A stretch of 64,000 nt of DNA from Eubacteriales bacterium (GTDB lineage: Bacteria > Bacillota > Clostridia > Lachnospirales > Lachnospiraceae). Numbering within the stretch: position 1 is the first letter of the stretch; the number at the start of each line of letters is the position of its first letter. Location: assembly GCA_030537195.1 (NCBI GenBank), contig JAUNOK010000006.1, positions 1-64,000 of the forward strand. The letters run 5' to 3'. Shown here one piece after another: positions 1 to 64,000 of this stretch. The notes under the pieces were generated by a model, which had not been told where the DNA came from, did no database searches, and saw only the letters and a program-made list of their open reading frames with translations. The position numbers and the translations under genes are program-made.

Positions 1-61
1 CCGATTGTTTTTGCATTTTCAATCCGACAGATTTTAGAATTCCAATCCGATTGTTTTTGCA
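1..61. repeat. 15-nt direct repeat at window edge
   Basis: The 15-mer ccgattgtttttgca occurs at 1-15 and again at 47-61, and the shorter word aatccga recurs between them. The stretch is non-coding and may belong to a regulatory or repeat region that continues upstream of the window. Function unknown. Confidence 0.5.
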
Positions 62-109
62 ACATCATTTCCTTATAGCAAATATTTTAAACCTCCCACC
101 ACATTTCTC

Positions 110-140
110 TTGACCTAAACCTAACTTTAGGTGCTATGAT
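110..140 (+). promoter_or_regulatory. MerR-type promoter of the DXS-like gene
   Basis: A -35 box TTGACC (110-115) and a -10 box TATGAT (135-140) are separated by 19 bp. The spacer region holds a 7-bp inverted repeat, ACCTAAA (113-119) and TTTAGGT (126-132). An overlong 19-bp spacer carrying a dyad is the known layout of promoters controlled by MerR-family activators. No regulator gene lies in the window, so the identity of the activator is unknown. Confidence 0.6.
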
Positions 141-181
141 ATAAAATGTATTAAAATCTAAGATAAGGAGTATCAGAAAAC

Positions 182-1936
182 ATGTATATTGAGAATATTA
201 ACAGTCCTGCTGATGTGAAGAAATTAAACATCATGCAGCTTAATGTCCTTGCAGAAGAAATGCGTCACGCCCTTCTTACAAGAGCCAGCAAACACGGCGG
301 ACATTTCGGTCCTAACTTCGGTATGGTAGAAGCAATCATCGCCATGCATTATGTATTTGATTCGCCTAAAGATAAAATCGTATTTGATGTATCACACCAG
401 TGCTATCCTCACAAAATGCTCACTGGAAGAAAAGATGCATATCTTTATGAGGAGCATTATGATGATGTGTCAGGATACACTAACCCTGACGAAAGCGAAC
501 ACGACTTCTTCACTGTAGGACACACTTCAACTTCTATAAGTCTCGCCTGCGGACTTGCCAAGGCAAGAGATTTAAACGGTAAAGACGGCAATGTAATCGC
601 CGTTATAGGTGATGGTTCTTTAAGTGGCGGCGAGGCTTTGGAAGGTCTTGATTTCGCCTCTGAATTAAATGGCAACATGATTATTGTTGCTAACGATAAT
701 GATATGTCTATTGCTGAGAATCACGGTGGTCTTTATGCCAACTTAAAGCTTCTTCGTGAAACAAATGGGCAGGCTGAATGTAATCTTTTCAAGGCAATGA
801 ACCTTGATTACATCTATGTTGACAAGGGTAATGATATCGCATCTTTAATTGAAGCATTTGAAAAGGTTAAAGACACTAAAAAGGCAGTTGTTGTCCACAT
901 TAACACTCTTAAAGGTAAAGGTTATGCACCTGCTGAACAGAATAAGGAAGAATGGCACTGGCATATGCCTTTTGATATTGCAACCGGTGAATCTCTTTTC
1001 AAGGGTGGAGAGCCTGATTTCTCTGACGCTTCTTTAGAATATCTTTTAAAGAAGATGGACGAGGATAAGAGTGTTGTTGCAATCACAGCCGGAACTCCTA
1101 CTGTTATGGGATTTACTGCTGACATGAGAGCTAAAGCCGGAAAGCAGTTTGTTGATGTTGGTATAGCAGAGGAAACTGCTGTTGCATTAGCTTCCGGTAT
1201 CGCTGCTAACGGCGGAAAGCCTGTATTTGGCGTTTACAGCTCATTTATACAGAGAACATATGACCAGATTACTCAGGATGTATGTATCAATGGCAATGCT
1301 GTAACATTTACAGTATTTGCAGGCTCTGTATACGGAATGAATGATGTTACACATCTTGGACTTCAGGATATTCCTATGCTCAACAGCATTCCGGGACTTG
1401 TATATCTTGCGCCTGTTACTAAGGAAGATTACATTGCAATGCTTGACTGGTCTTTATCACAGAATGACTACCCTGTTGCTATTAAAGTTCCAGGCGGCAG
1501 CATGATTTCAACTGGTGTACCTGTAACTAAAGATTTCAGCAAGCTGGATTCTTACGAGATTACTAAAAAGGGAAGCAGAGTTGCTATTCTCGGACTTGGA
1601 ACTTTCTATGAAAATGCTGTTAAGGCTGCTGATATTCTTAAGGCTTCACATGGCATTGACGCAACTGTTATCAATCCTTACTATATCTCAGGTATTGACG
1701 CAGACACTCTTAACGAATTAAAGAAAGACCATACAGTAGTTGCAACTCTCGAGGACGGCTATCTTGAAGGCGGCTTTGGTGCTAAGATTGCAGCATTCTA
1801 TGGTTCATCTGATATGAAGGTATTAAACTTCGGTATCAAGAAAGAATTTATCGACAGATACGATGTTGCAGAAGTATTAAAGGACAATCACCTTACTCCT
1901 GAGCAGATTGCAGAAGATATCGCAGCAACATTATAA
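182..1936 (+). CDS. dxs: DXS-like thiamine diphosphate enzyme (1-deoxy-D-xylulose-5-phosphate synthase family)
   Basis: The 584-aa product has the three-part transketolase/DXS layout. DXS-like motifs are SHQCYPHKMLTGR near residue 78, GHTSTSISLACGLA, the ThDP motif GDGSLSGG with a downstream NDNDMSI, and the pyrimidine-domain glutamate in VGIAEE. Classical DXS condenses pyruvate and glyceraldehyde-3-phosphate to start the MEP isoprenoid pathway. However, the usual GPxDGH loop is replaced by YVDKGND, and the DRAG motif reads VFAG. It could therefore be a diverged paralog with another substrate. An AAGGAG ribosome site precedes the ATG. The gene stands alone, with its own promoter and terminator. 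Confidence 0.72.
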   Translation: MYIENINSPADVKKLNIMQLNVLAEEMRHALLTRASKHGGHFGPNFGMVEAIIAMHYVFDSPKDKIVFDVSHQCYPHKMLTGRKDAYLYEEHYDDVSGYTNPDESEHDFFTVGHTSTSISLACGLAKARDLNGKDGNVIAVIGDGSLSGGEALEGLDFASELNGNMIIVANDNDMSIAENHGGLYANLKLLRETNGQAECNLFKAMNLDYIYVDKGNDIASLIEAFEKVKDTKKAVVVHINTLKGKGYAPAEQNKEEWHWHMPFDIATGESLFKGGEPDFSDASLEYLLKKMDEDKSVVAITAGTPTVMGFTADMRAKAGKQFVDVGIAEETAVALASGIAANGGKPVFGVYSSFIQRTYDQITQDVCINGNAVTFTVFAGSVYGMNDVTHLGLQDIPMLNSIPGLVYLAPVTKEDYIAMLDWSLSQNDYPVAIKVPGGSMISTGVPVTKDFSKLDSYEITKKGSRVAILGLGTFYENAVKAADILKASHGIDATVINPYYISGIDADTLNELKKDHTVVATLEDGYLEGGFGAKIAAFYGSSDMKVLNFGIKKEFIDRYDVAEVLKDNHLTPEQIAEDIAATL

Positions 1937-1953
1937 ATATTACACTATAATCG

Positions 1954-1995
1954 AAAAGACATGGCAATCATCATACTGACTGCCATGTCTTTTTT
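1954..1995. terminator. Bidirectional Rho-independent terminator
   Basis: AAAAGACATGGCA and TGCCATGTCTTTT form a 13-bp perfect stem flanked by A and T runs. It lies between the convergent DXS-like gene and pyrD and can serve both. Confidence 0.85.
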
Positions 1996-2016
1996 AGATT
2001 AATAACCGGTAAAATA

Positions 2017-2928
2017 TTATTTTACACAACCTATAAGTTCCTTAATATCTGCCACATGATTCTTCTCCATATATTCTCTGATTCCGTCAATAACCTTAAT
2101 AGTTGTATATGGATCATTAAAATTCGCTGTTCCAACAGCAACTGCACTTGCACCAACCATAATCATCTCAAGAGCATCCTCTGCTGTTCTGATTCCGCCC
2201 ATTCCGATAATAGGAAGATTAATTGCATTGGCAACCTGATAAACCATTCTTACTGCGATTGGGTGAATGGCAGGTCCTGATACACCGGCAGTCTTGTTAG
2301 CTACTGCAAATGTTCTTCTGTTTACATCAATCTTCATACCTGTAAGAGTATTGATAAGAGAAACTGCGTCAGCACCACCGGCCTCTACAGCCTTTGCCAT
2401 CTCTGTGATATCAGTAACATTAGGGCTTAACTTCATAATAACCGGCTGCTTTGCGACCTTCTTAACTGCCTTAGTAATAGCCTCTGCAGAAGATGGAACC
2501 TGTCCGAAAGCAATTCCGCCCTCTTTTACATTAGGGCATGAGATGTTGATTTCAAGAAGGTCAACCGGCTGTTCACCAAGCTTTTCAACAGCGTCTACAT
2601 AATCCGCCTCAGATTTTCCACAAACATTAACAATAATCTTAGTATCATACTGCTTAAGAAATGGAATATCTCTTTTTACAAATGTATCAAGTCCCGGATT
2701 CTGTAATCCGATGGCATTCATCATTCCGCCGTAAGTCTCAGCAATTCTTGGTGTAGGATTGCCCGGCCATGGAATATTAGCAACACCCTTTGTTGTTACT
2801 GCACCAAGTCTGTTAAGGTCAACATACTCTCCGTACTCCATACCTGAACCAAATGTTCCGGAAGCAACTGTTACAGGATTCTTTAATTCAACTCCTGCAA
2901 TATTGACTGACATATTAATATCGCTCAT
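2017..2928 (-). CDS. pyrD: Dihydroorotate dehydrogenase B, catalytic subunit
   Basis: The 303-aa product is a class 1B dihydroorotate dehydrogenase. It oxidises dihydroorotate to orotate in UMP synthesis on an FMN TIM barrel. Visible signs are the FMN region SGTFGSGMEYGEY, the substrate motif NAIGLQNPG, the catalytic cysteine in INISCPNVKEGG, and the C-terminal phosphate site GMGGIRTAEDALE. It is the last gene of the pyr cluster and overlaps pyrK by one base. Class 1B needs PyrK to pass electrons to NAD, which fits the neighbour. Confidence 0.95.
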   Translation of the reverse strand: MSDINMSVNIAGVELKNPVTVASGTFGSGMEYGEYVDLNRLGAVTTKGVANIPWPGNPTPRIAETYGGMMNAIGLQNPGLDTFVKRDIPFLKQYDTKIIVNVCGKSEADYVDAVEKLGEQPVDLLEINISCPNVKEGGIAFGQVPSSAEAITKAVKKVAKQPVIMKLSPNVTDITEMAKAVEAGGADAVSLINTLTGMKIDVNRRTFAVANKTAGVSGPAIHPIAVRMVYQVANAINLPIIGMGGIRTAEDALEMIMVGASAVAVGTANFNDPYTTIKVIDGIREYMEKNHVADIKELIGCVK

Positions 2929-3728
2929 TACAGTTCTACCTCCTTAACATTAAATACTGGTCCTTCCTTGCAGACTCTCTTATTCTTAACCTGTGAATGG
3001 TCATCAATCTCAGTTGACTTACATACACATGCAAGACATGCACCGATTCCGCATGCCATCTTCTCTTCTACTGATACATAGCAAGGAATATCGTTCTCAA
3101 GTGCATATGCCTTAATTGCACGAAGCATAGGAGTTGGTCCACATGCAAATATAACATCTGCCTCAACATTTTCCTGTTTTACAGCATCTAATACATTACC
3201 CTTAGTTCCCACGCTTCCATCTTCAGTTGCAATATATACATCAGTATCAGCAACCGCCTCAAAATCTTCCTTAAGGAAAGTCTGGCTGTTTCTGTAACCA
3301 ACTACAACATTCTTATGACAGTCTAATCTTCTCGCAAGCTCAAGCATTGGAGGAACACCAATTCCGCCACCGAAAAGAACTGCCTTATCAAAGCTTCTTC
3401 CATCTGCCTTAAGCTCGGAAGCTATTTTCTCCAAGTCATATCCGTTACCAAGAGGTCCCTGAATATCAAGGTATTCTCCTGCTTTCATCTTAGAAAACTC
3501 TTCAGTTCCCTTTCCGGCAACTCTGAATACAATTCTTAACTTATTGTCCTCAACCTTACATATACTGATAGGTCTTGGTAACAATCTTGAACCGTCATTA
3601 GAATATACTGATATAAACTGTCCTGCCTTGGAAGCTGCAGCAATATCCTTTGTTTCAAACCATATTTCATAGACTCCGTCAGCAAGACAATCTGCCTTAA
3701 GAATCTTCGCATTTTCTCTGTACGCCAT
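2928..3728 (-). CDS. pyrK: Dihydroorotate dehydrogenase B, electron transfer subunit
   Basis: A 266-aa ferredoxin-reductase-like protein carrying FAD and a [2Fe-2S] cluster, linking PyrD to NAD+. The FAD-binding motif LLPRPISIC, the NAD-binding GGGIGVPPMLELA, and the C-terminal cysteine cluster in CGIGACLACVCKS plus a later Cys are visible. The reading frame is open further upstream to 3764, but I chose the ATG at 3728 because it has a GGAG site nearby and MAYRENAK matches a normal N-terminus. It lies between pyrF and pyrD. Confidence 0.93.
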   Translation of the reverse strand: MAYRENAKILKADCLADGVYEIWFETKDIAAASKAGQFISVYSNDGSRLLPRPISICKVEDNKLRIVFRVAGKGTEEFSKMKAGEYLDIQGPLGNGYDLEKIASELKADGRSFDKAVLFGGGIGVPPMLELARRLDCHKNVVVGYRNSQTFLKEDFEAVADTDVYIATEDGSVGTKGNVLDAVKQENVEADVIFACGPTPMLRAIKAYALENDIPCYVSVEEKMACGIGACLACVCKSTEIDDHSQVKNKRVCKEGPVFNVKEVEL

Positions 3729-3764
3729 AATAATCTCCATTATTAAATTGTGTGTAATTAACAA

Positions 3765-4688
3765 TTACTTGCCAAGTGCACCGTTGATATCAGCAATCAT
3801 ATCAAGAGCTGCCTGTCTTGAAGCTTCTCCAAAATTCTTCTCGCCAAACTTAGCATACTGCTCCTTAGTATATGCAGCAATGATTCCTCTTGAGCTGTTT
3901 ACGATAGCGCCAAGTCCGTCAGGATTGAAGAAATCAACAAGATCCTTACCCTGTCCACCCTGTGCACCGTATCCTGGTACAAGGATATAAGCCTTAGGCA
4001 TAACCTTTCTTAATACTCTTCCCATCTCTGGATAAGTAGCTCCGACAACAGCACCAACATTGCTGTAATCTCCATCCATGCTTGAAGCTCCCCACTCATT
4101 AACCTTCTCACCAACTAACTCATATAATGGTCTTCCGTTAATAAGCTGGTCCTGGAATTCCCCGCTTGAAGGATTAGAAGTCTTAACAAGTATAAATATA
4201 CCTCTGTCCTGCTCGTTGCATACCTTGATAAATGGATTGATACCGTCAGAACCAAGATATGGATTAACAGTTGCAAAATCTTCATCAAAAGGTGTAATAG
4301 CCTTAGAACCTACAGTAACCTTTCCAAGATGTGCTACAGCATAGGCTTCAGAAGTTGAACCAATATCACCTCTCTTAACATCGCCAATAACAATCATGCC
4401 TTTCTCGTGGCAGTAATCAACTGTTTTCTTGAATGCCTTAAGTCCTTCAATACCAAACTGCTCATACATTGCAATCTGTGGTTTAACAGCAGGAACAATG
4501 TCATATATATTATCTATAATACCTTTGTTATACTGCCATATAGCCTCTGCAGCTCCCTCAAGTGTCTCACCATACTGCTCAAATGCAGCATCAGCAAGAT
4601 GCTTTGGAAGATACTTCATCATTGGATCAAGTCCAACAACTATAGGTGCATTAGTCTCTACAATCTTATCAACAAGCTTCTTAATCAT
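3765..4688 (-). CDS. pyrF: Orotidine-5'-phosphate decarboxylase (long type)
   Basis: The 307-aa product decarboxylates OMP to UMP, the last step of de novo UMP synthesis. The catalytic motif IGDVKRGDIGSTSEAY (Asp-Lys-Asp) is intact, with NPYLGSDGINPF and LVPGYGAQGG downstream. The length fits the longer bacterial subclass rather than the ~230-aa form. It sits between pyrC and pyrK in the same orientation and is probably co-transcribed. Confidence 0.94.
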   Translation of the reverse strand: MIKKLVDKIVETNAPIVVGLDPMMKYLPKHLADAAFEQYGETLEGAAEAIWQYNKGIIDNIYDIVPAVKPQIAMYEQFGIEGLKAFKKTVDYCHEKGMIVIGDVKRGDIGSTSEAYAVAHLGKVTVGSKAITPFDEDFATVNPYLGSDGINPFIKVCNEQDRGIFILVKTSNPSSGEFQDQLINGRPLYELVGEKVNEWGASSMDGDYSNVGAVVGATYPEMGRVLRKVMPKAYILVPGYGAQGGQGKDLVDFFNPDGLGAIVNSSRGIIAAYTKEQYAKFGEKNFGEASRQAALDMIADINGALGK

Positions 4689-4735
4689 AAAATCCTTCTT
4701 TAGCCTCCTTAATTCATACGCAAAATCACTTTATT

Positions 4736-6058
4736 TTACAACTTTGGAACTTCTCTTTCAATAAGAATTTCAGTTCCATTATGATCTGAGTAAACAACCC
4801 TTCCATTAACAAGTGTATATAACACTTTTCCATACACATGCTTTCCTTCAAATGGAGTATTCTTTCCCTTTGAAGCAAATCTGCTGCTGTCAATGTCGTA
4901 CTCCTCTGTAGGATTAACAACTGCGATATCAGCTACCTTTCCCGGTGCCAATACACCTCTGTCAATTCCAATAATCTTAGCCGGATTATAACTCATTTTC
5001 TCTACCATCTGTAATGGAGTAAGTACGCCTGTTCTTACGAGTTCAGTAATAGTAACAGGAATTGCTGTCTCAAGACCTACAACTCCGAATGGAGCTTCGT
5101 CAAAAGATCTTGCTTTCTCAGTCGGATGATGTGGTGCATGATCAGTTGCAATAACATCAATCACACCGGAAGCAAGTGCCTCCTTAATTGCCTTAACATC
5201 ATCTGCTCTTCTTAATGGAGGATTAATCTTAAAGTTCGCATCATCTCCATTAACCGCATCTTCAGTAAGAGTAAAATGATGTGGTGCAACCTCTGCTGTC
5301 ACATTAATTCCCTGTTCTTTGGCTGTCTTAATAATGAATACAGACTCCTTATTAGATACATGGCTTATATGAAGCTTTGCTCCTGTATTCTTGGCAAGAA
5401 GAATATCTCTTGCAACAATAACATCTTCAACAGCATCCATTATTCCGAAAAGTCCAAGTTCCTTGGCTCTCTCTCCAGCATTCATAACGCCTCTTGCTGC
5501 AAGGTTAGTATCCTCACAGTGTGCAAATACAGGAATATCAACTTCTGCAGCCTGTCTCATAGCCTGTCTTGCAGTTCTTGCATTCATGATAGTTCCACCA
5601 TTATCGCTCACAGCAATAGCCCCTGCATCCTTAAGCGCCTCGAAATCAGTAAGGTATTCACCCTCCTGACCTGCTGTCATGGCTGCTATTGTATGCAGAT
5701 TAAGGTCAGTAACTTCTTCTGCTTTATCTGTCACATACTGTAACATCTCAACATTATCAATTACCGGTTTCGTATTAGGCATCATGCACACAGTTGTGTA
5801 TCCACCTCTTGCCGCAGCTCTTGAACCTGTTCTTATAGTTTCCTTATGTTCAAGACCAGGTTCTCTGAAATGTGCATTCAGGTCAACAAGTCCCGGCATA
5901 ACCATGCATCCAGATGCATCAATTACATCATCCGCCTGTGATTCATCAATGTTCTCCTCCATAGATGCAACAAATCCATCTTTGATAAGTACATCCATAA
6001 CTTTGTCTGTTTTACTAGCAGGATCAAGTACTCTGCCTTGTTTAATCAATATGTTCAT
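4736..6058 (-). CDS. pyrC: Dihydroorotase, class I
   Basis: A 440-aa amidohydrolase that interconverts carbamoyl aspartate and dihydroorotate. Typical motifs are FREPGLEHKETIRTG, MMPNTKP, ISHVSNKES, APHHFTL and ATDHAPHH. The first metal motif, usually HxHxR, reads DLNAHFRE here, so the first histidine is asparagine (codon AAT on the minus strand). The other expected ligands are present. The start overlaps the stop of the upstream GGDEF-EAL gene by four bases, which implies translational coupling. Confidence 0.9.
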   Translation of the reverse strand: MNILIKQGRVLDPASKTDKVMDVLIKDGFVASMEENIDESQADDVIDASGCMVMPGLVDLNAHFREPGLEHKETIRTGSRAAARGGYTTVCMMPNTKPVIDNVEMLQYVTDKAEEVTDLNLHTIAAMTAGQEGEYLTDFEALKDAGAIAVSDNGGTIMNARTARQAMRQAAEVDIPVFAHCEDTNLAARGVMNAGERAKELGLFGIMDAVEDVIVARDILLAKNTGAKLHISHVSNKESVFIIKTAKEQGINVTAEVAPHHFTLTEDAVNGDDANFKINPPLRRADDVKAIKEALASGVIDVIATDHAPHHPTEKARSFDEAPFGVVGLETAIPVTITELVRTGVLTPLQMVEKMSYNPAKIIGIDRGVLAPGKVADIAVVNPTEEYDIDSSRFASKGKNTPFEGKHVYGKVLYTLVNGRVVYSDHNGTEILIEREVPKL

Positions 6059-7737
6059 TCGCCCAATCTCCCCTCTAAGTTATTCTCTTCAAAGACTTTA
6101 GCTGGTACAGGTTTACCAAAGTAATATCCCTGTATGTAATCCACTCCAAGTCTTTTGAGCAATTCATACTGCTCCTTATGTTCAACTCCCTCAACAACTA
6201 TCTTCGTTCCAATAGTCTTCGAAAGATCAACAATAAGCTTTACAAATGCCTGTGCATAATCATCTTCCACAATATCGTCTATAAATGTTTTATCGACCTT
6301 AATAATATCAAGTGGAAGTTGCTTTATATAATTAAGTGAAGAATATCCTGTGCCAAAATCATCCAGTGCAATTCTAGGTCCTAACGCCTTAAGACCTGTG
6401 ATAATCTCCATCACTCTCTGCATATCATTAATTGCAAATGATTCTGTTATCTCAAGCACAATATTCTTGGGATTAACTCCTGTTTTCTCAAGAATCTTCT
6501 TAATATTCTCAACAACATCCTTCTGTAACAACTGTACAACTGACAGATTAACATTAATATAGAAATCCGGATACCCGTTATCATTCCATAACTTACAGCG
6601 TCTGCATGCTTCCTCAAGAACATAATCACCAATTGATGTAATCAGTCCAAGATATTCTGCAAGCGGAATAAACTCTCCAGGTCCCATAAAACCTAATGCC
6701 TTGCTGTCCCATCTTACCAGTGCTTCGCATGATGTACACCGCTGCGTATTAACATCCACAACCGGCTGATAGAATACCACGAATTCATCTATTCCTGTAG
6801 AAACTGCCTGTCTCATGTTATTCTCAATATCCAGTCTCTTGGCAGTTGCACTCTCTACTTCACTGCTATAATATGCATATCCGTTCTTTCCTGAACGCTT
6901 GGCTGCGTACATTGCAACATCTGCCATTCTTGTTATCTCATGTACATCCACACTATTATCAGGGAAGAATGCTATTCCCATACTCATTGTACAGAAGTAC
7001 TCTGTTTCCATAAGATACCATGGCTTATTGAATAATGATGTTATGTTAGTAATAACCTTATCCATATCACCAAAAAGATCTGGTTCTACAATTATTACAA
7101 ATTCATCTCCACCCATTCTGTAACAGTGTCCCCGAAGTCCTGGAATTCCCGCAAGCCCCGCTGCAATCTGTTGTAAAAGAATATCTCCATACTGATGTCC
7201 AAGTCCGTCATTGATATGCTTGAAATCATCAAGATCTATGAACAACACAGCTCCCTTATTGCCAGTCTGTTCAGCTTCTCTTATTACTTTCCGCAGATCA
7301 ACTTCGCATTTCATTCTGTTGTATAAACCAGTAAGAAAATCATTATGAGCCTGATACTCAATCTTCTGCTGATTCTTTTTCTTCTGCGTAATATCTGCTG
7401 CCGATGCAGCAATTGCATTAATTCCGTTAATCCACACCAGCTGTGAGAACTTCACCTCAAACCACAAGCCTGATTCCGTGTTATAGCGTTCCATCGGTGT
7501 TCCAATTCTGTTCTTCACATCATCACCTGCAAGAACGTCCTTAATACAATCCATGATTGTCTGGTGAATTGCCGGAACTTTAGCCGCAATTCTGTTTTCA
7601 AAAAGAACCTCCCCTGAATCCATTGCACAGACAACAATTCCAGAATCTATATTATCAAGAATCTTCTGAACAACTTCATATGAAGACTGTCCTGTATTAA
7701 TAAATGTTTCACTCTCTGTTATGCCTTGAAGCCCCAT
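6055..7737 (-). CDS. GGDEF-EAL c-di-GMP turnover protein
   Basis: About 560 aa. An N-terminal region (residues ~1-130) looks PAS-like with no membrane segment. It is followed by a GGDEF domain with an intact MGGDEF and an EAL domain with intact CEALVRW and DDFGTGYSS motifs. By motif, both diguanylate cyclase and phosphodiesterase activity are possible. The RxxD inhibitory site normally five residues before GGDEF is absent. The frame opens at a TTG (7761), but the ATG at 7737 is the likelier start. It overlaps pyrC, an unusual tie between c-di-GMP signalling and pyrimidine genes. Confidence 0.88.
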   Translation of the reverse strand: MGLQGITESETFINTGQSSYEVVQKILDNIDSGIVVCAMDSGEVLFENRIAAKVPAIHQTIMDCIKDVLAGDDVKNRIGTPMERYNTESGLWFEVKFSQLVWINGINAIAASAADITQKKKNQQKIEYQAHNDFLTGLYNRMKCEVDLRKVIREAEQTGNKGAVLFIDLDDFKHINDGLGHQYGDILLQQIAAGLAGIPGLRGHCYRMGGDEFVIIVEPDLFGDMDKVITNITSLFNKPWYLMETEYFCTMSMGIAFFPDNSVDVHEITRMADVAMYAAKRSGKNGYAYYSSEVESATAKRLDIENNMRQAVSTGIDEFVVFYQPVVDVNTQRCTSCEALVRWDSKALGFMGPGEFIPLAEYLGLITSIGDYVLEEACRRCKLWNDNGYPDFYINVNLSVVQLLQKDVVENIKKILEKTGVNPKNIVLEITESFAINDMQRVMEIITGLKALGPRIALDDFGTGYSSLNYIKQLPLDIIKVDKTFIDDIVEDDYAQAFVKLIVDLSKTIGTKIVVEGVEHKEQYELLKRLGVDYIQGYYFGKPVPAKVFEENNLEGRLGE

Positions 7738-7914
7738 ACTTATGCCCTTGCCCCTTCTCAAAACATTACTCTGACTCTCCGTAAATATTAATAATATTAT
7801 AGCTTATTAGTCGCCTTTTGGAAACTCATATTTTTAATTTCACAGATAATTAATTGTTTTATATCAGATGGGGTGTTATTATATCTTTATATCAATTTAT
7901 TTATGAGGATTATT

Positions 7915-8436
7915 ATGGATATCATTAAATTCAACACAACATTAAAAGCTTCTGGAAAAGACTATTCCAGAATAGTTTTCTGGAACAGATTCTTACGAAA
8001 CCCTATTGAACTTATACTGTCATGGGCACCTGCTGTTATATCGCTTATACTTCTGTGTCTGCATTTTTACTCAAGCTTTTTATTAATTCTTTATGCTGTA
8101 TGCTGGTTCTACCCATTATATATATTCGGTTACCAGTTCAGATCAAGTGTGAACTATCACCTGAAGCACAGAGATCCATCTGAGGAAGCACCTTGCACAA
8201 TAACTCTTATGGATAATGCTATTATGGCTGATATTCCAGACCATGACCTTGTATACACATATGAATGGACTCAGTTCACCAATGTCTATAACAAATTCGG
8301 CTACTACATGTTATTTAACAAAGGACGCATGATTGTCATGTTAAATCAGAAGGACATGCCAGATGATATCAAAGCAGCTGTTCCAGCCTTTATTAAATCA
8401 CACGTCGACAGAAACATTTGTAAGATTAATTTCTAG
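7915..8436 (+). CDS. YcxB-like membrane protein
   Basis: A 173-aa protein with two adjacent hydrophobic helices (about residues 35-75), followed by a soluble C-terminal domain with the pattern YTYEWTQFTNVYNKFGYYMLF seen in YcxB-like proteins. Function unknown. I chose the ATG at 7915, preceded by GAGG, over an upstream in-frame start at 7873. It is divergent from the GGDEF-EAL gene and monocistronic. Confidence 0.65.
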   Translation: MDIIKFNTTLKASGKDYSRIVFWNRFLRNPIELILSWAPAVISLILLCLHFYSSFLLILYAVCWFYPLYIFGYQFRSSVNYHLKHRDPSEEAPCTITLMDNAIMADIPDHDLVYTYEWTQFTNVYNKFGYYMLFNKGRMIVMLNQKDMPDDIKAAVPAFIKSHVDRNICKINF

Positions 8437-8450
8437 ATACAATTAGATTA

Positions 8451-8500
8451 AAAAAGGAGTTCCAACCTGTTACAATCCGTAACCTGTTGAAACTCCTTTT
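8451..8500. terminator. Bidirectional terminator
   Basis: AAAAGGAGTTCCAAC pairs with GTTGAAACTCCTTTT (one mismatch) between the convergent YcxB-like gene and kduD. Confidence 0.75.
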
Positions 8501-8515
8501 ATATTGCTTTTTCTA

Positions 8516-9280
8516 TTATCTTGCAAGCCACCCGCCGTCAACAGCAAGTGTAAATCCATTAACATAATCAGCTGCAGCTGATGCGAGGAACACAACTGCT
8601 CCTTTCATATCATCCGGAGTGCCCCAGCGTCCTGCCGGGATTCTGTCTAATATAGCATCATTTCTGTCTGAATCACTTCTTAACTGTGCTGTATTATTAG
8701 TTGCCATATACCCTGGTGCAATCGCATTAACATTAATATTATGGCTTGCCCATTCATTACACATTGCCTTGGTAAGCCCCATTCCGGCACTCTTGCTTGC
8801 TGTATAAGAAGGAACTCTTATTCCTCCCTGATATGAAAGCATAGAATTAATATTAATAATCTTACCACCATGTCCCTGCTTAATATACTGCTTTGCAAAT
8901 GCCTGGCTTAAGAAGAACACCATCTTCTGGTTAACCTGAATAACGCTGTCCCACTCTTCTTCTGTGAAATTAATAGCATCATTTCTCTTAATAAGTCCCG
9001 CATTATTAACAAGAATATCAACCTGTCCATATGCAGTAACTGCTCCATTAACAATTGTCTCAATGGCTGCCATATCTGAAAGATCTGCTATAACCTCTGT
9101 GAACTCTCCACCATCAGCTTCTATAAGCTTCTTAGTATCCTCACATGATCTTCTTGCAACTCCGACAACTTTAGCACCTGCCTGTGCAAGTGCGACACAC
9201 ATTCCCTGTCCAAGACCTGTATTAGCGCCTGTAACTACCGCAACCTTTCCATCAAGTCTGAATGCATCAATTATAGACAT
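8516..9280 (-). CDS. kduD: SDR oxidoreductase, 2-dehydro-3-deoxy-D-gluconate 5-dehydrogenase type
   Basis: A 254-aa short-chain dehydrogenase with the cofactor motif TGANTGLGQG, NNAG, the catalytic SYTASK (Tyr-xxx-Lys) and the C-terminal VDGGWLAR. The sequence, including the region IPAGRWGTPDDMKG, is closest to KduD, which works in breakdown of pectin-derived hexuronates. That fits a gut pectin user, but no other pectin genes lie nearby. It is probably the last gene of the truA-argS-GT2 transcript. Confidence 0.82.
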   Translation of the reverse strand: MSIIDAFRLDGKVAVVTGANTGLGQGMCVALAQAGAKVVGVARRSCEDTKKLIEADGGEFTEVIADLSDMAAIETIVNGAVTAYGQVDILVNNAGLIKRNDAINFTEEEWDSVIQVNQKMVFFLSQAFAKQYIKQGHGGKIININSMLSYQGGIRVPSYTASKSAGMGLTKAMCNEWASHNINVNAIAPGYMATNNTAQLRSDSDRNDAILDRIPAGRWGTPDDMKGAVVFLASAAADYVNGFTLAVDGGWLAR

Positions 9281-9303
9281 ATATTCTTCTCCTCTTAATC
9301 GCT

Positions 9304-10332
9304 TTAATTAAACCCAATTATATTATTGGCTATCTTATATCCCTGCTTAGATATCCATCTTCCTGCAGCAGTTGGGATATTAACAGACCAGCCTAAAAGG
9401 CTGTGTCTTAACTTCTTGTAAAGAACCTCATCCTTATCCTTGGCATACTGCCAGAGAGCTTTCTTCTTTTCAAGATGTTCCTTAGTTCCAGACACAATAA
9501 GGAAAATAGATGATACTTCCATCATAATTCTTAAGTAGTTAATCATATACTTTCTGCAATTGATATTCTGAGGATTCTCTGAAAGAAATGAATCAATCAT
9601 TCTTTTATTAACAGAAAGCTGCTGGTCAATACGCGAAATCATGACACTTTCATTAACCGACTGATCTTCTCTTCCAATAAAATATCTGTAGAAATTCGTA
9701 TTAACATAGTACATCTTCTTAACATATGGAAGTGGCTCGAATACAAATATGTTATCAACATAAAATGTATGCTTTGGAAGCTGTAATCCACAATCCTTTA
9801 AAAGCTGTGTTCTGTACACTACTGTATGCATAAGAATGTACTGGTCAACCTTAAAATCTCCTATGTTAATGTCATCCCATGTAAACATCTGCTCAACAGG
9901 GAACACATTCTCATAATGAATAACTTTCTTTCTCTTGGCTCCAACCTTCTCATACACATAGTTGGCTATAACCATATCTGGTTCTTCGCCCTCTTCAAAA
10001 CTTCTGAGAGTTGCAAGCATTCTCTTATAGCTTTTTCCATCTACCCAGTCATCACTGTCAACAACCTTAAAAAACTTACCTGTAGCATGCTTAAGACCTG
10101 TATTAACAGCCTCTCCATGACCACCATTCTCCTGATGCACAGCTTTAACTATTCCCGGATACTCCTGCTCATAACGCTTAGCTATCTCATATGTATTATC
10201 CTTTGTTGAACCATCATCAACTATAATAACTTCGACCTCATCCCCTCCAGCAATCACTGTATTAATACAATGCTCCATATATTCCGCTGAGTTATAACAT
10301 GGTATTGCAAATGATAATAATTTACCCATCAA
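9304..10332 (-). CDS. Family 2 glycosyltransferase
   Basis: A 342-aa GT-A fold glycosyltransferase. It has the nucleotide-sugar site VIIVDDGSTKDNT, a second acidic motif VVDSDDWVDG, and the NGGHGEAVNTG segment typical of GT2 enzymes. No membrane helices are evident, so it is probably cytoplasmic or peripheral. The acceptor is unknown. It starts nine bases after argS. Confidence 0.85.
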   Translation of the reverse strand: MMGKLLSFAIPCYNSAEYMEHCINTVIAGGDEVEVIIVDDGSTKDNTYEIAKRYEQEYPGIVKAVHQENGGHGEAVNTGLKHATGKFFKVVDSDDWVDGKSYKRMLATLRSFEEGEEPDMVIANYVYEKVGAKRKKVIHYENVFPVEQMFTWDDINIGDFKVDQYILMHTVVYRTQLLKDCGLQLPKHTFYVDNIFVFEPLPYVKKMYYVNTNFYRYFIGREDQSVNESVMISRIDQQLSVNKRMIDSFLSENPQNINCRKYMINYLRIMMEVSSIFLIVSGTKEHLEKKKALWQYAKDKDEVLYKKLRHSLLGWSVNIPTAAGRWISKQGYKIANNIIGFN

Positions 10333-10341
10333 ATTTCTCCT

Positions 10342-12108
10342 TTACATTCTGTCAGGGCATTCAATAGCAAGTAAATCGATACACTGCTCAAGAATACTCT
10401 TTGTAAGACTGATAAGTGCAATATAACTTGCCTTCTTAGCCTCATCTGGTTCTGAAAGTATCTTATTATTGTGATAGAAACCATTAAATGCATTAGATAC
10501 TTCATATATAAACTGACATATCTTATGTGGTGCATTATCCTTATATGCTCCATCAATCATATCTGCGAACTTAATAAGTGATAATGAAAGATTCTTCTCA
10601 CTTTCTTCTGTTGCGCCCATAATCTTAAGATTCTCAAGGCTACCGCCATTCTCTGTATATTTGTTAAGGATAGACTTAATTCTTACAATTGTATACAGAA
10701 TATATGGACCTGTATTGCCTTCAAATGAAGAAAATCTGTCAATATCAAATACATAATCCTTAGATGCCTGATTAGAAAGATCTCCGTACTTTAAGGCTGC
10801 AAGGCCAACTATCTTAGCGGTATCTCTTGCTTCTGACTCTTCTACAGTTCTGTTAGACATAATCTTGTTATATACAGCTTCATCAATATCGGCTATAAGA
10901 TGTTCAAGTCTCATAACACCGCCTGAACGTGTCTTGAATGGCTTGCCATCCTGACCGTTCATAGTACCAAAGCCTACGAATCTCATATCAGCATCAGGTG
11001 AAACAATTCCAGCCTTCTTGGCAGTTCTGAACACCTGTGTAAAATGCAGTTCCTGTCTCTTATCAGCAAGATAAATATATGTATCCGGCTTATATAACTT
11101 CTCTCTTTCAACAATAGTAGCAAGATCAGATGTCGCATAAAGGGCTGCTCCATCAGACTTTCTTACAATACATGGAGGAAGTTCCTTAGTATCTCCTTCC
11201 TGCTGTATATCAACAACAGTTGCACCCTGACTCTCATAAGCGATTCCATCAGCAATCATCTTGTTAACCATATCATCAATGTATGGCTGTGCATCAGATT
11301 CGCCCTTCCATAAATCAAAATGTACATTAAGATTGTCATAATTCTTCTTAAGATCAGCCTTAGACACGTTCATAATATGATGCCATATTGCACGGCATGC
11401 CTTGTCTCCGCTCTGTAACTTAAGTGTTGCCTCATGTGCTCTTTCTGCAAATACTTCATCCACCTTGGACTTAGCTGAAGCTGCTGGGTAAATTTCCTCA
11501 AGCTCTGAAATTGTAAATGGAGCTTCTTCTGGATATTCACCTGTAAAGCTTTCGTCAAAATATGGAAGTTCTGGCTTTCTGTCTCTTAACTCTTCAATGA
11601 TAAGTCCCATCTGAAGACCCCAGTCTCCAAGATGAACATCTCCAATAGTCTTATTACCAACAAATGTGTTGATTCTCTTAACACTCTCTCCAATAACTGC
11701 TGAACGAAGATGTCCTACATGAAGCGGCTTTGCAGCATTAGCTCCGCCGTAATCCACGATAACAGTCTTATTGCCATCTGAATTAACATACCCAAACTTC
11801 TCTGTCGCAGACATCTCATTAAGATATCCGGCAAGGTAATCCTCACATATATTAATATTGATAAATCCAGGCTTTACGCTTTCAATCTTAGAAAACATCT
11901 TGTTATCTGCAAGCTTTGCAACAACCTCATCTGCTATCATAAATGGTGCTTTCTTGTAAGCCTTGGCAGCCGCCATTGCACCATTGCACTGGAATTCACA
12001 CAGGTCAGGTCTGTTAGATACAGTTACCCTTGCATATGATTCATCATAGCCACACTCTGTGAATACGCTCTTAAGTTCATCCGTAATTAATTCAATAATT
12101 GTCTTCAT
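10342..12108 (-). CDS. argS: Arginyl-tRNA synthetase
   Basis: A 588-aa class I synthetase. The HIGH-type motif appears as KPLHVGHLRSAVIGE near residue 125, with the N-terminal Add-1 domain before it and a DALR anticodon-binding domain at the C-terminus (NLSLSLIKFAD to the end). KTRSGGVMRL stands where ArgRS enzymes have a degenerate KMSKS. It lies 22 bases after truA. No T-box leader was seen upstream. Confidence 0.95.
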   Translation of the reverse strand: MKTIIELITDELKSVFTECGYDESYARVTVSNRPDLCEFQCNGAMAAAKAYKKAPFMIADEVVAKLADNKMFSKIESVKPGFININICEDYLAGYLNEMSATEKFGYVNSDGNKTVIVDYGGANAAKPLHVGHLRSAVIGESVKRINTFVGNKTIGDVHLGDWGLQMGLIIEELRDRKPELPYFDESFTGEYPEEAPFTISELEEIYPAASAKSKVDEVFAERAHEATLKLQSGDKACRAIWHHIMNVSKADLKKNYDNLNVHFDLWKGESDAQPYIDDMVNKMIADGIAYESQGATVVDIQQEGDTKELPPCIVRKSDGAALYATSDLATIVEREKLYKPDTYIYLADKRQELHFTQVFRTAKKAGIVSPDADMRFVGFGTMNGQDGKPFKTRSGGVMRLEHLIADIDEAVYNKIMSNRTVEESEARDTAKIVGLAALKYGDLSNQASKDYVFDIDRFSSFEGNTGPYILYTIVRIKSILNKYTENGGSLENLKIMGATEESEKNLSLSLIKFADMIDGAYKDNAPHKICQFIYEVSNAFNGFYHNNKILSEPDEAKKASYIALISLTKSILEQCIDLLAIECPDRM

Positions 12109-12130
12109 TATTCTCCACCTTTAATATTAT

Positions 12131-12868
12131 CTAGTAAACCACCTTAACAAGGAACAGACCATAACTCTCTGCAGGAAGTGACATCTGGACATTCTCTCCA
12201 TCAAGACATCTCTTCACATCTTCCGGTTTCTTTAATCCGTTACCCACATCAAGCAGCATTCCTATCATGTATCTTGCCATGTTATGAAGGAAATCATCTG
12301 CTTCAATTCTTATGTACGCTCTTGTTCCTTCATACTCAATGCTTATTCTCTTAATTGTTCTTTCTGTACTCTTGCTCTTCTTAGCTGTTGTAAATGCTTT
12401 AAAATCATGTCTGCCTTCAAAATACCCTGCAGCTTTTCTCATCGCGTCAAAATCAGGCATATCAAATGTGTGGTAAGCATATTTCCTACGGAATACATTA
12501 GCTACATTGCCTGTATCCAGTCTGTATTCATATATCTTTGACCTGGCATTCAGCTGGCTGTGAAATCTTTCATCAACCTCTGTCACTGACATAACAGCGA
12601 TATCTCTTGGCAGATATCTGTTAAGATAATTCTTAAGTTCAAATGCTTTAACTTCTTTCTCAAGCTTAAAATTAGCAGTCTGGCAAAGTGCATGTACGCC
12701 CTTCTCTGTTCTTGAACCAGCATACATATCAACTGTTTCTCCTGTCATTCTACTTATTATCTCTGTAAGCTTGCTCTCTATCGTATTGGTGCTGGCATCT
12801 TTTCCAAGTCTCTGCCATCCATCATATCTTCCACCATCATACTCTACTTCAATACGGTAATTATACAT
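12131..12868 (-). CDS. truA: TruA-family tRNA pseudouridine synthase
   Basis: A 245-aa TruA-family protein; TruA modifies U38-40 in the tRNA anticodon arm. Typical are YDGGRYDGWQR near the N-terminus, ARSKIYEYR, and FLHNMARYMIGMLLDVG. The catalytic motif is usually GRTDxGVHA, but here it reads GSRTEKGVHA, so the catalytic aspartate is glutamate (codon GAG). Activity is therefore uncertain; this could be a diverged paralog. It is the first gene of the truA-argS-GT2-kduD run. Confidence 0.85.
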   Translation of the reverse strand: MYNYRIEVEYDGGRYDGWQRLGKDASTNTIESKLTEIISRMTGETVDMYAGSRTEKGVHALCQTANFKLEKEVKAFELKNYLNRYLPRDIAVMSVTEVDERFHSQLNARSKIYEYRLDTGNVANVFRRKYAYHTFDMPDFDAMRKAAGYFEGRHDFKAFTTAKKSKSTERTIKRISIEYEGTRAYIRIEADDFLHNMARYMIGMLLDVGNGLKKPEDVKRCLDGENVQMSLPAESYGLFLVKVVY

Positions 12869-12989
12869 TATTCGCTTTCCAAAACCTTTTCTATAACTTT
12901 CACATTAAAATATATTAATAGTTAGTTCATTATACATCATATAGTTATTTAATAGCAATAATTTCAGAAGAAAATACATTTTGCTTCTG

Positions 12990-13021
12990 AAAAAAAACAC
13001 CGGGCAGAATAACCTGCCCGG
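12990..13021 (-). terminator. Terminator after guaB
   Basis: Read on the minus strand, CCGGGCAG-N6-CTGCCCGG is followed by a run of eight T residues. It lies just downstream of the guaB stop. Confidence 0.9.
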
Positions 13022-13041
13022 ATGTCAATTCTTCTTGATAA

Positions 13042-14535
<1,494 letters not shown>

Positions 14536-14543
14536 TTATATAG

Positions 14544-14575
14544 AAAAAATCCGAATAAATAAATTAATCCGGATG
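14544..14575 (-). terminator. Hairpin with T tract upstream of guaB
   Basis: On the minus strand an ATCCG/CGGAT stem is followed by TTTTTT. It may terminate the upstream membrane-protein gene, or attenuate guaB, since it lies about 40 bases before the guaB start. Confidence 0.5.
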
Positions 14576-14661
14576 TTTCTACAAGTTGCTGACATCTCTG
14601 TCAGATTATAAATATGTTACAAGAGAATATAACAAAACTGTCGCTAAAAGTCAAACATTTT

Positions 14662-15168
14662 TTATAAATGTGAAACTCCATTGCCAACAGCGCTTACTAT
14701 TGCTTCTTTCATTGAATCATTAGGAAGCATAAACAGTCTTATCATCTCGTTACTGTCATTATCATATGTGTATATTACAATATCCTCAGGATCATCTACT
14801 CCTGATGAACAATTATATGTTCGTAACTGCTGTCTTGCTTTGCCTAAAGCCTCCTGGCTGTTTACCTTAGCAACTAAAGTTGCTCTTGTAAGATCAAAGC
14901 TTCCAACATTCTTTCTTACTGACTTAGCCATAATCTTGTCTATTGTCAGGCTTCCATCAACATATGAATATTCATATTCAGCATTATAATACTCAAATAC
15001 AAATACTGTAAAGAATATAAATGCAATAAGCACTATTACGCCTAACCAGCCTGTCTGTACAATTGTTGTTGCAGCAACAAGGCATGCGATTACAAGTATT
15101 ACTCTGTAAAAAATCGAAATCTTAGGAGCGGTAACTTTAACAATCTGCTCTACTGTTCCTTCTATCAT
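14662..15168 (-). CDS. Small membrane protein of unknown function
   Basis: A 168-aa protein with two close hydrophobic helices (about residues 20-60) followed by a soluble beta-rich tail. It resembles conserved Lachnospiraceae membrane proteins of the DUF6106 kind, but I cannot confirm the family. Function unknown. Confidence 0.65.
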   Translation of the reverse strand: MIEGTVEQIVKVTAPKISIFYRVILVIACLVAATTIVQTGWLGVIVLIAFIFFTVFVFEYYNAEYEYSYVDGSLTIDKIMAKSVRKNVGSFDLTRATLVAKVNSQEALGKARQQLRTYNCSSGVDDPEDIVIYTYDNDSNEMIRLFMLPNDSMKEAIVSAVGNGVSHL

Positions 15169-15197
15169 AATTCAATAACCTTTCTTTAAAGCAATAT

Positions 15198-15223
15198 GCC
15201 CGGCGGGCAATTACCCACCGGGC
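15198..15223 (-). terminator. GC-rich hairpin after groEL
   Basis: GCCCGGcGGG and CCCaCCGGGC form a strong stem 26 bases beyond the groEL stop. The trailing T tract is weak, so it may act as a terminator or as an mRNA 3' stabiliser. Confidence 0.65.
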
Positions 15224-15248
15224 TGTAAGTTTTAGTTATATTGTGGAA

Positions 15249-16886
<1,638 letters not shown>

Positions 16887-16941
16887 CTAAATAAATATAC
16901 TTATATGTTCAAACCGCTTCATCTTCAACTGACGTTGTCAA

Positions 16942-17229
16942 TTATTCAATGATAGCAAGAATATCAGACTGCTTTACAATGATAAGATTCTCATCTTCAT
17001 CAAGCTTAACTTCTGTTCCAGAATACTTAGAATAGATAACTTTATCACCAGGCTTAACCTGCATAACAACTTCCTTACCATCAACAACTCCGCCAGGTCC
17101 TACAGCAATAACTTCTGCCTGCTGTGGCTTCTCCTTAGCCTGTCCAGGAAGTACGATTCCTGATTTAGTAGTCTCCTCTGCAACTAATGCTTTAATAACA
17201 ACTCTGTCTCCTAATGGTACTAATTTCAT
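16942..17229 (-). CDS. groS: Co-chaperonin GroES
   Basis: A 95-aa protein starting MKLVPLGDRVVIK, with the mobile-loop region TKSGIVLPGQAKEKPQ and the C-terminal VKQSDILAIIE. The frame is open upstream to 17307, but that extension would run through the leader after CIRCE. The GGAGGAATATATA site directly before the ATG at 17229 fixes the start. Confidence 0.97.
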   Translation of the reverse strand: MKLVPLGDRVVIKALVAEETTKSGIVLPGQAKEKPQQAEVIAVGPGGVVDGKEVVMQVKPGDKVIYSKYSGTEVKLDEDENLIIVKQSDILAIIE

Positions 17230-17296
17230 TATATATTCCTCCATTCCGCTGTCTTCACATGAGAGTGAACCCTTCATGGCAGCATTCATATCTCTG

Positions 17297-17323
17297 TTAG
17301 CACTCATTCTTTTCGAGTGCTAA
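17297..17323 (-). promoter_or_regulatory. CIRCE operator (HrcA site)
   Basis: TTAGCACTC at 17297-17305 and GAGTGCTAA at 17315-17323 are separated by nine bases, a perfect match to the CIRCE consensus. HrcA repressor is known to bind it and control heat-shock expression of groES-groEL. Confidence 0.97.
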
Positions 17324-17334
17324 CCACTGCACAT

Positions 17335-17364
17335 AATGTAACACTTCACACTTTTATTTGTCAA
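17335..17364 (-). promoter_or_regulatory. groES promoter
   Basis: Minus-strand TTGACA (17359-17364) and TACATT (17335-17340) have an 18-bp spacer and lie just upstream of CIRCE, which would overlap the transcription start. Confidence 0.7.
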
Positions 17365-17410
17365 CAACTAATTCAAATATATTATACTTTTTAGATTTTA
17401 TTAATAATTA

Positions 17411-18274
17411 TTACTTTACGCCCATTTTTATAGTTTTTCCGTAATAGAACAGATACTGCTGTGCAAAGCCGCCCAGTTCCCCGAACTGTTCCTTTGCAAA
17501 TGCAGCAATCTTATCCTTAGGTGTATCCACTCCGTCAAAATACATAGTCTCCATTATTCTCTTAATCCACACATCAACCGGAAATGCTTCTTTCTTTCCA
17601 AGTCCGAAAAGACTTACGCAGTTAGCGACCTTCTCACCAACACCTTTTATTGTCATAAGCTCCTTAATACACGAATCATAATCCATACTCTTAAGTTCAT
17701 TCTCATCGAACTGCCCTGCCGTATTTCTTCTTATCGCATCCATAATGTAAGGTGCACGGAAACCTGTTTTTAACTCCTTAAAATCTTCCTCACTTGCATC
17801 GGTAAGCTGTTCAATAGTAGGAAATGTATACATATCCACTCCGCCATACGTTCCCTTATATGTACCAAACTTTGCGGATATATCAGCTACAATCTTCTTA
17901 ATATGAGGTATCTGCTTATTCTGGGATATAATGAATGATATAAGAGTTTCAAAGAATTCCTGATTAAGAATTCTTACTCCCCACATGCTGTCAATTGCAT
18001 CCTTTAACTTATCATCTTTCTCCAGAAGCTTTTTCTTGATTGCAGAATAATCCCTGTCCATATCAAAATAATCTTTCCATATATTAACATATTCAGATTC
18101 GTCAGTATCATAGAATATAACTGTATCAGAATCCTGTGAAACATGCAGTACACGTCCCTTTGCTGTCAGAACATAATCCTCCTCGTCCAGCTTTACAAAA
18201 TGAAAACACTGTCCACATTCTAATGTCTGTGCCAGGTCGAAATCATATACATTTTTTAATACATAATCTGACAT
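17411..18274 (-). CDS. 8-oxoguanine DNA glycosylase/AP lyase, OGG type
   Basis: A 287-aa HhH-GPD glycosylase that would remove 8-oxoguanine. The helix-hairpin-helix segment LMTIKGVGEKVANCVSLFGLG carries the expected lysine, and PVDVWIKR holds the catalytic aspartate. The N-terminal OGG_N domain begins at the fold around FDLAQTLECGQCF. It is divergent from the lipoprotein gene and has no operon partners. Confidence 0.9.
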   Translation of the reverse strand: MSDYVLKNVYDFDLAQTLECGQCFHFVKLDEEDYVLTAKGRVLHVSQDSDTVIFYDTDESEYVNIWKDYFDMDRDYSAIKKKLLEKDDKLKDAIDSMWGVRILNQEFFETLISFIISQNKQIPHIKKIVADISAKFGTYKGTYGGVDMYTFPTIEQLTDASEEDFKELKTGFRAPYIMDAIRRNTAGQFDENELKSMDYDSCIKELMTIKGVGEKVANCVSLFGLGKKEAFPVDVWIKRIMETMYFDGVDTPKDKIAAFAKEQFGELGGFAQQYLFYYGKTIKMGVK

Positions 18275-18362
18275 AAAATTCCTCCATAATTTTGCTTTAC
18301 ATTTGCAATTATCTCGTTATACAATCGTATATGATTATAACAGAATTTTCAGGAGACCACAC

Positions 18363-19445
18363 ATGAAACATATAAAATATTGGGCGTCTCTTTTAACCGG
18401 AGCCATAATTCTCGCATCCCTGTACGGATGCTCATTACCGTTTACCAACAACGACAGCTCTGACAACGAAACAGAGATTTCATATACAGCATTTGATAAC
18501 AAAGCAGCAACAACAGACGACATTCTCAATTATATTATTGAAGCAATGTCTGACAATGAAACTTCATGTAACATATTCGTTGCTGACGCAGACCTTATAG
18601 ATGCCAACGAATGGCTTACCAGAATAAGTGGAATTGAACAGATTAAATGTGAATACCGCAAAATTAAAGAGGGATACAACCTCGTCGTATCATTTGAATG
18701 TTGGGATAATTACGCAATTATGAAAGCATATAATTCTGCCAATACTTCGCAGTTAAACAACCGCCAGCTTGAGCTTTATAACAAATATATCGAAGTCCTT
18801 AACGAAGTGACTTCACCTTCACGAAGTGACTACGACAATGAACTTGCAATACACGATTATCTTGTATCTCATATAACATATATTGATAACGGCGGTTCTA
18901 CATTTAACGCTTACGATGCCATGATTAATGGAGAAGCTGTATGCAGCGGCTATACAGAAAGTTTCAAGACATTTATGGATATGTTAGGAATCGAGAACTA
19001 CACTATTTCGGGAAAAGCCGGTAACGACCAGCACATATGGAATGTTGTAAGAATTAACGGTGACTGGTATCAGGTAGATGTAACATGGGATGACCCCGTA
19101 GGCAGTTCACAGGAATATATTGACCACAGCTATTTTAATATATCTGATGCAGATATGGCAATCGACCACACATGGACATCTGATGTCAACGATGCCAACC
19201 CTGCCAATGGATATATATACACATATCCTGTCCAGGCGAAGCTTCATTCTGTCGGAACACAGTACGACCTTGACAGATATATATTACGCTGCATCAAAAG
19301 CCGCTCAGACCATATTGAATTCACAACCATATCAGACCTTGATATAAAATCAGCAGTATCTAATGCAGGTGTACAGCTTTCTTACTCATACAAAGCTACC
19401 GAGCGAACAGGTTATACACTATATTCAGTCACCTTTACGTATTAA
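18363..19445 (+). CDS. Transglutaminase-like lipoprotein
   Basis: A 360-aa secreted protein with a lipoprotein signal peptide: positive MKHIK, a hydrophobic core and a lipobox ending LYGC at about residue 24. A transglutaminase-like core follows, with Cys in GEAVCSGY, His in DQHIWNVV and Asp in VDVTWDDP, the full catalytic triad. Such proteins act as proteases or cross-linkers at the cell surface; the substrate is unknown. I chose the ATG at 18363, which has AGGAG upstream and gives the signal peptide, over an in-frame start at 18303. Confidence 0.85.
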   Translation: MKHIKYWASLLTGAIILASLYGCSLPFTNNDSSDNETEISYTAFDNKAATTDDILNYIIEAMSDNETSCNIFVADADLIDANEWLTRISGIEQIKCEYRKIKEGYNLVVSFECWDNYAIMKAYNSANTSQLNNRQLELYNKYIEVLNEVTSPSRSDYDNELAIHDYLVSHITYIDNGGSTFNAYDAMINGEAVCSGYTESFKTFMDMLGIENYTISGKAGNDQHIWNVVRINGDWYQVDVTWDDPVGSSQEYIDHSYFNISDADMAIDHTWTSDVNDANPANGYIYTYPVQAKLHSVGTQYDLDRYILRCIKSRSDHIEFTTISDLDIKSAVSNAGVQLSYSYKATERTGYTLYSVTFTY

Positions 19446-19468
19446 GACACATTTATAATGCATGAAAG

Positions 19469-19502
19469 AAGCCCCACAGTCTTACTTGAGCTGTGGAGCT
19501 TT
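19469..19502. terminator. Bidirectional terminator
   Basis: AAGCCCCACAG pairs with CTGTGGAGCTT across an 11-base loop between the convergent lipoprotein and DUF6062-type genes. Confidence 0.7.
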
Positions 19503-19504
19503 AA

Positions 19505-20242
19505 TTATCTTGTATTCTTCTTTCCCGGTTCATCTGCTATATATGAGCCGTCCTTTATCATGGCTCTGACAAGAGAATCCTTCGCATTCTTCCATGGTTC
19601 ATCAATATACTTGTGGTCGAACTTATTAATAAACCACGCTACGTCATCCCTTACGCGCTTCATATTCTCGATATAGAGTCTGTTAGTAGTCTTTATAAAC
19701 TCATCCAACATGTCACCCTTTAACGAATTAGCCGCACGCTCAATAAGGATTCCGTAATGTCTGGTACAGAAACCTTTGCTTTCGCTGTATTTCTGTCTGA
19801 ACTCAGCATCATGCTTATACATGTGAAATATTGTATCGAGATATCTTTCAAATGTATCCTCAATTCTCTCACATACAAAGCATGTGCTCTCAAGCTGCTC
19901 AGTATATGCAGTCACCGCTGGCTTATCAGCCTTCTTAAACATTGATTTGCCTGCAACCTTACCATCCTGCAGACCTTCCATATCGTTAATCACCTTGTCA
20001 AGATGGGTCTTCATAACAAGTGCAAAGCCAAGTCTGTTCTCACAGTCGTACACCTTCTTAAGATGCTTCTGGCAGAAACCTTTCTTATCTGTCATAGCTC
20101 TTATGTCATCTTCCATATAGCTAGGTCCCATTGTATAGCTTACTGCATCATCCTCAAGTGACTTATACATTGAACAAATCGGACATTCGCAGTCTGATGA
20201 AAATGCATCATTAACAGGTATTGTATATATCTTTTCTTTCAT
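19505..20242 (-). CDS. DUF6062-type conserved protein with two Cys/His motifs
   Basis: A 245-aa soluble protein. It has CPIC followed by GFCQKH, and later CFVC followed by GFCTRH: two repeats of a CxxC...CxxH pattern that could bind two zinc ions. It is mainly helical and found across clostridia; I believe it is annotated as DUF6062. Function unknown. It lies 64 bases upstream of the 3' part of cotJC's locus, in the same orientation. Confidence 0.7.
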   Translation of the reverse strand: MKEKIYTIPVNDAFSSDCECPICSMYKSLEDDAVSYTMGPSYMEDDIRAMTDKKGFCQKHLKKVYDCENRLGFALVMKTHLDKVINDMEGLQDGKVAGKSMFKKADKPAVTAYTEQLESTCFVCERIEDTFERYLDTIFHMYKHDAEFRQKYSESKGFCTRHYGILIERAANSLKGDMLDEFIKTTNRLYIENMKRVRDDVAWFINKFDHKYIDEPWKNAKDSLVRAMIKDGSYIADEPGKKNTR

Positions 20243-20306
20243 AAGTACTCCTTTAATCCAGTCTTTTTATAAATGTATTCTATCATAATATTTTATTAAT
20301 ATCACT

Positions 20307-20714
20307 CTATTTCTTAAATCCCGGATTATATGCATAGAAGTTCTTAGAGTCAAGCTTGCTCTGTATAATTGACAATGCCTCTCCGAATCTCTGGAAATGC
20401 ACAATCTCTCTTTCTCTTAAGAACTTCAGTGGCTCATAAACATCCGGATCATCACGACAGAGTCTTAACAGATTATCATAAGTGGTTCTCGCTTTCTGTT
20501 CTGCTGCCATATCCTCAACGATATCAGTTATGGCATCACCCTTTGACTGGAATTCACTTGCACAGAATGGCACGCCTCCTGCAGCCTGCGGCCATACGCC
20601 AACCGTATGGTCAACATAATAAGCCTCAAACGGAGTTCCTTTTATCTGATCAACTGTAAGGTTTCTTGTAAGCTGGTGAACCATTGTACTGACCATTTCG
20701 AGGTGACTGAGTTC
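20307..20714 (-). CDS. cotJC: cotJC 3' segment (gene split by prophage)
   Basis: This is the C-terminal two thirds of CotJC, a manganese-catalase-like protein of the spore coat. In frame from the junction it reads NELSHLEMVSTMVHQL and ends NPGFKK. The ExxH half of the metal site ends here (SHLE), and a later metal-ligand region is VHFQRFGEAL. It has no start or ribosome site of its own. Joined at the AGTTC core to the 5' segment at 60,195-60,391 it makes a continuous 199-codon frame. Expression as CotJC therefore needs prophage excision. Confidence 0.93.
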   Translation of the reverse strand, partial: ELSHLEMVSTMVHQLTRNLTVDQIKGTPFEAYYVDHTVGVWPQAAGGVPFCASEFQSKGDAITDIVEDMAAEQKARTTYDNLLRLCRDDPDVYEPLKFLREREIVHFQRFGEALSIIQSKLDSKNFYAYNPGFKK

Positions 20715-20739
20715 ATTAGCTCATGGTTGTTGGATATGA
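20705..20739. other. attL with attP right half-arm
   Basis: The core AGTTC (20710-20714) is followed seven bases later by the arm CATGGTTGTTGGATATGA (20722-20739). This arm is the inverted match of the arm at 60173-60189 next to attR. Confidence 0.85.
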
Positions 20740-20812
20740 ATTTAACTTTAATATGTAAAGAATCTCTTCCTATTTATATAGTTTAATATTAACCATGAAG
20801 GGGTAGTTTAAC

Positions 20813-21445
20813 CTATTCCTTTATGGTTAATTTATATGTTCTTCCTGATTTTTCTCTAATAATAACATTTTCTTTTTCCATATTATAAAGGTTAAATACA
20901 ATATATTCTTTAACATCATCATCAAAGTATTTATATATATCTTTCTGCAATATACCAGAATTATCATTTATTATTTCAAGCAATTTTTCTCTTAGCTTTG
21001 GAGCAATTATATTTTCAATATATATCTTTCGTTCATACTCTGACTGCAATTTATCTATGTTTTGAGTCAAGTTTTGTAGTTCATTATTTCTATCCTGAAT
21101 CCACATATCACTTACGACTATATTATTAAACCAAAATTCATAGCATTCCCCTTTTTCTTTACAAGCCTTTTGAGCATCATTCACATATAACATTAGACTC
21201 TTTAAAGTCGCATACTGCTTTTTAGGTTCTTCTTCTCTTGAATTCAACCATTCATTGAAAAAATATGAATACTCGCTTGCTATTTTATCCCTAAAATCAT
21301 CTTTTCTCGAAACCCATCCCCAAGGTAATTCACCATTTTCATTAAGTCTTGTCAAATCTTCCCCAAACCTATTCACTTCTGTGTTCTGTACCTGCTGATT
21401 GAAAGTATTGCTTTTCTTTTTACTGAATATATCGAATAATCCCAT
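20813..21445 (-). CDS. Prophage-end protein with C-terminal winged-helix-like domain
   Basis: A 210-aa protein starting MGLFDIFSKKK. It has an acidic, helical middle and coiled segment, and a C-terminal pattern LQKDIYKYF...YNMEKENVIIREKSGRTYKL that resembles a winged helix. It lies beyond the lysis genes, between their terminator and attL, and its AT content is higher than its neighbours. That placement suits a lysogenic-conversion gene expressed in the prophage state. Function unknown. Confidence 0.6.
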   Translation of the reverse strand: MGLFDIFSKKKSNTFNQQVQNTEVNRFGEDLTRLNENGELPWGWVSRKDDFRDKIASEYSYFFNEWLNSREEEPKKQYATLKSLMLYVNDAQKACKEKGECYEFWFNNIVVSDMWIQDRNNELQNLTQNIDKLQSEYERKIYIENIIAPKLREKLLEIINDNSGILQKDIYKYFDDDVKEYIVFNLYNMEKENVIIREKSGRTYKLTIKE

Positions 21446-21514
21446 ATATACACCCCCTTTTTGTGATTATATCACCATATTAGTTATTCTTGGTAGCATA
21501 AATTGATATTCAAT

Positions 21515-21545
21515 AAAAAGGAAGGCTCAACACCTTCCTTTTTTA
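21515..21545. terminator. Terminator ending the late operon
   Basis: AAAAAGGAAGG pairs with CCTTCCTTTTTT. It follows the endolysin gene and closes the late transcript on the minus strand. Confidence 0.85.
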
Positions 21546-21562
21546 CTATATTACCTGATAGT

Positions 21563-22681
21563 TTACACCCTTTCAATATTGCAGATATTAATTGCACATG
21601 TTACATCATAGTCTCCAATAGAACCATCATCATTCCAATCTTTTACTATACCAATAACAACTCTGTCTCCTTTAACTTCGATAACATCATATGTATCATA
21701 GTACATCACGAATGAACCGCCATCATATGTTGCATTAACAAGTACTCTTACCTTATCACCGACATTTATTGATGTATCAGATTCTGAGGGCTGATTGCCA
21801 TTACCTGCTGAACTAATGCATCCGTCATTGACCCATCCAGTTCCGTCATTAATAAGGTATGGATTAGCAGCCCCAGTGATAACTCTTGTGATTGTTCCAC
21901 TTGTGAATCCTGCGGAAGGTGTTAGTGGTTCATTTGACGTTGAAGATGCGTATATTCTGTCATATTCTACATAATCACCTTCATGATACATTGTATCTGT
22001 GCTTGTAGAATCTACGACCTCATCAGACCCTGTTGATGTATCTTCATTACCTGTATTGCCAATAAGCTGATCATATACTTCATCACGCATAATGTCATAA
22101 TCAACTCTTGTACCATCATCAAGATGATGGTCGCTTGATTCCTGTGACATAGCGAATTTATCATCACAGATTTCTCCATCATCATTCCAATGAGCTTCCC
22201 ATATAAGCGCACCATGTTCAATAAGCTCATCTACATTCATGTAAGTATTGAGCCAGCTATGACTAGCATAGATTCCTTTAGCCTTAATATCTGCCAGTTC
22301 ATCAAGCCAAACAACAGCTAATGCCTGTGTACTGTAATAATCAATACCATGTCTTTCCTTATATCCGTCAGCATCCTCTATATCAAGGAATACCCCTATA
22401 GGATTGCTCTTGTTATACCACTCTCTAATGTGTGCTGCTTCACTTCTTGACTGCTCATCAGAAGCTGCATACTGGTATAAATACAACGCATATGGTATAT
22501 TTCTAGCTTCACACTCATTTATGTATGTCTGCGCCATGGTGTCACACTGACCGCACTCGCTATCATCTGCGCTTAAATCACTTCCATATCCACAGCGAAT
22601 AATTACAAAATCATAATTATCCTTAATATAATCAAAATTAATATCCCCCTGATGGCTGCTTATATCTATTCCTTTTTTCAT
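21563..22681 (-). CDS. Endolysin, GH25 muramidase
   Basis: A 372-aa lysin. The N-terminal GH25 domain (residues ~1-205) has GIDISSHQGDI at the N-terminus and the catalytic pair FLDIED. A Ser/Thr-rich linker (~205-235) leads to a C-terminal SH3-like wall-binding region of about 130 residues with two similar halves (YVEYDRIYASS and KVRVLVNATYDGG). It has no signal peptide, so release depends on the adjacent holin. Confidence 0.92.
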   Translation of the reverse strand: MKKGIDISSHQGDINFDYIKDNYDFVIIRCGYGSDLSADDSECGQCDTMAQTYINECEARNIPYALYLYQYAASDEQSRSEAAHIREWYNKSNPIGVFLDIEDADGYKERHGIDYYSTQALAVVWLDELADIKAKGIYASHSWLNTYMNVDELIEHGALIWEAHWNDDGEICDDKFAMSQESSDHHLDDGTRVDYDIMRDEVYDQLIGNTGNEDTSTGSDEVVDSTSTDTMYHEGDYVEYDRIYASSTSNEPLTPSAGFTSGTITRVITGAANPYLINDGTGWVNDGCISSAGNGNQPSESDTSINVGDKVRVLVNATYDGGSFVMYYDTYDVIEVKGDRVVIGIVKDWNDDGSIGDYDVTCAINICNIERV

Positions 22682-22710
22682 AATTAAATCCTTCTTTCTG
22701 TTTTAATTCA

Positions 22711-22740
22711 AAAAAGGAAGGCTGTTACACCTTCCTTAAA
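22711..22740. terminator. Hairpin between holin and endolysin genes
   Basis: AAGGAAGG pairs with CCTTCCTT around a nine-base loop. It could partly terminate or protect the late message. Confidence 0.5.
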
Positions 22741-22772
22741 ATAATAAGTATCAATTTTGTGTTACTTAAGTA

Positions 22773-23039
22773 TTAATTATCTTTAATCTGCTTATAAATC
22801 TGATTTACACCAGTACTAGCAAGACCTGACATAATGCCAATGCTGATGGCAGTAATAATATCTGTTGCAGGAAAATCAGGCATGATATACATTGCAGGAA
22901 TTGCAATGATTCCACCAATAACACCCACAATAACGGGAATAAGCTTATCAGGAGTCTTACTCCAAGCTTTGCAGCCTATTCCTGCTAAATAGCAGATAAC
23001 AACAATTGGTAATACTGTTACATAGTTTGATAAATCCAT
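22773..23039 (-). CDS. Holin
   Basis: An 88-aa protein with three hydrophobic segments (about residues 6-22, 34-54 and 60-78) and a short charged tail, KQIKDN. It resembles the phage holin family of Firmicutes siphoviruses (holin superfamily V). It forms the membrane lesion that releases the endolysin. It is directly upstream of the endolysin gene. Confidence 0.85.
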   Translation of the reverse strand: MDLSNYVTVLPIVVICYLAGIGCKAWSKTPDKLIPVIVGVIGGIIAIPAMYIMPDFPATDIITAISIGIMSGLASTGVNQIYKQIKDN

Positions 23040-23051
23040 AACTTAACACAC

Positions 23052-23291
23052 TTACCCTTTCTTCTCTAAATCTTCAATCCTATGGTTTGCGACCTTGATT
23101 TTTTCTTCCTGAAGTGCGGTCAATTCTTCAAGCTTAAATGTTCTTTCAATAACATTGTTATGCTTATCAACCCGTTTTGTTAATTCAGACAGCTTGTAAT
23201 CAATCAATGCTATTGTTTTGTTGTGCATTACATAGTTATTCACCAAGCAAACAACTAATGTAACAAGTGCTGTTATAATAGCTTCATTCAT
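23052..23291 (-). CDS. Small membrane-anchored coiled-coil protein (XhlA-like)
   Basis: A 79-aa protein with one N-terminal transmembrane helix (residues ~5-22) and a heptad-rich coiled coil to the C-terminus. This layout matches the XhlA/hemolysin-type accessory proteins next to phage holins. It lies 12 bases before the holin gene and probably assists lysis. Confidence 0.6.
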   Translation of the reverse strand: MNEAIITALVTLVVCLVNNYVMHNKTIALIDYKLSELTKRVDKHNNVIERTFKLEELTALQEEKIKVANHRIEDLEKKG

Positions 23292-23320
23292 GCCCTTCCC
23301 TTTCTTTAAATTTTGATATT

Positions 23321-23352
23321 AAAAAAGCACCTCAAAGCTATGAAGTGCTTTA
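23321..23352 (-). terminator. Terminator after tail endopeptidase gene
   Basis: AAAGCACTTCA pairs with TGAGGTGCTTT on the minus strand, followed by a T tract. The stem overlaps the last codons of the tail gene. Confidence 0.7.
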
Positions 23353-25557
23353 ATCAATTATTTTTTTGAATGTTAGATTGCCATTGGTTCTAGGCATAAA
23401 AGCAAATTTGCCAAGCTGCAAGCTATTCGTATATTCGCCATCTGTTACATACAGCTTTCTATTGCTAAAATATGCAACTTCTGTATTGTTCTGAAAAAAT
23501 GATATTCTGTCATTTGCAATTTTCAGTGTAAGTTCACTGCCTGCTTCTCCCAACACAATATTGCCATCAACAAACCTTATGTACTTGCTAATCTCACGAA
23601 ATCTTGTATCAGCATTGTTAGATACATCATCAATATTCTTAGTAAGATTATTAAATTGCATCTCAAATCCTTTTGCTGTATGTTCCAGAGATGAACTTAC
23701 TGCACCCACAAGATTATCTGTTGCATCTTTAGTGTAATAGCTTTCTGACATTGTCTGCTTTAAGCTTTTTTCAGATGTACTTATATCTGCTGTAAAACGC
23801 TGTTCAAGCTGTGTGATTGTACTCGACATGTCATTAACCACAACCCATGCTGAACCATTCCACCGCTTTAAAGTTGGTGGATTTACAGATGTATCTAACC
23901 ACATATAGGTTTTATCAGCTGGCTCAGTGTCACTTTGGATTGCTGCGTCCTTTCCACGCTCTCCTATCATGCCGACACAATAAGCAACACTTGAAGTATT
24001 ATCTGTATAGATTGTTTCTGTTCTCGTCCACAGATATTGCCCAGCACTTACAACAGGTATTGTTGTTAGCCATGTTCCTGAGGGAATAACGGTTCCGCTT
24101 GAAGATGCCTGATATGTAACCGTTGTTGAGCTGATACCTTTTCCATCTTTACCTGGCTGTCCTGGTTGTCCTGCCAGTCCATCTTCCCCTATTCTGCTTA
24201 TAGAATAACTGGTAGATGTCGTTTTATCTGTGTACGTTATAATTGTTCGAGTCCATAAATACTGCCCTGGTAATGTTTGTGGAATATCCGCGGACCATTC
24301 ACCTGTCGGCACATCTACACCAGACGTACTTGCCTGATACGTTATATCTGTTGTATCAATGCTTTTACTATTCAGCTTAATATTCGTAACTTCATTTCTG
24401 ACTGTTTTAACATACTGATTAAGCTGCTCCATCTGTGATAACTGCTTATCCGTTAATGTCTTATATGTTGTTCCTAATGTAAGCTTAGTGTTTTCAGGCT
24501 TAAGCAATTCCCGTGTGAGCTGCTTTACAATAAAATTTTGATTCTGAATAGAATGTGGCTTTGTGTTTACCTTGACATATCTGCCAATCCTGAAACTGTT
24601 TACATTTGCCACCTCTCCATCTATGGTTGCACCATTCAAGTCAGCAGCATTTACCGAAATAGAAGCGGTGAACTGTGCCATATTGTCAATGTATGCCTGT
24701 CCTTTGGTCTTAAGATTAGACGGAAGTGTTACATCATCCCAAGTGTTGGTTGTAAAGATATAACCATACTTATCCACGGCTTCTGCGTTATACACAAAAT
24801 CAACATTGTTATTAACATCCTTGATTGTTAATCTTTCACCAGTCTCATTGCCCTGCTCATCTTTAAGCTTATATCCAAGAGGAATAAGAGCTGTTGCAAA
24901 GTTTTCTACCTTAATGTTCTTTTCTAAATCAAGCAGATTCTTTCCAAACTCTATCACTTGATTACTCAACACTTCAAAATCCGCAAGGTAATCAATGTAA
25001 TTGCCATCTGCTTCATGGCGCACCCACAAATGACCGCCAAGATGGTCAATAAGCTTTGCATTTAACTCATCCCATGTACTTACATAGTCGCTATTAGACC
25101 TTACTATGTAATCATTCGGATCTGTTACAGTTATATTGCCGACCTTAAATTGCCTTGCTTCATCTACCTGTGCATTGTGGTTATTAATATACTGTGTAAA
25201 CAGCTCTGCAGGTGTTCCACTTTGCCCTTCAGCAGGAAAGGAATACGGTCTTTGAATAGAATCCAATAAAAAAGCAAGTTCCCCTTCACAAGAAACCTGC
25301 TTTTCATTGTAGAAACCTGTTTTTTCATCATAAACCCTGCCCCTGAACAATGGCTCTTTTATTCCATCTTCATACACAGTTATGATAGATTTCATTTTTT
25401 CTATGAAATTGTAATACGGATGGTCAGGATAGATGGTAAATGTGAAGGAACCCACCTTGTTATCCTCCTGACTCACCTTTGGATTGATAAGCTTAAGCTG
25501 TTCCAATGATGTATCTAATATCCGCTTATCATCACTATATGCGGTTATTCTCATCAC
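23350..25557 (-). CDS. Tail endopeptidase / receptor-side baseplate protein (Tal)
   Basis: A 735-aa prophage tail protein. The N-terminal ~370 residues resemble the Tal/gp18-like domain that closes the tail tip. Two ~60-residue repeats follow (TYQASTSGVDVPTGEW and TYQASSSGTVIPSGTW), separated by a short collagen-like GQPGQPGKDG. The C-terminal part is coiled. It directly follows the distal tail gene, overlapping it by four bases. The collagen-like and repeat region is a common spacer in tail fibres. Confidence 0.85.
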   Translation of the reverse strand: MMRITAYSDDKRILDTSLEQLKLINPKVSQEDNKVGSFTFTIYPDHPYYNFIEKMKSIITVYEDGIKEPLFRGRVYDEKTGFYNEKQVSCEGELAFLLDSIQRPYSFPAEGQSGTPAELFTQYINNHNAQVDEARQFKVGNITVTDPNDYIVRSNSDYVSTWDELNAKLIDHLGGHLWVRHEADGNYIDYLADFEVLSNQVIEFGKNLLDLEKNIKVENFATALIPLGYKLKDEQGNETGERLTIKDVNNNVDFVYNAEAVDKYGYIFTTNTWDDVTLPSNLKTKGQAYIDNMAQFTASISVNAADLNGATIDGEVANVNSFRIGRYVKVNTKPHSIQNQNFIVKQLTRELLKPENTKLTLGTTYKTLTDKQLSQMEQLNQYVKTVRNEVTNIKLNSKSIDTTDITYQASTSGVDVPTGEWSADIPQTLPGQYLWTRTIITYTDKTTSTSYSISRIGEDGLAGQPGQPGKDGKGISSTTVTYQASSSGTVIPSGTWLTTIPVVSAGQYLWTRTETIYTDNTSSVAYCVGMIGERGKDAAIQSDTEPADKTYMWLDTSVNPPTLKRWNGSAWVVVNDMSSTITQLEQRFTADISTSEKSLKQTMSESYYTKDATDNLVGAVSSSLEHTAKGFEMQFNNLTKNIDDVSNNADTRFREISKYIRFVDGNIVLGEAGSELTLKIANDRISFFQNNTEVAYFSNRKLYVTDGEYTNSLQLGKFAFMPRTNGNLTFKKIID

Positions 25558-26192
25558 AAGCCCCCTTCCTGATATGTGAAGGTGATATTGCCTGTTCCTG
25601 TTACCGTTACAGTATTATTTCCTTCTACAAGCTCCAATGTAGGGATTGTAAAAGTTCCTGCATTAACAATTGTTGATGTGCCGCCAAATGTTATTGTCAT
25701 TGAATCTGTTGTTGTAATGGAAGGAACTACCCTTCTCCTTGAATTAACAAGAGTAATAGATGCTGAACCATTAACCGCCTGTGTTACAACTGTCGGCAGC
25801 TCCTTGTACTTCCACGGTTCACATGTACATTCAATACTTATCTGACCAATGTTTTTATTTTTAGATAAAGCTGATACTTCCAGCCTTCCTACATAATAAT
25901 ATTCTGGATCATCATCAAGCACAATCTTCATTCTTTTTCCGTGGAGCGTATTCAATATACTTGAATAAAGTTCCAAAAAATCAGATTGATTCACTATTGT
26001 ATTAAAGCTGAATGACAAAGTCCTGCTTTTGTATTTAGGTTCACCAAAATACTCTGTATAATCAATCATTCCATGTGCACCATCAACATCAACATAATTG
26101 GTCTTAACCGTAGCACTTCCAATCTCTTTTTCTGTTAATATTAAATTAAAATCATCATAAGAATGATAACCACCAAATGTTACACCAATCAT
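25554..26192 (-). CDS. Distal tail protein (Dit)
   Basis: A 212-aa siphovirus tail protein with the typical start VTFGGYHSYDDFNLILTEKEIG and a C-terminal galectin-like beta domain. It forms the hexameric hub between tail tube and baseplate. Order after the tape measure gene and before Tal is canonical. Confidence 0.88.
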   Translation of the reverse strand: MIGVTFGGYHSYDDFNLILTEKEIGSATVKTNYVDVDGAHGMIDYTEYFGEPKYKSRTLSFSFNTIVNQSDFLELYSSILNTLHGKRMKIVLDDDPEYYYVGRLEVSALSKNKNIGQISIECTCEPWKYKELPTVVTQAVNGSASITLVNSRRRVVPSITTTDSMTITFGGTSTIVNAGTFTIPTLELVEGNNTVTVTGTGNITFTYQEGGL

Positions 26193-26193
26193 A

Positions 26194-29100
26194 TTATTGT
26201 CCTCTCATGCTTGCCGCGCTGATATCTCCAAGTGCCGAATCCATTGCAGGTGCTAATTCACCAACAAGAACATCTCCATTCAAATAGATTTTGTCATTTC
26301 CCCTGCTTGCAATCATATCCATAAGCTGATTAAGCTTGTCTATAATGGCAGCAGTACTGAAAGAAGCATTGATTGTAGGTGCAGGATTATGTCTGTAATT
26401 ATTCGTATTAACAGAACTGCTTCCTGATACCACCATTTTATCAATCAACTTTTCAACAGGTTCTATTGCATCCTCCTCATTTTCTTCAACACCGTTTCCG
26501 ATACCTGGAGGAATAAATGCACCAACTTCTTTAGCAAAGGCCTTTGATGGTGAATGTATATCTGCTTCATCCTTTGCTGCAGATATACTCTTCTTTATAA
26601 GTGAACGTATCTTTGTAAACAGCGACCCTGACTTTTTATCAACACCTGTGCTGATACCATCAACCATATTTTCACCAACAGATGATGTATCCGCTTCATC
26701 CTTTGCAGATTTAACGGCAAGCTTTGATAAATCAGACATTTTTTCCATCAGTGAATTTTGCTTGCTTTCAACACCATCTTCATAGCTTAATACAGCACTT
26801 GAGCCTGCTTTTGCATATTCTTCTGCTGCTTTTTTAGCATATTCCTTGGCATCATTCAGTCTTGTTTCAATGGACTTCTTCTGCTCTTCCGTTGCAGAAT
26901 TATAATAACTTCTAAGAAGTACATAATAATCCTGTGCATCATTCTTCTGCTGTTCAAGAGTCTCCTTCTGCTTCTCTGCACTCTCTCCTGCAACATCCGC
27001 TGCTGTCTTATAGGATTTTCCTAATTTATCCATATATTCAACCGCTTCTGTTACATTACCTTGTAAAATCAAAGTTGAAGCATTCTCATATGTGCTTATA
27101 TCATCATAATATTCAAATATTTTGCTCTTGGTTTCATCATAATCGCCTTGAAGCTTCTTTAAATTTTCTGATTCTGAATCATAAGCCTGTTTCGCTGCAT
27201 TCATTTTATCAAGGTACGCTTTTTGCTCCCAAGCAGATAAATTTGCAGCAGCTTCACTAAATTCAGCCTTAGCTTTATCATACTCAAGCTCTTTTTCACT
27301 AACCTTATTCTGCTGTTCAATGAGTTCTCTCTTTTGCTTATATGCGCTTTCTTCCAACTCAGTTAGATTCAACAATGCATTTTTATACTTCTCTTCCTTT
27401 GCTGACAAAAGAATTTCTGCTTTCTTGGCTTCAATAGTGTTATAAACAGATTCCGTTAACTCATTGTAATTATCAATCTGGTTGCCTGTCATGGTATATT
27501 CAGTGCCTAAAGCTTCATTTAACTCATTCAGAATAAATTCTGCCCTTGCCTTATTAGCATCCGTGACATTACCTTCTTTATCACACAAAAGCTGTAATTC
27601 TTTCCATAATCTTTCAGTGTTAGCAACTTCTACTAAACTTGATTCCGCCTTTTCATCAATAGCGGTTTGCTGATCACGCAAAGCTTGAATATTTTCATGT
27701 CTAGCTTCTGACTCTTCATTTATCTTTTTAGTTCGTTCTGCTGTTTCATCTGTTTCATTTTTAGCAGCAATTGTAACTGCACCAATTGCAATTGCTAATG
27801 CTCCAAGCGCAGTAACAACTAAACCGATAGGATTAGCAGCCATAACAGCATTAAATGCTCCCATTGCTGTCGTAGATGTCTTAAGTGCTGTTGATACAGT
27901 TGTAACAACAGACATTCCCTTTAAAGCAGCAACTGTAAATCCAACTGCGATTGTAAGACCTTCAAATTTATCAATACAGAATCCCAGTATTTTAACAGCT
28001 CCTGGAAGTGCTGTATCTATCAGCCAGTCAAGAATAGGTTCAATTTTAGTCAAACCCTTCTCTATTGTTGGCTGTAGCTTATCCACCTGCTTCTGTATCT
28101 TAGGAAGGCTCTTTTCTGCCTTAGTAAGCAACTTCTCTACGGTAGGCATTAACTTCTGTCCGAGTACTGTAAACATATTAGCAATCTGGTTCTTTATCTT
28201 CTTAAATGACGCAGCAGATGTAGAAGCCATTTTCTTATAAGCTTCTTCTGTAGCGCCTGCGCTGTTCTTCATTGCATCTATGTTTCTTGTAACACCTTCA
28301 ATGTTATTAGCAAGTACCTGTGCAGCCATACCACCTTCAGAAGAACTAAACATACCAATAATACTGTCGCCTGTCTGCTCGCTGTATTGTCCTAAGATAC
28401 CAATAACATCAAGAACGGTGTAGCCTTCTGCCCTAAGCTCTTGAAAGCTCTTTTTCTCGCCTAATACACTTTCTGTAGCATTTTCAAGCTGTGTATATAA
28501 TGTATCACTTCCAGTTCCCAACTCCTTAATCATACTGTTAAGGTAAGTTGTTGTTTCTGCTGTAGCAATACCATTAGCGGTCATTGTCGCATAGTATCCG
28601 CACAATTCATCTAAAGATACACCAAATGTATTGGCGGCAGGAATAACTCTACCCATAGCTGCTGCCAAATCTCCAACAGTGGTTTTACCTTTATTCTGTG
28701 TCATTATAAGTTTATCTGATATGCTCTCTGCATCTGCAGCACTCATACCGTAAGCATTAATGGCTGTTGTCATAATATCAACCGCTGTTGCTGTATCCGT
28801 GAAACCACCCTTGGCAAGCTTCATGGCTTTAGTTGCAAAATCAATTGCATCAGCCTGATCCACACTGGCAGAGATAGCCTGATAAATAGATTCACAGAGT
28901 TCATCTGTAGAAACATTCATTTCAGATGAAACCTGCATTATTCTCTTTTTATATGCTTCAACATCAAGTGCATTAGTATCCAGAAGTGTACTAACCTTCG
29001 CAAAGCTTGTCTCAAAGGCTGCTGCCGACTTAATAGCAAGTGTTCCAATTGCTGTAGCTGCAGAAGCAACTGTTGTAGCAATTTTGATTCCGAACTGTGC

Positions 29101-29229
29101 AACTTCATCTGCCGCCTTGTTAAACTGAGTAGCAAGTTTCTCGCCGTTCTGCTTCGTTTTATCTATATCTTTATTTGTTTCTTCAACACCTGTTAATGCT
29201 ATAGTTCCAAGCAGCTTAAATACTTCCAA
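26194..29229 (-). CDS. Tail tape measure protein
   Basis: About 1,011 aa, TP901-1-like. The N-terminal domain has AKVSTLLDTNALDVEAY and AMGRVIPAANTFGVSLDELCGYYATMTANG. A hydrophobic patch follows (about residues 440-490), then a long alpha-helical coiled region. Its length sets tail length. The frame opens at 29274, but a TTG at 29229 with AGGAGG eight bases upstream is the likely start, giving MEVFKLLGTIALTGVE. Confidence 0.92.
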   Translation of the reverse strand: MEVFKLLGTIALTGVEETNKDIDKTKQNGEKLATQFNKAADEVAQFGIKIATTVASAATAIGTLAIKSAAAFETSFAKVSTLLDTNALDVEAYKKRIMQVSSEMNVSTDELCESIYQAISASVDQADAIDFATKAMKLAKGGFTDTATAVDIMTTAINAYGMSAADAESISDKLIMTQNKGKTTVGDLAAAMGRVIPAANTFGVSLDELCGYYATMTANGIATAETTTYLNSMIKELGTGSDTLYTQLENATESVLGEKKSFQELRAEGYTVLDVIGILGQYSEQTGDSIIGMFSSSEGGMAAQVLANNIEGVTRNIDAMKNSAGATEEAYKKMASTSAASFKKIKNQIANMFTVLGQKLMPTVEKLLTKAEKSLPKIQKQVDKLQPTIEKGLTKIEPILDWLIDTALPGAVKILGFCIDKFEGLTIAVGFTVAALKGMSVVTTVSTALKTSTTAMGAFNAVMAANPIGLVVTALGALAIAIGAVTIAAKNETDETAERTKKINEESEARHENIQALRDQQTAIDEKAESSLVEVANTERLWKELQLLCDKEGNVTDANKARAEFILNELNEALGTEYTMTGNQIDNYNELTESVYNTIEAKKAEILLSAKEEKYKNALLNLTELEESAYKQKRELIEQQNKVSEKELEYDKAKAEFSEAAANLSAWEQKAYLDKMNAAKQAYDSESENLKKLQGDYDETKSKIFEYYDDISTYENASTLILQGNVTEAVEYMDKLGKSYKTAADVAGESAEKQKETLEQQKNDAQDYYVLLRSYYNSATEEQKKSIETRLNDAKEYAKKAAEEYAKAGSSAVLSYEDGVESKQNSLMEKMSDLSKLAVKSAKDEADTSSVGENMVDGISTGVDKKSGSLFTKIRSLIKKSISAAKDEADIHSPSKAFAKEVGAFIPPGIGNGVEENEEDAIEPVEKLIDKMVVSGSSSVNTNNYRHNPAPTINASFSTAAIIDKLNQLMDMIASRGNDKIYLNGDVLVGELAPAMDSALGDISAASMRGQ

Positions 29230-29257
29230 ATATAAAGCCTCCTCTCTTTTTTTGCAT

Positions 29258-29296
29258 AAAAAAAACACCCTCATAGGTGCCTTAACATGTGTTTTT
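29258..29296. terminator. Hairpin before tape measure gene
   Basis: AAAAACAC pairs with GTGTTTTT around a long loop. It lies between the tail chaperone genes and the tape measure start and may modulate transcript levels. Confidence 0.45.
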
Positions 29297-29298
29297 AG

Positions 29299-29631
29299 TT
29301 AGAGTTTAAAATTTTTCAGTATGCTTTTCGCATTATCATAAGCTGTTTTAACTTCTGCATCCGACATAGACAGATTACTAATACCCTGATGTTGCTGTGG
29401 TCTTTGCTCTGCTACATGTGAGCCATGAATAATCTCATTTTTCCATGCCGCAAAGGTCTCTCTTGAATTGCTGGAAAGATAAGCTAACCATAATTTATTA
29501 TCTTCTTCCTTTTCAGCTTCTTCATTTTTTCGCTTAACAACATGCTTTACAAAATCATATAATCTGCCTGTCTTAAGCATCCTGTTAATCAACTCATTAG
29601 GGCTTGCATACTTCTCATACATCAGGCCCAT
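29299..29631 (-). CDS. Tail assembly chaperone, gpGT-like C-terminal part
   Basis: A 110-aa protein at the position of the lambda T part, just before the tape measure gene. It is charged and helical, with MYEKYASPNELINRMLKTGRLYDFV. In many phages this is made as a -1 frameshift fusion with the preceding chaperone. The -1 frame is open only after a TGA shortly before the upstream stop. No canonical slippery heptamer was seen, so separate translation is possible. Confidence 0.7.
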   Translation of the reverse strand: MGLMYEKYASPNELINRMLKTGRLYDFVKHVVKRKNEEAEKEEDNKLWLAYLSSNSRETFAAWKNEIIHGSHVAEQRPQQHQGISNLSMSDAEVKTAYDNAKSILKNFKL

Positions 29632-29645
29632 AAACTCAACATAGC

Positions 29646-30080
29646 CTATCCGAGTAATGAAGAAGCAACCCTGAAAGAATCAATGAATCCGTCCTGCTTA
29701 AATACGTCAATAATCATCTGTACATACACAGGCAGCTTAAGATGTGCAACTTCCTCAACTGTCATACCTGATACAGATGCTAAAAGCGAATAGATATCCT
29801 TCTTAGCAACCCTGTAATTCTTTACGACAATTGCAGCAATCTTTACCATAACATCTATGCCAACCTCTTTGATTAAATCATTATTGACCTCTTTTCCTTC
29901 AACAAGCCTGTTAATCTCTTTCTTACCAAAGCAATCTGCAATCTTGTCAATACCAATCTTGTCAATAATACCTGCAAGATAATCAAGATCATCTGCTTCA
30001 ATAGGTCTCAATGTGTATGGCTTCTCTACAATAACCTCAGCTTCTGTTTTCACTGTTTCTGTTGTTGTTATTTCACTCAT
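29646..30080 (-). CDS. Tail assembly chaperone, gpG-like
   Basis: A 144-aa acidic helical protein between the major tail protein and the gpGT-like gene, the canonical place of the tail chaperone. It binds tape measure protein during tail building. There are no catalytic motifs. Confidence 0.75.
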   Translation of the reverse strand: MSEITTTETVKTEAEVIVEKPYTLRPIEADDLDYLAGIIDKIGIDKIADCFGKKEINRLVEGKEVNNDLIKEVGIDVMVKIAAIVVKNYRVAKKDIYSLLASVSGMTVEEVAHLKLPVYVQMIIDVFKQDGFIDSFRVASSLLG

Positions 30081-30095
30081 GTTTTATCTCCTCTC

Positions 30096-30851
30096 TTATG
30101 CAGTTGCTTTATTAGGATAGAAAATGTATATAGGTAACTTATCAAATACATTTCCCTTAAAATCAGCTGTAGACTTAAATGTTGTTGCGCACACAGATGT
30201 CTCTTTATTCTTGTTATCAAGTTCAAGACCAGATGTACAGATTGCATTTTCTAAGATAGCAATTATCTCTGTACCATCTGTCATTGTTCCGACAAACGCA
30301 ATGTTATCAAGATAATCACTTAATTCAATAAGCGACTTAGTCTCAATCTGTGCATATCCCTTAATTAAGGTATCAGCTTCCTTACCAACAATTGCACGCT
30401 TAATAGATTCCTTTGTATGCTGCGCAAGGTTAACATCAAGTGTACCAGTTTCACCAGTTTTCTGGTTAAGACCCTTAATCTCTACTGTTGCCCCATCAAC
30501 CTCAATTGCTGTTATTTCAGGAACAATAGAAAGCTTATTACCACCATTAGTCGCACCAAGTACATGGTCCTCATCATCAGTCCATGCTCCTGTTACATAA
30601 TCGCCAACAGCAGGCTTTGTATAATTTTTATCCAGACCTATAAATGATACGTTAGGTGTTAATTTACCGATTCTGATTTCCGTATCCTTTTCTGTTGCAG
30701 AATTATCTGCTATAACTTTAAGTGTACCTTCTGGCTGTGTTGAACCTGTTGCGTCAACCTTGCTATAAACATACTTAAAATTCTTAAATACAACACCTGC
30801 TCCAAGTAAGAAATCATTAGGTGTGTTGCTGTTAATACCTGATTTTCTCAT
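30096..30851 (-). CDS. Major tail protein
   Basis: About 251 aa, starting MRKSGINSNTPNDFLLGAGVVFKN, a pattern seen in tail tube proteins of clostridial siphoviruses. It is beta-rich and ends IYIFYPNKATA. A GGAAGGGAGC site supports the ATG at 30851 over an upstream in-frame start. It forms the tail tube around the tape measure. Confidence 0.85.
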   Translation of the reverse strand: MRKSGINSNTPNDFLLGAGVVFKNFKYVYSKVDATGSTQPEGTLKVIADNSATEKDTEIRIGKLTPNVSFIGLDKNYTKPAVGDYVTGAWTDDEDHVLGATNGGNKLSIVPEITAIEVDGATVEIKGLNQKTGETGTLDVNLAQHTKESIKRAIVGKEADTLIKGYAQIETKSLIELSDYLDNIAFVGTMTDGTEIIAILENAICTSGLELDNKNKETSVCATTFKSTADFKGNVFDKLPIYIFYPNKATA

Positions 30852-31246
30852 AGTTTTGCTCCCTTCCATTCTTTAACTTTTAAATTAACTGTCATGCTTT
30901 TAAGATCCATATTCTCATTCCTAACAGGAAGAGCATTTGCATAAAAAATAGCCACCACTGAACCGCTGTCAGTAGTGACCAATTTCCCTGATGTCTCATC
31001 AAACAATTTTTTTATTTTTTCTTTGTCCTGCTCTAATTCCAAAGCAGTACCCCTTGTAAAGCCTGACATAATGAACGTGCTTTCAGACATGCCATCTTCA
31101 TTAAGCGGCTCTACCTCCTGATACTCACCAACCCAATAAGGATAAGCAAGGGCAGAAGTCCATTCATAATACTCATAATTAATACCTGCATCCGTAAGCA
31201 GCCTATCAATTATGCCTAATGCTTCAATTGTCATATCATACCTCAT
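30848..31246 (-). CDS. Tail terminator-like protein
   Basis: A 132-aa protein between the HK97-gp10-like gene and the major tail gene, overlapping both neighbours by four bases. The alpha/beta pattern (EALGIIDRLLTDAGINYEYYEW) fits the tail terminator/minor capsid family that caps the tail at the head end. Assigned mainly by position. Confidence 0.7.
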   Translation of the reverse strand: MRYDMTIEALGIIDRLLTDAGINYEYYEWTSALAYPYWVGEYQEVEPLNEDGMSESTFIMSGFTRGTALELEQDKEKIKKLFDETSGKLVTTDSGSVVAIFYANALPVRNENMDLKSMTVNLKVKEWKGAKL

Positions 31247-31722
31247 TCACCAAGCTTGGCTTTAAATATCTCTTCTGCTCTTCTAATGATAGCAGATTTA
31301 CTGTCATTAAAAGCTTTCTGCAATGTGTGCTGTGGTCTTTTACCATTAGTCTTATAGAAAGCCTTTCCATCTTTTCCATATACAATAACAACCTTACCGT
31401 TAAATGTAGGCTTCTTTTTCCCATTGTAGCCGTCTACTGGAATATACCAAGGATTCTTTCTTCCGTCCTTATTAGCCGCCCATTCACCAGTTCCAAGTTC
31501 ATTCCATATTGCATTTTCAAGACCACTTCCAATTGTTGCTTCACCTTTAGATTCATCTACATTGGCTTTCCATGAATTCGCGAGCTGTCCTGTACCAACA
31601 GGTGTGTTTCTAGCTGCTTCTGATGCAATTTCGCCTGATGATTCAAGTAAAAAAGCACCAACAGCATCTTCAATTGCTCTATTTACCTTCATTGTATTGT
31701 CAATGAATTCAACATCTGCCAT
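31243..31722 (-). CDS. HK97 gp10-like head-tail protein
   Basis: A 159-aa protein with the gp10-like stretch SSGEIASEAARNTPVGTGQLANSWK and the C-terminal LQKAFNDSKSAIIRRAEEIF. The start at 31722 follows an AGGAGG site; an upstream in-frame start exists. It belongs to the head-tail connector. Confidence 0.85.
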   Translation of the reverse strand: MADVEFIDNTMKVNRAIEDAVGAFLLESSGEIASEAARNTPVGTGQLANSWKANVDESKGEATIGSGLENAIWNELGTGEWAANKDGRKNPWYIPVDGYNGKKKPTFNGKVVIVYGKDGKAFYKTNGKRPQHTLQKAFNDSKSAIIRRAEEIFKAKLGE

Positions 31723-31723
31723 A

Positions 31724-32065
31724 TCACTGTCCTCCTGTGTAAGCAAGATATATTTCAAGCTGCTTATGTAAATTCATGGGGTCGTCAATAACCTTTACAT
31801 CATATATAGCACCATCTATAAGAATCCTGCTGTTTTCAACCTTTATTCTGCTGTCAAGCTCCTTATAATCTGCCACAAAGATGTGCGTTGATTCCTGAAT
31901 CTTGGCATTATAGCTTGTATATCGTGAATCACCTGCCTGAAGGTCAATGAATCCTGTAAGAGTGTCAACTGTCTCCCAAGTCTTGACTCTTGAACCTGTG
32001 GCATCTTTGGTTGTGCCTGTATTAATCTGAATTATAGCTGTTGTATTGCCGCCTATCCTATTCAT
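31724..32065 (-). CDS. Head closure / head-tail adaptor protein
   Basis: A 113-aa SPP1 gp16-like beta-barrel protein. The stretches TWETVDTLTGFIDLQAGDSRYTSYNAKIQ and DYKELDSRIKVENSRILI match head closure proteins. It is placed between the adaptor and the gp10-like protein, as expected. Confidence 0.8.
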   Translation of the reverse strand: MNRIGGNTTAIIQINTGTTKDATGSRVKTWETVDTLTGFIDLQAGDSRYTSYNAKIQESTHIFVADYKELDSRIKVENSRILIDGAIYDVKVIDDPMNLHKQLEIYLAYTGGQ

Positions 32066-32076
32066 ACAAGCACCCC

Positions 32077-32640
32077 CTAGAACCTTGCCTTCTTGTAAGC
32101 ATTTAAAAATGAAACATACTTCTTCGGAACACCAAATGAACCATCAATATCAGTTTCGGAAGTATCCTGCGCATATGTGACAGAATGTCTGCTTAATGTT
32201 TCTGATTGTATATTCATTTTTGATGTGTCGCCGCTGTTTATGTCCTCATTCTTAAGCTTCCATCTGATAATATCCACAGCACCCATCTTAACATCCTTTG
32301 GATAGAATATCTTAGTAACAAGCACATGGGATTCATCCGTTAAGGCTCCGTTTAGACCCATACAACCGTTTTCTAAATCAATACCTGTAATTGTATATAA
32401 ACCACCATTAAAGGCAGATTCTGAAAGCTGTACAGTGTCACCAACCTTGAATAAGGTTGATGCATACTGTAAACCACTTGTGGATGATATATTACACCTG
32501 AATCGTCTGTTTCTATCCTGGAAGTTATTATTGGTATATTTTCTAATCAACAGTTCCAGTGCCTGAAGCTGCGCATCAAGCACCAAATCTGTCTTATCTG
32601 TTGTAATAAACTGCCTTAGTTCTTCAATAGTCATTAACAT
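32077..32640 (-). CDS. Head-tail connector protein
   Basis: A 187-aa protein starting MLMTIEELRQFITTDKTDLVLDAQLQALELLIRKYTN, typical of gp6/gp15-like adaptors. It directly follows the major capsid gene and would attach to the portal ring. Confidence 0.82.
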   Translation of the reverse strand: MLMTIEELRQFITTDKTDLVLDAQLQALELLIRKYTNNNFQDRNRRFRCNISSTSGLQYASTLFKVGDTVQLSESAFNGGLYTITGIDLENGCMGLNGALTDESHVLVTKIFYPKDVKMGAVDIIRWKLKNEDINSGDTSKMNIQSETLSRHSVTYAQDTSETDIDGSFGVPKKYVSFLNAYKKARF

Positions 32641-32654
32641 AAGGGAACACCCCC

Positions 32655-33659
32655 TTATTTCTTAAACTTAGCAAGAACAACTTTAGCTGTATTAGTAAGC
32701 GCAACACCATAATACTTAGTAGCAGTAATATCATGCTTCTGCTTCTTAGGAAACCACTCATGATCAACCTGTGTATTCTTCTTTAAGAAGATTGTAATTG
32801 CTGCCAGCTCATCTTCTGTGTACTCTGTTTCTGATGAATCAGGCTCCATCTTAAGGACAGGGCATACATAATACTGATTAGCTGCTGCAAGGTCCTTCAC
32901 CTTGTTTCCAATCTCTAATTTAACAGTAGGATCTACCTTAGCCTGAAGTTCAGCTATATTATCAGCTGTTACTGCTGTTCCTGATGATGCATCAACCGCT
33001 GCTGTAACAAGTCTAACTTTCTTAGATTTCTTAATCCAAGCCCCAGCAATCTTACCAATAGCACCGTTTACGGCAACACCTGCTGTAAACTTATCAGCTG
33101 ATAAGAAATTAGGGTCCTTAAGAAGTGTTGCTTCCTGTACAGGATTAATGAACATTACCTTCTCAATGCCATCTTCTTCGTCAAGGAATGATGTATTAGC
33201 ATCAACGATTCCTGCATATGAAATCTGTGCAGCACCATCACCTGATGTCTTTTTTGATGTATATGCTGCTGCAATTACATCATTATCAACTTTGGCTACA
33301 ATTGCCTTTGCAAGCTGAGTTTCAGCCTGTCCAATAGGATTTCCTTTACCTGAATTAATAGCTGTCTGAAGAACCGAAACAGCCTTTGCAGCACACTTAA
33401 TAGTAAATGTTGTGCTTGATGCAGTAAGATTAGTTGTTGGAATTTCTTTGTCAGTATCAGCCGCCGCTTCAACATCAAAATCATCTGCATCTCCAATATA
33501 ATCCCAAGACGGAACCGTTACTGTATCACCTGGTACACCTTCAAGGGTATCATCAACCTTTGCATATGGTGTAATCTTTGCCTGTGCTATAATCTTGGCT
33601 TCAATCATGTCTCCCATGACCTGTGGATTAATAACATCATTTAACTTTGTTGTTGCCAT
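32655..33659 (-). CDS. Major capsid protein (N4 gp56-like group)
   Basis: A 334-aa protein starting MATTKLNDVINPQVMGDMIEAKI, with FINPVQEATLLKDPNFLSADKF in the middle. This is the pattern of the N4-gp56-type HK97-fold capsid family. The scaffold gene just upstream and connectors just downstream support it. Confidence 0.9.
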   Translation of the reverse strand: MATTKLNDVINPQVMGDMIEAKIIAQAKITPYAKVDDTLEGVPGDTVTVPSWDYIGDADDFDVEAAADTDKEIPTTNLTASSTTFTIKCAAKAVSVLQTAINSGKGNPIGQAETQLAKAIVAKVDNDVIAAAYTSKKTSGDGAAQISYAGIVDANTSFLDEEDGIEKVMFINPVQEATLLKDPNFLSADKFTAGVAVNGAIGKIAGAWIKKSKKVRLVTAAVDASSGTAVTADNIAELQAKVDPTVKLEIGNKVKDLAAANQYYVCPVLKMEPDSSETEYTEDELAAITIFLKKNTQVDHEWFPKKQKHDITATKYYGVALTNTAKVVLAKFKK

Positions 33660-33686
33660 AATAATCACCTTTTTAACCTTTCTTTT

Positions 33687-34361
33687 TTAAGAATTCATTG
33701 CTGCTGCATACGCTTCAGGATTTTCCTGTGCAATTCTTGCCCTCTCAGCATATGGCTTCTTTAGTAATTCTTCTTTTGTGAGTGTTCCTGTAGTTTCACC
33801 ATTCGGAAGCTTATTAGGGTTTAAAACCTGATATCCGTCATTGTTATCAGAAACAGACTCAAACATTGTTGGGAACTGTGTCTTTAAGCCAGAAAGCTTA
33901 TCACTCCATCCCTTGATATTGTCGTTTTCATCAAGCTCTAAGGATTCACCTTTCTCCTTAAGCTTTTCATTCAGCTTATATGTAAGATAGTCAACGTCCA
34001 CAGCCTTTTCAGACATAAGGGCAACCTTGATTGCCGACTTAATCTTGGTCTCCTGTAGTTCTGCCTGTAACTGTGTGTTCTGCTGCTCATACTGTGTAAA
34101 CTTATCCTGCATACCTTCATTGTCTTTAGAAGCCTTCTTTAAATCTTCAATAAGCTGGTTGGCATTAGTAAGCTCTGTTTCCTTGCTTGTTAATGTATCC
34201 TGCAATGCATCATACTTACCCTTACCCACATACTCACCGCTTGCAAGGTTGCCAAGTTTAACCTGCTTATCCTTGTTAGCTTCATCTCCGTTGTAAGCAT
34301 CAAGCTTTGCCACAAGCTGTTTAAAAAGTTCTTCTCCTAAGATTGCTTTTAAAAATTCCAT
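33687..34361 (-). CDS. Capsid scaffolding protein
   Basis: A 224-aa highly charged, coiled-coil protein with a long heptad region (about residues 40-100) and an acidic middle, typical of phage scaffold proteins (DUF4355/gp20-like). I chose MEFLKAILGEELF at 34361, after AAAGGAATAATGAT, over an upstream in-frame start at 34442. Confidence 0.85.
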   Translation of the reverse strand: MEFLKAILGEELFKQLVAKLDAYNGDEANKDKQVKLGNLASGEYVGKGKYDALQDTLTSKETELTNANQLIEDLKKASKDNEGMQDKFTQYEQQNTQLQAELQETKIKSAIKVALMSEKAVDVDYLTYKLNEKLKEKGESLELDENDNIKGWSDKLSGLKTQFPTMFESVSDNNDGYQVLNPNKLPNGETTGTLTKEELLKKPYAERARIAQENPEAYAAAMNS

Positions 34362-34420
34362 ATCATTATTCCTTTCTTCACTACTGTTTTTAAATGTGGT
34401 GCCGCCACTAGCATGACCTT

Positions 34421-34477
34421 TTAAATGCCTTGTCAAGGGCATATTTGAACAGTTTAAATGCCTTATTCAGGGCATAT
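34421..34477. repeat. Two 24-nt direct repeats, each a small hairpin
   Basis: TTAAATGCCTT...GGGCATAT occurs at 34421-34444 and 34454-34477. Each copy contains an ATGCC/GGGCAT mini-stem. They lie between the DGR cassette's terminator and the scaffold gene, where the capsid operon restarts. Confidence 0.6.
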
Positions 34478-34524
34478 AAAAAAGCACCTTGGCATATCTC
34501 TAATAGATATACAGAGGTGCTTTA
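34478..34524. terminator. Terminator after the receptor-binding/DGR cassette
   Basis: AAAGCACCT pairs with AGGTGCTTT, with a second inner pairing ATATCT/AGATAT. It closes the cassette on the minus strand. Confidence 0.75.
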
Positions 34525-34532
34525 TTTTTAAT

Positions 34533-34628
34533 TTATTCAATTAGCTCCATTGTCCTTGCCTCTATCTCCTTAGTGATTTCATGTAGTAATTCAATCAATT
34601 CAGAGATTGTCATATTTCCTAATTCCAT
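34533..34628 (-). CDS. 31-aa small protein after DGR
   Basis: A short, acidic, helical protein (MELGNMTISELIELL...) whose start overlaps the stop of the preceding 50-codon gene as TAATG. Coupled translation supports it as real. Small proteins of this kind follow tail fibre genes in Firmicute phages; role unknown. Confidence 0.5.
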   Translation of the reverse strand: MELGNMTISELIELLHEITKEIEARTMELIE

Positions 34629-34780
34629 TACTTTCCCAATGCCTCACGAATTGCCTCAAGGTCATCTACTGTAAGTGCTGGATAGTCCGCTGCAATATCC
34701 TCAAATTCTTCTCCGTTTTTGATACGGATTTTAAATGCTCTTACCATGATTTTAAGTTTCAGTGTGCTAAGTGTTTTCAT
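34628..34780 (-). CDS. 50-aa small protein after DGR
   Basis: A short charged helical protein, MKTLSTLKLKIMVRAFKIRI..., ending REALGK. It starts by a TAATG overlap with the 108-aa gene upstream and ends in a TAATG overlap with the next. Function unknown. It could be an XkdX-like tail accessory or a DGR helper. Confidence 0.6.
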   Translation of the reverse strand: MKTLSTLKLKIMVRAFKIRIKNGEEFEDIAADYPALTVDDLEAIREALGK

Positions 34781-35106
34781 TATGATTCTCCTCCAATCAA
34801 ATCAGCCATCATTAATATAATATCGTCCGTAGTTGCTTCCAGTGTGTCGATACGTTCTGTATCTGTCTTAACATTATTCTCATAATCGAGATATTTTTCT
34901 GGATTCACTTTTACGTCCTCTAAATTTAGTATTCCAGCAGGCTCTGAGATTTCTCTGTAATCATATTCATAATATATTTGTTCCTCTTCCTGTCCCTCTG
35001 GAATCTCCTTTACGACATCCTCATTCAGACAGATGTAGATATATTCCATTCCGTCAAGCTGCCTGATAGAAACTGGTTCTTGTGTAGTGTCGAATCTTGC
35101 TTTCAT
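34780..35106 (-). CDS. 108-aa tail accessory protein
   Basis: An acidic protein starting MKARFDTTQEPVSIRQLDGMEY, with LNLEDVKVNPEKYLDYE and a C-terminal helix TERIDTLEATTDDIILMMADL. Proteins with this layout usually follow tail tip or fibre genes in Firmicute siphoviruses. Here it follows the reverse transcriptase instead. It does not look like the four-helix Avd accessory of other DGRs. Confidence 0.65.
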   Translation of the reverse strand: MKARFDTTQEPVSIRQLDGMEYIYICLNEDVVKEIPEGQEEEQIYYEYDYREISEPAGILNLEDVKVNPEKYLDYENNVKTDTERIDTLEATTDDIILMMADLIGGES

Positions 35107-36259
35107 GTGATATCACTCCTTTACAATATTGAATCGTTTTGTTTGCATTGTATCTTCTTTTTATATTTTGGCTGTCCGTGTGATCCAGGATGCCTTTGTA
35201 TGACATACATTTTCTCGCAAGCCATACTGGTATACGCTTTTTCTGTTTTATAAGAGCTTGAGTTCTCTTATATGATCGTCTCACCCTAAGAAAAACTCTT
35301 CTCCTGATTGTGATATGTTGTCTGTATATACGAACACCCATAATATCAATAAAATGTCCATCATCTTTGCGTTTCTGAACCGTTGTAAATACCATCCAAC
35401 TGTCTTTGATTTTTAGTCCCATCTCGTCTGCCTTCTGAATAATTAGCTTCATAGCTTTATGAATGTCTTTCGCATTTGTTCCAAGAATCAGAATATCGTC
35501 CATGAAGAAAAGCTGATGTTTGACAAGGTTTATTCTTTCCACTGTTCCGTTTCTTTTCTTTCGGATACGATACATATTCTCCGCTACTTCGTGGTAAATC
35601 TGAGATAAAAACAGGTTGCAAAGATACTGGCTTAGATATGAACCGATACTTAGTCCAGTGTCGAATGTCATAATTAGCGTTTTTACCAGTTTTAGCAATG
35701 GTTCATTCTTAATGTATTTCCGAAGAAATTCCATTAGCTTGTTTCTATTAATTGATGGATAACATTTGCTAATGTCGCATTGACCAGCATATCGGATATT
35801 ATTATTCCTCATCCATCTTTTAATTGCTCTGATGCCGTAAGATTGACCTTTACCTTTCATGGCTGCACATTGGTATTCTCCAATCCGCTTTAAGAAGTCT
35901 TTCATAGCTTCTACTGCAATATAATCGTAGATTTGCTGTTTAATATTTTGAATTCCTATTTTCCGCACTTTCTGACTTGAAGCGTCAATCTTTTCTTTGT
36001 ACCATATTGGTTTAAAATGTATGTTACCTTGAATGATTTCTTCACGTACTCCGTCAACTACCGTCTCTGCTAACAGTTTCAGTCCATTTAAACCAAATTC
36101 ATCAAGCATTCCCTTGATAATATTTGTTGGAAGTCCAGTATATTCAGAAAACATTCTATGTACATCTTTTCTTTTATATTTGTTTTTAAGGCATTTAAAC
36201 ACTGCCTTTCGTATTAACTCTCTATTAGTTATATCGACCTTTTTACAATATTTCTTCAT
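35054..36259 (-). CDS. Diversity-generating retroelement reverse transcriptase
   Basis: About 401 aa. Reverse transcriptase motifs in order: CDISKCYPSI (first catalytic Asp), IGSYLSQ, the DGR-type motif 4 with Ser-Gln, and FMDD in place of the usual YxDD. There is no maturase or integrase domain, unlike group II intron or retroviral enzymes. The frame is open to a TTG at 36346, but the ATG at 36259 is preferred. It would copy the template RNA with errors opposite adenines and direct the cDNA to the variable repeat. The 3' end overlaps the next gene by 53 bases. Confidence 0.92.
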   Translation of the reverse strand: MKKYCKKVDITNRELIRKAVFKCLKNKYKRKDVHRMFSEYTGLPTNIIKGMLDEFGLNGLKLLAETVVDGVREEIIQGNIHFKPIWYKEKIDASSQKVRKIGIQNIKQQIYDYIAVEAMKDFLKRIGEYQCAAMKGKGQSYGIRAIKRWMRNNNIRYAGQCDISKCYPSINRNKLMEFLRKYIKNEPLLKLVKTLIMTFDTGLSIGSYLSQYLCNLFLSQIYHEVAENMYRIRKKRNGTVERINLVKHQLFFMDDILILGTNAKDIHKAMKLIIQKADEMGLKIKDSWMVFTTVQKRKDDGHFIDIMGVRIYRQHITIRRRVFLRVRRSYKRTQALIKQKKRIPVWLARKCMSYKGILDHTDSQNIKRRYNANKTIQYCKGVISHESKIRHYTRTSFYQAA

Positions 36260-36306
36260 AATCGATTGTCTTTTTAAGGGCTTTCGGTTTGTACTACTAA
36301 CCCCAA

Positions 36307-36440
36307 CAGATAAGCGAACCTTATCTGTCCTTACTCCTTTCTTCAAAAAGTTTCGGTAGGTCTATAAAAAGTATTTCGGACATCTGTCCAAGAGCCTTTT
36401 TAGGCTACACTCTTTACGAGTGCGAAATACGACGCAAGAG
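36307..36440 (-). ncRNA. Structured DGR RNA spacer between TR and RT
   Basis: On the minus strand the TR-RT spacer holds four compact stems: CACTC/GAGTG, AGCCT/AGGCT, GGAC/GTCC and, nearest the RT gene, CAGATAAG/CTTATCTG with a five-base loop. In studied DGRs the RNA just downstream of TR is needed for cDNA priming. This spacer is a good candidate for that role. Confidence 0.65.
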
Positions 36441-36464
36441 TTTTATATTAGAAATTAACAATTT

Positions 36465-36557
36465 CAGCCGAGGTAGTTCCAGTTCGTCCTGTCGAGCCTG
36501 TTCCTGCAATTCACGTAGACCGAGCCAGCATCCGACCCATTCCTGAGATTACCACGT
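36465..36557 (-). repeat. DGR template repeat (TR)
   Basis: A 93-bp non-coding copy of the end of the target gene. All 15 differences from the variable repeat at 36650-36742 are at T on the plus strand, that is A in the sense direction. It is rich in AAC-like codons (NWNYLG when read in frame), as usual for DGR templates. Confidence 0.95.
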
Positions 36558-36593
36558 GCGCCGTAAGTCCTTTTATCTTAATCGGTCGTATCA

Positions 36594-36629
36594 GGGGTGT
36601 TCCCCTCTTTCCTAAAGGAAATTCACCCC
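36594..36629 (-). promoter_or_regulatory. DGR hairpin downstream of the variable repeat
   Basis: GGGGTG pairs with CACCCC, and inside it TTTCC pairs with GGAAA around TAAA. It lies about 20 bases after the variable repeat. In other DGRs a hairpin at this place promotes retrohoming. Confidence 0.65.
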
Positions 36630-36642
36630 CGACGACCTCTTT

Positions 36643-38763
36643 TTAATCGCAGCCGAGGAAGCCCCAGTACGTCCAGTCGAGCCCGGCCCAGCAACGCACG
36701 TAGACCGAGCCAGCACCCGACCCATTCCAGAGAGAACCACGTCCAAGCTCTTCTCTAGTTCCAGATGTACTCTTACCGCCAGCGTAACATCTATCTCCCC
36801 AACCTTGTGAATCGCCCTTTCCGACAGTTTTTACGAACCATGAACAAGTTTCCATATCCACTCCAATGTCACCAATCCAGAAATCGTTTCCATCGTTGCT
36901 TGGAATATTTCCAATTAACTTGTATGTGTTCTTGATAGTCGCTTCGTCTTTTACATGTTTAACACCTCTAGGGGCAATATACACATCCTTGCTGTAATCC
37001 TCCTTGAATACCATTACCGAATCCGAATATACAATATATCCACCTACTGAACACTCAAGTCCCATAACTCGGAACGGATGCTTGCTGTCTGTATTTGATG
37101 TCATTGAACCATCATGTTTTCCAATAACCTTGTCGGTTGTTCCGCTCCACCAATGCATAGTTGATAACATAATCTGTGCATTCAGAGTATCATTTAATGC
37201 CACTGGTGTTGTTGAAAATCCCTCTTCGAGATCCAAGTACACAGCCTTATTATTTTCGTCAATATTTTCAATTCTAAGGACTTTCACATCATCAGCATAC
37301 TTGTGAATCGTGCCGAGTTCACGATCATTATTTACGCTTGTTCCGTTTATTGAGCCATATCCAACAGACACATAACTTCCAACAAGAATCTGTGAAGCTT
37401 GTGCATTCGTGAGTGGAAAGTAGGTTTCCTTTGTATCTCTCTGAATGGAAGCTGAAAACTGCAGGTTATAGTTTGTTGTACCTTTGAAGATTTTCTGCTC
37501 ATTCTTTGTAGCGTACTTAATCACAACATACAGAATGACATACATATCTCTTTCTTTTCCAGCACCCCAACAAGCCTTGCCTTTCTTCTGATAGTTGTCA
37601 ATCATATTGTTGTAGCAGTTGTTTCTAAAAGGCTTAGAGTTGAAAAACGACCTAAGAAGTCCATCTATTCCAAGTCCACTGATGTACTTGCTGTGAACCA
37701 CATAAGAAGCATAGGTGCCATCTTCTTTTCTCGCTGTTTCCCACGGAATCAATCCGTAATCTTCGTTTGGAGTATCGGATAATGTCCAAATCTGTTTTCC
37801 ATCTTTTTCGACAACTGACCAGTACGGAGTCATTGCAATAACACCAACATCAACAGAGCCATCATTCTTATAGCCATTTCCCCATCCCTCAATTGCTGTC
37901 GGAATCTTACGTCCATAATCATCTGTGATGTAGTTGCAGTTATACCAATTGAATATTCCAATTTCCTCATAGTCGTCTCTGCCCTCTACGGTATCTGTGG
38001 ATGGTTCACATACCATATTCGCATTGGCAAGTGTCTTGATACCGTCAGAGGTTGGATTCGTTTCTGTCAGGTATACTTCTGTCTGGTATACCTTGCCATT
38101 TCTTCTTGAGCCGAAGAATGCCTCAAGAATTCTCTCGTCAATTGTCGCTATTGTGGCTTTCACATTTTCTACATCTTCCTTTAGTAAATTAGTCTGAGCT
38201 TCAATTGTTTTATTGCAATCTTCAAACTGCTTTCTTACAGCTTCTCCTGCATTACTGTATATTGTTCCGTCTGCTCCTGTTCGTATGCTTGAAAGCTCTG
38301 TGCTTATTGATTTAATTTCTCCATTTAATTGTCTTATATCTGTAGTATTTTTATCTGCACCAGTCTTTAAGTTATTAAGCGCTAACAATAGCTGTTGGTA
38401 TACATCTGGTGTCGGTCCTTCTTCTGTAGCTGTTCCAACAGGTGCGCCATCCTCAATTCTGTACTTCAAAACAGTGGATGTTTTAACACTACCTTCTCCG
38501 TCTACCGCTCTAATACCGATATACATATATCCCTTATTCTTTAAAACCTCTGACGGTATCTGTGTTTTACCTTTCTCAAGGATTTTTTCATATACAGCCT
38601 GTGGATTTCTTGCAGTGAAAAACACTGCACTTGCAGTTAATCCACTCCAAAACGAATCTAACTCTACACTAAAATCAACAGTATTCTGGTCTCCTGATGC
38701 AACTGTCGGCGACTCTACCGCTGTTAGCACCTGGTCTTTTGTTTTTGCAGTTATCGTTGTCAT
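36643..38763 (-). CDS. DGR target: BppU-like receptor-binding tail protein
   Basis: A 706-aa protein. Residues ~1-110 look like the BppU N-terminal baseplate domain (TITAKTKDQVLTAVESPTV). A coiled segment follows (~115-215), then a large domain ending in a C-type-lectin-like fold with GWGDRCYAGGKSTSGTREELGRGSLWNGSG. The last ~30 residues are the variable repeat. It probably binds the host cell surface, with ligand specificity changed by the DGR. Start at ATG 38763 after AAGGAAAGGTAAAT. It lies between DUF859-like and RT genes. Confidence 0.9.
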   Translation of the reverse strand: MTTITAKTKDQVLTAVESPTVASGDQNTVDFSVELDSFWSGLTASAVFFTARNPQAVYEKILEKGKTQIPSEVLKNKGYMYIGIRAVDGEGSVKTSTVLKYRIEDGAPVGTATEEGPTPDVYQQLLLALNNLKTGADKNTTDIRQLNGEIKSISTELSSIRTGADGTIYSNAGEAVRKQFEDCNKTIEAQTNLLKEDVENVKATIATIDERILEAFFGSRRNGKVYQTEVYLTETNPTSDGIKTLANANMVCEPSTDTVEGRDDYEEIGIFNWYNCNYITDDYGRKIPTAIEGWGNGYKNDGSVDVGVIAMTPYWSVVEKDGKQIWTLSDTPNEDYGLIPWETARKEDGTYASYVVHSKYISGLGIDGLLRSFFNSKPFRNNCYNNMIDNYQKKGKACWGAGKERDMYVILYVVIKYATKNEQKIFKGTTNYNLQFSASIQRDTKETYFPLTNAQASQILVGSYVSVGYGSINGTSVNNDRELGTIHKYADDVKVLRIENIDENNKAVYLDLEEGFSTTPVALNDTLNAQIMLSTMHWWSGTTDKVIGKHDGSMTSNTDSKHPFRVMGLECSVGGYIVYSDSVMVFKEDYSKDVYIAPRGVKHVKDEATIKNTYKLIGNIPSNDGNDFWIGDIGVDMETCSWFVKTVGKGDSQGWGDRCYAGGKSTSGTREELGRGSLWNGSGAGSVYVRCWAGLDWTYWGFLGCD
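36650..36742 (-). repeat. DGR variable repeat (VR) in the target gene
   Basis: The 93-bp 3' end of the 706-aa gene, coding for a C-terminal stretch that includes VYVRCWAGLDWTYWGFLG. The shared invariant 3' end CTCGGCTG serves as the IMH-like stop of mutagenesis; just beyond it VR and TR diverge (CGATTAA versus AAATTG). Confidence 0.95.
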
Positions 38764-38780
38764 ATTTACCTTTCCTTCCC

Positions 38781-40595
38781 TTAATTTATTATTAAGCCTT
38801 CAGAATATACACCATGTATCTTAAAGACCTTTTTCCCATTTTTAGTTGAACCACCATAGAAATTTATTGTTTGATTCTCAGCTGAATCAAAATAATATAA
38901 AAATGTTACATTTACAGCATCTTCAACAGTATCAGATTGAGTTCTTCTTATACAGGCAGAAGAATATACTTCGTCATTCAGTTTGCAATTAATTTCTGTT
39001 GTGCCATAATCACTTGTATTATCACATTTAATCATTGCGTTAAGAAGCATAAGACCTGTTCCTGATACATTTATTGTTTTGTTAAACAAATTCTTATCAG
39101 TCGTAGAAGTTTCTGCGTCAAAGGTGTAATTCTTAGATGTAATCAAATTCCTATTAGCCTTGTCTTTGTCTAAATCTGTACCGTCTTGTAATATTACATT
39201 CTTAAATTCTGTATCAAGCGCACATTCAAAGCCATCTTTTTCTGATGCTTTTCCAAAAGCAACCCCCTTACCTGATGTATTAAAATCAATCAGAGCAAAG
39301 GCTGTGGATACATCTACTTGCTGTGATGTGGTAGAAAAAGCATCCTGTACCACAAGAAGCACATTATATCCGTAATCAACATCTGCAGATATAATTGCTG
39401 TACCTTCCCAAGTGTAATCATCTTTATATGTCAGATGCGTAGTATAATATGTTGCGTTTTGCATCTTATATTGTAGTGTAAACACCTTGTTATTCTTGTC
39501 ATTTAAAGCTGTTATAGAAGCCTTATATGTCACCTTCATATAAGCGCCTTCTTCGTCAGGCGTACCATCTGATATACATCTAACCGCTGCCAGTTTCTCA
39601 ATATCAGGTGCAGAATAAGCCAATACATTAATTGTTACCGTCTTTGTTACCGTTCTACCTCTACTGTCGGTAACAGATACATTAATTGTATTTTCTCCTG
39701 CTGTAGTAAGAACATCTGTGGTTGCACCGTTAAAAGCATAATTCTCACCATTGGCAGTTATCTTATAATTTTTTATTGTACTTGAATAACATCCTGCTGC
39801 TGTAACTGTAACTTTAACCTTAGATTTATTCTGCACATAAGCACCATATGTAGCTTCATATTCGTATGGATCCATGCAATCTATATCAGATATCTCTGGT
39901 ACAGCACTTGACGGAACTGTGGCAGTGAATGTTATTGTTTTACAACCAATAAGGCTGTCACCAAATGTATACAAATAAAATGTAATGTTTGCACTTGTGT
40001 TGTTTGGAATCTTATTCATCAAGTCAGTTGGTATTGTCCATGTATAACTATCACCAAACCCTGCTGTTATTCCAACTGCATCTCCACCATTAAATGAATA
40101 ATACAAATGATGTGTAAAGCTGCTTGAAGCTCTGTTCGTGTATATTGTGATTTCATCTCCAAAATCAACGTTAGAAGCATCCAATGTCGGCTGTGAAGTT
40201 CTTGGAATATGTGTTGTTGATATTGTGAATTCATTTGAATCTGAACTGAAGGTATCATGTTCAATATAACATTCGAGTGTTACATCCAAATCTCCTTCTG
40301 CATTATGGATTCTTGGACCCCATGTATCTTCCGCAACGTATATTCCATCACTTGTGATTTTATCGTCTGATGTTAAATTATAGGTATACCAATCACTAAC
40401 ATCTCCTACGGATGTTTTTAATCTGTAATAGACCGTTCCTGAACCGTAAGTGGTGTAACCTGTATTGGTTCTATAAATGAATATCTGCGTTCTAAATGTA
40501 GATGTATTATCAGAAACACTATAGTCTGTTTCCTCTATTCCAATCTGATATGCAATATACGGATTGCTTGTACCATAATCTCCTGACCATTCCAT
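38781..40595 (-). CDS. DUF859-like phage minor structural protein
   Basis: About 604 aa, beta-rich, with Ig-like repeats (for example ITANGENYAFNG, GENTINVSVTDSRGRTVTKTVTINV). The pattern FALIDFNTSGKGVAFGKASEKDGFEC near residue 470 is typical of DUF859 siphovirus structural proteins. Likely part of the tail fibre or baseplate. The ATG at 40595 follows AGGTGG; an upstream in-frame start was rejected. It stands upstream of the DGR target, in the same cassette. Confidence 0.8.
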   Translation of the reverse strand: MEWSGDYGTSNPYIAYQIGIEETDYSVSDNTSTFRTQIFIYRTNTGYTTYGSGTVYYRLKTSVGDVSDWYTYNLTSDDKITSDGIYVAEDTWGPRIHNAEGDLDVTLECYIEHDTFSSDSNEFTISTTHIPRTSQPTLDASNVDFGDEITIYTNRASSSFTHHLYYSFNGGDAVGITAGFGDSYTWTIPTDLMNKIPNNTSANITFYLYTFGDSLIGCKTITFTATVPSSAVPEISDIDCMDPYEYEATYGAYVQNKSKVKVTVTAAGCYSSTIKNYKITANGENYAFNGATTDVLTTAGENTINVSVTDSRGRTVTKTVTINVLAYSAPDIEKLAAVRCISDGTPDEEGAYMKVTYKASITALNDKNNKVFTLQYKMQNATYYTTHLTYKDDYTWEGTAIISADVDYGYNVLLVVQDAFSTTSQQVDVSTAFALIDFNTSGKGVAFGKASEKDGFECALDTEFKNVILQDGTDLDKDKANRNLITSKNYTFDAETSTTDKNLFNKTINVSGTGLMLLNAMIKCDNTSDYGTTEINCKLNDEVYSSACIRRTQSDTVEDAVNVTFLYYFDSAENQTINFYGGSTKNGKKVFKIHGVYSEGLIIN

Positions 40596-40638
40596 TCTGT
40601 GTAACCACCTACCTTTCTTGATATAAATTGATATAAAA

Positions 40639-40663
40639 AAGGCCATGATAAAAACATGGCCTT
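40639..40663. terminator. Terminator between minor head module and receptor cassette
   Basis: AAGGCCATG pairs with CATGGCCTT around seven bases. With the hairpin at 34478-34524 it brackets the receptor-binding/DGR cassette. Confidence 0.75.
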
Positions 40664-40713
40664 AATACTCTAATATTTAATTGCACTAAAAAGCACATTG
40701 ATGCGAATACTCA

Positions 40714-41025
40714 TTATTTGCCTTTTAAAAAATCATATACATATCCCAATGTATCATGTGCTATCATAAATTCAACCAAATCATAGTTTTCATCATCCAG
40801 CAAACGCATATAATCATCAAATTCCGCTTCATTTTTTAACTCATCTGCTATCTTCCTTGATATTTCCTTTTCGACTTCATCATAAGAAAATGGCCACTCA
40901 TTCGTTATTTTTTCTAATATCTTATTAGCTTCATCATATTTCTCTGATGCAGCTAATAAAACATATTTCCCATAATCGGTATTCATCCATAAATCATCTA
41001 TTTTCTTTTTTTGTTCTTTATCCAT
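40714..41025 (-). CDS. 103-aa acidic protein next to the ART-fused head protein
   Basis: A small, acidic, helical protein (MDKEQKKKIDDLWMNTDYGKYVLL... DFLKGK) eight bases after the minor head-ART gene. No family recognised. Its place suggests a partner or immunity protein for the ADP-ribosyltransferase domain, but this is inference only. Confidence 0.6.
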   Translation of the reverse strand: MDKEQKKKIDDLWMNTDYGKYVLLAASEKYDEANKILEKITNEWPFSYDEVEKEISRKIADELKNEAEFDDYMRLLDDENYDLVEFMIAHDTLGYVYDFLKGK

Positions 41026-41033
41026 AATACCTC

Positions 41034-42611
41034 CTACTCTTCAATAATACATTCAAGAATAATTTTTCTATTTGATGTTCTATCATTTTCAATTTTTGAA
41101 CCAACTATTTTTAACTTTGTATTTCTCCCAAAAATAATTTCACTCTCTTTATTATTTGTAGTTACATAACAATTTGTTCCTTTAGGTACTTTAATATCTA
41201 ACCTTATACCTTTTTCCTGCATTACGTTTTCAGTTACAACACCGCTTGTACTTAAAAACCCTTTTTCAATATACATGTGCCCATCTTTTATATTGTTTGG
41301 TATATCAGCAATTGAATTCCAATATTGTTCCTTATCCGTCTTTAAACCACATGAAGGAACTTTAACACCTGCAATTGCTTCAAGCGCATCATCATTAACA
41401 AATCTTGTTACTATTATATCATCATTTAATGTATGTGTATTAATTATTCCTTGCAAAGTGTCCGCAATTTCTTGATAATTATCAGGAAGTATCTCACCAT
41501 TTCTTAACATTGCATTCATTTTTCTTGCATTACTTGAATTAATATATCCACTTAAATGACTTCTTCCATAAACAATGCTTCTTTCTTCTTTGCTTATGCT
41601 ATGCTTCATTTCTTTGAATTCTTCCACTGTTAATTCTTTGAAATGCCTTGAATCAACATTCTCTTCTAATATCTCCAAATACTTAGCCTTATATTCCTCA
41701 AAATCCTTTGATTTATCCAAGCCAAAGTATTCAGCCCTTTCCTTCAGGGTATCAAGTTCTTTATCATTTAAAGCCCATCTTGCCCTTTGTAGCAAAGCAC
41801 AACGGCAATTACATACATTGGCAGCAGAACCACCAATACCAGGCGCTTTCATCTTTTCACCGCCAACAATGAAATATTCGTCAAGCTCCTTGATTTGCCC
41901 GTCTGCCTGTGCATGTGCAGGTCTTGTGTTACCGTCTAGGGCTGCACACCACTGCTTCAACACATCAGCTCCCTTTTTCTTGGCAGCTTCCTGTGCATCC
42001 ATTGCGGATTGGTTCTGAATCCTATGCCCTTCTGTCCTTGCAATCCTGATAGAATTATTCTTTGCCTTATTGAATCCAAACATGTCAATAGTGCTGTTCA
42101 TTCCTAAGCTTATCTTCTCGCCTATCTCATTCCAAGATGATCCGTTTGATACACCTCTTGACACTTCTGCCCTTATACTTGTCTTAAGCTTCTTTACATC
42201 TTCACCTAATCTGTCATAAAGACTCTTAGAAATCTTACTGTCTATCTGCAATGCCTTTAAAACCGCATTCTGGTCTATTGGAACAATTAAAGGAATACCC
42301 TGTCCTGCAATATCATATATAGCACCAACATAGCCGTTCTGATAACACCTTGTAAGGTAATCGGAAATAGTTGCATATTCTCCTGATTGAAGCTGCGCAA
42401 GTGCTGTTTCAAGTTGCGCCTTAATTGCGTTCTGATACTGCTGCTGGTATATAATAGCCTGTATATTCTCCATATCCGTTCTAGTGGATAATTGGGATAT
42501 ATTTACACTGCAATCCTTTATTGCCTGCTTAAACACCTGCTGAAGCTCTTTAAGTACCTGCTTCTCATTATTAAGTTGTGCTTGTAAGATTTCCTTCTGT
42601 CTGCCGTTCAT
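41034..42611 (-). CDS. Minor head protein fused to an ADP-ribosyltransferase domain
   Basis: A 525-aa protein. Residues ~1-290 are an SPP1 gp7/Mu F-like head morphogenesis domain (ARTEGHRIQNQSAMDAQEAAKKKGADVLKQW, then the metal-type CNCRCALLQ). Residues ~335-525 look like an ART exoenzyme domain of the R-S-E class: Arg in IIVTRFVND, the FLSTS motif, and ESEIIF with the ExE pair. Minor head proteins of this family travel in the virion, so the toxin could enter the cell with the DNA. It overlaps the portal gene by 41 bases. Confidence 0.88.
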   Translation of the reverse strand: MNGRQKEILQAQLNNEKQVLKELQQVFKQAIKDCSVNISQLSTRTDMENIQAIIYQQQYQNAIKAQLETALAQLQSGEYATISDYLTRCYQNGYVGAIYDIAGQGIPLIVPIDQNAVLKALQIDSKISKSLYDRLGEDVKKLKTSIRAEVSRGVSNGSSWNEIGEKISLGMNSTIDMFGFNKAKNNSIRIARTEGHRIQNQSAMDAQEAAKKKGADVLKQWCAALDGNTRPAHAQADGQIKELDEYFIVGGEKMKAPGIGGSAANVCNCRCALLQRARWALNDKELDTLKERAEYFGLDKSKDFEEYKAKYLEILEENVDSRHFKELTVEEFKEMKHSISKEERSIVYGRSHLSGYINSSNARKMNAMLRNGEILPDNYQEIADTLQGIINTHTLNDDIIVTRFVNDDALEAIAGVKVPSCGLKTDKEQYWNSIADIPNNIKDGHMYIEKGFLSTSGVVTENVMQEKGIRLDIKVPKGTNCYVTTNNKESEIIFGRNTKLKIVGSKIENDRTSNRKIILECIIEE

Positions 42612-44061
42612 CTACTACAACCCCACTTAATACTTTCTGTGCTGTCATTGTTTCCTGTTCCTCATTCTTAGGAAGCTTATCCTTTATATCTTCATAAGAT
42701 ATATCCAACTGCTCACAAATCAACTGAAGTACTGTTTCATCATCCAATATCTGTGCAAGAGTCATTATCACATTGATTTCTGTCTGCCTTGTCTGTGCTT
42801 CTGTTAATGCTATCTGTGCATTTTCCTGTGCATTTGACATAACTTCAGGCTCAAAGCTGAAATATACATCCTTCATCTGATAATCAGTCTTATTAATATC
42901 ATTGATTTCAGCAAGTACAGGCTTTATCAGCTTTCTTAAAAACTGCTTAAGCCTTACTATCAGCTTGTTTGCTTTTAGGTCCAGCAGAGAATATGCAGCT
43001 TTAATTGCAATATTAGTTGTTGCGCTTGTGTCCTTAAGACCTGCCGTATTAAGACCAAATCCAAATCTGTATATATTTTTCTCATCCAGCTCAAGCTTTA
43101 TCTTTCTTGCTTCATACGGAATATCTACAGTCTTTATCTCAACCCCTGCACCTGTATCTGTGCTTTCCATTCCTATCATTTTCTTGGTTTTAATGTTCTG
43201 CTGTAATTCATCAAGATTATCACCTTCAAAACCTTTAACAACATGGATTGGTGTATCAAAGTCAACCAGGTTGTTTGACAATGAACAACTATGTAAATCA
43301 TAATCATCTATCAGGTCCTTAATTGTCTTAAGGCAGCTAAACTGTTTCTTGTTATTATCAAGCCTGAAAAAAGGAATGAATCCAAAACCGTCATAATAGG
43401 TCTTTTCATCATTCCCTTTCTTGTATAATGTATGTGGCTTAGGATTGATTGGCTCTGATTTATCTATATCAATCTTTCCTTCTCCATCCTGAACATAGAA
43501 ATATGTATTTTCTTTATCCCATACCTGAATTCTTTTTATCTTCTTATACGATTTTTCGATACGGTCAACGTACCAGTAAATCACATAAGCACATCCATCA
43601 TCTGTATCTTTTTCTCTTACCTCAACGACACTAATGCTATCCGCACACATAAACGACAACCTGTCTTCTGCGTTCTTGTATGCATACATGTAATCAAAGC
43701 CCTTCGTCTGACACCCTGTCAGCACTTCTGATAATTCTGCTGTAAAATCTTCGTTCTCGTTGAAGTAGGAATCTAATTCTTTCTGCAACTCTGGAATATC
43801 TGATTTAATAAACCCTTCATCACCTGATAGAATATACTGAGTACATTGGTCTACAAGCTCTGTAAAGAATGGATGGCTTATCTTGATATTGCTTCTTGTT
43901 GTATCTTCAACAAGCTCTCCGTCAGAATTGTAATAGAATAGCCTGTACTGCTTAATATCATGGTCTGCTTCGTAGTAAGCCTGTCCTTTTCTTGCAAACA
44001 GCTTTCTATCAGAAGCGGCATCATCCTGTATAAATTGTCGTATCTCATCAATTGCTAACAT
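42571..44061 (-). CDS. Portal protein (SPP1 gp6-like)
   Basis: A 496-aa portal protein with the family patterns YYEADHDIKQY, SNNLVDFDTPIHVVKGFEG and FGLNTAGLKDTSATTNIAIKAAYSLLDLKAN. It forms the dodecameric DNA channel at one capsid vertex. Between terminase and minor head genes, as usual. Confidence 0.92.
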   Translation of the reverse strand: MLAIDEIRQFIQDDAASDRKLFARKGQAYYEADHDIKQYRLFYYNSDGELVEDTTRSNIKISHPFFTELVDQCTQYILSGDEGFIKSDIPELQKELDSYFNENEDFTAELSEVLTGCQTKGFDYMYAYKNAEDRLSFMCADSISVVEVREKDTDDGCAYVIYWYVDRIEKSYKKIKRIQVWDKENTYFYVQDGEGKIDIDKSEPINPKPHTLYKKGNDEKTYYDGFGFIPFFRLDNNKKQFSCLKTIKDLIDDYDLHSCSLSNNLVDFDTPIHVVKGFEGDNLDELQQNIKTKKMIGMESTDTGAGVEIKTVDIPYEARKIKLELDEKNIYRFGFGLNTAGLKDTSATTNIAIKAAYSLLDLKANKLIVRLKQFLRKLIKPVLAEINDINKTDYQMKDVYFSFEPEVMSNAQENAQIALTEAQTRQTEINVIMTLAQILDDETVLQLICEQLDISYEDIKDKLPKNEEQETMTAQKVLSGVVVDERQTEGNLTSTT

Positions 44062-44087
44062 TTATATTCCCCTTTCATCAGCTTAGC

Positions 44088-45353
44088 TTAAACCAATATT
44101 CTTTTTCTCTTGCGCCATTTTTCAATGCCATATCTTAGTGCAGCCATAGCATCATCCTGAAAAGCAACTGGCTCATCCAGATATTCACCTGTCTTTTCGT
44201 CTTTCTTCCATTTCCATTGCTGCAGCTCCTTTATGGTATTAACACAGGAAGGATGTACTCTTATTATTCGCTTAATAACCTTATCCTTACGAACAACACC
44301 CTTTAACCAGTCTATTTGTGCCTTAACAGAACCATTAGCGCCACCTTTATCAACACCCTTTGCTCTATATCCTGCATTTTTCCACGTTTTAATTCTGTCA
44401 GGCTCTGCAGAATCACACCACATATCCTTGTTTGTCGGAATGCCTGCTTCCTGTGCTAATGGTATAATCTCGGCTGTTTCTTTTTCAAATACATACACTT
44501 CTTTCAGAATGTATATATTATCATCCTTAATGCCAAGAAGAAGAATTGCATTTGCATGATTGAAACCAAAATCCTGTCCGATTGCAATATCATCATAATC
44601 ATTCAAATTCTGTGATATATCCGCAACTTCCCAATTGTGAAGAATAAGACCGCCAATCTCTCCCCAATTTCCCAATCCGTAAATCTGATATCCTTCTGGA
44701 TCTACAAGTTTTCTTCTTTCCATACGCTGCCTGTAGGCATTGTCAATAAATCTGTTTCCAAGATATGTACTGTGATGTGTAAGTACATTAATATCAGGAA
44801 TATCAAAAAAGACCTTCTTTATCCAGTGATTCTTATTCACAGGATTGAAGGTCATTCTTATCTGATAGAATTGCCCTGGTGGAAGCTCACCTCTCAATCT
44901 ATCATCTATTATTTCAAAGTCAGCTTGTGTGATTTCCGTTGCTTCTTCAATCCACACATCTGTCAGTTTACCTTTTTGAAATGTAATTGACTTTAGCTTT
45001 TCACGTTGCTTTTCATCATTTACACCTCTAAAAATTATCTGATTACCATTAGCAAGACATGTAAGCTGTAAAGGGCTTTGCTTAATGCTCCAATATCTGT
45101 TAGCCTTATCACCAAACATGCGGTAAATCGCACCTGTAAGCTCTGCATAAGTACTATCTCTATTGGTTATGTCCGACTTACGAATACATACAAGGTTGCG
45201 CCCCTTATCCTGCATCAGCCTTAATATATAATTCTGCGCTGTGTCAACACTCTTCCCTGAACCTGCGCTGCCTTTCATAACTATGTATCGTTTGTGGCTT
45301 CTATCAACTTCCTTGAAACAAGGATTCATTGGAATATTTATATTCATAAGCAA
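44088..45353 (-). CDS. Terminase large subunit (PBSX type)
   Basis: A 421-aa packaging motor. Walker A reads MKGSAGSGKSVDTA. The Walker B region is DVWIEEATEIT. The nuclease domain has IAIGQDFGFNHANAILLLG and DSAEPDRI. It cuts and pumps phage DNA into the prohead with the small subunit encoded just upstream. Confidence 0.94.
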   Translation of the reverse strand: MLMNINIPMNPCFKEVDRSHKRYIVMKGSAGSGKSVDTAQNYILRLMQDKGRNLVCIRKSDITNRDSTYAELTGAIYRMFGDKANRYWSIKQSPLQLTCLANGNQIIFRGVNDEKQREKLKSITFQKGKLTDVWIEEATEITQADFEIIDDRLRGELPPGQFYQIRMTFNPVNKNHWIKKVFFDIPDINVLTHHSTYLGNRFIDNAYRQRMERRKLVDPEGYQIYGLGNWGEIGGLILHNWEVADISQNLNDYDDIAIGQDFGFNHANAILLLGIKDDNIYILKEVYVFEKETAEIIPLAQEAGIPTNKDMWCDSAEPDRIKTWKNAGYRAKGVDKGGANGSVKAQIDWLKGVVRKDKVIKRIIRVHPSCVNTIKELQQWKWKKDEKTGEYLDEPVAFQDDAMAALRYGIEKWRKRKRILV

Positions 45354-45661
45354 TCCGCTTCTTTAAATGCCTTTTCAAGCTTTGGAAATTGCTTTGCAAT
45401 CCAATCAACAAGCTGTTCATTTCCGCTGTAATCATCAAGCCCTGATTCATAAAAAAAAGCATGAATAATCTCATGCCTTAATACTTCATCAAATCTTATT
45501 TTCTTTATATCTATAGAATCATCATCATTCAACATTGAGCCAGCATTTCTAATACTTATTCGCTTGTCATATTCCTTACACAAACCATCAAGCTCTGTCT
45601 TCTCAAGAGTATCATCAATTTCAATGCTATATTCAGTTCCTAATATATTAACCTTCTTCAT
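45344..45661 (-). CDS. HExxH metallopeptidase-like phage protein
   Basis: A 105-aa protein with RHEIIHAFFYES, a zinc HExxH motif in a short SprT-like context. It sits between the two terminase subunit genes, overlapping both, a position where such small proteins are common in clostridial phages. I chose the ATG at 45661 after GGAGATGGGG. Role unknown. Confidence 0.75.
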   Translation of the reverse strand: MKKVNILGTEYSIEIDDTLEKTELDGLCKEYDKRISIRNAGSMLNDDDSIDIKKIRFDEVLRHEIIHAFFYESGLDDYSGNEQLVDWIAKQFPKLEKAFKEADCL

Positions 45662-46217
45662 TATCCCCATCTCCATAATCAACTGTTATATTCAGTTCCA
45701 TATCGGTGTCAAGTTCAACCTTATCTTTGAACATACCAAGATGCCTGCCAAGAAGCTCTAAGGCTTTTTCCTTACTACAAGGTCTAACCTCTAATCCATC
45801 CCGTCCCTTTTTAATAACTGCTAACGCTCTTTTCTGGTCGTCTGTGAGTTCTTCTGTCAGCACTGGCTCTACTGTTCTATACATAATAGGATTGCCATCT
45901 TCATCAAGTACATCCACAAGTACGCCATTAACCTCTATTTTCATTTTCTTTTCTACAACACGCGCATAATCCGTAGCATTAGAAAAAGCTATCAGCGCCA
46001 ATTCCCTGATTACTCGCTCTTGAGTAATCTCTGTCTTGCGCGATAGTTCTTTTTGTCTTTCTCCTATATACTGTGAAATTGTAGTATTTTGTAGTAATTT
46101 TGATGCATTTGTATTTGCATACTTTTCTGTATACCCCGCTCTAATAGCCGCTTGTGTGGCATTTAGGTCTATAAGGTATTCATCACAGAATTTCCGTTGT
46201 TTGTCTGTTAATCCCAC
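45648..46217 (-). CDS. Terminase small subunit
   Basis: A 189-aa DNA-recognition subunit with the terminase_2 pattern LTDKQRKFCDEYLIDLNATQAAIRAGYTEKYANTNASKLL. A GTG at 46217 preceded by AAGAAAGGAG is the likely start; the frame is open to a TTG at 46244. First gene of the late operon. Confidence 0.92.
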   Translation of the reverse strand: MGLTDKQRKFCDEYLIDLNATQAAIRAGYTEKYANTNASKLLQNTTISQYIGERQKELSRKTEITQERVIRELALIAFSNATDYARVVEKKMKIEVNGVLVDVLDEDGNPIMYRTVEPVLTEELTDDQKRALAVIKKGRDGLEVRPCSKEKALELLGRHLGMFKDKVELDTDMELNITVDYGDGDNEEG

Positions 46218-46242
46218 ATAATCAGCTCCTTTCTTGGCATAC

Positions 46243-46270
46243 AAAAAGGCACCAGCTTTAAGCTAGTGCC
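46243..46270 (-). terminator. Intrinsic terminator just before the late operon
   Basis: On the minus strand GGCACTAGCT pairs with AGCTGGTGCC (one mismatch) and is followed by TTTTT. It ends 26 bases before the terminase start, leaving no room for another promoter, so late expression would need read-through. Confidence 0.7.
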
Positions 46271-46378
46271 TTACCGGGGGTATTTAATATTTAATAATGG
46301 AGAAATCATGCTGTTCATCATGTCCACCTTGGTCATCTTAGATATTACCACAGACAAAACGAACAGAACGAACAAACT

Positions 46379-46837
46379 TTATATTTTTGCTAAAAATCTT
46401 TCTACGGCCATTCTACAGCCATCTGCTGTGTGATGTTTTCCCATCTTTCTTGCTACCTGCACCCAGGATAAGCCTTCTATGTATCTTAATGTTATAAGCC
46501 GCCTCATTCTACTGTTGTCAATTTCATTTATACATTGTTCTATGAGGTTTATCTGCGTATCTATCTTCCCTTTAATGTCTATCTGCTGTTGCTGTCTCAC
46601 TAAAAGAAGTGTTCTCTTCTGTGAATATGCCGGATAAGGGAAGCCTTCTACAACAAAATGCTGCTTACCTCCATTTCCACCGGTAACACTATCCTTTTCC
46701 GTATAGCCTTCAGCTTCCATTTTATCAAGTTCTCTTTGTATTTTATCAATTGCAGCCTGTATTTCCTGTTTTTCCTTAACCAAATCATTGTACTGCTTAA
46801 GAAGGTCTTTTATATTGTTATTTTTCAAGTTGTTCAT
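46379..46837 (-). CDS. Phage late-gene regulator, DUF1492/ArpU-like
   Basis: About 152 aa. There is an N-terminal coiled coil (residues 5-45), and a C-terminal sigma-70 region-4-like helix-turn-helix (MRRLITLRYIEGLSWVQVARKMG). Proteins of this kind stand just before terminase genes and switch on late transcription. Direct repeats (CGAAC words) lie just downstream in the leader. Confidence 0.8.
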   Translation of the reverse strand: MNNLKNNNIKDLLKQYNDLVKEKQEIQAAIDKIQRELDKMEAEGYTEKDSVTGGNGGKQHFVVEGFPYPAYSQKRTLLLVRQQQQIDIKGKIDTQINLIEQCINEIDNSRMRRLITLRYIEGLSWVQVARKMGKHHTADGCRMAVERFLAKI

Positions 46838-47237
46838 CACCTGCTTTCTGTAACATAGTCTTATCTGCTGCCAGTTCTTCAATGTTCAAGATTTCCAGAA
46901 TATAGTACTGTTTATCTGGTTCAGCTCCCCACTCTGGTCTCCCTTTTCCAATCCTTAAACTACATCTTGCTTTTATTGCTTTAGAATTCTTGGAATAACC
47001 ATTACGAAAAATAACCTCCTGAACGCTGTCTTTTCTTATCTGCTTTATTACAGATTCGCCCTGCAATAACTCGTATTCTTCATTATTTGAGAAAACGCTT
47101 ACTGAATGTACTGTTAAAGCCCCGAACAGATTCTGGAATCTTGTTTCGTAATATTCTTTTATATCTCGATACTCTTCTCTCTTTTCTCCAGAAAGAATCA
47201 TGTCGAACCACTTTTTCTTGATTGGCAATGTTAGCAC
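46818..47237 (-). CDS. ASCH-domain protein
   Basis: A 139-aa protein beginning MLTLPIKKKWFDMILSGEKREEYRDIKEYYETRF, a clear ASCH/PUA-like RNA-binding pattern. ASCH proteins are common in phages; role unproved, possibly nucleic acid modification or control. It overlaps its upstream neighbour by one base. Confidence 0.82.
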   Translation of the reverse strand: MLTLPIKKKWFDMILSGEKREEYRDIKEYYETRFQNLFGALTVHSVSVFSNNEEYELLQGESVIKQIRKDSVQEVIFRNGYSKNSKAIKARCSLRIGKGRPEWGAEPDKQYYILEILNIEELAADKTMLQKAGDEQLEK

Positions 47238-47515
47238 TATAAACCACCTGCCTTTACTATCTCAATTGCTCTGTCAAAACATATGTCTACAAGTTTTTGG
47301 AGATTTTTAATAAAGAAATGTGGTAATTTTACTAAGTCGAATGCTGTCTTTTTACCCATTTCTAACTGGTTCACAACATTATCTATATCATAGGCTGTTG
47401 GCGTATTGTTAATCATATTAACGACATCTATTTCAGAAAAACACAATTCACCAGGCTGCCTTAAATGTCCTGGTTCAATATAATCAATTAACTTATCTGC
47501 ATCAATCAGTCTCAT
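47237..47515 (-). CDS. Conserved phage protein (MRLIDADKL type)
   Basis: A 92-aa protein starting MRLIDADKLIDYIEPG after an AGGAGGG site. RLIDADKL-type starts are widespread in clostridial phages without known function. An upstream in-frame start at 47542 lies inside the methyltransferase gene and is less likely. Confidence 0.75.
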   Translation of the reverse strand: MRLIDADKLIDYIEPGHLRQPGELCFSEIDVVNMINNTPTAYDIDNVVNQLEMGKKTAFDLVKLPHFFIKNLQKLVDICFDRAIEIVKAGGL

Positions 47516-48113
47516 GTTCCCTCCTATTAAACATCTCTCCATCGCACCAGAAGTAATCTGATGTTGGCATGTAGTTCTCTATAACTGTCTTATTGTTACA
47601 TGTATATGTTCCATCTGCTGCCACAAGCTCCCTGAACTGCACTTCATATCCTAAATCCTGCAGCTGGCTTACAAATTTATTAAATGTCTTGCCCTGCTTT
47701 GTTTTTATTGGATGATGCCCTCTGTTCAATGGTCCCCATGTCTTGAATTCTTCTACATTCTCCAACATGATTACTCTAGGTCTTACCAGTCCAGCCCACC
47801 GGCACGCTACCCATGCAAGGCCTCTTATATTCTTATCCTTTGGCTTGCCGCCCTTTGCCTTGCTGAAATGTTTACAGTCTGGAGAGAACCAGGCAAGCCC
47901 CACAGGATGCCCATTACATGCCTGCACTGGGTCTACCTGCCATACATCTTCACAATAATGCTTTGTATTCGGATGGTTTGCTTTATGCATTGCAATAGCC
48001 TTAGGATCATGGTTAATTGCTATATCCACACTAAAGCCTGTAGCTTCTTCTATTCCGGTGGAGGCACCGCCCCCACCAGCGAAATTATCAACTATTAATT
48101 CCCCGTTTATCAT
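47502..48113 (-). CDS. Truncated C5-cytosine DNA methyltransferase
   Basis: A 203-aa protein. Motif I VDNFAGGGGASTGIE and the catalytic-loop region WFSPDCKHFSKAKGG (Cys present) and ENVEEF are intact. Full enzymes run to ~400 aa with a target recognition domain and motifs IX-X. Here the sequence after FRELVAADG changes to an unrelated tail (YMPTSDYFWCDGEMFNRRE). It is probably inactive by itself, or a recombinant. The start at 48113 follows GGAGG. Confidence 0.8.
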   Translation of the reverse strand: MINGELIVDNFAGGGGASTGIEEATGFSVDIAINHDPKAIAMHKANHPNTKHYCEDVWQVDPVQACNGHPVGLAWFSPDCKHFSKAKGGKPKDKNIRGLAWVACRWAGLVRPRVIMLENVEEFKTWGPLNRGHHPIKTKQGKTFNKFVSQLQDLGYEVQFRELVAADGTYTCNNKTVIENYMPTSDYFWCDGEMFNRREHETD

Positions 48114-50643
48114 ATTGAGCCTCCATAAAGTCAAACAGCGTAGGGGTTTCTATCTCATTCTCTGCTTCCTGAAGATATCCAACACCATCTCTGAAATAGT
48201 CACAGCTCAGTTCTATTCCATAGCCATATCTTTTCATCTTTACTGCCGTCATTGGAACTGTCATTAAGCCTCCAAACGGGTCAAGAACCATATCACCTTC
48301 ATTGCTGTATCTGTTAATGATTCTTTCAACAATATCAAGCTGCAGTGGGCATACATGCATCTGCTGCCTGCGTCTGCTCTGTGTTGTATTAAGTGTTCTC
48401 ATTCTGTTTATATCATCCCATACGTCAAGGTTATTCCATGAACCGGGAGCGACAACCATAAATGTGGCTGGAAGCTTATCATTTTTATCTAACTCTTCCG
48501 CAAGCTTCACATGTTCTTCATAACTGTATACATTAGAACGGCTGTATTCCCTGTACACTCTCTGTAAATCATCAACATTAAATTCCTTAAGCTCATCTTT
48601 GCTTATAAGTCTGTCGCCTGAACTTCTCCAGTATCCGTGAGCGTCTATCTGCCATTGTGCCCTTGTATAATCTTCCTTGGTTTTCTTTACAGGATCATCC
48701 GCATATGCATTAGATTTATCTGTTGGAAGTTTTCTGAACAGGAGTATATATTCAGGACAGCCTACGCCCATCTTTGAACCGTCTTTACACTGTTCAGACC
48801 ATCCAAGGCGGTATGTCTGGTTATTCTCCCTGACCACATCTGTGACAACTGTTATCATGCCAAAATACTGAAATCCGTGTTTCATGTAGTGTTCTATACA
48901 CTGCGCATGAAACGGCTCTATTGTAGGCATTCCAGTTCCTGTAGCATTTCCAAATAATACCCTGTCTTTGACATGGATGGCTGCTACCCTGCCAGGTTCA
49001 AGAATCCTTAAAAGCTCCGGTGTAAGGAAGTCCATCTGCTCAAAGAACTTTTCTGTATTCTCGTTATGTCCGAAGTCGTTATAATTGGCGCTATACTCAT
49101 AATGGTTTCCGAATGGAATGGATGTGTGTATAAGTCCTACAGAATTACTCTCAATCCTTCTGCACTCTTCAACACAATCATCATTTACCGCCGTATAATG
49201 CTTTCCCTGTACTTTCACTGTCTCAACTCCCATCTTTCTCTCTAACCGCTTTATTTTAGATGCCGGACTTAAACCATATTTCTTTACAATATCCGTCATC
49301 TTCTTAACCATGTGATTGTGATTCTTCCATTTCTCAAGCAATGCTTCTTTAATCTGTCTTTCGTTCTCCATGTATATAATGTCTATAACAACTGTATCTG
49401 TCTGTAAGAACCTGTAGCATCTATGTACTGCCTGAATAAAATCGTTAAACTCATAATCAATGCCCAAGAATATCTCCCTGTGGCAGTAACGCTGAAAATT
49501 ACAGCCCGAACCTGATATTGATTTCTTTGTTGCAAACAGCTTGATTCTTCCCTGTGCAAAATCAATAACCCGCTTTTCTCTCAGGTCATAATCCTGTGAG
49601 CCGTATATATCTACAACTTCCGGTATTGCCTTAAGAATTGCTTTTCTCTCAGACTCTAAGTCATGCCACAGCAGGAAATGCTCCTCAGGCGAACTCTCTA
49701 CAATCTCTTTCATCTTTTCAACACGCTTGTCAATACTGTTTCTTTTTACTTCTGCAGCTTCCTTCAAGCCTGCTGCCGCTTCTGTAAATAACTGCATTTG
49801 TCCTGTTTTATCAGATGTATCTCCATAATGTATTGGTATCTCATGCCACCTTACATCAAGGGGAGGTAATACATATCCCTCATCGGAATATTCCGGATTC
49901 ACATCTGAAGGTTTCGTTATGAACAACGCCCATGATGAAACCCACAGCCAGAATTCATCTTCCATATTCGGGTATAATGTAAGATTGTTTGCCTTAGTGC
50001 TGTCTCTCTGAAAGAATCTTGTAAGTGCCTGGCCTGTATCCATCACCTCAAGATAGCCGGCATAATGTATAAGCTCTTTGTATTTGTTTGGACTTGGCGT
50101 TGCTGTTGCTACCAGCTTGTAAGGAACATTCTTGAACTTATCAAGAAATGTCTGGTATGTCTTGCTTCCAAAAGACCTTAAAACACTTGCTTCATCCAGC
50201 GATGTTGCAACAAAATAATCTGGTCTTATATCGCCATCTCTTACCCTTTCATAGTTGGTAAGAACAATACTGCTGTCACAGGATTCTACTTCTTCCATGC
50301 TTCTGCAATAAACAGGTGCATCATATCCAAGAACATTCACAGCGTCCTGTGTAAATTCCTGTTTTACTCCAAGCGGAAGAACAATCAAAGCCCTTCCGCC
50401 CTCATGATTTATTACCTGTTTGCAGAATTCTATCTCCTGTATGGTCTTACCTAAACCAAAACTTTCAAATAAAGCTCTTCTTCCACCTTTAAGTGCCCAT
50501 ATGACAGCATCCTTTTGATGTGGCTTTAATGCTTTGTTAATCTCTGCCGGATTTACTTCAAATCCGCTATCCTGTGCAAGTTCTATCTTGCTTTCTAAAA
50601 ACTCCTCGTATGTCATTTCTGAAAGGAACATCGTACGAATCAC
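48088..50643 (-). CDS. SNF2/DEAD-type helicase fused to a DNA methyltransferase
   Basis: An 851-aa fusion. Residues ~30-440 are a helicase with motif I FGLGKT, motif II LDEAS, and the helicase-C part RCYRFLQTDTVVIDIIY. Residues ~480-835 are an amino-methyltransferase with TSIPFGNHY (motif IV; usually SPPY/F) before DPFGG (motif I), the beta-class order. It could modify phage DNA while remodelling replication intermediates. The GTG at 50643 or the ATG at 50631 may be the start. Confidence 0.82.
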   Translation of the reverse strand: MIRTMFLSEMTYEEFLESKIELAQDSGFEVNPAEINKALKPHQKDAVIWALKGGRRALFESFGLGKTIQEIEFCKQVINHEGGRALIVLPLGVKQEFTQDAVNVLGYDAPVYCRSMEEVESCDSSIVLTNYERVRDGDIRPDYFVATSLDEASVLRSFGSKTYQTFLDKFKNVPYKLVATATPSPNKYKELIHYAGYLEVMDTGQALTRFFQRDSTKANNLTLYPNMEDEFWLWVSSWALFITKPSDVNPEYSDEGYVLPPLDVRWHEIPIHYGDTSDKTGQMQLFTEAAAGLKEAAEVKRNSIDKRVEKMKEIVESSPEEHFLLWHDLESERKAILKAIPEVVDIYGSQDYDLREKRVIDFAQGRIKLFATKKSISGSGCNFQRYCHREIFLGIDYEFNDFIQAVHRCYRFLQTDTVVIDIIYMENERQIKEALLEKWKNHNHMVKKMTDIVKKYGLSPASKIKRLERKMGVETVKVQGKHYTAVNDDCVEECRRIESNSVGLIHTSIPFGNHYEYSANYNDFGHNENTEKFFEQMDFLTPELLRILEPGRVAAIHVKDRVLFGNATGTGMPTIEPFHAQCIEHYMKHGFQYFGMITVVTDVVRENNQTYRLGWSEQCKDGSKMGVGCPEYILLFRKLPTDKSNAYADDPVKKTKEDYTRAQWQIDAHGYWRSSGDRLISKDELKEFNVDDLQRVYREYSRSNVYSYEEHVKLAEELDKNDKLPATFMVVAPGSWNNLDVWDDINRMRTLNTTQSRRRQQMHVCPLQLDIVERIINRYSNEGDMVLDPFGGLMTVPMTAVKMKRYGYGIELSCDYFRDGVGYLQEAENEIETPTLFDFMEAQYDKRGINS

Positions 50644-50677
50644 TCTGGCCAGAGTTCCAAGCTCCTTTCTGATATTT

Positions 50678-50815
50678 TTATTTCTCTGCTGCCCTCATGC
50701 ATTTATATGAGCAGTAGTATTTACCGCGTCTCTTGTATCCCCATGTTTCCTTGTTTATTGTTATTGCGGATACATATTTATCGCATTGTGCACAATAAAA
50801 CCCATAAGCATCATT
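50678..50815 (-). CDS. Short zinc-ribbon frame without a clear start
   Basis: A frame reading NDAYGFYCAQCDKYVSAI...YCSYKCMRAAEK holds two CxxC-like knuckles of a zinc ribbon. There is no ATG, GTG or TTG in frame after the upstream stop, and it overlaps the end of the 118-aa gene in a different frame. It may need a +1 frameshift from that gene, or may be a remnant. Confidence 0.35.
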   Translation of the reverse strand, partial: NDAYGFYCAQCDKYVSAITINKETWGYKRRGKYYCSYKCMRAAEK

Positions 50816-51167
50816 GCGCTTCTTTACTGGGAGACTTCGCCTTTCTGTCCGGCTTGTCCTTCTGTACTGTTACTGCATCGCTTAATGCAGAAATACAGAC
50901 TTCTAAAGACTTACAATGTTCTTCAATTACCTCACTTAAGCGGTTCTTGATATATTCAGCCGCATCATCAGCTATATCTTTCATGCCTGGGAGCTTGTAC
51001 AGCTCTGTATATCCTGCGTAATGGCTTCTATCCTCGCTTGGTTCTCCCTTAAATAAATCTGCCCCTGTAAGCTCTTCCTTGACGCGGTACATATCCAGTA
51101 CCATATTTGCACCATCTTCAATTGCAAGCCCCAGCTTGCCTATCTGTAACAATGTTTCCTGTGTCAT
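50811..51167 (-). CDS. 118-aa phage protein of unknown function
   Basis: A helical, charged protein, MTQETLLQIGKLGLAIEDGAN..., with a Lys-rich end. It starts as TAATG with the small membrane gene upstream. No family recognised. Confidence 0.6.
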   Translation of the reverse strand: MTQETLLQIGKLGLAIEDGANMVLDMYRVKEELTGADLFKGEPSEDRSHYAGYTELYKLPGMKDIADDAAEYIKNRLSEVIEEHCKSLEVCISALSDAVTVQKDKPDRKAKSPSKEAQ

Positions 51168-51253
51168 TAGTTGTCCTCTCCAGCTTTACAGAATCCGACG
51201 ATAACACTCGCTAATGCTGCTCCGGCTATAAAGCTTATTATCTCTGCAATCAT
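51167..51253 (-). CDS. 28-aa single-span membrane peptide (DUF3789-like)
   Basis: MIAEIISFIAGAALASVIVG... is one hydrophobic helix followed by a short polar end. It resembles the DUF3789 peptides of clostridial phages. Coupled by TAATG to the next gene; role unknown. Confidence 0.55.
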   Translation of the reverse strand: MIAEIISFIAGAALASVIVGFCKAGEDN

Positions 51254-51261
51254 ATATCCTC

Positions 51262-51759
51262 CTACTCCCTGTTGTTCTCTAGCAGGGCATTATAAAATTC
51301 AGGGTCCTTAAGCGGACGCTGTTCGTAATTTGCAAATTTTTTTGCGCGCGCAGGCGCTATATTATTTTGTTTTTGTTTATGTTTATATATGGCTACGGTT
51401 TCTCCTACGGATTGTGCTTCGGTTTGTACTACGCTTTCTCCTACGCTTTGTCCTACGGATTTGAAAGTGCAAATTTTATATTTATTAGGGCTTCCTTTCT
51501 TCCCTCTTTGGAATTCTATAAGGCCTGCATCTATTAATCTGTTCCTGTTCTCGACTAACGTAGCCTCTCTTGACATCTGACAACGAGACATTACTCGCTG
51601 GTTATCTACTTGTATCCACTCGCACCACCCAGCCATGTTATTAATACTAAGTAATTTGTAGTACAATAACTGCGCTGAGCCCGGCAAGTAATGACTTTCG
51701 AGCCACCTTTCAAACCCGTTCAGTTGTTTTATGTAGTCGATTCTCTGTTCTGTCCTCAC
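51262..51759 (-). CDS. Replication-initiation-like helix-turn-helix protein
   Basis: A 165-aa protein with an N-terminal winged-helix fold (YYKLLSINNMAGWCEWIQVDNQRVMSR) typical of phage DnaD/helix-turn-helix replication proteins. A short imperfect repeat follows (SVGQSVGESV and QSVGETV), then a basic tail. The GTG start overlaps the rusA stop. Probably acts at the phage origin, but no origin was identified. Confidence 0.65.
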   Translation of the reverse strand: MRTEQRIDYIKQLNGFERWLESHYLPGSAQLLYYKLLSINNMAGWCEWIQVDNQRVMSRCQMSREATLVENRNRLIDAGLIEFQRGKKGSPNKYKICTFKSVGQSVGESVVQTEAQSVGETVAIYKHKQKQNNIAPARAKKFANYEQRPLKDPEFYNALLENNRE

Positions 51760-52142
51760 TGCACCACCTCTTCCAATACCACCTCTATTCGTGGATTATG
51801 CTTGTCTATGAAGAAGTGGTCTTCAAAACCTACTATATTGTTCCAGCCATCATTATCCAGAACCTTGCACTTAACAAGTGCGTCCTGTATAAACTTATGT
51901 GCAACACCTGATATATTATCAAGGTCACGCTTTCTATTAGGCTCATAGAAAGTGTATTTAATCCTCACTGGATTATTTATATGAGTACGTTTTAATTTAA
52001 GCCTTATCGCGTTAGATATAATCATCTGATACTGCTGTTTCATGTCATTCCCGTCACAATGTCCATTATGAAAACATCTTTCCGCTTTAAGGTATTCATT
52101 CAATCCCGGCAGTGTGCCCTTGATTGTAAATGCATAGAGCAT
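51756..52142 (-). CDS. rusA: RusA-family Holliday junction resolvase
   Basis: A 128-aa resolvase with the motif RDLDNISGVAHKFIQDALV and DNDGWNNI, the conserved acidic cluster of RusA. It cuts four-way junctions made during phage recombination or replication. Confidence 0.9.
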   Translation of the reverse strand: MLYAFTIKGTLPGLNEYLKAERCFHNGHCDGNDMKQQYQMIISNAIRLKLKRTHINNPVRIKYTFYEPNRKRDLDNISGVAHKFIQDALVKCKVLDNDGWNNIVGFEDHFFIDKHNPRIEVVLEEVVQ

Positions 52143-52226
52143 CTTTCTCCTTTCCGCCTCCCGGCAAGTATGTAACCGAGAGGCTGGTTTTATTCTGCTG
52201 TGCGAAAAATGTGATATATTCAGCAG

Positions 52227-52544
52227 TTATAAATAAGACCTTCCATATCTTTCTCTGAAAACTTCTCTAGCCGGATCATCTTCATTTCCATAAAGACTTC
52301 TGTAGTATTCCTTTTCCCATGCAAGCTGACCTGCTATCTTACTCAGCTTTTCAGCAACGCTATTGTCATGTATCTGCCTTGTACCGCCTGCCATATTATG
52401 CTCAGCATCACATACAGGTATCTTTATTCCATCTTCTTCTGCAAGTTCCCTGATTCCTATACCGAACAGCAGATGATGTACTGTATGTGTAGGCTTACCG
52501 CAAAAGATACAGAATCCGTTATATTTCGTTAAAACACTTTTCAT
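52227..52544 (-). CDS. HNH-like zinc protein
   Basis: About 105 aa starting MKSVLTKYNGFCIFCGK. There is a CxxC pair, THTVHHLLFG and a later CDAEHN, an HNH-like arrangement found in phage recombination clusters. Nuclease activity cannot be judged here. Start at 52544 after GGAGGTG. Confidence 0.65.
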   Translation of the reverse strand: MKSVLTKYNGFCIFCGKPTHTVHHLLFGIGIRELAEEDGIKIPVCDAEHNMAGGTRQIHDNSVAEKLSKIAGQLAWEKEYYRSLYGNEDDPAREVFRERYGRSYL

Positions 52545-52545
52545 A

Positions 52546-53349
52546 CTACACCTCCCCAATCAAATCACTTGACCAGATAGGAGTTTTAAGTATCTTTGTA
52601 TGCTTGCAGTAATCACAGTGTTCGCACCTTACCGGATCTATGTCATTATTCTTTAATGCCAGTATCTTAGGTACATTATTCTCAACTTCCGCAAGAGCTT
52701 CATCAAGAAGAGACTGTTCACATGCTATAACCTGTATATCCGGCTCTTTCTCCTTTGATACCGCTGCTATAAAGAACGGCAGTTTCTTTCCTGTATTAAT
52801 TTCCACAACCTTCTGATAGACAGCTCCCTGAAGGTAATATCCCCACTCATGCAGAAAATTCATGTTGCCTGCATCTGCATGATAGAATGTCTTAGTTATG
52901 CTCTGGCATGTCTTAAGGTCAACAATGCACTTATCATTAATATAACTGTCAATCTTAATTTTCCATTTAGCACCAAACATATCAGCGGTCATTATTACCT
53001 GCTTTTCTCCGCTCATATATGCCATAAATAACTCATCTCGTTCACATCTGTTAATCATTTCATTGGCCTTAATATATTTAGCCATAAGTGAACCGTCTTT
53101 CTTAAACATACATGGATGCTGTGTCTTAAATACATCAAGCGTTCCCTCAAAATGTGCATCAACATAAGAACCAACCATAAGGGCATCTGAATCTTCCATA
53201 TTCTCAACCCATTCTTCATTGAGTTTAGCCATTGCATAGGCTTCACAACCAGGACGACCAAGTGAACCCACAAAATTCTTATACTGAGATACACTTAAAT
53301 ACTCTCTGTCCGCTTCTGTACTGTAATAATTTTCACTTGTTAATATCAT
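52546..53349 (-). CDS. PD-(D/E)XK exonuclease, DUF3799/RecE-like
   Basis: A 267-aa nuclease. YLSVSQYKNF is near the N-terminus, and the nuclease core KIKIDSYINDKCIVDLKTC supplies the D...DxK. A C-terminal Cys cluster (CEHCDYCK) could hold an iron-sulfur or zinc site. It would resect phage DNA ends to feed the annealing protein encoded next. Confidence 0.85.
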   Translation of the reverse strand: MILTSENYYSTEADREYLSVSQYKNFVGSLGRPGCEAYAMAKLNEEWVENMEDSDALMVGSYVDAHFEGTLDVFKTQHPCMFKKDGSLMAKYIKANEMINRCERDELFMAYMSGEKQVIMTADMFGAKWKIKIDSYINDKCIVDLKTCQSITKTFYHADAGNMNFLHEWGYYLQGAVYQKVVEINTGKKLPFFIAAVSKEKEPDIQVIACEQSLLDEALAEVENNVPKILALKNNDIDPVRCEHCDYCKHTKILKTPIWSSDLIGEV

Positions 53350-54146
53350 TCAGCAACACCTCCCATAGGATTAGGAACTTCCTCTTCTACCGGGAAATAA
53401 TCTTCCGCTTTAGCCTGTCCATCTTTAAGGGCTTTATATACTCCCTTAAGGTTAATAAATTCATCTTCCCCAAAATCTGCACAATTACGCTCTGCATACT
53501 TCTCTATCTGTTCTCTTGTTACCTTAAATTCTACCTTGAATGCATTAATAAGCTTGGTTACTCTTTCATTAATAGGCTCTTTGCCTATTCCTTTTCTAAC
53601 TGTTTCTTTACACTCTCCAACAGCCATATCAACAACATCTCCTGGTATAACTCCAAGAATGCAGGCTCTCATTCGTCTTGCGCCAAAATTAGCTGTTGCC
53701 TCATAAATATCCCTGCTGTCTGTAAGCTGATATGTACCCTTCTTAGTATCTCTCTTATGCTCTACTGTAAATATCTTAGTAACTCTCGTATTTGATTCCA
53801 AATCCCAAGCATAAGCCATCATCTCTGATGAGCCATTCTTCTGTTCAAGTTCAATAACTCCGTAATCAATATTACCCCAGTTCTGAGCAAGGGCTTCTGC
53901 AAGCCTTATAGATGGTCCCATAACTGTCTGTCCACCTCTTGGATAAGAATATATAGCCTGCTCTGCTAAAGTTGCCCTCTGGCACGTTCTCTTGATTCTC
54001 TCCATTGCGTCATATTCATCTCTTGGGAACTTCTTAGCCATAACTATTGCCCCCTGAACTTCCTGTGCCTGTCTGCTTATCATCATCTCTGTCTGTGATG
54101 TTTTAGAAACAGCCATCTGCTGTCCCATTGGTATCATGCTGTCCAT
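53346..54146 (-). CDS. Phage recombination protein, putative single-strand annealing type
   Basis: A 266-aa protein with SYPRGGQTVMGPSIRLAEALAQNWGNIDYG and ANFGARRMRACILG. It is regularly found between the PD-(D/E)XK nuclease and an SMC-like ATPase in clostridial phages. The gene order suggests a RecT-like annealing partner, but the family is not proved by sequence alone. Confidence 0.65.
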   Translation of the reverse strand: MDSMIPMGQQMAVSKTSQTEMMISRQAQEVQGAIVMAKKFPRDEYDAMERIKRTCQRATLAEQAIYSYPRGGQTVMGPSIRLAEALAQNWGNIDYGVIELEQKNGSSEMMAYAWDLESNTRVTKIFTVEHKRDTKKGTYQLTDSRDIYEATANFGARRMRACILGVIPGDVVDMAVGECKETVRKGIGKEPINERVTKLINAFKVEFKVTREQIEKYAERNCADFGEDEFINLKGVYKALKDGQAKAEDYFPVEEEVPNPMGGVAE

Positions 54147-54161
54147 TATTAATTAAACCTC

Positions 54162-55592
54162 CTATAATTCTGTAACTATTAAATCTGTATCATCTGTTGT
54201 TCTTGTTGCTATAAACTGCAGTCCCTTGTCCTTACATTTCTTATAAAGCTGATTTCTAAGTGTTGTAGAAAGCTTCTCCACACCATCAATAAGCAGAAGC
54301 TGTATTCCATTCGGCTTCTGCAGAGCTACATCAATGCATAAATCCAGCTTTTCACCTTCTGATAAATTACTGATTGGAAGTCCGTTAATAAGAGGTATAC
54401 CATTTTCAACTGAAAGTCCTTCAATTGGTATGCTGCATTCTTCCAGTATTTCACCCGGTAATGTTCGTGCTTTCTCAATCTTATCTGTGAGAATCTGTGA
54501 CTGCTCTGCCAGCTCATCTACCTGATTCTGAAGCATTATCATTCTGTCATACTCATTAATGTGAGCTTTCATATCTTCAATAGCTTGTGCCTGTTTACTC
54601 AGTTCAGATGTATCTCTTATATCCCTATCAACATACTCATTGTACTCAGCACATTGTGCGTTATATTCAGCAACGGAGGCCTCATAAGTTTTATCTGCCA
54701 GAGCAAGCTTATCTGCCTTATTAGATGCAAGACTGCTCTGTTCCTGCCTTAAACTTACAATCTGTCCTTCAAGTCTTGTAATATCCTCTGTTATCTGCTT
54801 ATCACGAGAACTGAACTCTCTTTCAATAGCAGCTTTTTCAATCTCTCTATCTGCCTCAAACTTACGGATTTTATTGTTCTTGTTCTCAATTACCTGCTTG
54901 GCACGCTCCACAAGCTGATTATCACGCTGAATACTTTCTATCTGTCTATAGATATCTCCGGCAGATGCATTTCTCCACTTCTCAGCGTCATAACCTTCTG
55001 GAAGTGTCCTGCCTATATCTTCTATAAACGCTATCTTATTTCTTCTGTCTCTGTCTATATTCCTTCTGTTCTGGTAATACTCTCCATTTTCACTCTGAAT
55101 GTCATTAAGAACTGCAAGAATATTCTGGTCATAATTAACCCATGCCGGTATCTCTCCAAACCACTGCTTAATAGTGTTCATATCCCAGTCATACTGAATC
55201 ATATCCAGAATGATTGCATTCTGCTGTTTCTTATCCATAGCCATAAACTCTATTGGATTAAGCTGCAAAGGAGTAAATATCTCCTTAAGAAAAGCTTCAG
55301 GGCTTCCTATTTCACGCCCATTCTGCTTGATAGATTTGTAATCCGCTCTATTAATACGGCTCTTTCTATCAATAGATAATCCGCTGTCCATCTCAATAAG
55401 AATTTCTCCTTCAACAGCTCCGCGTCTTACAATTACATCTCTGCCGGATTTATTAGTTAATGCATATCTGATAGCGTCAAGTACTGATGATTTACCTACA
55501 CCATTTGAACCTGAAAGCTCTATGCTTTCACCATTCATGTTAAATTCCCTAATACCCAGTATGTCTCGAATTTGAATCTTTGTTGTTCTCAT
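54162..55592 (-). CDS. SMC/RecF-like ATPase
   Basis: About 476 aa. Walker A LSGSNGVGKSS near the N-terminus, a long coiled coil (about residues 200-360), the signature NLSEGEKLDL, and Walker B LLLIDGVEKLS are all present. This is the layout of phage Rad50/SbcC-like ATPases that work with a nuclease. Start chosen at ATG 55592 after AAGGAAATA; the frame is open further upstream. Confidence 0.88.
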   Translation of the reverse strand: MRTTKIQIRDILGIREFNMNGESIELSGSNGVGKSSVLDAIRYALTNKSGRDVIVRRGAVEGEILIEMDSGLSIDRKSRINRADYKSIKQNGREIGSPEAFLKEIFTPLQLNPIEFMAMDKKQQNAIILDMIQYDWDMNTIKQWFGEIPAWVNYDQNILAVLNDIQSENGEYYQNRRNIDRDRRNKIAFIEDIGRTLPEGYDAEKWRNASAGDIYRQIESIQRDNQLVERAKQVIENKNNKIRKFEADREIEKAAIEREFSSRDKQITEDITRLEGQIVSLRQEQSSLASNKADKLALADKTYEASVAEYNAQCAEYNEYVDRDIRDTSELSKQAQAIEDMKAHINEYDRMIMLQNQVDELAEQSQILTDKIEKARTLPGEILEECSIPIEGLSVENGIPLINGLPISNLSEGEKLDLCIDVALQKPNGIQLLLIDGVEKLSTTLRNQLYKKCKDKGLQFIATRTTDDTDLIVTEL

Positions 55593-55746
55593 TATTTCCT
55601 TCAAAATTAAATACCATTTGCCCGTTTCGGGACTCCCTAAAGTTACCCATATACTGTCTGCGTCTTTCTTCCTCCTTATCCTGGCAGTCACATCTTTCTC
55701 CAGGGTCTAAAAGAGCACCACAGTAACTACATTCATAATTCCACAT
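55549..55746 (-). CDS. 65-aa zinc-knuckle protein
   Basis: MWNYECSYCGALLDPGERCDC has CxxC and CxC pairs of a zinc ribbon followed by a charged tail. GGAG precedes the ATG. It overlaps the SMC-like ATPase start by 44 bases. Role unknown. Confidence 0.6.
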   Translation of the reverse strand: MWNYECSYCGALLDPGERCDCQDKEEERRRQYMGNFRESRNGQMVFNFEGNNENNKDSNSRHTGY

Positions 55747-55823
55747 TGCTTTTTACTCCAAAATGGTCTACACTATTATTGAATTCTTATCTGAGTTGCG
55801 GTGTTGCCTCACTGCAGCTCTTT

Positions 55824-55982
55824 TTATATAGTTGGAAGTCTGTAAGCTCCTTCCGGCACAAAGCTGAATATCTCCAACAATCTCAGCCTTGTATACCACC
55901 GGGCAGCTAGCTCTGTGTTTCCATTCCTAAGATTCTCATTAATTCTCTTGTTGTAAGATATTATTAATCCTATTCTTCTCAT
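55824..55982 (-). CDS. 52-aa small early protein
   Basis: MRRIGLIISYNKRINENLRNGN... is a basic protein that starts by an ATGA overlap with the preceding small gene. No family recognised. Confidence 0.5.
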   Translation of the reverse strand: MRRIGLIISYNKRINENLRNGNTELAARWYTRLRLLEIFSFVPEGAYRLPTI

Positions 55983-56152
55983 GCTCTTACTCCCTTTCTC
56001 ATATTGATATTTCGTGCGAAGTTCTCTACAGCGGCCCTTAATCTATTCTGCCTAGCTTCTCTCTCCTCCGCTGTAAGTTCTTCTGGAGCAAAAGTATTAA
56101 CTACACTCCCATCGGGATATGTTATGGTGTTTTTTAATATGTATTTGTCCAT
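55979..56152 (-). CDS. 57-aa small early protein
   Basis: MDKYILKNTITYPDGSVVNTF... is followed by a Glu/Arg-rich helix and ends MRKGVRA. It overlaps the next gene as ATGA. Function unknown. Confidence 0.55.
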   Translation of the reverse strand: MDKYILKNTITYPDGSVVNTFAPEELTAEEREARQNRLRAAVENFARNINMRKGVRA

Positions 56153-56195
56153 GCAATCACCCGTTCTTTCTTTGTTATCTAATATTATTTAGTTA

Positions 56196-56282
56196 CTATT
56201 TGTCCTTATGTCTCGGTTCATTGCATAACATCAATATTGTCATGCAGATAATAGCCGTTATTGTTATTGCTGTATAATTCAC
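56196..56282 (-). CDS. 28-aa hydrophobic peptide
   Basis: A GTG start with GAGGAGGTGA upstream begins VNYTAITITAIICMTILML..., one membrane helix with a short charged tail. The strong ribosome site supports translation. Confidence 0.45.
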   Translation of the reverse strand: MNYTAITITAIICMTILMLCNEPRHKDK

Positions 56283-56305
56283 TCTCTCACCTCCTCGAAT
56301 AGATA

Positions 56306-56322
56306 ATCAAATTTAATTTGAT
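56306..56322. promoter_or_regulatory. Repressor operator copy 1
   Basis: ATCAAATTTAATTTGAT is a 17-bp palindrome identical to the one in the early promoter at 56920-56936. It lies just after the small XRE gene. Confidence 0.65.
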
Positions 56323-56323
56323 T

Positions 56324-56521
56324 TTAATGGTAAAAAATATTATCTAGTGGCATATTATATAATTCTGATAATCTAAGTCCTTGTGTAACAGTTGGCTCAG
56401 ATGTTCCCTTTTCCCAGTTAACTAAAGTGTTTTTTGAAATTTTCATATTTTTTGCCACTTCCTCCTGTGTTAAGCCTGCATTAACTCTGGCTGCTGCCAG
56501 ACTAATCTGTAATTTTTCCAT
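56324..56521 (-). CDS. Small XRE regulator (Cro-like)
   Basis: A 65-aa helix-turn-helix protein: LAAARVNAGLTQEEVAKNMKISKNTLVNWEKG. It is the third gene of the early transcript divergent from the repressor, the usual place of a Cro-like switch protein. Confidence 0.85.
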   Translation of the reverse strand: MEKLQISLAAARVNAGLTQEEVAKNMKISKNTLVNWEKGTSEPTVTQGLRLSELYNMPLDNIFYH

Positions 56522-56579
56522 TGAATTTTATACACTCCTTTCCCCCGTATAGCCTGATAGGACAGCCTTTAATATATTG

Positions 56580-56660
56580 TTACGCTTCTTTTCTGTTTAG
56601 CTTATAAAGCAATGCAACAGTGATAATACCTAATACTATCTGTATTATATCCAGTACCAT
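56580..56660 (-). CDS. 26-aa membrane peptide
   Basis: MVLDIIQIVLGIITVALLY... is a single hydrophobic helix ending KLNRKEA. AGAGGTGAGTGAG precedes the ATG. Role unknown. Confidence 0.45.
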   Translation of the reverse strand: MVLDIIQIVLGIITVALLYKLNRKEA

Positions 56661-56757
56661 CTCACTCACCTCTTTTCATATTACATTTCTATTGACAATA
56701 TATTTATATCAAGGTAATCTAGTAATGAGGTCGGGGAGATTTCTCTCCCCTCTTTCA

Positions 56758-56883
56758 TTATTGTAGGATTTCTCTTATGAGTTTTATTATCTCAATAAGT
56801 AAATCCAGTGAAGCGGTTGCGAATGCTAACTTGGTTAGGGTAGGCTTGCAATCGCTTCTTTTTTTACCTTGTTTCTTGCTCAT
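56758..56883 (-). CDS. 41-aa first early protein
   Basis: MSKKQGKKRSDCKPTLTK... is basic at the N-terminus and hydrophobic/helical after that. An AAAGGAGATAAAGAA site precedes the ATG. It is the first gene behind the repressed early promoter. Confidence 0.55.
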   Translation of the reverse strand: MSKKQGKKRSDCKPTLTKLAFATASLDLLIEIIKLIREILQ

Positions 56884-56912
56884 TTCTTTATCTCCTTTCC
56901 TTTAATGATTGT

Positions 56913-56941
56913 ATTTTAAATCAAATTTAATTTGATGTCAA
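56913..56941 (-). promoter_or_regulatory. Early promoter with operator copy 2
   Basis: Minus-strand TTGACA (56936-56941) and TAAAAT (56913-56918) have a 17-bp spacer, and the palindrome ATCAAATTTAATTTGAT (56920-56936) fills that spacer. Binding of the repressor here would block the early operon. A third, degenerate half-site ATCAAATT lies at 56949-56956. Confidence 0.75.
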
Positions 56942-56971
56942 TACTAAAATCAAATTATTTTTGTTTTTTTG

Positions 56972-57000
56972 TTGACTTATATAAAATTAAAATGTATTAT
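56972..57000 (+). promoter_or_regulatory. Repressor gene promoter
   Basis: TTGACT (56972-56977) and TATTAT (56995-57000) are separated by 17 bp, just upstream of the repressor start. Confidence 0.7.
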
Positions 57001-57024
57001 TCTTTATATAAGGAGGTTTTAGAT

Positions 57025-57411
57025 ATGAGTGAAGAAGCACAAAAAAGAATATTTACAAGAAATTTAAATTCATATATCGAAGCAAGTGGAAAAACACAAT
57101 TAGAAATTGCTAAAAGTATAGGTGTTTCGCCTCAAACTTTTAATACATGGTGCAAGGGTATTGCTATCCCTAGAATGGGTAAAGTACAAGCATTGGCTGA
57201 TTATTTCCACATAAATAAATCTGACTTAATAGAAGATAAGTCTAATTCTAACGAAGAGGAAACATACTACCTTGATGATGCTGCTAGAGATATGGCACAG
57301 TTTATGTATGAGAATCCTGAATACAAAGTTCTCTTTGACGCTTCTCGCAAGGTTAAGAAAGAAGATATCGACTTTGTTAAACAGATGATAGATAGAATGT
57401 CAAACAAATAA
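57025..57411 (+). CDS. Prophage repressor, XRE family
   Basis: A 128-aa protein with an N-terminal helix-turn-helix (KTQLEIAKSIGVSPQTFNTWCKGIAIPRMGKV) and a short C-terminal part, YLDDAARDMAQFMYENPEY. It has no LexA-like peptidase, so induction may depend on the nearby ImmA-like peptidase. AAGGAGG before the ATG at 57025 fixes the start; the frame opens earlier. Confidence 0.88.
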   Translation: MSEEAQKRIFTRNLNSYIEASGKTQLEIAKSIGVSPQTFNTWCKGIAIPRMGKVQALADYFHINKSDLIEDKSNSNEEETYYLDDAARDMAQFMYENPEYKVLFDASRKVKKEDIDFVKQMIDRMSNK

Positions 57412-57436
57412 ACACGTATTAATATGTATTATTATA

Positions 57437-57465
57437 TTGACATACGTGTTTATACGTGTTATAAT
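57437..57465 (+). promoter_or_regulatory. Consensus promoter of hicAB with operator repeats
   Basis: TTGACA (57437-57442) and TATAAT (57460-57465) with a 17-bp spacer match consensus fully. TACGTGT words occur twice in the spacer and an inverted ACACGTA lies upstream, likely HicB-type operators. Confidence 0.75.
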
Positions 57466-57496
57466 GTAATCAAGATAAGGAAAGGAGATAAAACCA

Positions 57497-57685
57497 ATGC
57501 CAATGACACCTAAAGAAATGATTAAACTTCTTAAACAGAATGGTTTTAAAGAGGTTAGTCAGAACGGCTCACATATTAAAATGGTCAATGAATATACTAA
57601 TAAACAAACCATAGTTCCTTATCATGGAAAAGCTCTTAAAAAAGGGCTGGAACAAGCAATACTTAAACAGGCGGGGCTTAAATAG
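57497..57685 (+). CDS. hicA: HicA toxin (mRNA interferase)
   Basis: A 62-aa double-stranded-RNA-binding-like toxin with the catalytic histidine in NGSHIKM and VPYHGKALKKGL. HicA cleaves mRNA and is neutralised by HicB. It precedes hicB by 26 bases. AAAGGAG upstream. Confidence 0.93.
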   Translation: MPMTPKEMIKLLKQNGFKEVSQNGSHIKMVNEYTNKQTIVPYHGKALKKGLEQAILKQAGLK

Positions 57686-57711
57686 CTCCGCCCCATATGG
57701 AGGTATAGATT

Positions 57712-58110
57712 ATGAACAGATTATTTTATCCAGCATTATTTCACAAAGCTGAAGAAGGCGGTTTCTGGATTTCATTTCCAGATATTCCTGAATGTTTAAC
57801 AGAAGGCGACAATATGGAAGAAGCATATAATATGGCTATTGATGCCCTTGGCTTATGTCTTTCAGATATGGAAAAAAACAACACTCCATTCCCAACTCCA
57901 TCTCCTGTTGACAAAATTACAGTTGATGATGATGCAGTATTAGTTGTTATAGAATTTGATATGCTTGCATATAAGAAGCGTACCAGTTCGCGCGCCGTTA
58001 AAAAAACTCTTACTATTCCAGAATGGCTTAATGAACAGGCTATTCAGCTTAACATTAACTTCTCACAAGTACTACAAGATGCATTAATGGAAAAGGTTGG
58101 GAATAAATAA
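57712..58110 (+). CDS. hicB: HicB antitoxin
   Basis: A 132-aa protein with the partial RNase H-like fold FHKAEEGGFWISFPDIPECLTEGDNMEEAYNMA and a C-terminal ribbon-helix-helix part (TIPEWLNEQAIQLNINFSQVLQDAL). It binds HicA and its own promoter. The pair may stabilise the prophage. Confidence 0.93.
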   Translation: MNRLFYPALFHKAEEGGFWISFPDIPECLTEGDNMEEAYNMAIDALGLCLSDMEKNNTPFPTPSPVDKITVDDDAVLVVIEFDMLAYKKRTSSRAVKKTLTIPEWLNEQAIQLNINFSQVLQDALMEKVGNK

Positions 58111-58130
58111 GAATCTATAAAAACAAGGGG

Positions 58131-58358
58131 ATGATTAATATTACTACAAATGTTATTTATGCAGATATGCCACCCACAATAAAGGCATATACTGTTAACA
58201 ATAATGATGATTCTTTTACAATCGTACTTAATTCTCGATTAAATCGAGAGCAACATCTTAAATCATATCATCACGAATTGACACATATTGAACATGGAGA
58301 TTATGACAGACAGTGCAAAAACGTTGATTTTGTTGAAATCTTTGCACATCAGAATTAA
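58131..58358 (+). CDS. Short ImmA/IrrE-like metallopeptidase
   Basis: A 75-aa protein with HHELTHIEHGDYD, the HExxH zinc motif and third ligand region of ImmA/IrrE peptidases. ImmA enzymes cleave XRE repressors in elements such as ICEBs1, so this may trigger induction. It lies in the lysogeny module before the integrase. AAGGGG lies directly against the ATG, so the true start is uncertain. Confidence 0.7.
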   Translation: MINITTNVIYADMPPTIKAYTVNNNDDSFTIVLNSRLNREQHLKSYHHELTHIEHGDYDRQCKNVDFVEIFAHQN

Positions 58359-58387
58359 GCAATTTAATTGCTGCACCAATTATAAAT

Positions 58388-58498
58388 AAAAGCTCCTGTG
58401 CTGGAACACAAGAGCTTTCACTACGATACTTACATAAGCAGTGCCTATGATATAATACCGCCCTAGACAAGCCATATTATACCATTCAAAGCACTGCT
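58388..58498. promoter_or_regulatory. Two successive hairpins before the integrase
   Basis: AAAGCTCcTGTG pairs with CACAaGAGCTTT (58388-58418), a likely terminator of the repressor-hic transcript. A longer stem AGCAGTGC/GCACTGCT encloses GATATAATAC/ATATTATACC (58437-58498). Confidence 0.5.
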
Positions 58499-58532
58499 AT
58501 TGCAAGTAGTGTTATTTTTATACCCATTTTTA

Positions 58533-58552
58533 GAGTTGTACTGGTGCAACTC
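58533..58552 (+). promoter_or_regulatory. 20-bp imperfect palindrome upstream of integrase
   Basis: GAGTTGTACTGGTGCAACTC pairs at 8 of 10 positions and lies 30 bases before the integrase start, a likely operator controlling it. Confidence 0.5.
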
Positions 58553-58581
58553 GCATATATTTTACAGAAAGGATGGTTAAT

Positions 58582-60147
58582 ATGGCTGAATTTGATAACG
58601 TAATAATATATTTAAGAAAATCTCGTTCTGATGATCCAATGCAAACTGTAGAGGATGTACTTGCAAAACACGAATCTATCTTACAGGACTATTCTATTAA
58701 GCAATGGGGAAAGCCTGTTCCTGAAAATCGTATTTTTAGAGAGGTCGTTTCGGGGGAAACAATACAAGATAGGCCTGTGATGCAACAGATAATGAAATTA
58801 TTAGAGACCGGTTTTATATCCGGCGTTCTTATAATCGAACCACAAAGATTATCTCGTGGCGATTTACAGGATTGTGGCCGTATTATTAATTCTTTTAGAT
58901 ATACTAACACAGTCGTGATTACGCCACCTAAGACGTACGATCTGTCAGATGAATATGATAGAAAATTTTTCGAGATGGAACTGACAAGGGGTAATGATTA
59001 TCTTGAATACACAAAGAAGATTCTTAATCGAGGTAGAATTGCTTCTATTAAGGCCGGTAATTATATTGGTAACATTGCGCCTTACGGATATAGAAAAGTT
59101 GTAATTGGAACTGGAAAAGACAAGTACCATACATTAGATATAGAGCCTAAGGAAGCTGAAGCTATCCGTATAATGTTCGATTTATATGTGAACAAAGATT
59201 ATGGCTTTACTAATATAGCACATTTTCTTGATAGCGCCGGATATAAGCCAAGAAATTCTGACAACTGGAGTCCTGCTGCCATTTCATCTATGCTGAATAA
59301 TGAAATATATATTGGAAGAGTTGTTTGGAACAGAAGGCAAACTGTTAAAAAAATGCAAGACGGCATGATTGTTCGTACACGCCCTCGTCACAGTGATTAC
59401 ATAAGTGTTCCTGGTAAACACCCAGCAATTATATCTGATGAGCTTTTTTATGCAGCTAAAAAGAAAAGAGGAAGAACACCTAAGATTAAGAAATTTACAG
59501 AACTTACAAATCCGCTTGCTGGTCTTCTATTCTGTGGCAGATGCGGTTTTGCTATATCCATGAAGAAATACACAGACAAGCGAAGTAAGACCGGACATGA
59601 AACTATTACAATGCTTTGCAATAATCAGTCTAATTGCCATACAAAATCTGTGATGTATAGTCTTGTTATTGCAAAGGTAAAACTATCTCTGCAACAGGCT
59701 ATAGATGATTTTGAGGTACATGTTAATAACAATGATGATTCTGAACAGATTTTACAGCAAAATATAATTAACAATCTAACTGAAGAACTTGAACATTTAA
59801 AAGAAAAAGATATCCGACAAAAAGATGCATACGAAGATGGCATTTATTCCAAGGAGGAATTCTTAAAAAGAAATGCTAAGCTCACAGAACAGATAAGCAT
59901 TACTCAGGAAAAGTTAAATAATGCCCTGCTTGAAGAACCACGCGTCTGTGACTACGAAGAGAAAATTGTGCGTTTCCGTGATTGCCTTAATGCTCTGGAT
60001 GATGATAATGTATCTGCTGCCGTTAAAAACACTCTTTTAAAAGCTTGTATTGATAAGATTCTATACTACAATGACAGCCCTTCTCTCCCAGGCATAGGAC
60101 GATATGTAGACAATCCTTTCAGATTAGAAATTTTCCTGAAGCTGTAA
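58582..60147 (+). CDS. Large serine recombinase (phage integrase)
   Basis: A 521-aa recombinase. The N-terminal resolvase domain has YLRKSRSDD, whose first Ser is the expected nucleophile, and IEPQRLSRGD. The recombinase domain has APYGYRK, followed by a zinc ribbon (CGRCGF...CNNQSNC) and a coiled coil (about residues 385-460). It catalyses integration and, with a directionality factor, excision. It is adjacent to attR, and excision would restore cotJC. ATG 58582, nine bases after AAAGG, is preferred over 58573. Confidence 0.95.
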   Translation: MAEFDNVIIYLRKSRSDDPMQTVEDVLAKHESILQDYSIKQWGKPVPENRIFREVVSGETIQDRPVMQQIMKLLETGFISGVLIIEPQRLSRGDLQDCGRIINSFRYTNTVVITPPKTYDLSDEYDRKFFEMELTRGNDYLEYTKKILNRGRIASIKAGNYIGNIAPYGYRKVVIGTGKDKYHTLDIEPKEAEAIRIMFDLYVNKDYGFTNIAHFLDSAGYKPRNSDNWSPAAISSMLNNEIYIGRVVWNRRQTVKKMQDGMIVRTRPRHSDYISVPGKHPAIISDELFYAAKKKRGRTPKIKKFTELTNPLAGLLFCGRCGFAISMKKYTDKRSKTGHETITMLCNNQSNCHTKSVMYSLVIAKVKLSLQQAIDDFEVHVNNNDDSEQILQQNIINNLTEELEHLKEKDIRQKDAYEDGIYSKEEFLKRNAKLTEQISITQEKLNNALLEEPRVCDYEEKIVRFRDCLNALDDDNVSAAVKNTLLKACIDKILYYNDSPSLPGIGRYVDNPFRLEIFLKL

Positions 60148-60162
60148 ACCCGCAGTTTCAGG
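60135..60162 (+). terminator. Hairpin at the integrase end
   Basis: CCTGAAGCTG pairs with CAGTTTCAGG (one G-U pair), overlapping the stop codon; a weak T-rich stretch follows. Confidence 0.55.
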
Positions 60163-60172
60163 GGATTTCTTA

Positions 60173-60199
60173 TCATATACAACAACATGGCGTAAGTTC
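60173..60199. other. attR with attP left half-arm
   Basis: The arm TCATATACAACAACATG (60173-60189) is five bases from the core AGTTC (60195-60199). It mirrors the arm at 20722-20739. Confidence 0.85.
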
Positions 60200-60391
60200 T
60201 TCCGTGCCTATATCAGTAAGCAGTCCGGCAACTTCTCTGTACGGCATGGCATATCTCTGTGAAAGATATCTCATGGATGCACCCAGCTCGCCGTCTGGTC
60301 CACCATACTGTGAGATAATCATCGCTGCCAGTGTAGGATTACAATTCTTTATATTGATTGGGTACTGAAGTCTCTTCTCATAATTCCACAT
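60173..60391 (-). CDS. cotJC: cotJC 5' segment (gene split by prophage)
   Basis: Starts MWNYEKRLQYPINIKNCNP and runs through QYGGPDGELGASMRYL (first metal ligand region) to DIGTEEL, after which phage sequence adds TPCCCI and a stop. Only 66 CotJC residues are encoded before the core. GGGAGG precedes the ATG. The split is between the E and the H of the ExxH metal motif. Without excision the product is a short, probably inactive peptide. Confidence 0.93.
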   Translation of the reverse strand: MWNYEKRLQYPINIKNCNPTLAAMIISQYGGPDGELGASMRYLSQRYAMPYREVAGLLTDIGTEELTPCCCI

Positions 60392-60392
60392 A

Positions 60393-60671
60393 TCACATAC
60401 CTCCCTTGTATTCCCATGGCATAGGTGTTGCCACCCACATCCAGTAATTATCATTTACCATATACTCCATGCTGAGAGGTCCGTAATAGTCTGAATATTT
60501 TCTCATGAACTGCACATATTTATCCCTGGTCTCTGCATAATATTCAATAGCTGCAGCATCATCCGGATGGGTATCAAGATAAAGCATAGTCTCTACAAGT
60601 GCAAAACCAAGCTCATAAATATTCTTCATAATCATGGCTTTTTCATTTCTTATATTATTACAACAATTCAT
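60393..60671 (-). CDS. cotJB: Spore coat protein CotJB
   Basis: A 92-aa CotJB protein with ELGFALVETMLYLDTHPDDAAAIEYY and YGPLSMEYM. It overlaps cotJA by ATGA and ends two bases before the cotJC ATG. In Bacillus the cotJ operon is transcribed under sigma-E in the mother cell; its presence implies a sporulating or formerly sporulating host. Confidence 0.93.
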   Translation of the reverse strand: MNCCNNIRNEKAMIMKNIYELGFALVETMLYLDTHPDDAAAIEYYAETRDKYVQFMRKYSDYYGPLSMEYMVNDNYWMWVATPMPWEYKGGM

Positions 60672-60808
60672 GGCCTGCCTCCTGTAAATGGTTTATCAAG
60701 TACAGGAAACAACGTTCCCCGCATAAGCGCCCGCGAAGGCTCATATATATCGTTCCAGCGCTGCCACGGTACATAGCACATCGCAGGAACCTGTTCCATC
60801 ATCATCAT
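60668..60808 (-). CDS. cotJA: Spore coat associated protein CotJA
   Basis: A 46-aa protein starting with four Met codons, then EQVPAMCYVPWQRWNDIYEPSRAL and ending DKPFTGGRP, matching short CotJA proteins (CYVPWQ...Y). GGAG lies nine bases before the first ATG. Its stop overlaps the cotJB start. Confidence 0.9.
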   Translation of the reverse strand: MMMMEQVPAMCYVPWQRWNDIYEPSRALMRGTLFPVLDKPFTGGRP

Positions 60809-60811
60809 AAA

Positions 60812-60854
60812 ATAAGCTCCATATACATGTATCACTACAGTATATGGAGCTTAT
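60812..60854. promoter_or_regulatory. 15-bp perfect inverted repeat covering the cotJA ribosome site
   Basis: ATAAGCTCCATATAC (60812-60826) and GTATATGGAGCTTAT (60840-60854) flank a 13-base loop. The GGAG ribosome site of cotJA lies inside the arm, so a transcript starting upstream would hide it in a hairpin. Confidence 0.7.
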
Positions 60855-60868
60855 CACTGATTGTTGTA

Positions 60869-61375
60869 TGTCCTATCATGATAGATGCAGCTGTGTTTTA
60901 TACAGCAGGTGAATCCGGCATTGGTGTATAGTCTGAACCCGTTAGGAATTGCTAATTTAGCAGGTGGGGATTTCAGCTTCTTTTATTTTTTGTGTTCATT
61001 CGACAGCTGTACGCTTGCAGACCAATGTTCGCCTACGGCATACGCTCGATTTATTACGAGCTGTGCGGGAGTTAATGCCGCTATATGCATAAGAGCGGTG
61101 CTGGAGAACTCGTTCAAGCGTAGCGCGTTTGTTTTCCAGCACCGTAATAAACTTTGCAGATGGCGGCATTTACTCCCGCTAAGCGCAGTACTCATGAGAG
61201 CATATGCCGTAGACGGACATTGGGCTGAAAGTGTTCATCTGCGAATGTACACAAACTTTAAGCTGAAATCCCCACCTGATAAATTAACGCAATTCCAACG
61301 GATTGTTCTGACTATACACCAATGCCGGATTCACCTGTACTACATAATCGTGGCTGCATCTATCTTAATAGGACA
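60869..61375. repeat. 507-nt fold-back inverted repeat
   Basis: The outer arms begin TGTCCTATCATGATAGATGCAG and its inverted near-copy at 61354-61375. Further matching pairs include CAGGTGAATCCGGCATTGG, GGTGGGGATTTCAGCTT, CCTACGGCATACGCTC and GGTGCTGGA, meeting at a centre near 61,122. The arms are about 240 nt and mostly paired. No convincing protein is encoded; frames crossing it are by-products of the symmetry. It overlaps the last codons of map. This fills the otherwise gene-free stretch upstream of cotJA. Confidence 0.85.
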
Positions 61376-62240
61376 TCACCTCGTACCCATCTTCAGTCAC
61401 ATGCACCATTATCTCCCACTGTGCTGAATATGAATCATCATCCGTATATATTGTCCAGTTATTGCCCTCATCTATATATATGTCAGGAAGTCCTGCATTA
61501 ATCATTGGCTCAATTGTGAATACCATGCCCGGTGCCATAACCATACCAGTTTCCTTCTTGATTACATAGCTGACAAATGGAGTTTCGTGAAATTCAAGAC
61601 CAATTCCGTGACCACCGACTTCTCTTACTACTGAATATCCGTTAGCTCTGGCATGATCATTGATTGCTGCAGCAACATCTCCAAGATGTCCCCATGGCTT
61701 AACCTGCGCAAGTCCTAATTCAACGCATTCTTTTGCAACATCTACCAGCTTCTTATGCTCTGGCGCAACATTGCCTATACAGAACATTCTTGATGAATCT
61801 GAAAAATAACCATTAAGTATTGTTGAACAATCAACATTAATTATATCCCCGTCAAGCAACTGGATATTCTTAGATGGTATTCCGTGGCATACCTGCTCAT
61901 TAATTGAAGTACACACACTCTTAGGGAACCCTTCATAATTAAGTGGTGCCGGAATTCCACCCATCTCGGTTGTCTTCTGATATACTAAATCATCTATATC
62001 CTGTGTTGTCATTCCTGCATGAATATTCTCTGCAACATAATCAAGTACCGCAATATTAATCTTGCTGCTTTCTCTCATTCCTGCAAGCTGTTCTTCATTC
62101 TTGATAATACTTCTTGGTGGTACTTTGTGGAACTTTCTCTTGAAATTATCTAACTTTCTGTCAAATTCCATATGACAGTCGCAATACTGCTTTCCACTGT
62201 TACACCAGCAAGGATCATTCTTTCGCAATGCTTTCATCAC
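61365..62240 (-). CDS. map: Methionine aminopeptidase with N-terminal SEC-C motif
   Basis: A 291-aa enzyme. It begins with a SEC-C zinc motif, DPCWCNSGKQYCDCH, which can tie it to the ribosome. The catalytic domain has the Asp-Asp-His-Glu-Glu metal ligands in NVDCSTILNGYFSDSSR, GHGIGLEFHE and FTIEPMI. It removes the starting Met from new proteins. Its final codons ATG TCC TAT TAA lie within an arm of the fold-back repeat. Confidence 0.95.
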   Translation of the reverse strand: MMKALRKNDPCWCNSGKQYCDCHMEFDRKLDNFKRKFHKVPPRSIIKNEEQLAGMRESSKINIAVLDYVAENIHAGMTTQDIDDLVYQKTTEMGGIPAPLNYEGFPKSVCTSINEQVCHGIPSKNIQLLDGDIINVDCSTILNGYFSDSSRMFCIGNVAPEHKKLVDVAKECVELGLAQVKPWGHLGDVAAAINDHARANGYSVVREVGGHGIGLEFHETPFVSYVIKKETGMVMAPGMVFTIEPMINAGLPDIYIDEGNNWTIYTDDDSYSAQWEIMVHVTEDGYEVMSY

Positions 62241-62259
62241 TAATCTCCATTTTCTATCA

Positions 62260-63921
62260 TTACTGTTCCATGGCTTCCATTATAGCCGGAAGGAACTGTT
62301 TCTTTCTTGAAACAACGTTCTTTAGTATATATGTATCTTTCTGTTTGTCAACTCCGAATGCAAGTGCCATTATAGTATCCGCATTCTTTCCCGAGCACAG
62401 TACATAAGAGCACTCTGAAGATATATCTGTCATAAGGAAATATACGACATCTAGTCCGCCATCGCCCGCAACTGTATGGACAAATGGCAGTTCTTTGGCT
62501 TTAATCTTTTCTATATCCTCAGGTCCCATTGCATTAACCTGGCCTATGCCTATCGTGACATCATTAATCGTGAACTTCTTGAAATCCTGATAGAATATCT
62601 CTCTGTCAGTCTTCTCATCAAGATTACTTCCTGCACCAAACATTTCCCTTCCATATACTTCAGGGACGATACCTGCAATCTTTGCAAGCTCTGTTGCTGC
62701 CTCTATATCATCAGGCGTACATGTTGGTGATTTGAATATTAATGTATCAGATATAATTGCAGAGCACATAAGTCCTGCTATAACAGGTTCAATTTCAACT
62801 CCTGCTTCCTGATACATTTTATAAATGATTGTACCTGTACAGCCAAGGGGCTGGTTTCTGAAGAATACAGGTGTAATAGTCTGTATAGGTCCTAATCTGT
62901 GATGGTCGATTATCTCAAGAATCTCAGTATCTTCTATTCCATTAACAGCCTGACTCTTCTCATTGTGGTCAACAAGAATAACCTTCTTTCTGCCTGAACG
63001 GAGGAGATTTCTTCTTGAAATAGTTCCTACATAGTTACCTTCTTCATCCTCAATCGGGAAATCCCTGAACCTTTTCTTAGTCATGATTTCCTGTATATCT
63101 TCAACATAATCTGTTGTCTTAAAGCACACTATCCTGTCTCTTGGTGTCATAAAGAAACCTACAGGAATAGCCTGATTCATAAGTCTTGCAACAGTATATG
63201 TATCATAATCAGTCTCAATAATAATGCAGTCGTGGCTCCTGGCAATCTTGGCGATTGTATTGGATACCTTGGCTCCTTCACATATTATAAGACACTTTGC
63301 CTCCATCTCTATCGCGCACAGCTGGGATTCGTATCTGTTACCAAGAATTACGATATCACCTTCATCTATCATGCTTTCCATCATATCAGGATTAGCTGCT
63401 GCAATAAGCATCTTGCCTTTGTCAAATATCTCACTGGCATCGCCTGTTATCACTCTTCCTTCAAGTGTCTCAACAATATTGGCGAAACTTGTCTTAGCAT
63501 TAGATAAAACCTTGTTATCAAATGATTCAAAATATGACTTGGCAATATCATCAATAGACACAAGTCCTGTCAGCTCACGCCCTTCTGTTATTGGCAGTGT
63601 CACAACATTAAGTGTATCCATCAGTTTCCATGCATTACGGACAGAAAGATTCTTATCAATCCCCGGAGTCTGTCTTATCTCAATATTCATTACCTGCGGA
63701 CGCACATCTTTAATGTATTCAGGTGCTTTTACCCCGAATCTGTTAAGTACAAAATGTGTCTCCTCATTAAGATGTCCTGCCCTCTTAGGTACATAATTAT
63801 CAGTTCCAGTTATCTTATTCTTTAAATTCGCATAGCAGATTGCTGAACATATTGAATCCGTATCAGGATTCTTATGGCCTATAACCATAACGTCTTTTGC
63901 TTTTTCTTTATATTTTTCCAT
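62260..63921 (-). CDS. ppaC: Manganese-dependent inorganic pyrophosphatase with CBS and DRTGG domains
   Basis: About 553 aa. The DHH phosphoesterase motifs are VIGHKNPDTDSICSA and, further on, EIIDHHRLG. Two CBS domains (about residues 65-120 and 250-300) surround a DRTGG domain; a DHHA2 domain ends the protein. These regulated family II pyrophosphatases hydrolyse PPi and respond to adenine nucleotides. ATG 63921 is preferred over 63939, which has no clear ribosome site. It is followed by map on the same strand. Confidence 0.93.
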   Translation of the reverse strand: MEKYKEKAKDVMVIGHKNPDTDSICSAICYANLKNKITGTDNYVPKRAGHLNEETHFVLNRFGVKAPEYIKDVRPQVMNIEIRQTPGIDKNLSVRNAWKLMDTLNVVTLPITEGRELTGLVSIDDIAKSYFESFDNKVLSNAKTSFANIVETLEGRVITGDASEIFDKGKMLIAAANPDMMESMIDEGDIVILGNRYESQLCAIEMEAKCLIICEGAKVSNTIAKIARSHDCIIIETDYDTYTVARLMNQAIPVGFFMTPRDRIVCFKTTDYVEDIQEIMTKKRFRDFPIEDEEGNYVGTISRRNLLRSGRKKVILVDHNEKSQAVNGIEDTEILEIIDHHRLGPIQTITPVFFRNQPLGCTGTIIYKMYQEAGVEIEPVIAGLMCSAIISDTLIFKSPTCTPDDIEAATELAKIAGIVPEVYGREMFGAGSNLDEKTDREIFYQDFKKFTINDVTIGIGQVNAMGPEDIEKIKAKELPFVHTVAGDGGLDVVYFLMTDISSECSYVLCSGKNADTIMALAFGVDKQKDTYILKNVVSRKKQFLPAIMEAMEQ

Positions 63922-64000
63922 AAGCCATTCACTCTCCATACTACGGCTATTTTAGCAAATACAATAATTAATGACAATATCTTTGTTTCTTTTTATGTAA

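Follow-up and report, generated by a model that had tools for sequence, protein, structure and literature searches.

Split cotJC and its prophage

The window, the whole 64,000-nucleotide stretch of Lachnospiraceae DNA analyzed here, carries the spore-coat gene cotJC in two parts on the minus strand, with the 5′ part at 60,195–60,391 (codons 1–65 plus two bases of codon 66, counting the core) and the 3′ part, which runs to the stop codon, at 20,307–20,714. The Pfam Mn_catalase profile PF05067 fits both pieces at complementary positions (1–68, E = 2.9e-19; 64–197, E = 2.5e-23), and the neighbor upstream of cotJC is cotJB at 60,393–60,671 on the same strand (Pfam CotJB PF12652, E = 4.6e-26). The cotJABC genes of Bacillus subtilis are under sigma-E control and expressed in the mother cell. 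Both parts lie where the initial annotation had located them, and the core it described as common to the two breakpoints is present: a shared-core join identifies AGTTC at 20,710–20,714 (attL) and at 60,195–60,199 (attR; GAACT in the cotJC sense). AGTTC is the only word of at least five bases found at both breakpoints, four other 5-mers common to the flanks being off register. Removal of 39,485 bp yields, exactly as had been calculated, a cotJC of 600 bp and 199 codons that reads DIGTEEL-SHLEMV across the junction with no stop. The same annotation had placed the cut between the Glu and the His of an ExxH metal site; the break does precede His68, but the core GAACT spans the Glu65 codon and the start of Leu66. 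On this evidence the predicted crossover is placed at Glu65 or immediately after that codon, before His68.

A second intact cotJC, which had been raised as a possibility that would make this copy dispensable, is absent from the genome: at 99.84% completeness, a Pfam profile search returned no third PF05067 match, and the split gene is the sole member of the Mn-catalase family, with no other intact copy. The sporulation protein SpoIVA is encoded in the same genome, where SigK/SigE-like frames are uninterrupted, with scores under the curated cut-off of the SigK model.

The prophage spans 20,710–60,199, with a length of 39,485 bp. At its attR end lies a gene for a 524-aa large serine recombinase (58,573–60,147, plus strand; PF00239 Resolvase, PF07508 Recombinase; phrog_95 integrase, 1.4e-88), which the initial annotation had described as intact and which proved so, its frame ending 47 bp from the attR core; the element thus has its own recombinase adjoining an attachment site. 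The attP assembled from the two element ends is imperfectly palindromic about the core, with arms ATATACAACAACATG ... CATGGTTGTTGGATAT whose symmetry was judged by eye. Palindromic attP sites are expected for serine integrases.

Behind the recombinase on the plus strand are a HicB-like antitoxin gene (57,712–58,110; PF15919, E = 4.4e-13), directly preceded by a short HicA-like frame recognized by eye (about 57,497–57,685), and a phage repressor-like regulator (56,932–57,411; phrog_2967 and others, transcription regulation). All remaining modules are on the minus strand. PHROGs matches identify replication and recombination genes encoding a helicase, a DnaD-like loader, an exonuclease and a weakly SbcC-like protein (48,088–55,691), and terminase large and small subunits (44,088–46,244), followed by portal and head-morphogenesis genes (41,034–44,061; phrog_64, 4.2e-86; phrog_595, 5.5e-56) and a tail protein gene (38,781–40,646; phrog_372, 3.9e-78). 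A diversity-generating retroelement comprises a reverse transcriptase (35,054–36,346; PF00078, E = 1.9e-15; phrog_1423), a template repeat (36,460–36,557) and a variable repeat (36,645–36,742) at the 3′ end of a 706-aa gene (36,643–38,763); the two repeats are 83% identical, and all 17 of their 17 mismatches fall on template adenines. Major capsid and scaffold proteins (32,655–34,442; PF25209, PF06810), genes for the major tail, tape-measure-like minor tail, distal tail and tail fiber proteins (23,350–30,869; PHROGs and Pfam matches) and a glycosyl hydrolase 25 endolysin (21,563–22,681; PF01183; phrog_291) complete the element. With structural, packaging, lysis, regulation and integration genes all present from attL to attR, the prophage looks complete as judged from its gene content.

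Recurrent splitting of cotJC across the family

The initial annotation had suggested looking in other Lachnospiraceae for serine-recombinase prophages in the same codon. cotJC-splitting serine-recombinase elements do recur, at five spots rather than one codon. The PF05067 family is present in 190 of 298 genomes of the host's family and occurs only in pieces in 52 of them, and SpoIVA is found in all 52 genomes with a split cotJC, including the genome of the window. In the alignment the breaks cluster at five spots, each at most about eight codons from a metal ligand. In-frame rejoining at the tested breaks succeeds in 49 of the 52 genomes, comprising 28 same-contig cases (G251, G310 and G239 among them), 18 cross-contig cases and 3 three-piece genes, under a join test that takes cores down to 2 bases (7 of 46 rows); at the level of sequence, the test shows open, complementary cotJC pieces and does not amount to proof of att sites. 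Across all 46 rejoined rows the break neither adds nor removes a residue, alignment gaps being confined to positions 150–154 and, in G100, 177, and every row retains all five metal ligands.

Some cotJC genes are divided into three or four pieces. Multi-piece genes join cleanly at every break in six genomes (G310, G236, G114, G068, G019 and G422); the best chain is unclean in G191, at the final join in G239 and in G250, in G439, which is one codon short, and in G101. Read by eye, both sides of spot D have a same-frame word in common, 13 bases long in G239 and 11 in G250. The join analysis of multi-piece genes did not find the middle piece of G183, and a search for the last piece of G100 did not find it. 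Pieces are widely separated in G344 (157 kb) and G609 (674 kb) and lie on opposite strands in G689. Adjacent, frameshift-like pieces in G048, G369, G503, G518 and G553 indicate that a broken cotJC is sometimes tolerated, an intact cotJC accompanies the split one in G122, G146 and G256, and four genomes of Lachnospira, the genus to which the host of the window belongs, show no match.

A serine recombinase is present in all 28 same-contig cases, with short frames in five of these elements (278 codons in G151, 344 in G311, 355 in G287, 399 in G281 and 409 in G125). The gap between the pieces is less than 15 kb in 18 of the 28, shorter than a typical tailed phage would need. Four small inserts have named passengers: genes for LD-carboxypeptidase, LrgAB, SulP and HicB, which are host-like or of toxin-antitoxin type.

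Recombinase lineages match break spots

In a recombinase tree, the 17 rows of spot A and the 11 rows of spot C each form a single clade, 11 of the 12 rows of spot B1 fall in a single clade, and the rows of spot B2 lie on one side of a branch labeled 100*. Recombinase lineage is, on this tree, sorted according to the spot at which cotJC is broken. Homologs selected by recombinase sequence alone, with 39–64% identity to that of the window, adjoin cotJC in 17 of 17 cases. In the cultured strain Eubacterium ramulus ATCC 29099, the 3′ piece of cotJC adjoins a recombinase of spot B2. Splitting by relatives of the spot-A recombinase extends to another spore gene, sleC: among 30 fetched loci, including that of the query, 16 are by cotJC, 11 by sleC and one by an M23 peptidase gene, and two are unassigned.

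Promoter patterns and selection on split genes

We searched 74 upstream regions for sigma-factor patterns. A SigE pattern with at most three mismatches occurs in 19% of them, versus 8% on the reverse strand and 11% in shuffled controls, and a SigK pattern with at most two mismatches in 69%, versus 50% and 64%; SigG and SigA patterns in the same regions give no clear excess over control. Among 45 dereplicated recombinases, 5, each of them at cotJC, are preceded by the exact sigma-E-type −10 octamer CATACAMT, compared with 0.29 in shuffles and 0 on the reverse strand, in a test that was picked after the sigma-factor scan had been seen and that alone stood out. The other 40 recombinases, including that of the window, have no exact CATACAMT upstream, and the best sigma-E-like candidate upstream of the window recombinase has four mismatches and is not a good promoter match. 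No directionality factor was recognized on reading the element ORF lists. In Clostridioides difficile, according to the accessible part of the report, mother-cell control of skin excision sits on the directionality factor and not on the recombinase (PMC5025042), and the lack of a sigma-E site in front of a recombinase therefore does not count as disproof.

Pairs of genomes that share an element show few or no nonsynonymous changes. In the best same-genus pair (G029 and G301), 202 codons contain 0 nonsynonymous and 21 synonymous differences; the recombinase dS of 0.08 is below that of cotJC (0.14–0.23), so the element may postdate the split of the hosts. Synonymous sites are saturated in a fourth pair (L022 and L024), and a comparison of the window gene with three intact Lachnospira cotJC genes spans mostly pre-insertion time. 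Because the insertions may be of any age, these dN/dS data are only suggestive of selection while the gene is split.

Relation to known intervening elements

The comparisons in this section draw on the accessible portions of the cited texts. Among the closest precedents is SPbeta in spsM of B. subtilis, for which sporulation-specific excision has been demonstrated (Abe 2014, PMC4191935). SPbeta, too, is a temperate phage that encodes a serine recombinase and interrupts a mother-cell spore-envelope gene, whose parts its excision joins in frame; the window differs in its target gene and host class, in that sporulation-specific excision is here a prediction, and in that cotJC is targeted at five spots by several lineages. 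The skin elements in sigK of B. subtilis and C. difficile likewise have a serine recombinase at one junction and restore their gene precisely, but skin is prophage-like and interrupts a regulator gene, whereas the window target encodes a coat enzyme (PMC5025042); the positions of skin within sigK differ between the two species (PMC6957869). The elements gin in gerE, yin in yabG, vfbin in spoVFB and vrin in spoVR are small or prophage-like, sit in sporulation genes and resemble the small cotJC inserts, although their target genes differ from cotJC; gin requires GirC and GirX, and the parts of these reports available to us describe no target hit at several spots or divided into three or four pieces (PMC5595907, PMC10747680, PMC4191935).

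The phi027 prophage of C. difficile, like that of the window, adjoins a CotJC homolog, but it is described as adjacent to it or as lying downstream of attR, not as splitting it in a frame that excision would restore, and other cotJC paralogs are present (PMC11222575, PMC12122855). Roseburia phage Jekyll (LR596902.1), known here from its record alone, encodes an integrase 50% identical to that of the window, and the attP taken from its record ends has similar arms and a GAATT core. As the initial annotation had supposed, we found no description of cotJC as a site of this kind in the literature searched, a set of partial texts that covers neither Abe et al. 2013 nor the supplementary material to Suzuki et al. 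2020.

Interpretation

The anatomy that had been likened to skin is borne out at this locus: a single-copy sporulation gene is split, its parts rejoin exactly in frame, and a serine recombinase is adjacent. We consider it probable that the 39.5 kb element is an apparently complete temperate prophage, likely inserted into the sole cotJC by its own large serine recombinase, and that excision in the mother cell would rebuild cotJC exactly. Excision would depend on a phage-encoded directionality factor, and its mother-cell trigger would be sporulation control acting on either this factor or the recombinase; the prophage would persist in the spore, as only the chromosome of the doomed mother cell would be rearranged. 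In vegetative cells the same att sites could serve ordinary phage induction, as for SPbeta at spsM. This skin-like reading is much strengthened by the recurrence of the break spots in many species, by the mostly rejoinable pieces, by the small inserts and by the splitting of sleC as well, which together support, from comparative sequence data, developmental excision of cotJC inserts. Weighing against it are the poor sigma-E match at the window recombinase, the short recombinase frames, the badly separated pieces, the tolerated broken copies and the intact second copies in G122, G146 and G256; cotJC is also reported, in the accessible part of one source, not to be needed for gross formation of spores in B. 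subtilis (PMC12122855).

Ordinary use of cotJC as an attB site offers a different account, which we judge unlikely though worth weighing: phages and small elements would favor conserved metal-ligand codons in a gene whose loss is cheap, lysogens would make no CotJC, and excision would occur only upon induction. Such use fits the complete appearance of the window phage, the similar integrase and record-end attP of Jekyll, the proximity of every break spot to metal ligands and the second intact cotJC in three genomes; conserved target genes are, in the accessible part of one source, often common to serine integrases (PMC10083194). It accounts poorly for the 18 inserts under 15 kb and the four with host-like or toxin-antitoxin passengers, which phage induction is unlikely to maintain, for pieces that rejoin in 49 genomes, for three-piece genes that remain rejoinable, and for relatives of the spot-A recombinase that sit in another spore gene, sleC, and not in scattered conserved genes. 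The idea that cotJC is a dying gene, with recent or neutral insertions whose pieces have yet to decay, seems to us highly improbable; the four Lachnospira genomes with no match, the five frameshift-like copies, and the truncated recombinases and rearranged genomes that occur would suit it, but the five ligand residues are intact in all 46 rejoined rows, pairs with a common element show few or no nonsynonymous changes, and six multiply split genes still fit at every break.

For the wider group, we lean toward programmed reassembly. A large share of Clostridia may carry a germ-line cotJC only in two to four pieces, which one or more site-specific excisions would reassemble every time a mother cell forms. 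Recombinases of at least four lineages may have arrived independently at different metal-ligand codons, with relatives of one also in sleC, and mother-cell genes would be a common docking ground for phages and small elements, which could stay there with no harm to growing cells and still pass into the spore.

Implications

Genome annotation already calls for caution, as cotJC seems broken in 52 of the 190 family genomes with PF05067 and yet may be functional. Should excision be confirmed, sporulating gut Clostridia would commonly rearrange their DNA in a programmed way, well beyond the handful of examples from Bacillus, Geobacillus and Clostridium in the portions of the literature available, and cotJC would be a heavily used site. 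Confirmation would also give a simple rule for where such phages make their homes, namely in conserved codons of genes that only dying cells use, and would provide a set of recombinases with closely spaced natural target sites. In transmissible gut bacteria, spore quality would moreover be tied to lysogeny in a way that can be tested directly.

A prophage divides cotJC in the window

In the window, cotJC lies in two minus-strand pieces behind its upstream neighbour cotJB, a 5′ piece at 60,195-60,391 and a 3′ piece at 20,307-20,714. The initial annotation proposed that a prophage splits the gene and that joining at a shared AGTTC core restores it in frame, and computation on the window agrees, since removal of 39,485 bp leaves 600 bp free of stop codons. 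A second intact cotJC, which would speak against that proposal, is absent: a PF05067 (Pfam Mn_catalase) search of the 2.57 Mb source genome (assembly completeness 99.84%) returned the two cotJC pieces and no further match. SpoIVA is encoded in this genome, SigK/SigE-like frames are uninterrupted and score below the cut-off of the SigK model, and the large serine recombinase of the window has a single weak homologue elsewhere (24% identity).

Between the cores lie structural genes for a tail fibre, a tape-measure-like protein, major tail protein, capsid, scaffold, head and portal, together with an endolysin, both terminase subunits, a helicase, an exonuclease, a repressor-like gene, a HicB antitoxin and the integrase. 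Because of this gene set, the element looks, from the frames searched, like a whole temperate phage and not a remnant. The prophage also carries a diversity-generating retroelement (35,054-38,763) with a reverse transcriptase, a template repeat (36,460-36,557) and a variable repeat (36,645-36,742), in which all 17 mismatches between repeats fall at template adenines. Just outside attR and past cotJB, nested inverted repeats span ~500 bp (60,868-61,376) with arms of 24-44 nt that are 82-97% complementary, forming a long imperfect hairpin that is perhaps a small non-autonomous mobile element.

Split cotJC genes recur across the family and class

The split of cotJC holds up, and it extends further than first noted. 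PF05067 is present in 18 of 22 genus genomes. Complementary pieces only were found in G000, G014, G016 and G019 (three pieces in G019), a lone 3′ piece in G020 and G021, and a contig-edge piece in G007; the remaining 11 genomes have a full-length copy, with an additional partial piece in G009 and G011. PF05067 matched 190 of 298 family genomes whose completeness was 90% or more. A re-search limited to the 67 whose best match was weakest yielded 52 with at least two pieces broken at recurring spots and lacking a full-length copy, 11 with single or unclear pieces and four that turned out full length. In 52 of 190 PF05067-bearing Lachnospiraceae genomes, cotJC thus occurs in pieces only; a stretch is missing in two of the 52 (the middle in G183, the start, at a contig edge, in G101). 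A class-wide draw gave PF05067 matches in 238 of 392 genomes, 227 outside the family by our count, and in 32 of 48 weak-match genomes re-searched outside the family (a dozen further ones were left out) we read at least two pieces that are not adjacent and break at these spots too. Split counts are manual tallies of tables, and pieces on different contigs are taken to share one locus.

Several layouts are unusual. In three single- or two-contig assemblies, cotJC pieces lie 157 kb apart (G344; loci L160, L161), 674 kb apart (G609; L162, L163) or on opposite strands (G689; L164, L165), pointing either to a very large element or to a rearrangement that followed insertion. Locus L122 (G069:C68) holds two 3′ pieces ~3 kb apart on one contig, both rejoinable to a single 5′ piece, an arrangement that is perhaps duplicated or cassette-like.

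Five break spots lie near metal-ligand codons and rejoin in frame

Junctions and cores of the split genes define spot A at codons 27-31 (QYGG/PDGE), spot B1 at codons 58-61 (TDI/GTEE; core like TAGGTACAGAAG), spot B2, that of the window, at codons 63-66 (GTE/EL; core like GAACT), spot C at codons 133-135 (EDMA/AEQK; core like GCAGCAGA) and spot D at about codon 173 (HFQRFGE/A). At spot D the cotJC end (RFGE[AS]LRIVQD...) is detached but shares a contig with the remainder of the gene in G310 (L153, ~1,998), G239 (L157, ~16,096) and G250 (L158, ~11,867), and the C-terminus is lost in G100. G439, which belongs to a different family within the order, has four pieces (L166, L168, L167, L169) with breaks at A, B2 and C.

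Aligned with the Lactobacillus plantarum Mn-catalase 1JKU, CotJC Glu35, Glu65, His68, Glu136 and His170 stand opposite residues 35, 66, 69, 148 and 181 by our own count, and the glutamates of this site are metal ligands. His69 and His181 are described as active-site residues of 1JKU (PMC11796326). All five spots lie no more than about eight codons from one of these five residues, and the simplest reason would be that ligand codons, which rank among the most conserved DNA of cotJC, make durable attB sites.

A first join script, accepting shared cores of at least 2 bases, restored an open CotJC from 25 of 28 same-contig splits with cores of 2-14 bases, and further joins also rejoined G251, G310 and G239. 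In-frame rejoining was likewise obtained in all 18 cross-contig family cases tested and in G014 and G016 of the genus, and the three-piece genes of G068, G114 and G236 joined cleanly. Rejoining at the breaks tested is therefore shown for 49 of the 52 family genomes. Four of these (G100, G239, G250, G310) have an additional cut at spot D, where G310 also joins cleanly, the two sides share a same-frame word by eye in G239 (13 bases) and G250 (11 bases), and the last piece of G100 was not found. The script gave no clean join for G101 and G191, and the middle piece of G183 was not found. Outside the 52, three-piece G019 and G422 rejoin, and the script's join of G439 is one codon short.

We aligned 46 rejoined rows to the window CotJC, comprising 43 family genomes (one as two alternative joins), G014 and G016, and leaving out the G239, G251 and G310 joins and the three-piece genes; seven rows have a core of just 2 bases. 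Gaps occur at residues 150-154, where length naturally varies by one residue, and in G100 at 177, and nowhere else. Zero residues are gained or lost at break positions, which offsets the permissive 2-base threshold, and all five ligand residues are retained in 46/46 rows.

Recombinases track break spots and a second spore gene

A profile built from the window recombinase found a large serine recombinase in all 28 same-contig splits, often directly beside the junction, with short frames of 278-409 codons in five. In a tree of 63 recombinases and the Roseburia phage Jekyll integrase (62 distinct rows; two of the genomes are each entered under two names), spots A (17/17 rows), C (11/11) and B1 (11/12) each fall in one clade, and a fully supported branch separates off every B2 row together with Jekyll and the remaining B1 recombinase, that of G023, where a 14-base core reaches across B1 and B2; spot labels are our own, with 11 rows called B2 from piece ends alone and spot D unrepresented. 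The Jekyll integrase (LR596902.1) is 49.7% identical to that of the window. The Jekyll record ends CATATCCAACA...GATGAATT and starts GAATTGGG...TGTTGGATATG, and provided that this linear record represents an opened circle, these ends would form a palindromic attP with window-like arms and a GAATT core.

Because tree rows had been picked for their position at cotJC, we gathered homologues by sequence alone. Among genome-collection matches with fetched flanks, a cotJC piece flanks 17/17 homologues of the window recombinase at 39-64% identity (L011-L027) and 0/8 at 31-38% (L028-L035). For relatives of the spot C recombinase, a cotJC piece lies in the flank of 12 of 14 fetched loci at identities of at least 70%, the exceptions being an internal copy of the G241 element (L213) and a locus near a contig end (L212), and of 0 of 16 below 52%. 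The spot C recombinase at L096:3628-5193 contains DUF4368, a domain described as associated with multi-target serine recombinases (PMC10083194); despite it, relatives at 70% identity or more sit mainly at one cotJC codon.

For spot A, 30 loci were fetched of 47 matches listed, the query's own included, and adjoin cotJC (16, L205 by a weak match), sleC (11), an M23 peptidase gene (1) or neither (2). The sleC group comprises L184, L185, L186, L189, L191, L194, L197, L201, L202, L203 and L207, with both pieces flanking the recombinase in L201 and L202. Its assignment rests on one 5′ piece matching PDB 9h68, a spore cortex-lytic enzyme pre-pro-form (E 2.2e-89), and on peptidoglycan-binding domains in 3′ pieces, and would make sleC a second spore gene recurrently targeted by spot A relatives. 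At L187 (G251:C32) the recombinase adjoins a broken M23 peptidase gene, possibly another spore gene.

Developmental excision as a probable explanation of split cotJC

Available accounts name sigK, spsM, spoVFB, spoVR, gerE and yabG as interrupted sporulation genes (PMC10747680, PMC4191935, PMC5595907), and in the parts of the open-licence literature on such genes available to us we found no description of cotJC as excision-restored. The C. difficile prophage phi027 adjoins a cotJC homologue, and the accounts of it available to us (PMC11222575, PMC12122855) do not describe an in-frame split, unlike in the window.

The main rival, simple use of a conserved and dispensable gene as attB, is unlikely in our judgement, and skin-like developmental excision is the best explanation of the split, and a probable one. 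Selection was assessed in genome pairs sharing an element. The two pieces of G029 and G301 differ by 0 nonsynonymous and 21 synonymous changes over 202 codons, and dN/dS is 0.06 for the 3′ piece of G014/G021 and 0.04 for the 5′ piece of L015/L016; L022/L024 is saturated. Such low nonsynonymous change is consistent with, and not proof of, selection on cotJC while split. The G029/G301 recombinases are less diverged than cotJC, and therefore this element may have inserted after the hosts split.

CATACAMT is the sigma-E −10 consensus. In an exact-octamer test chosen after a broader promoter scan, 45 dereplicated recombinases, not all from cotJC loci, gave five with this octamer upstream, and all five are at cotJC (shuffled mean 0.29, maximum 2 in 200 shuffles; reverse strand 0); the region upstream of the window recombinase has no exact match. 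These counts neither prove nor exclude developmental control, because in C. difficile the recombinase is described as constitutive, with sigma-E control on the directionality factor (PMC5025042).

Gaps below 15 kb account for 18 of the 28 same-contig splits, the smallest being 1.6 kb (G311), and passengers assigned by Pfam in four small gaps are LD-carboxypeptidase, LrgA with LrgB, a SulP permease and HicB antitoxins. Suzuki et al. argue that small elements persist in sporulation genes because rejoining is needed, almost all known ones sitting in mother-cell-specific genes (PMC6957869), and the split cotJC set fits this persistence argument.
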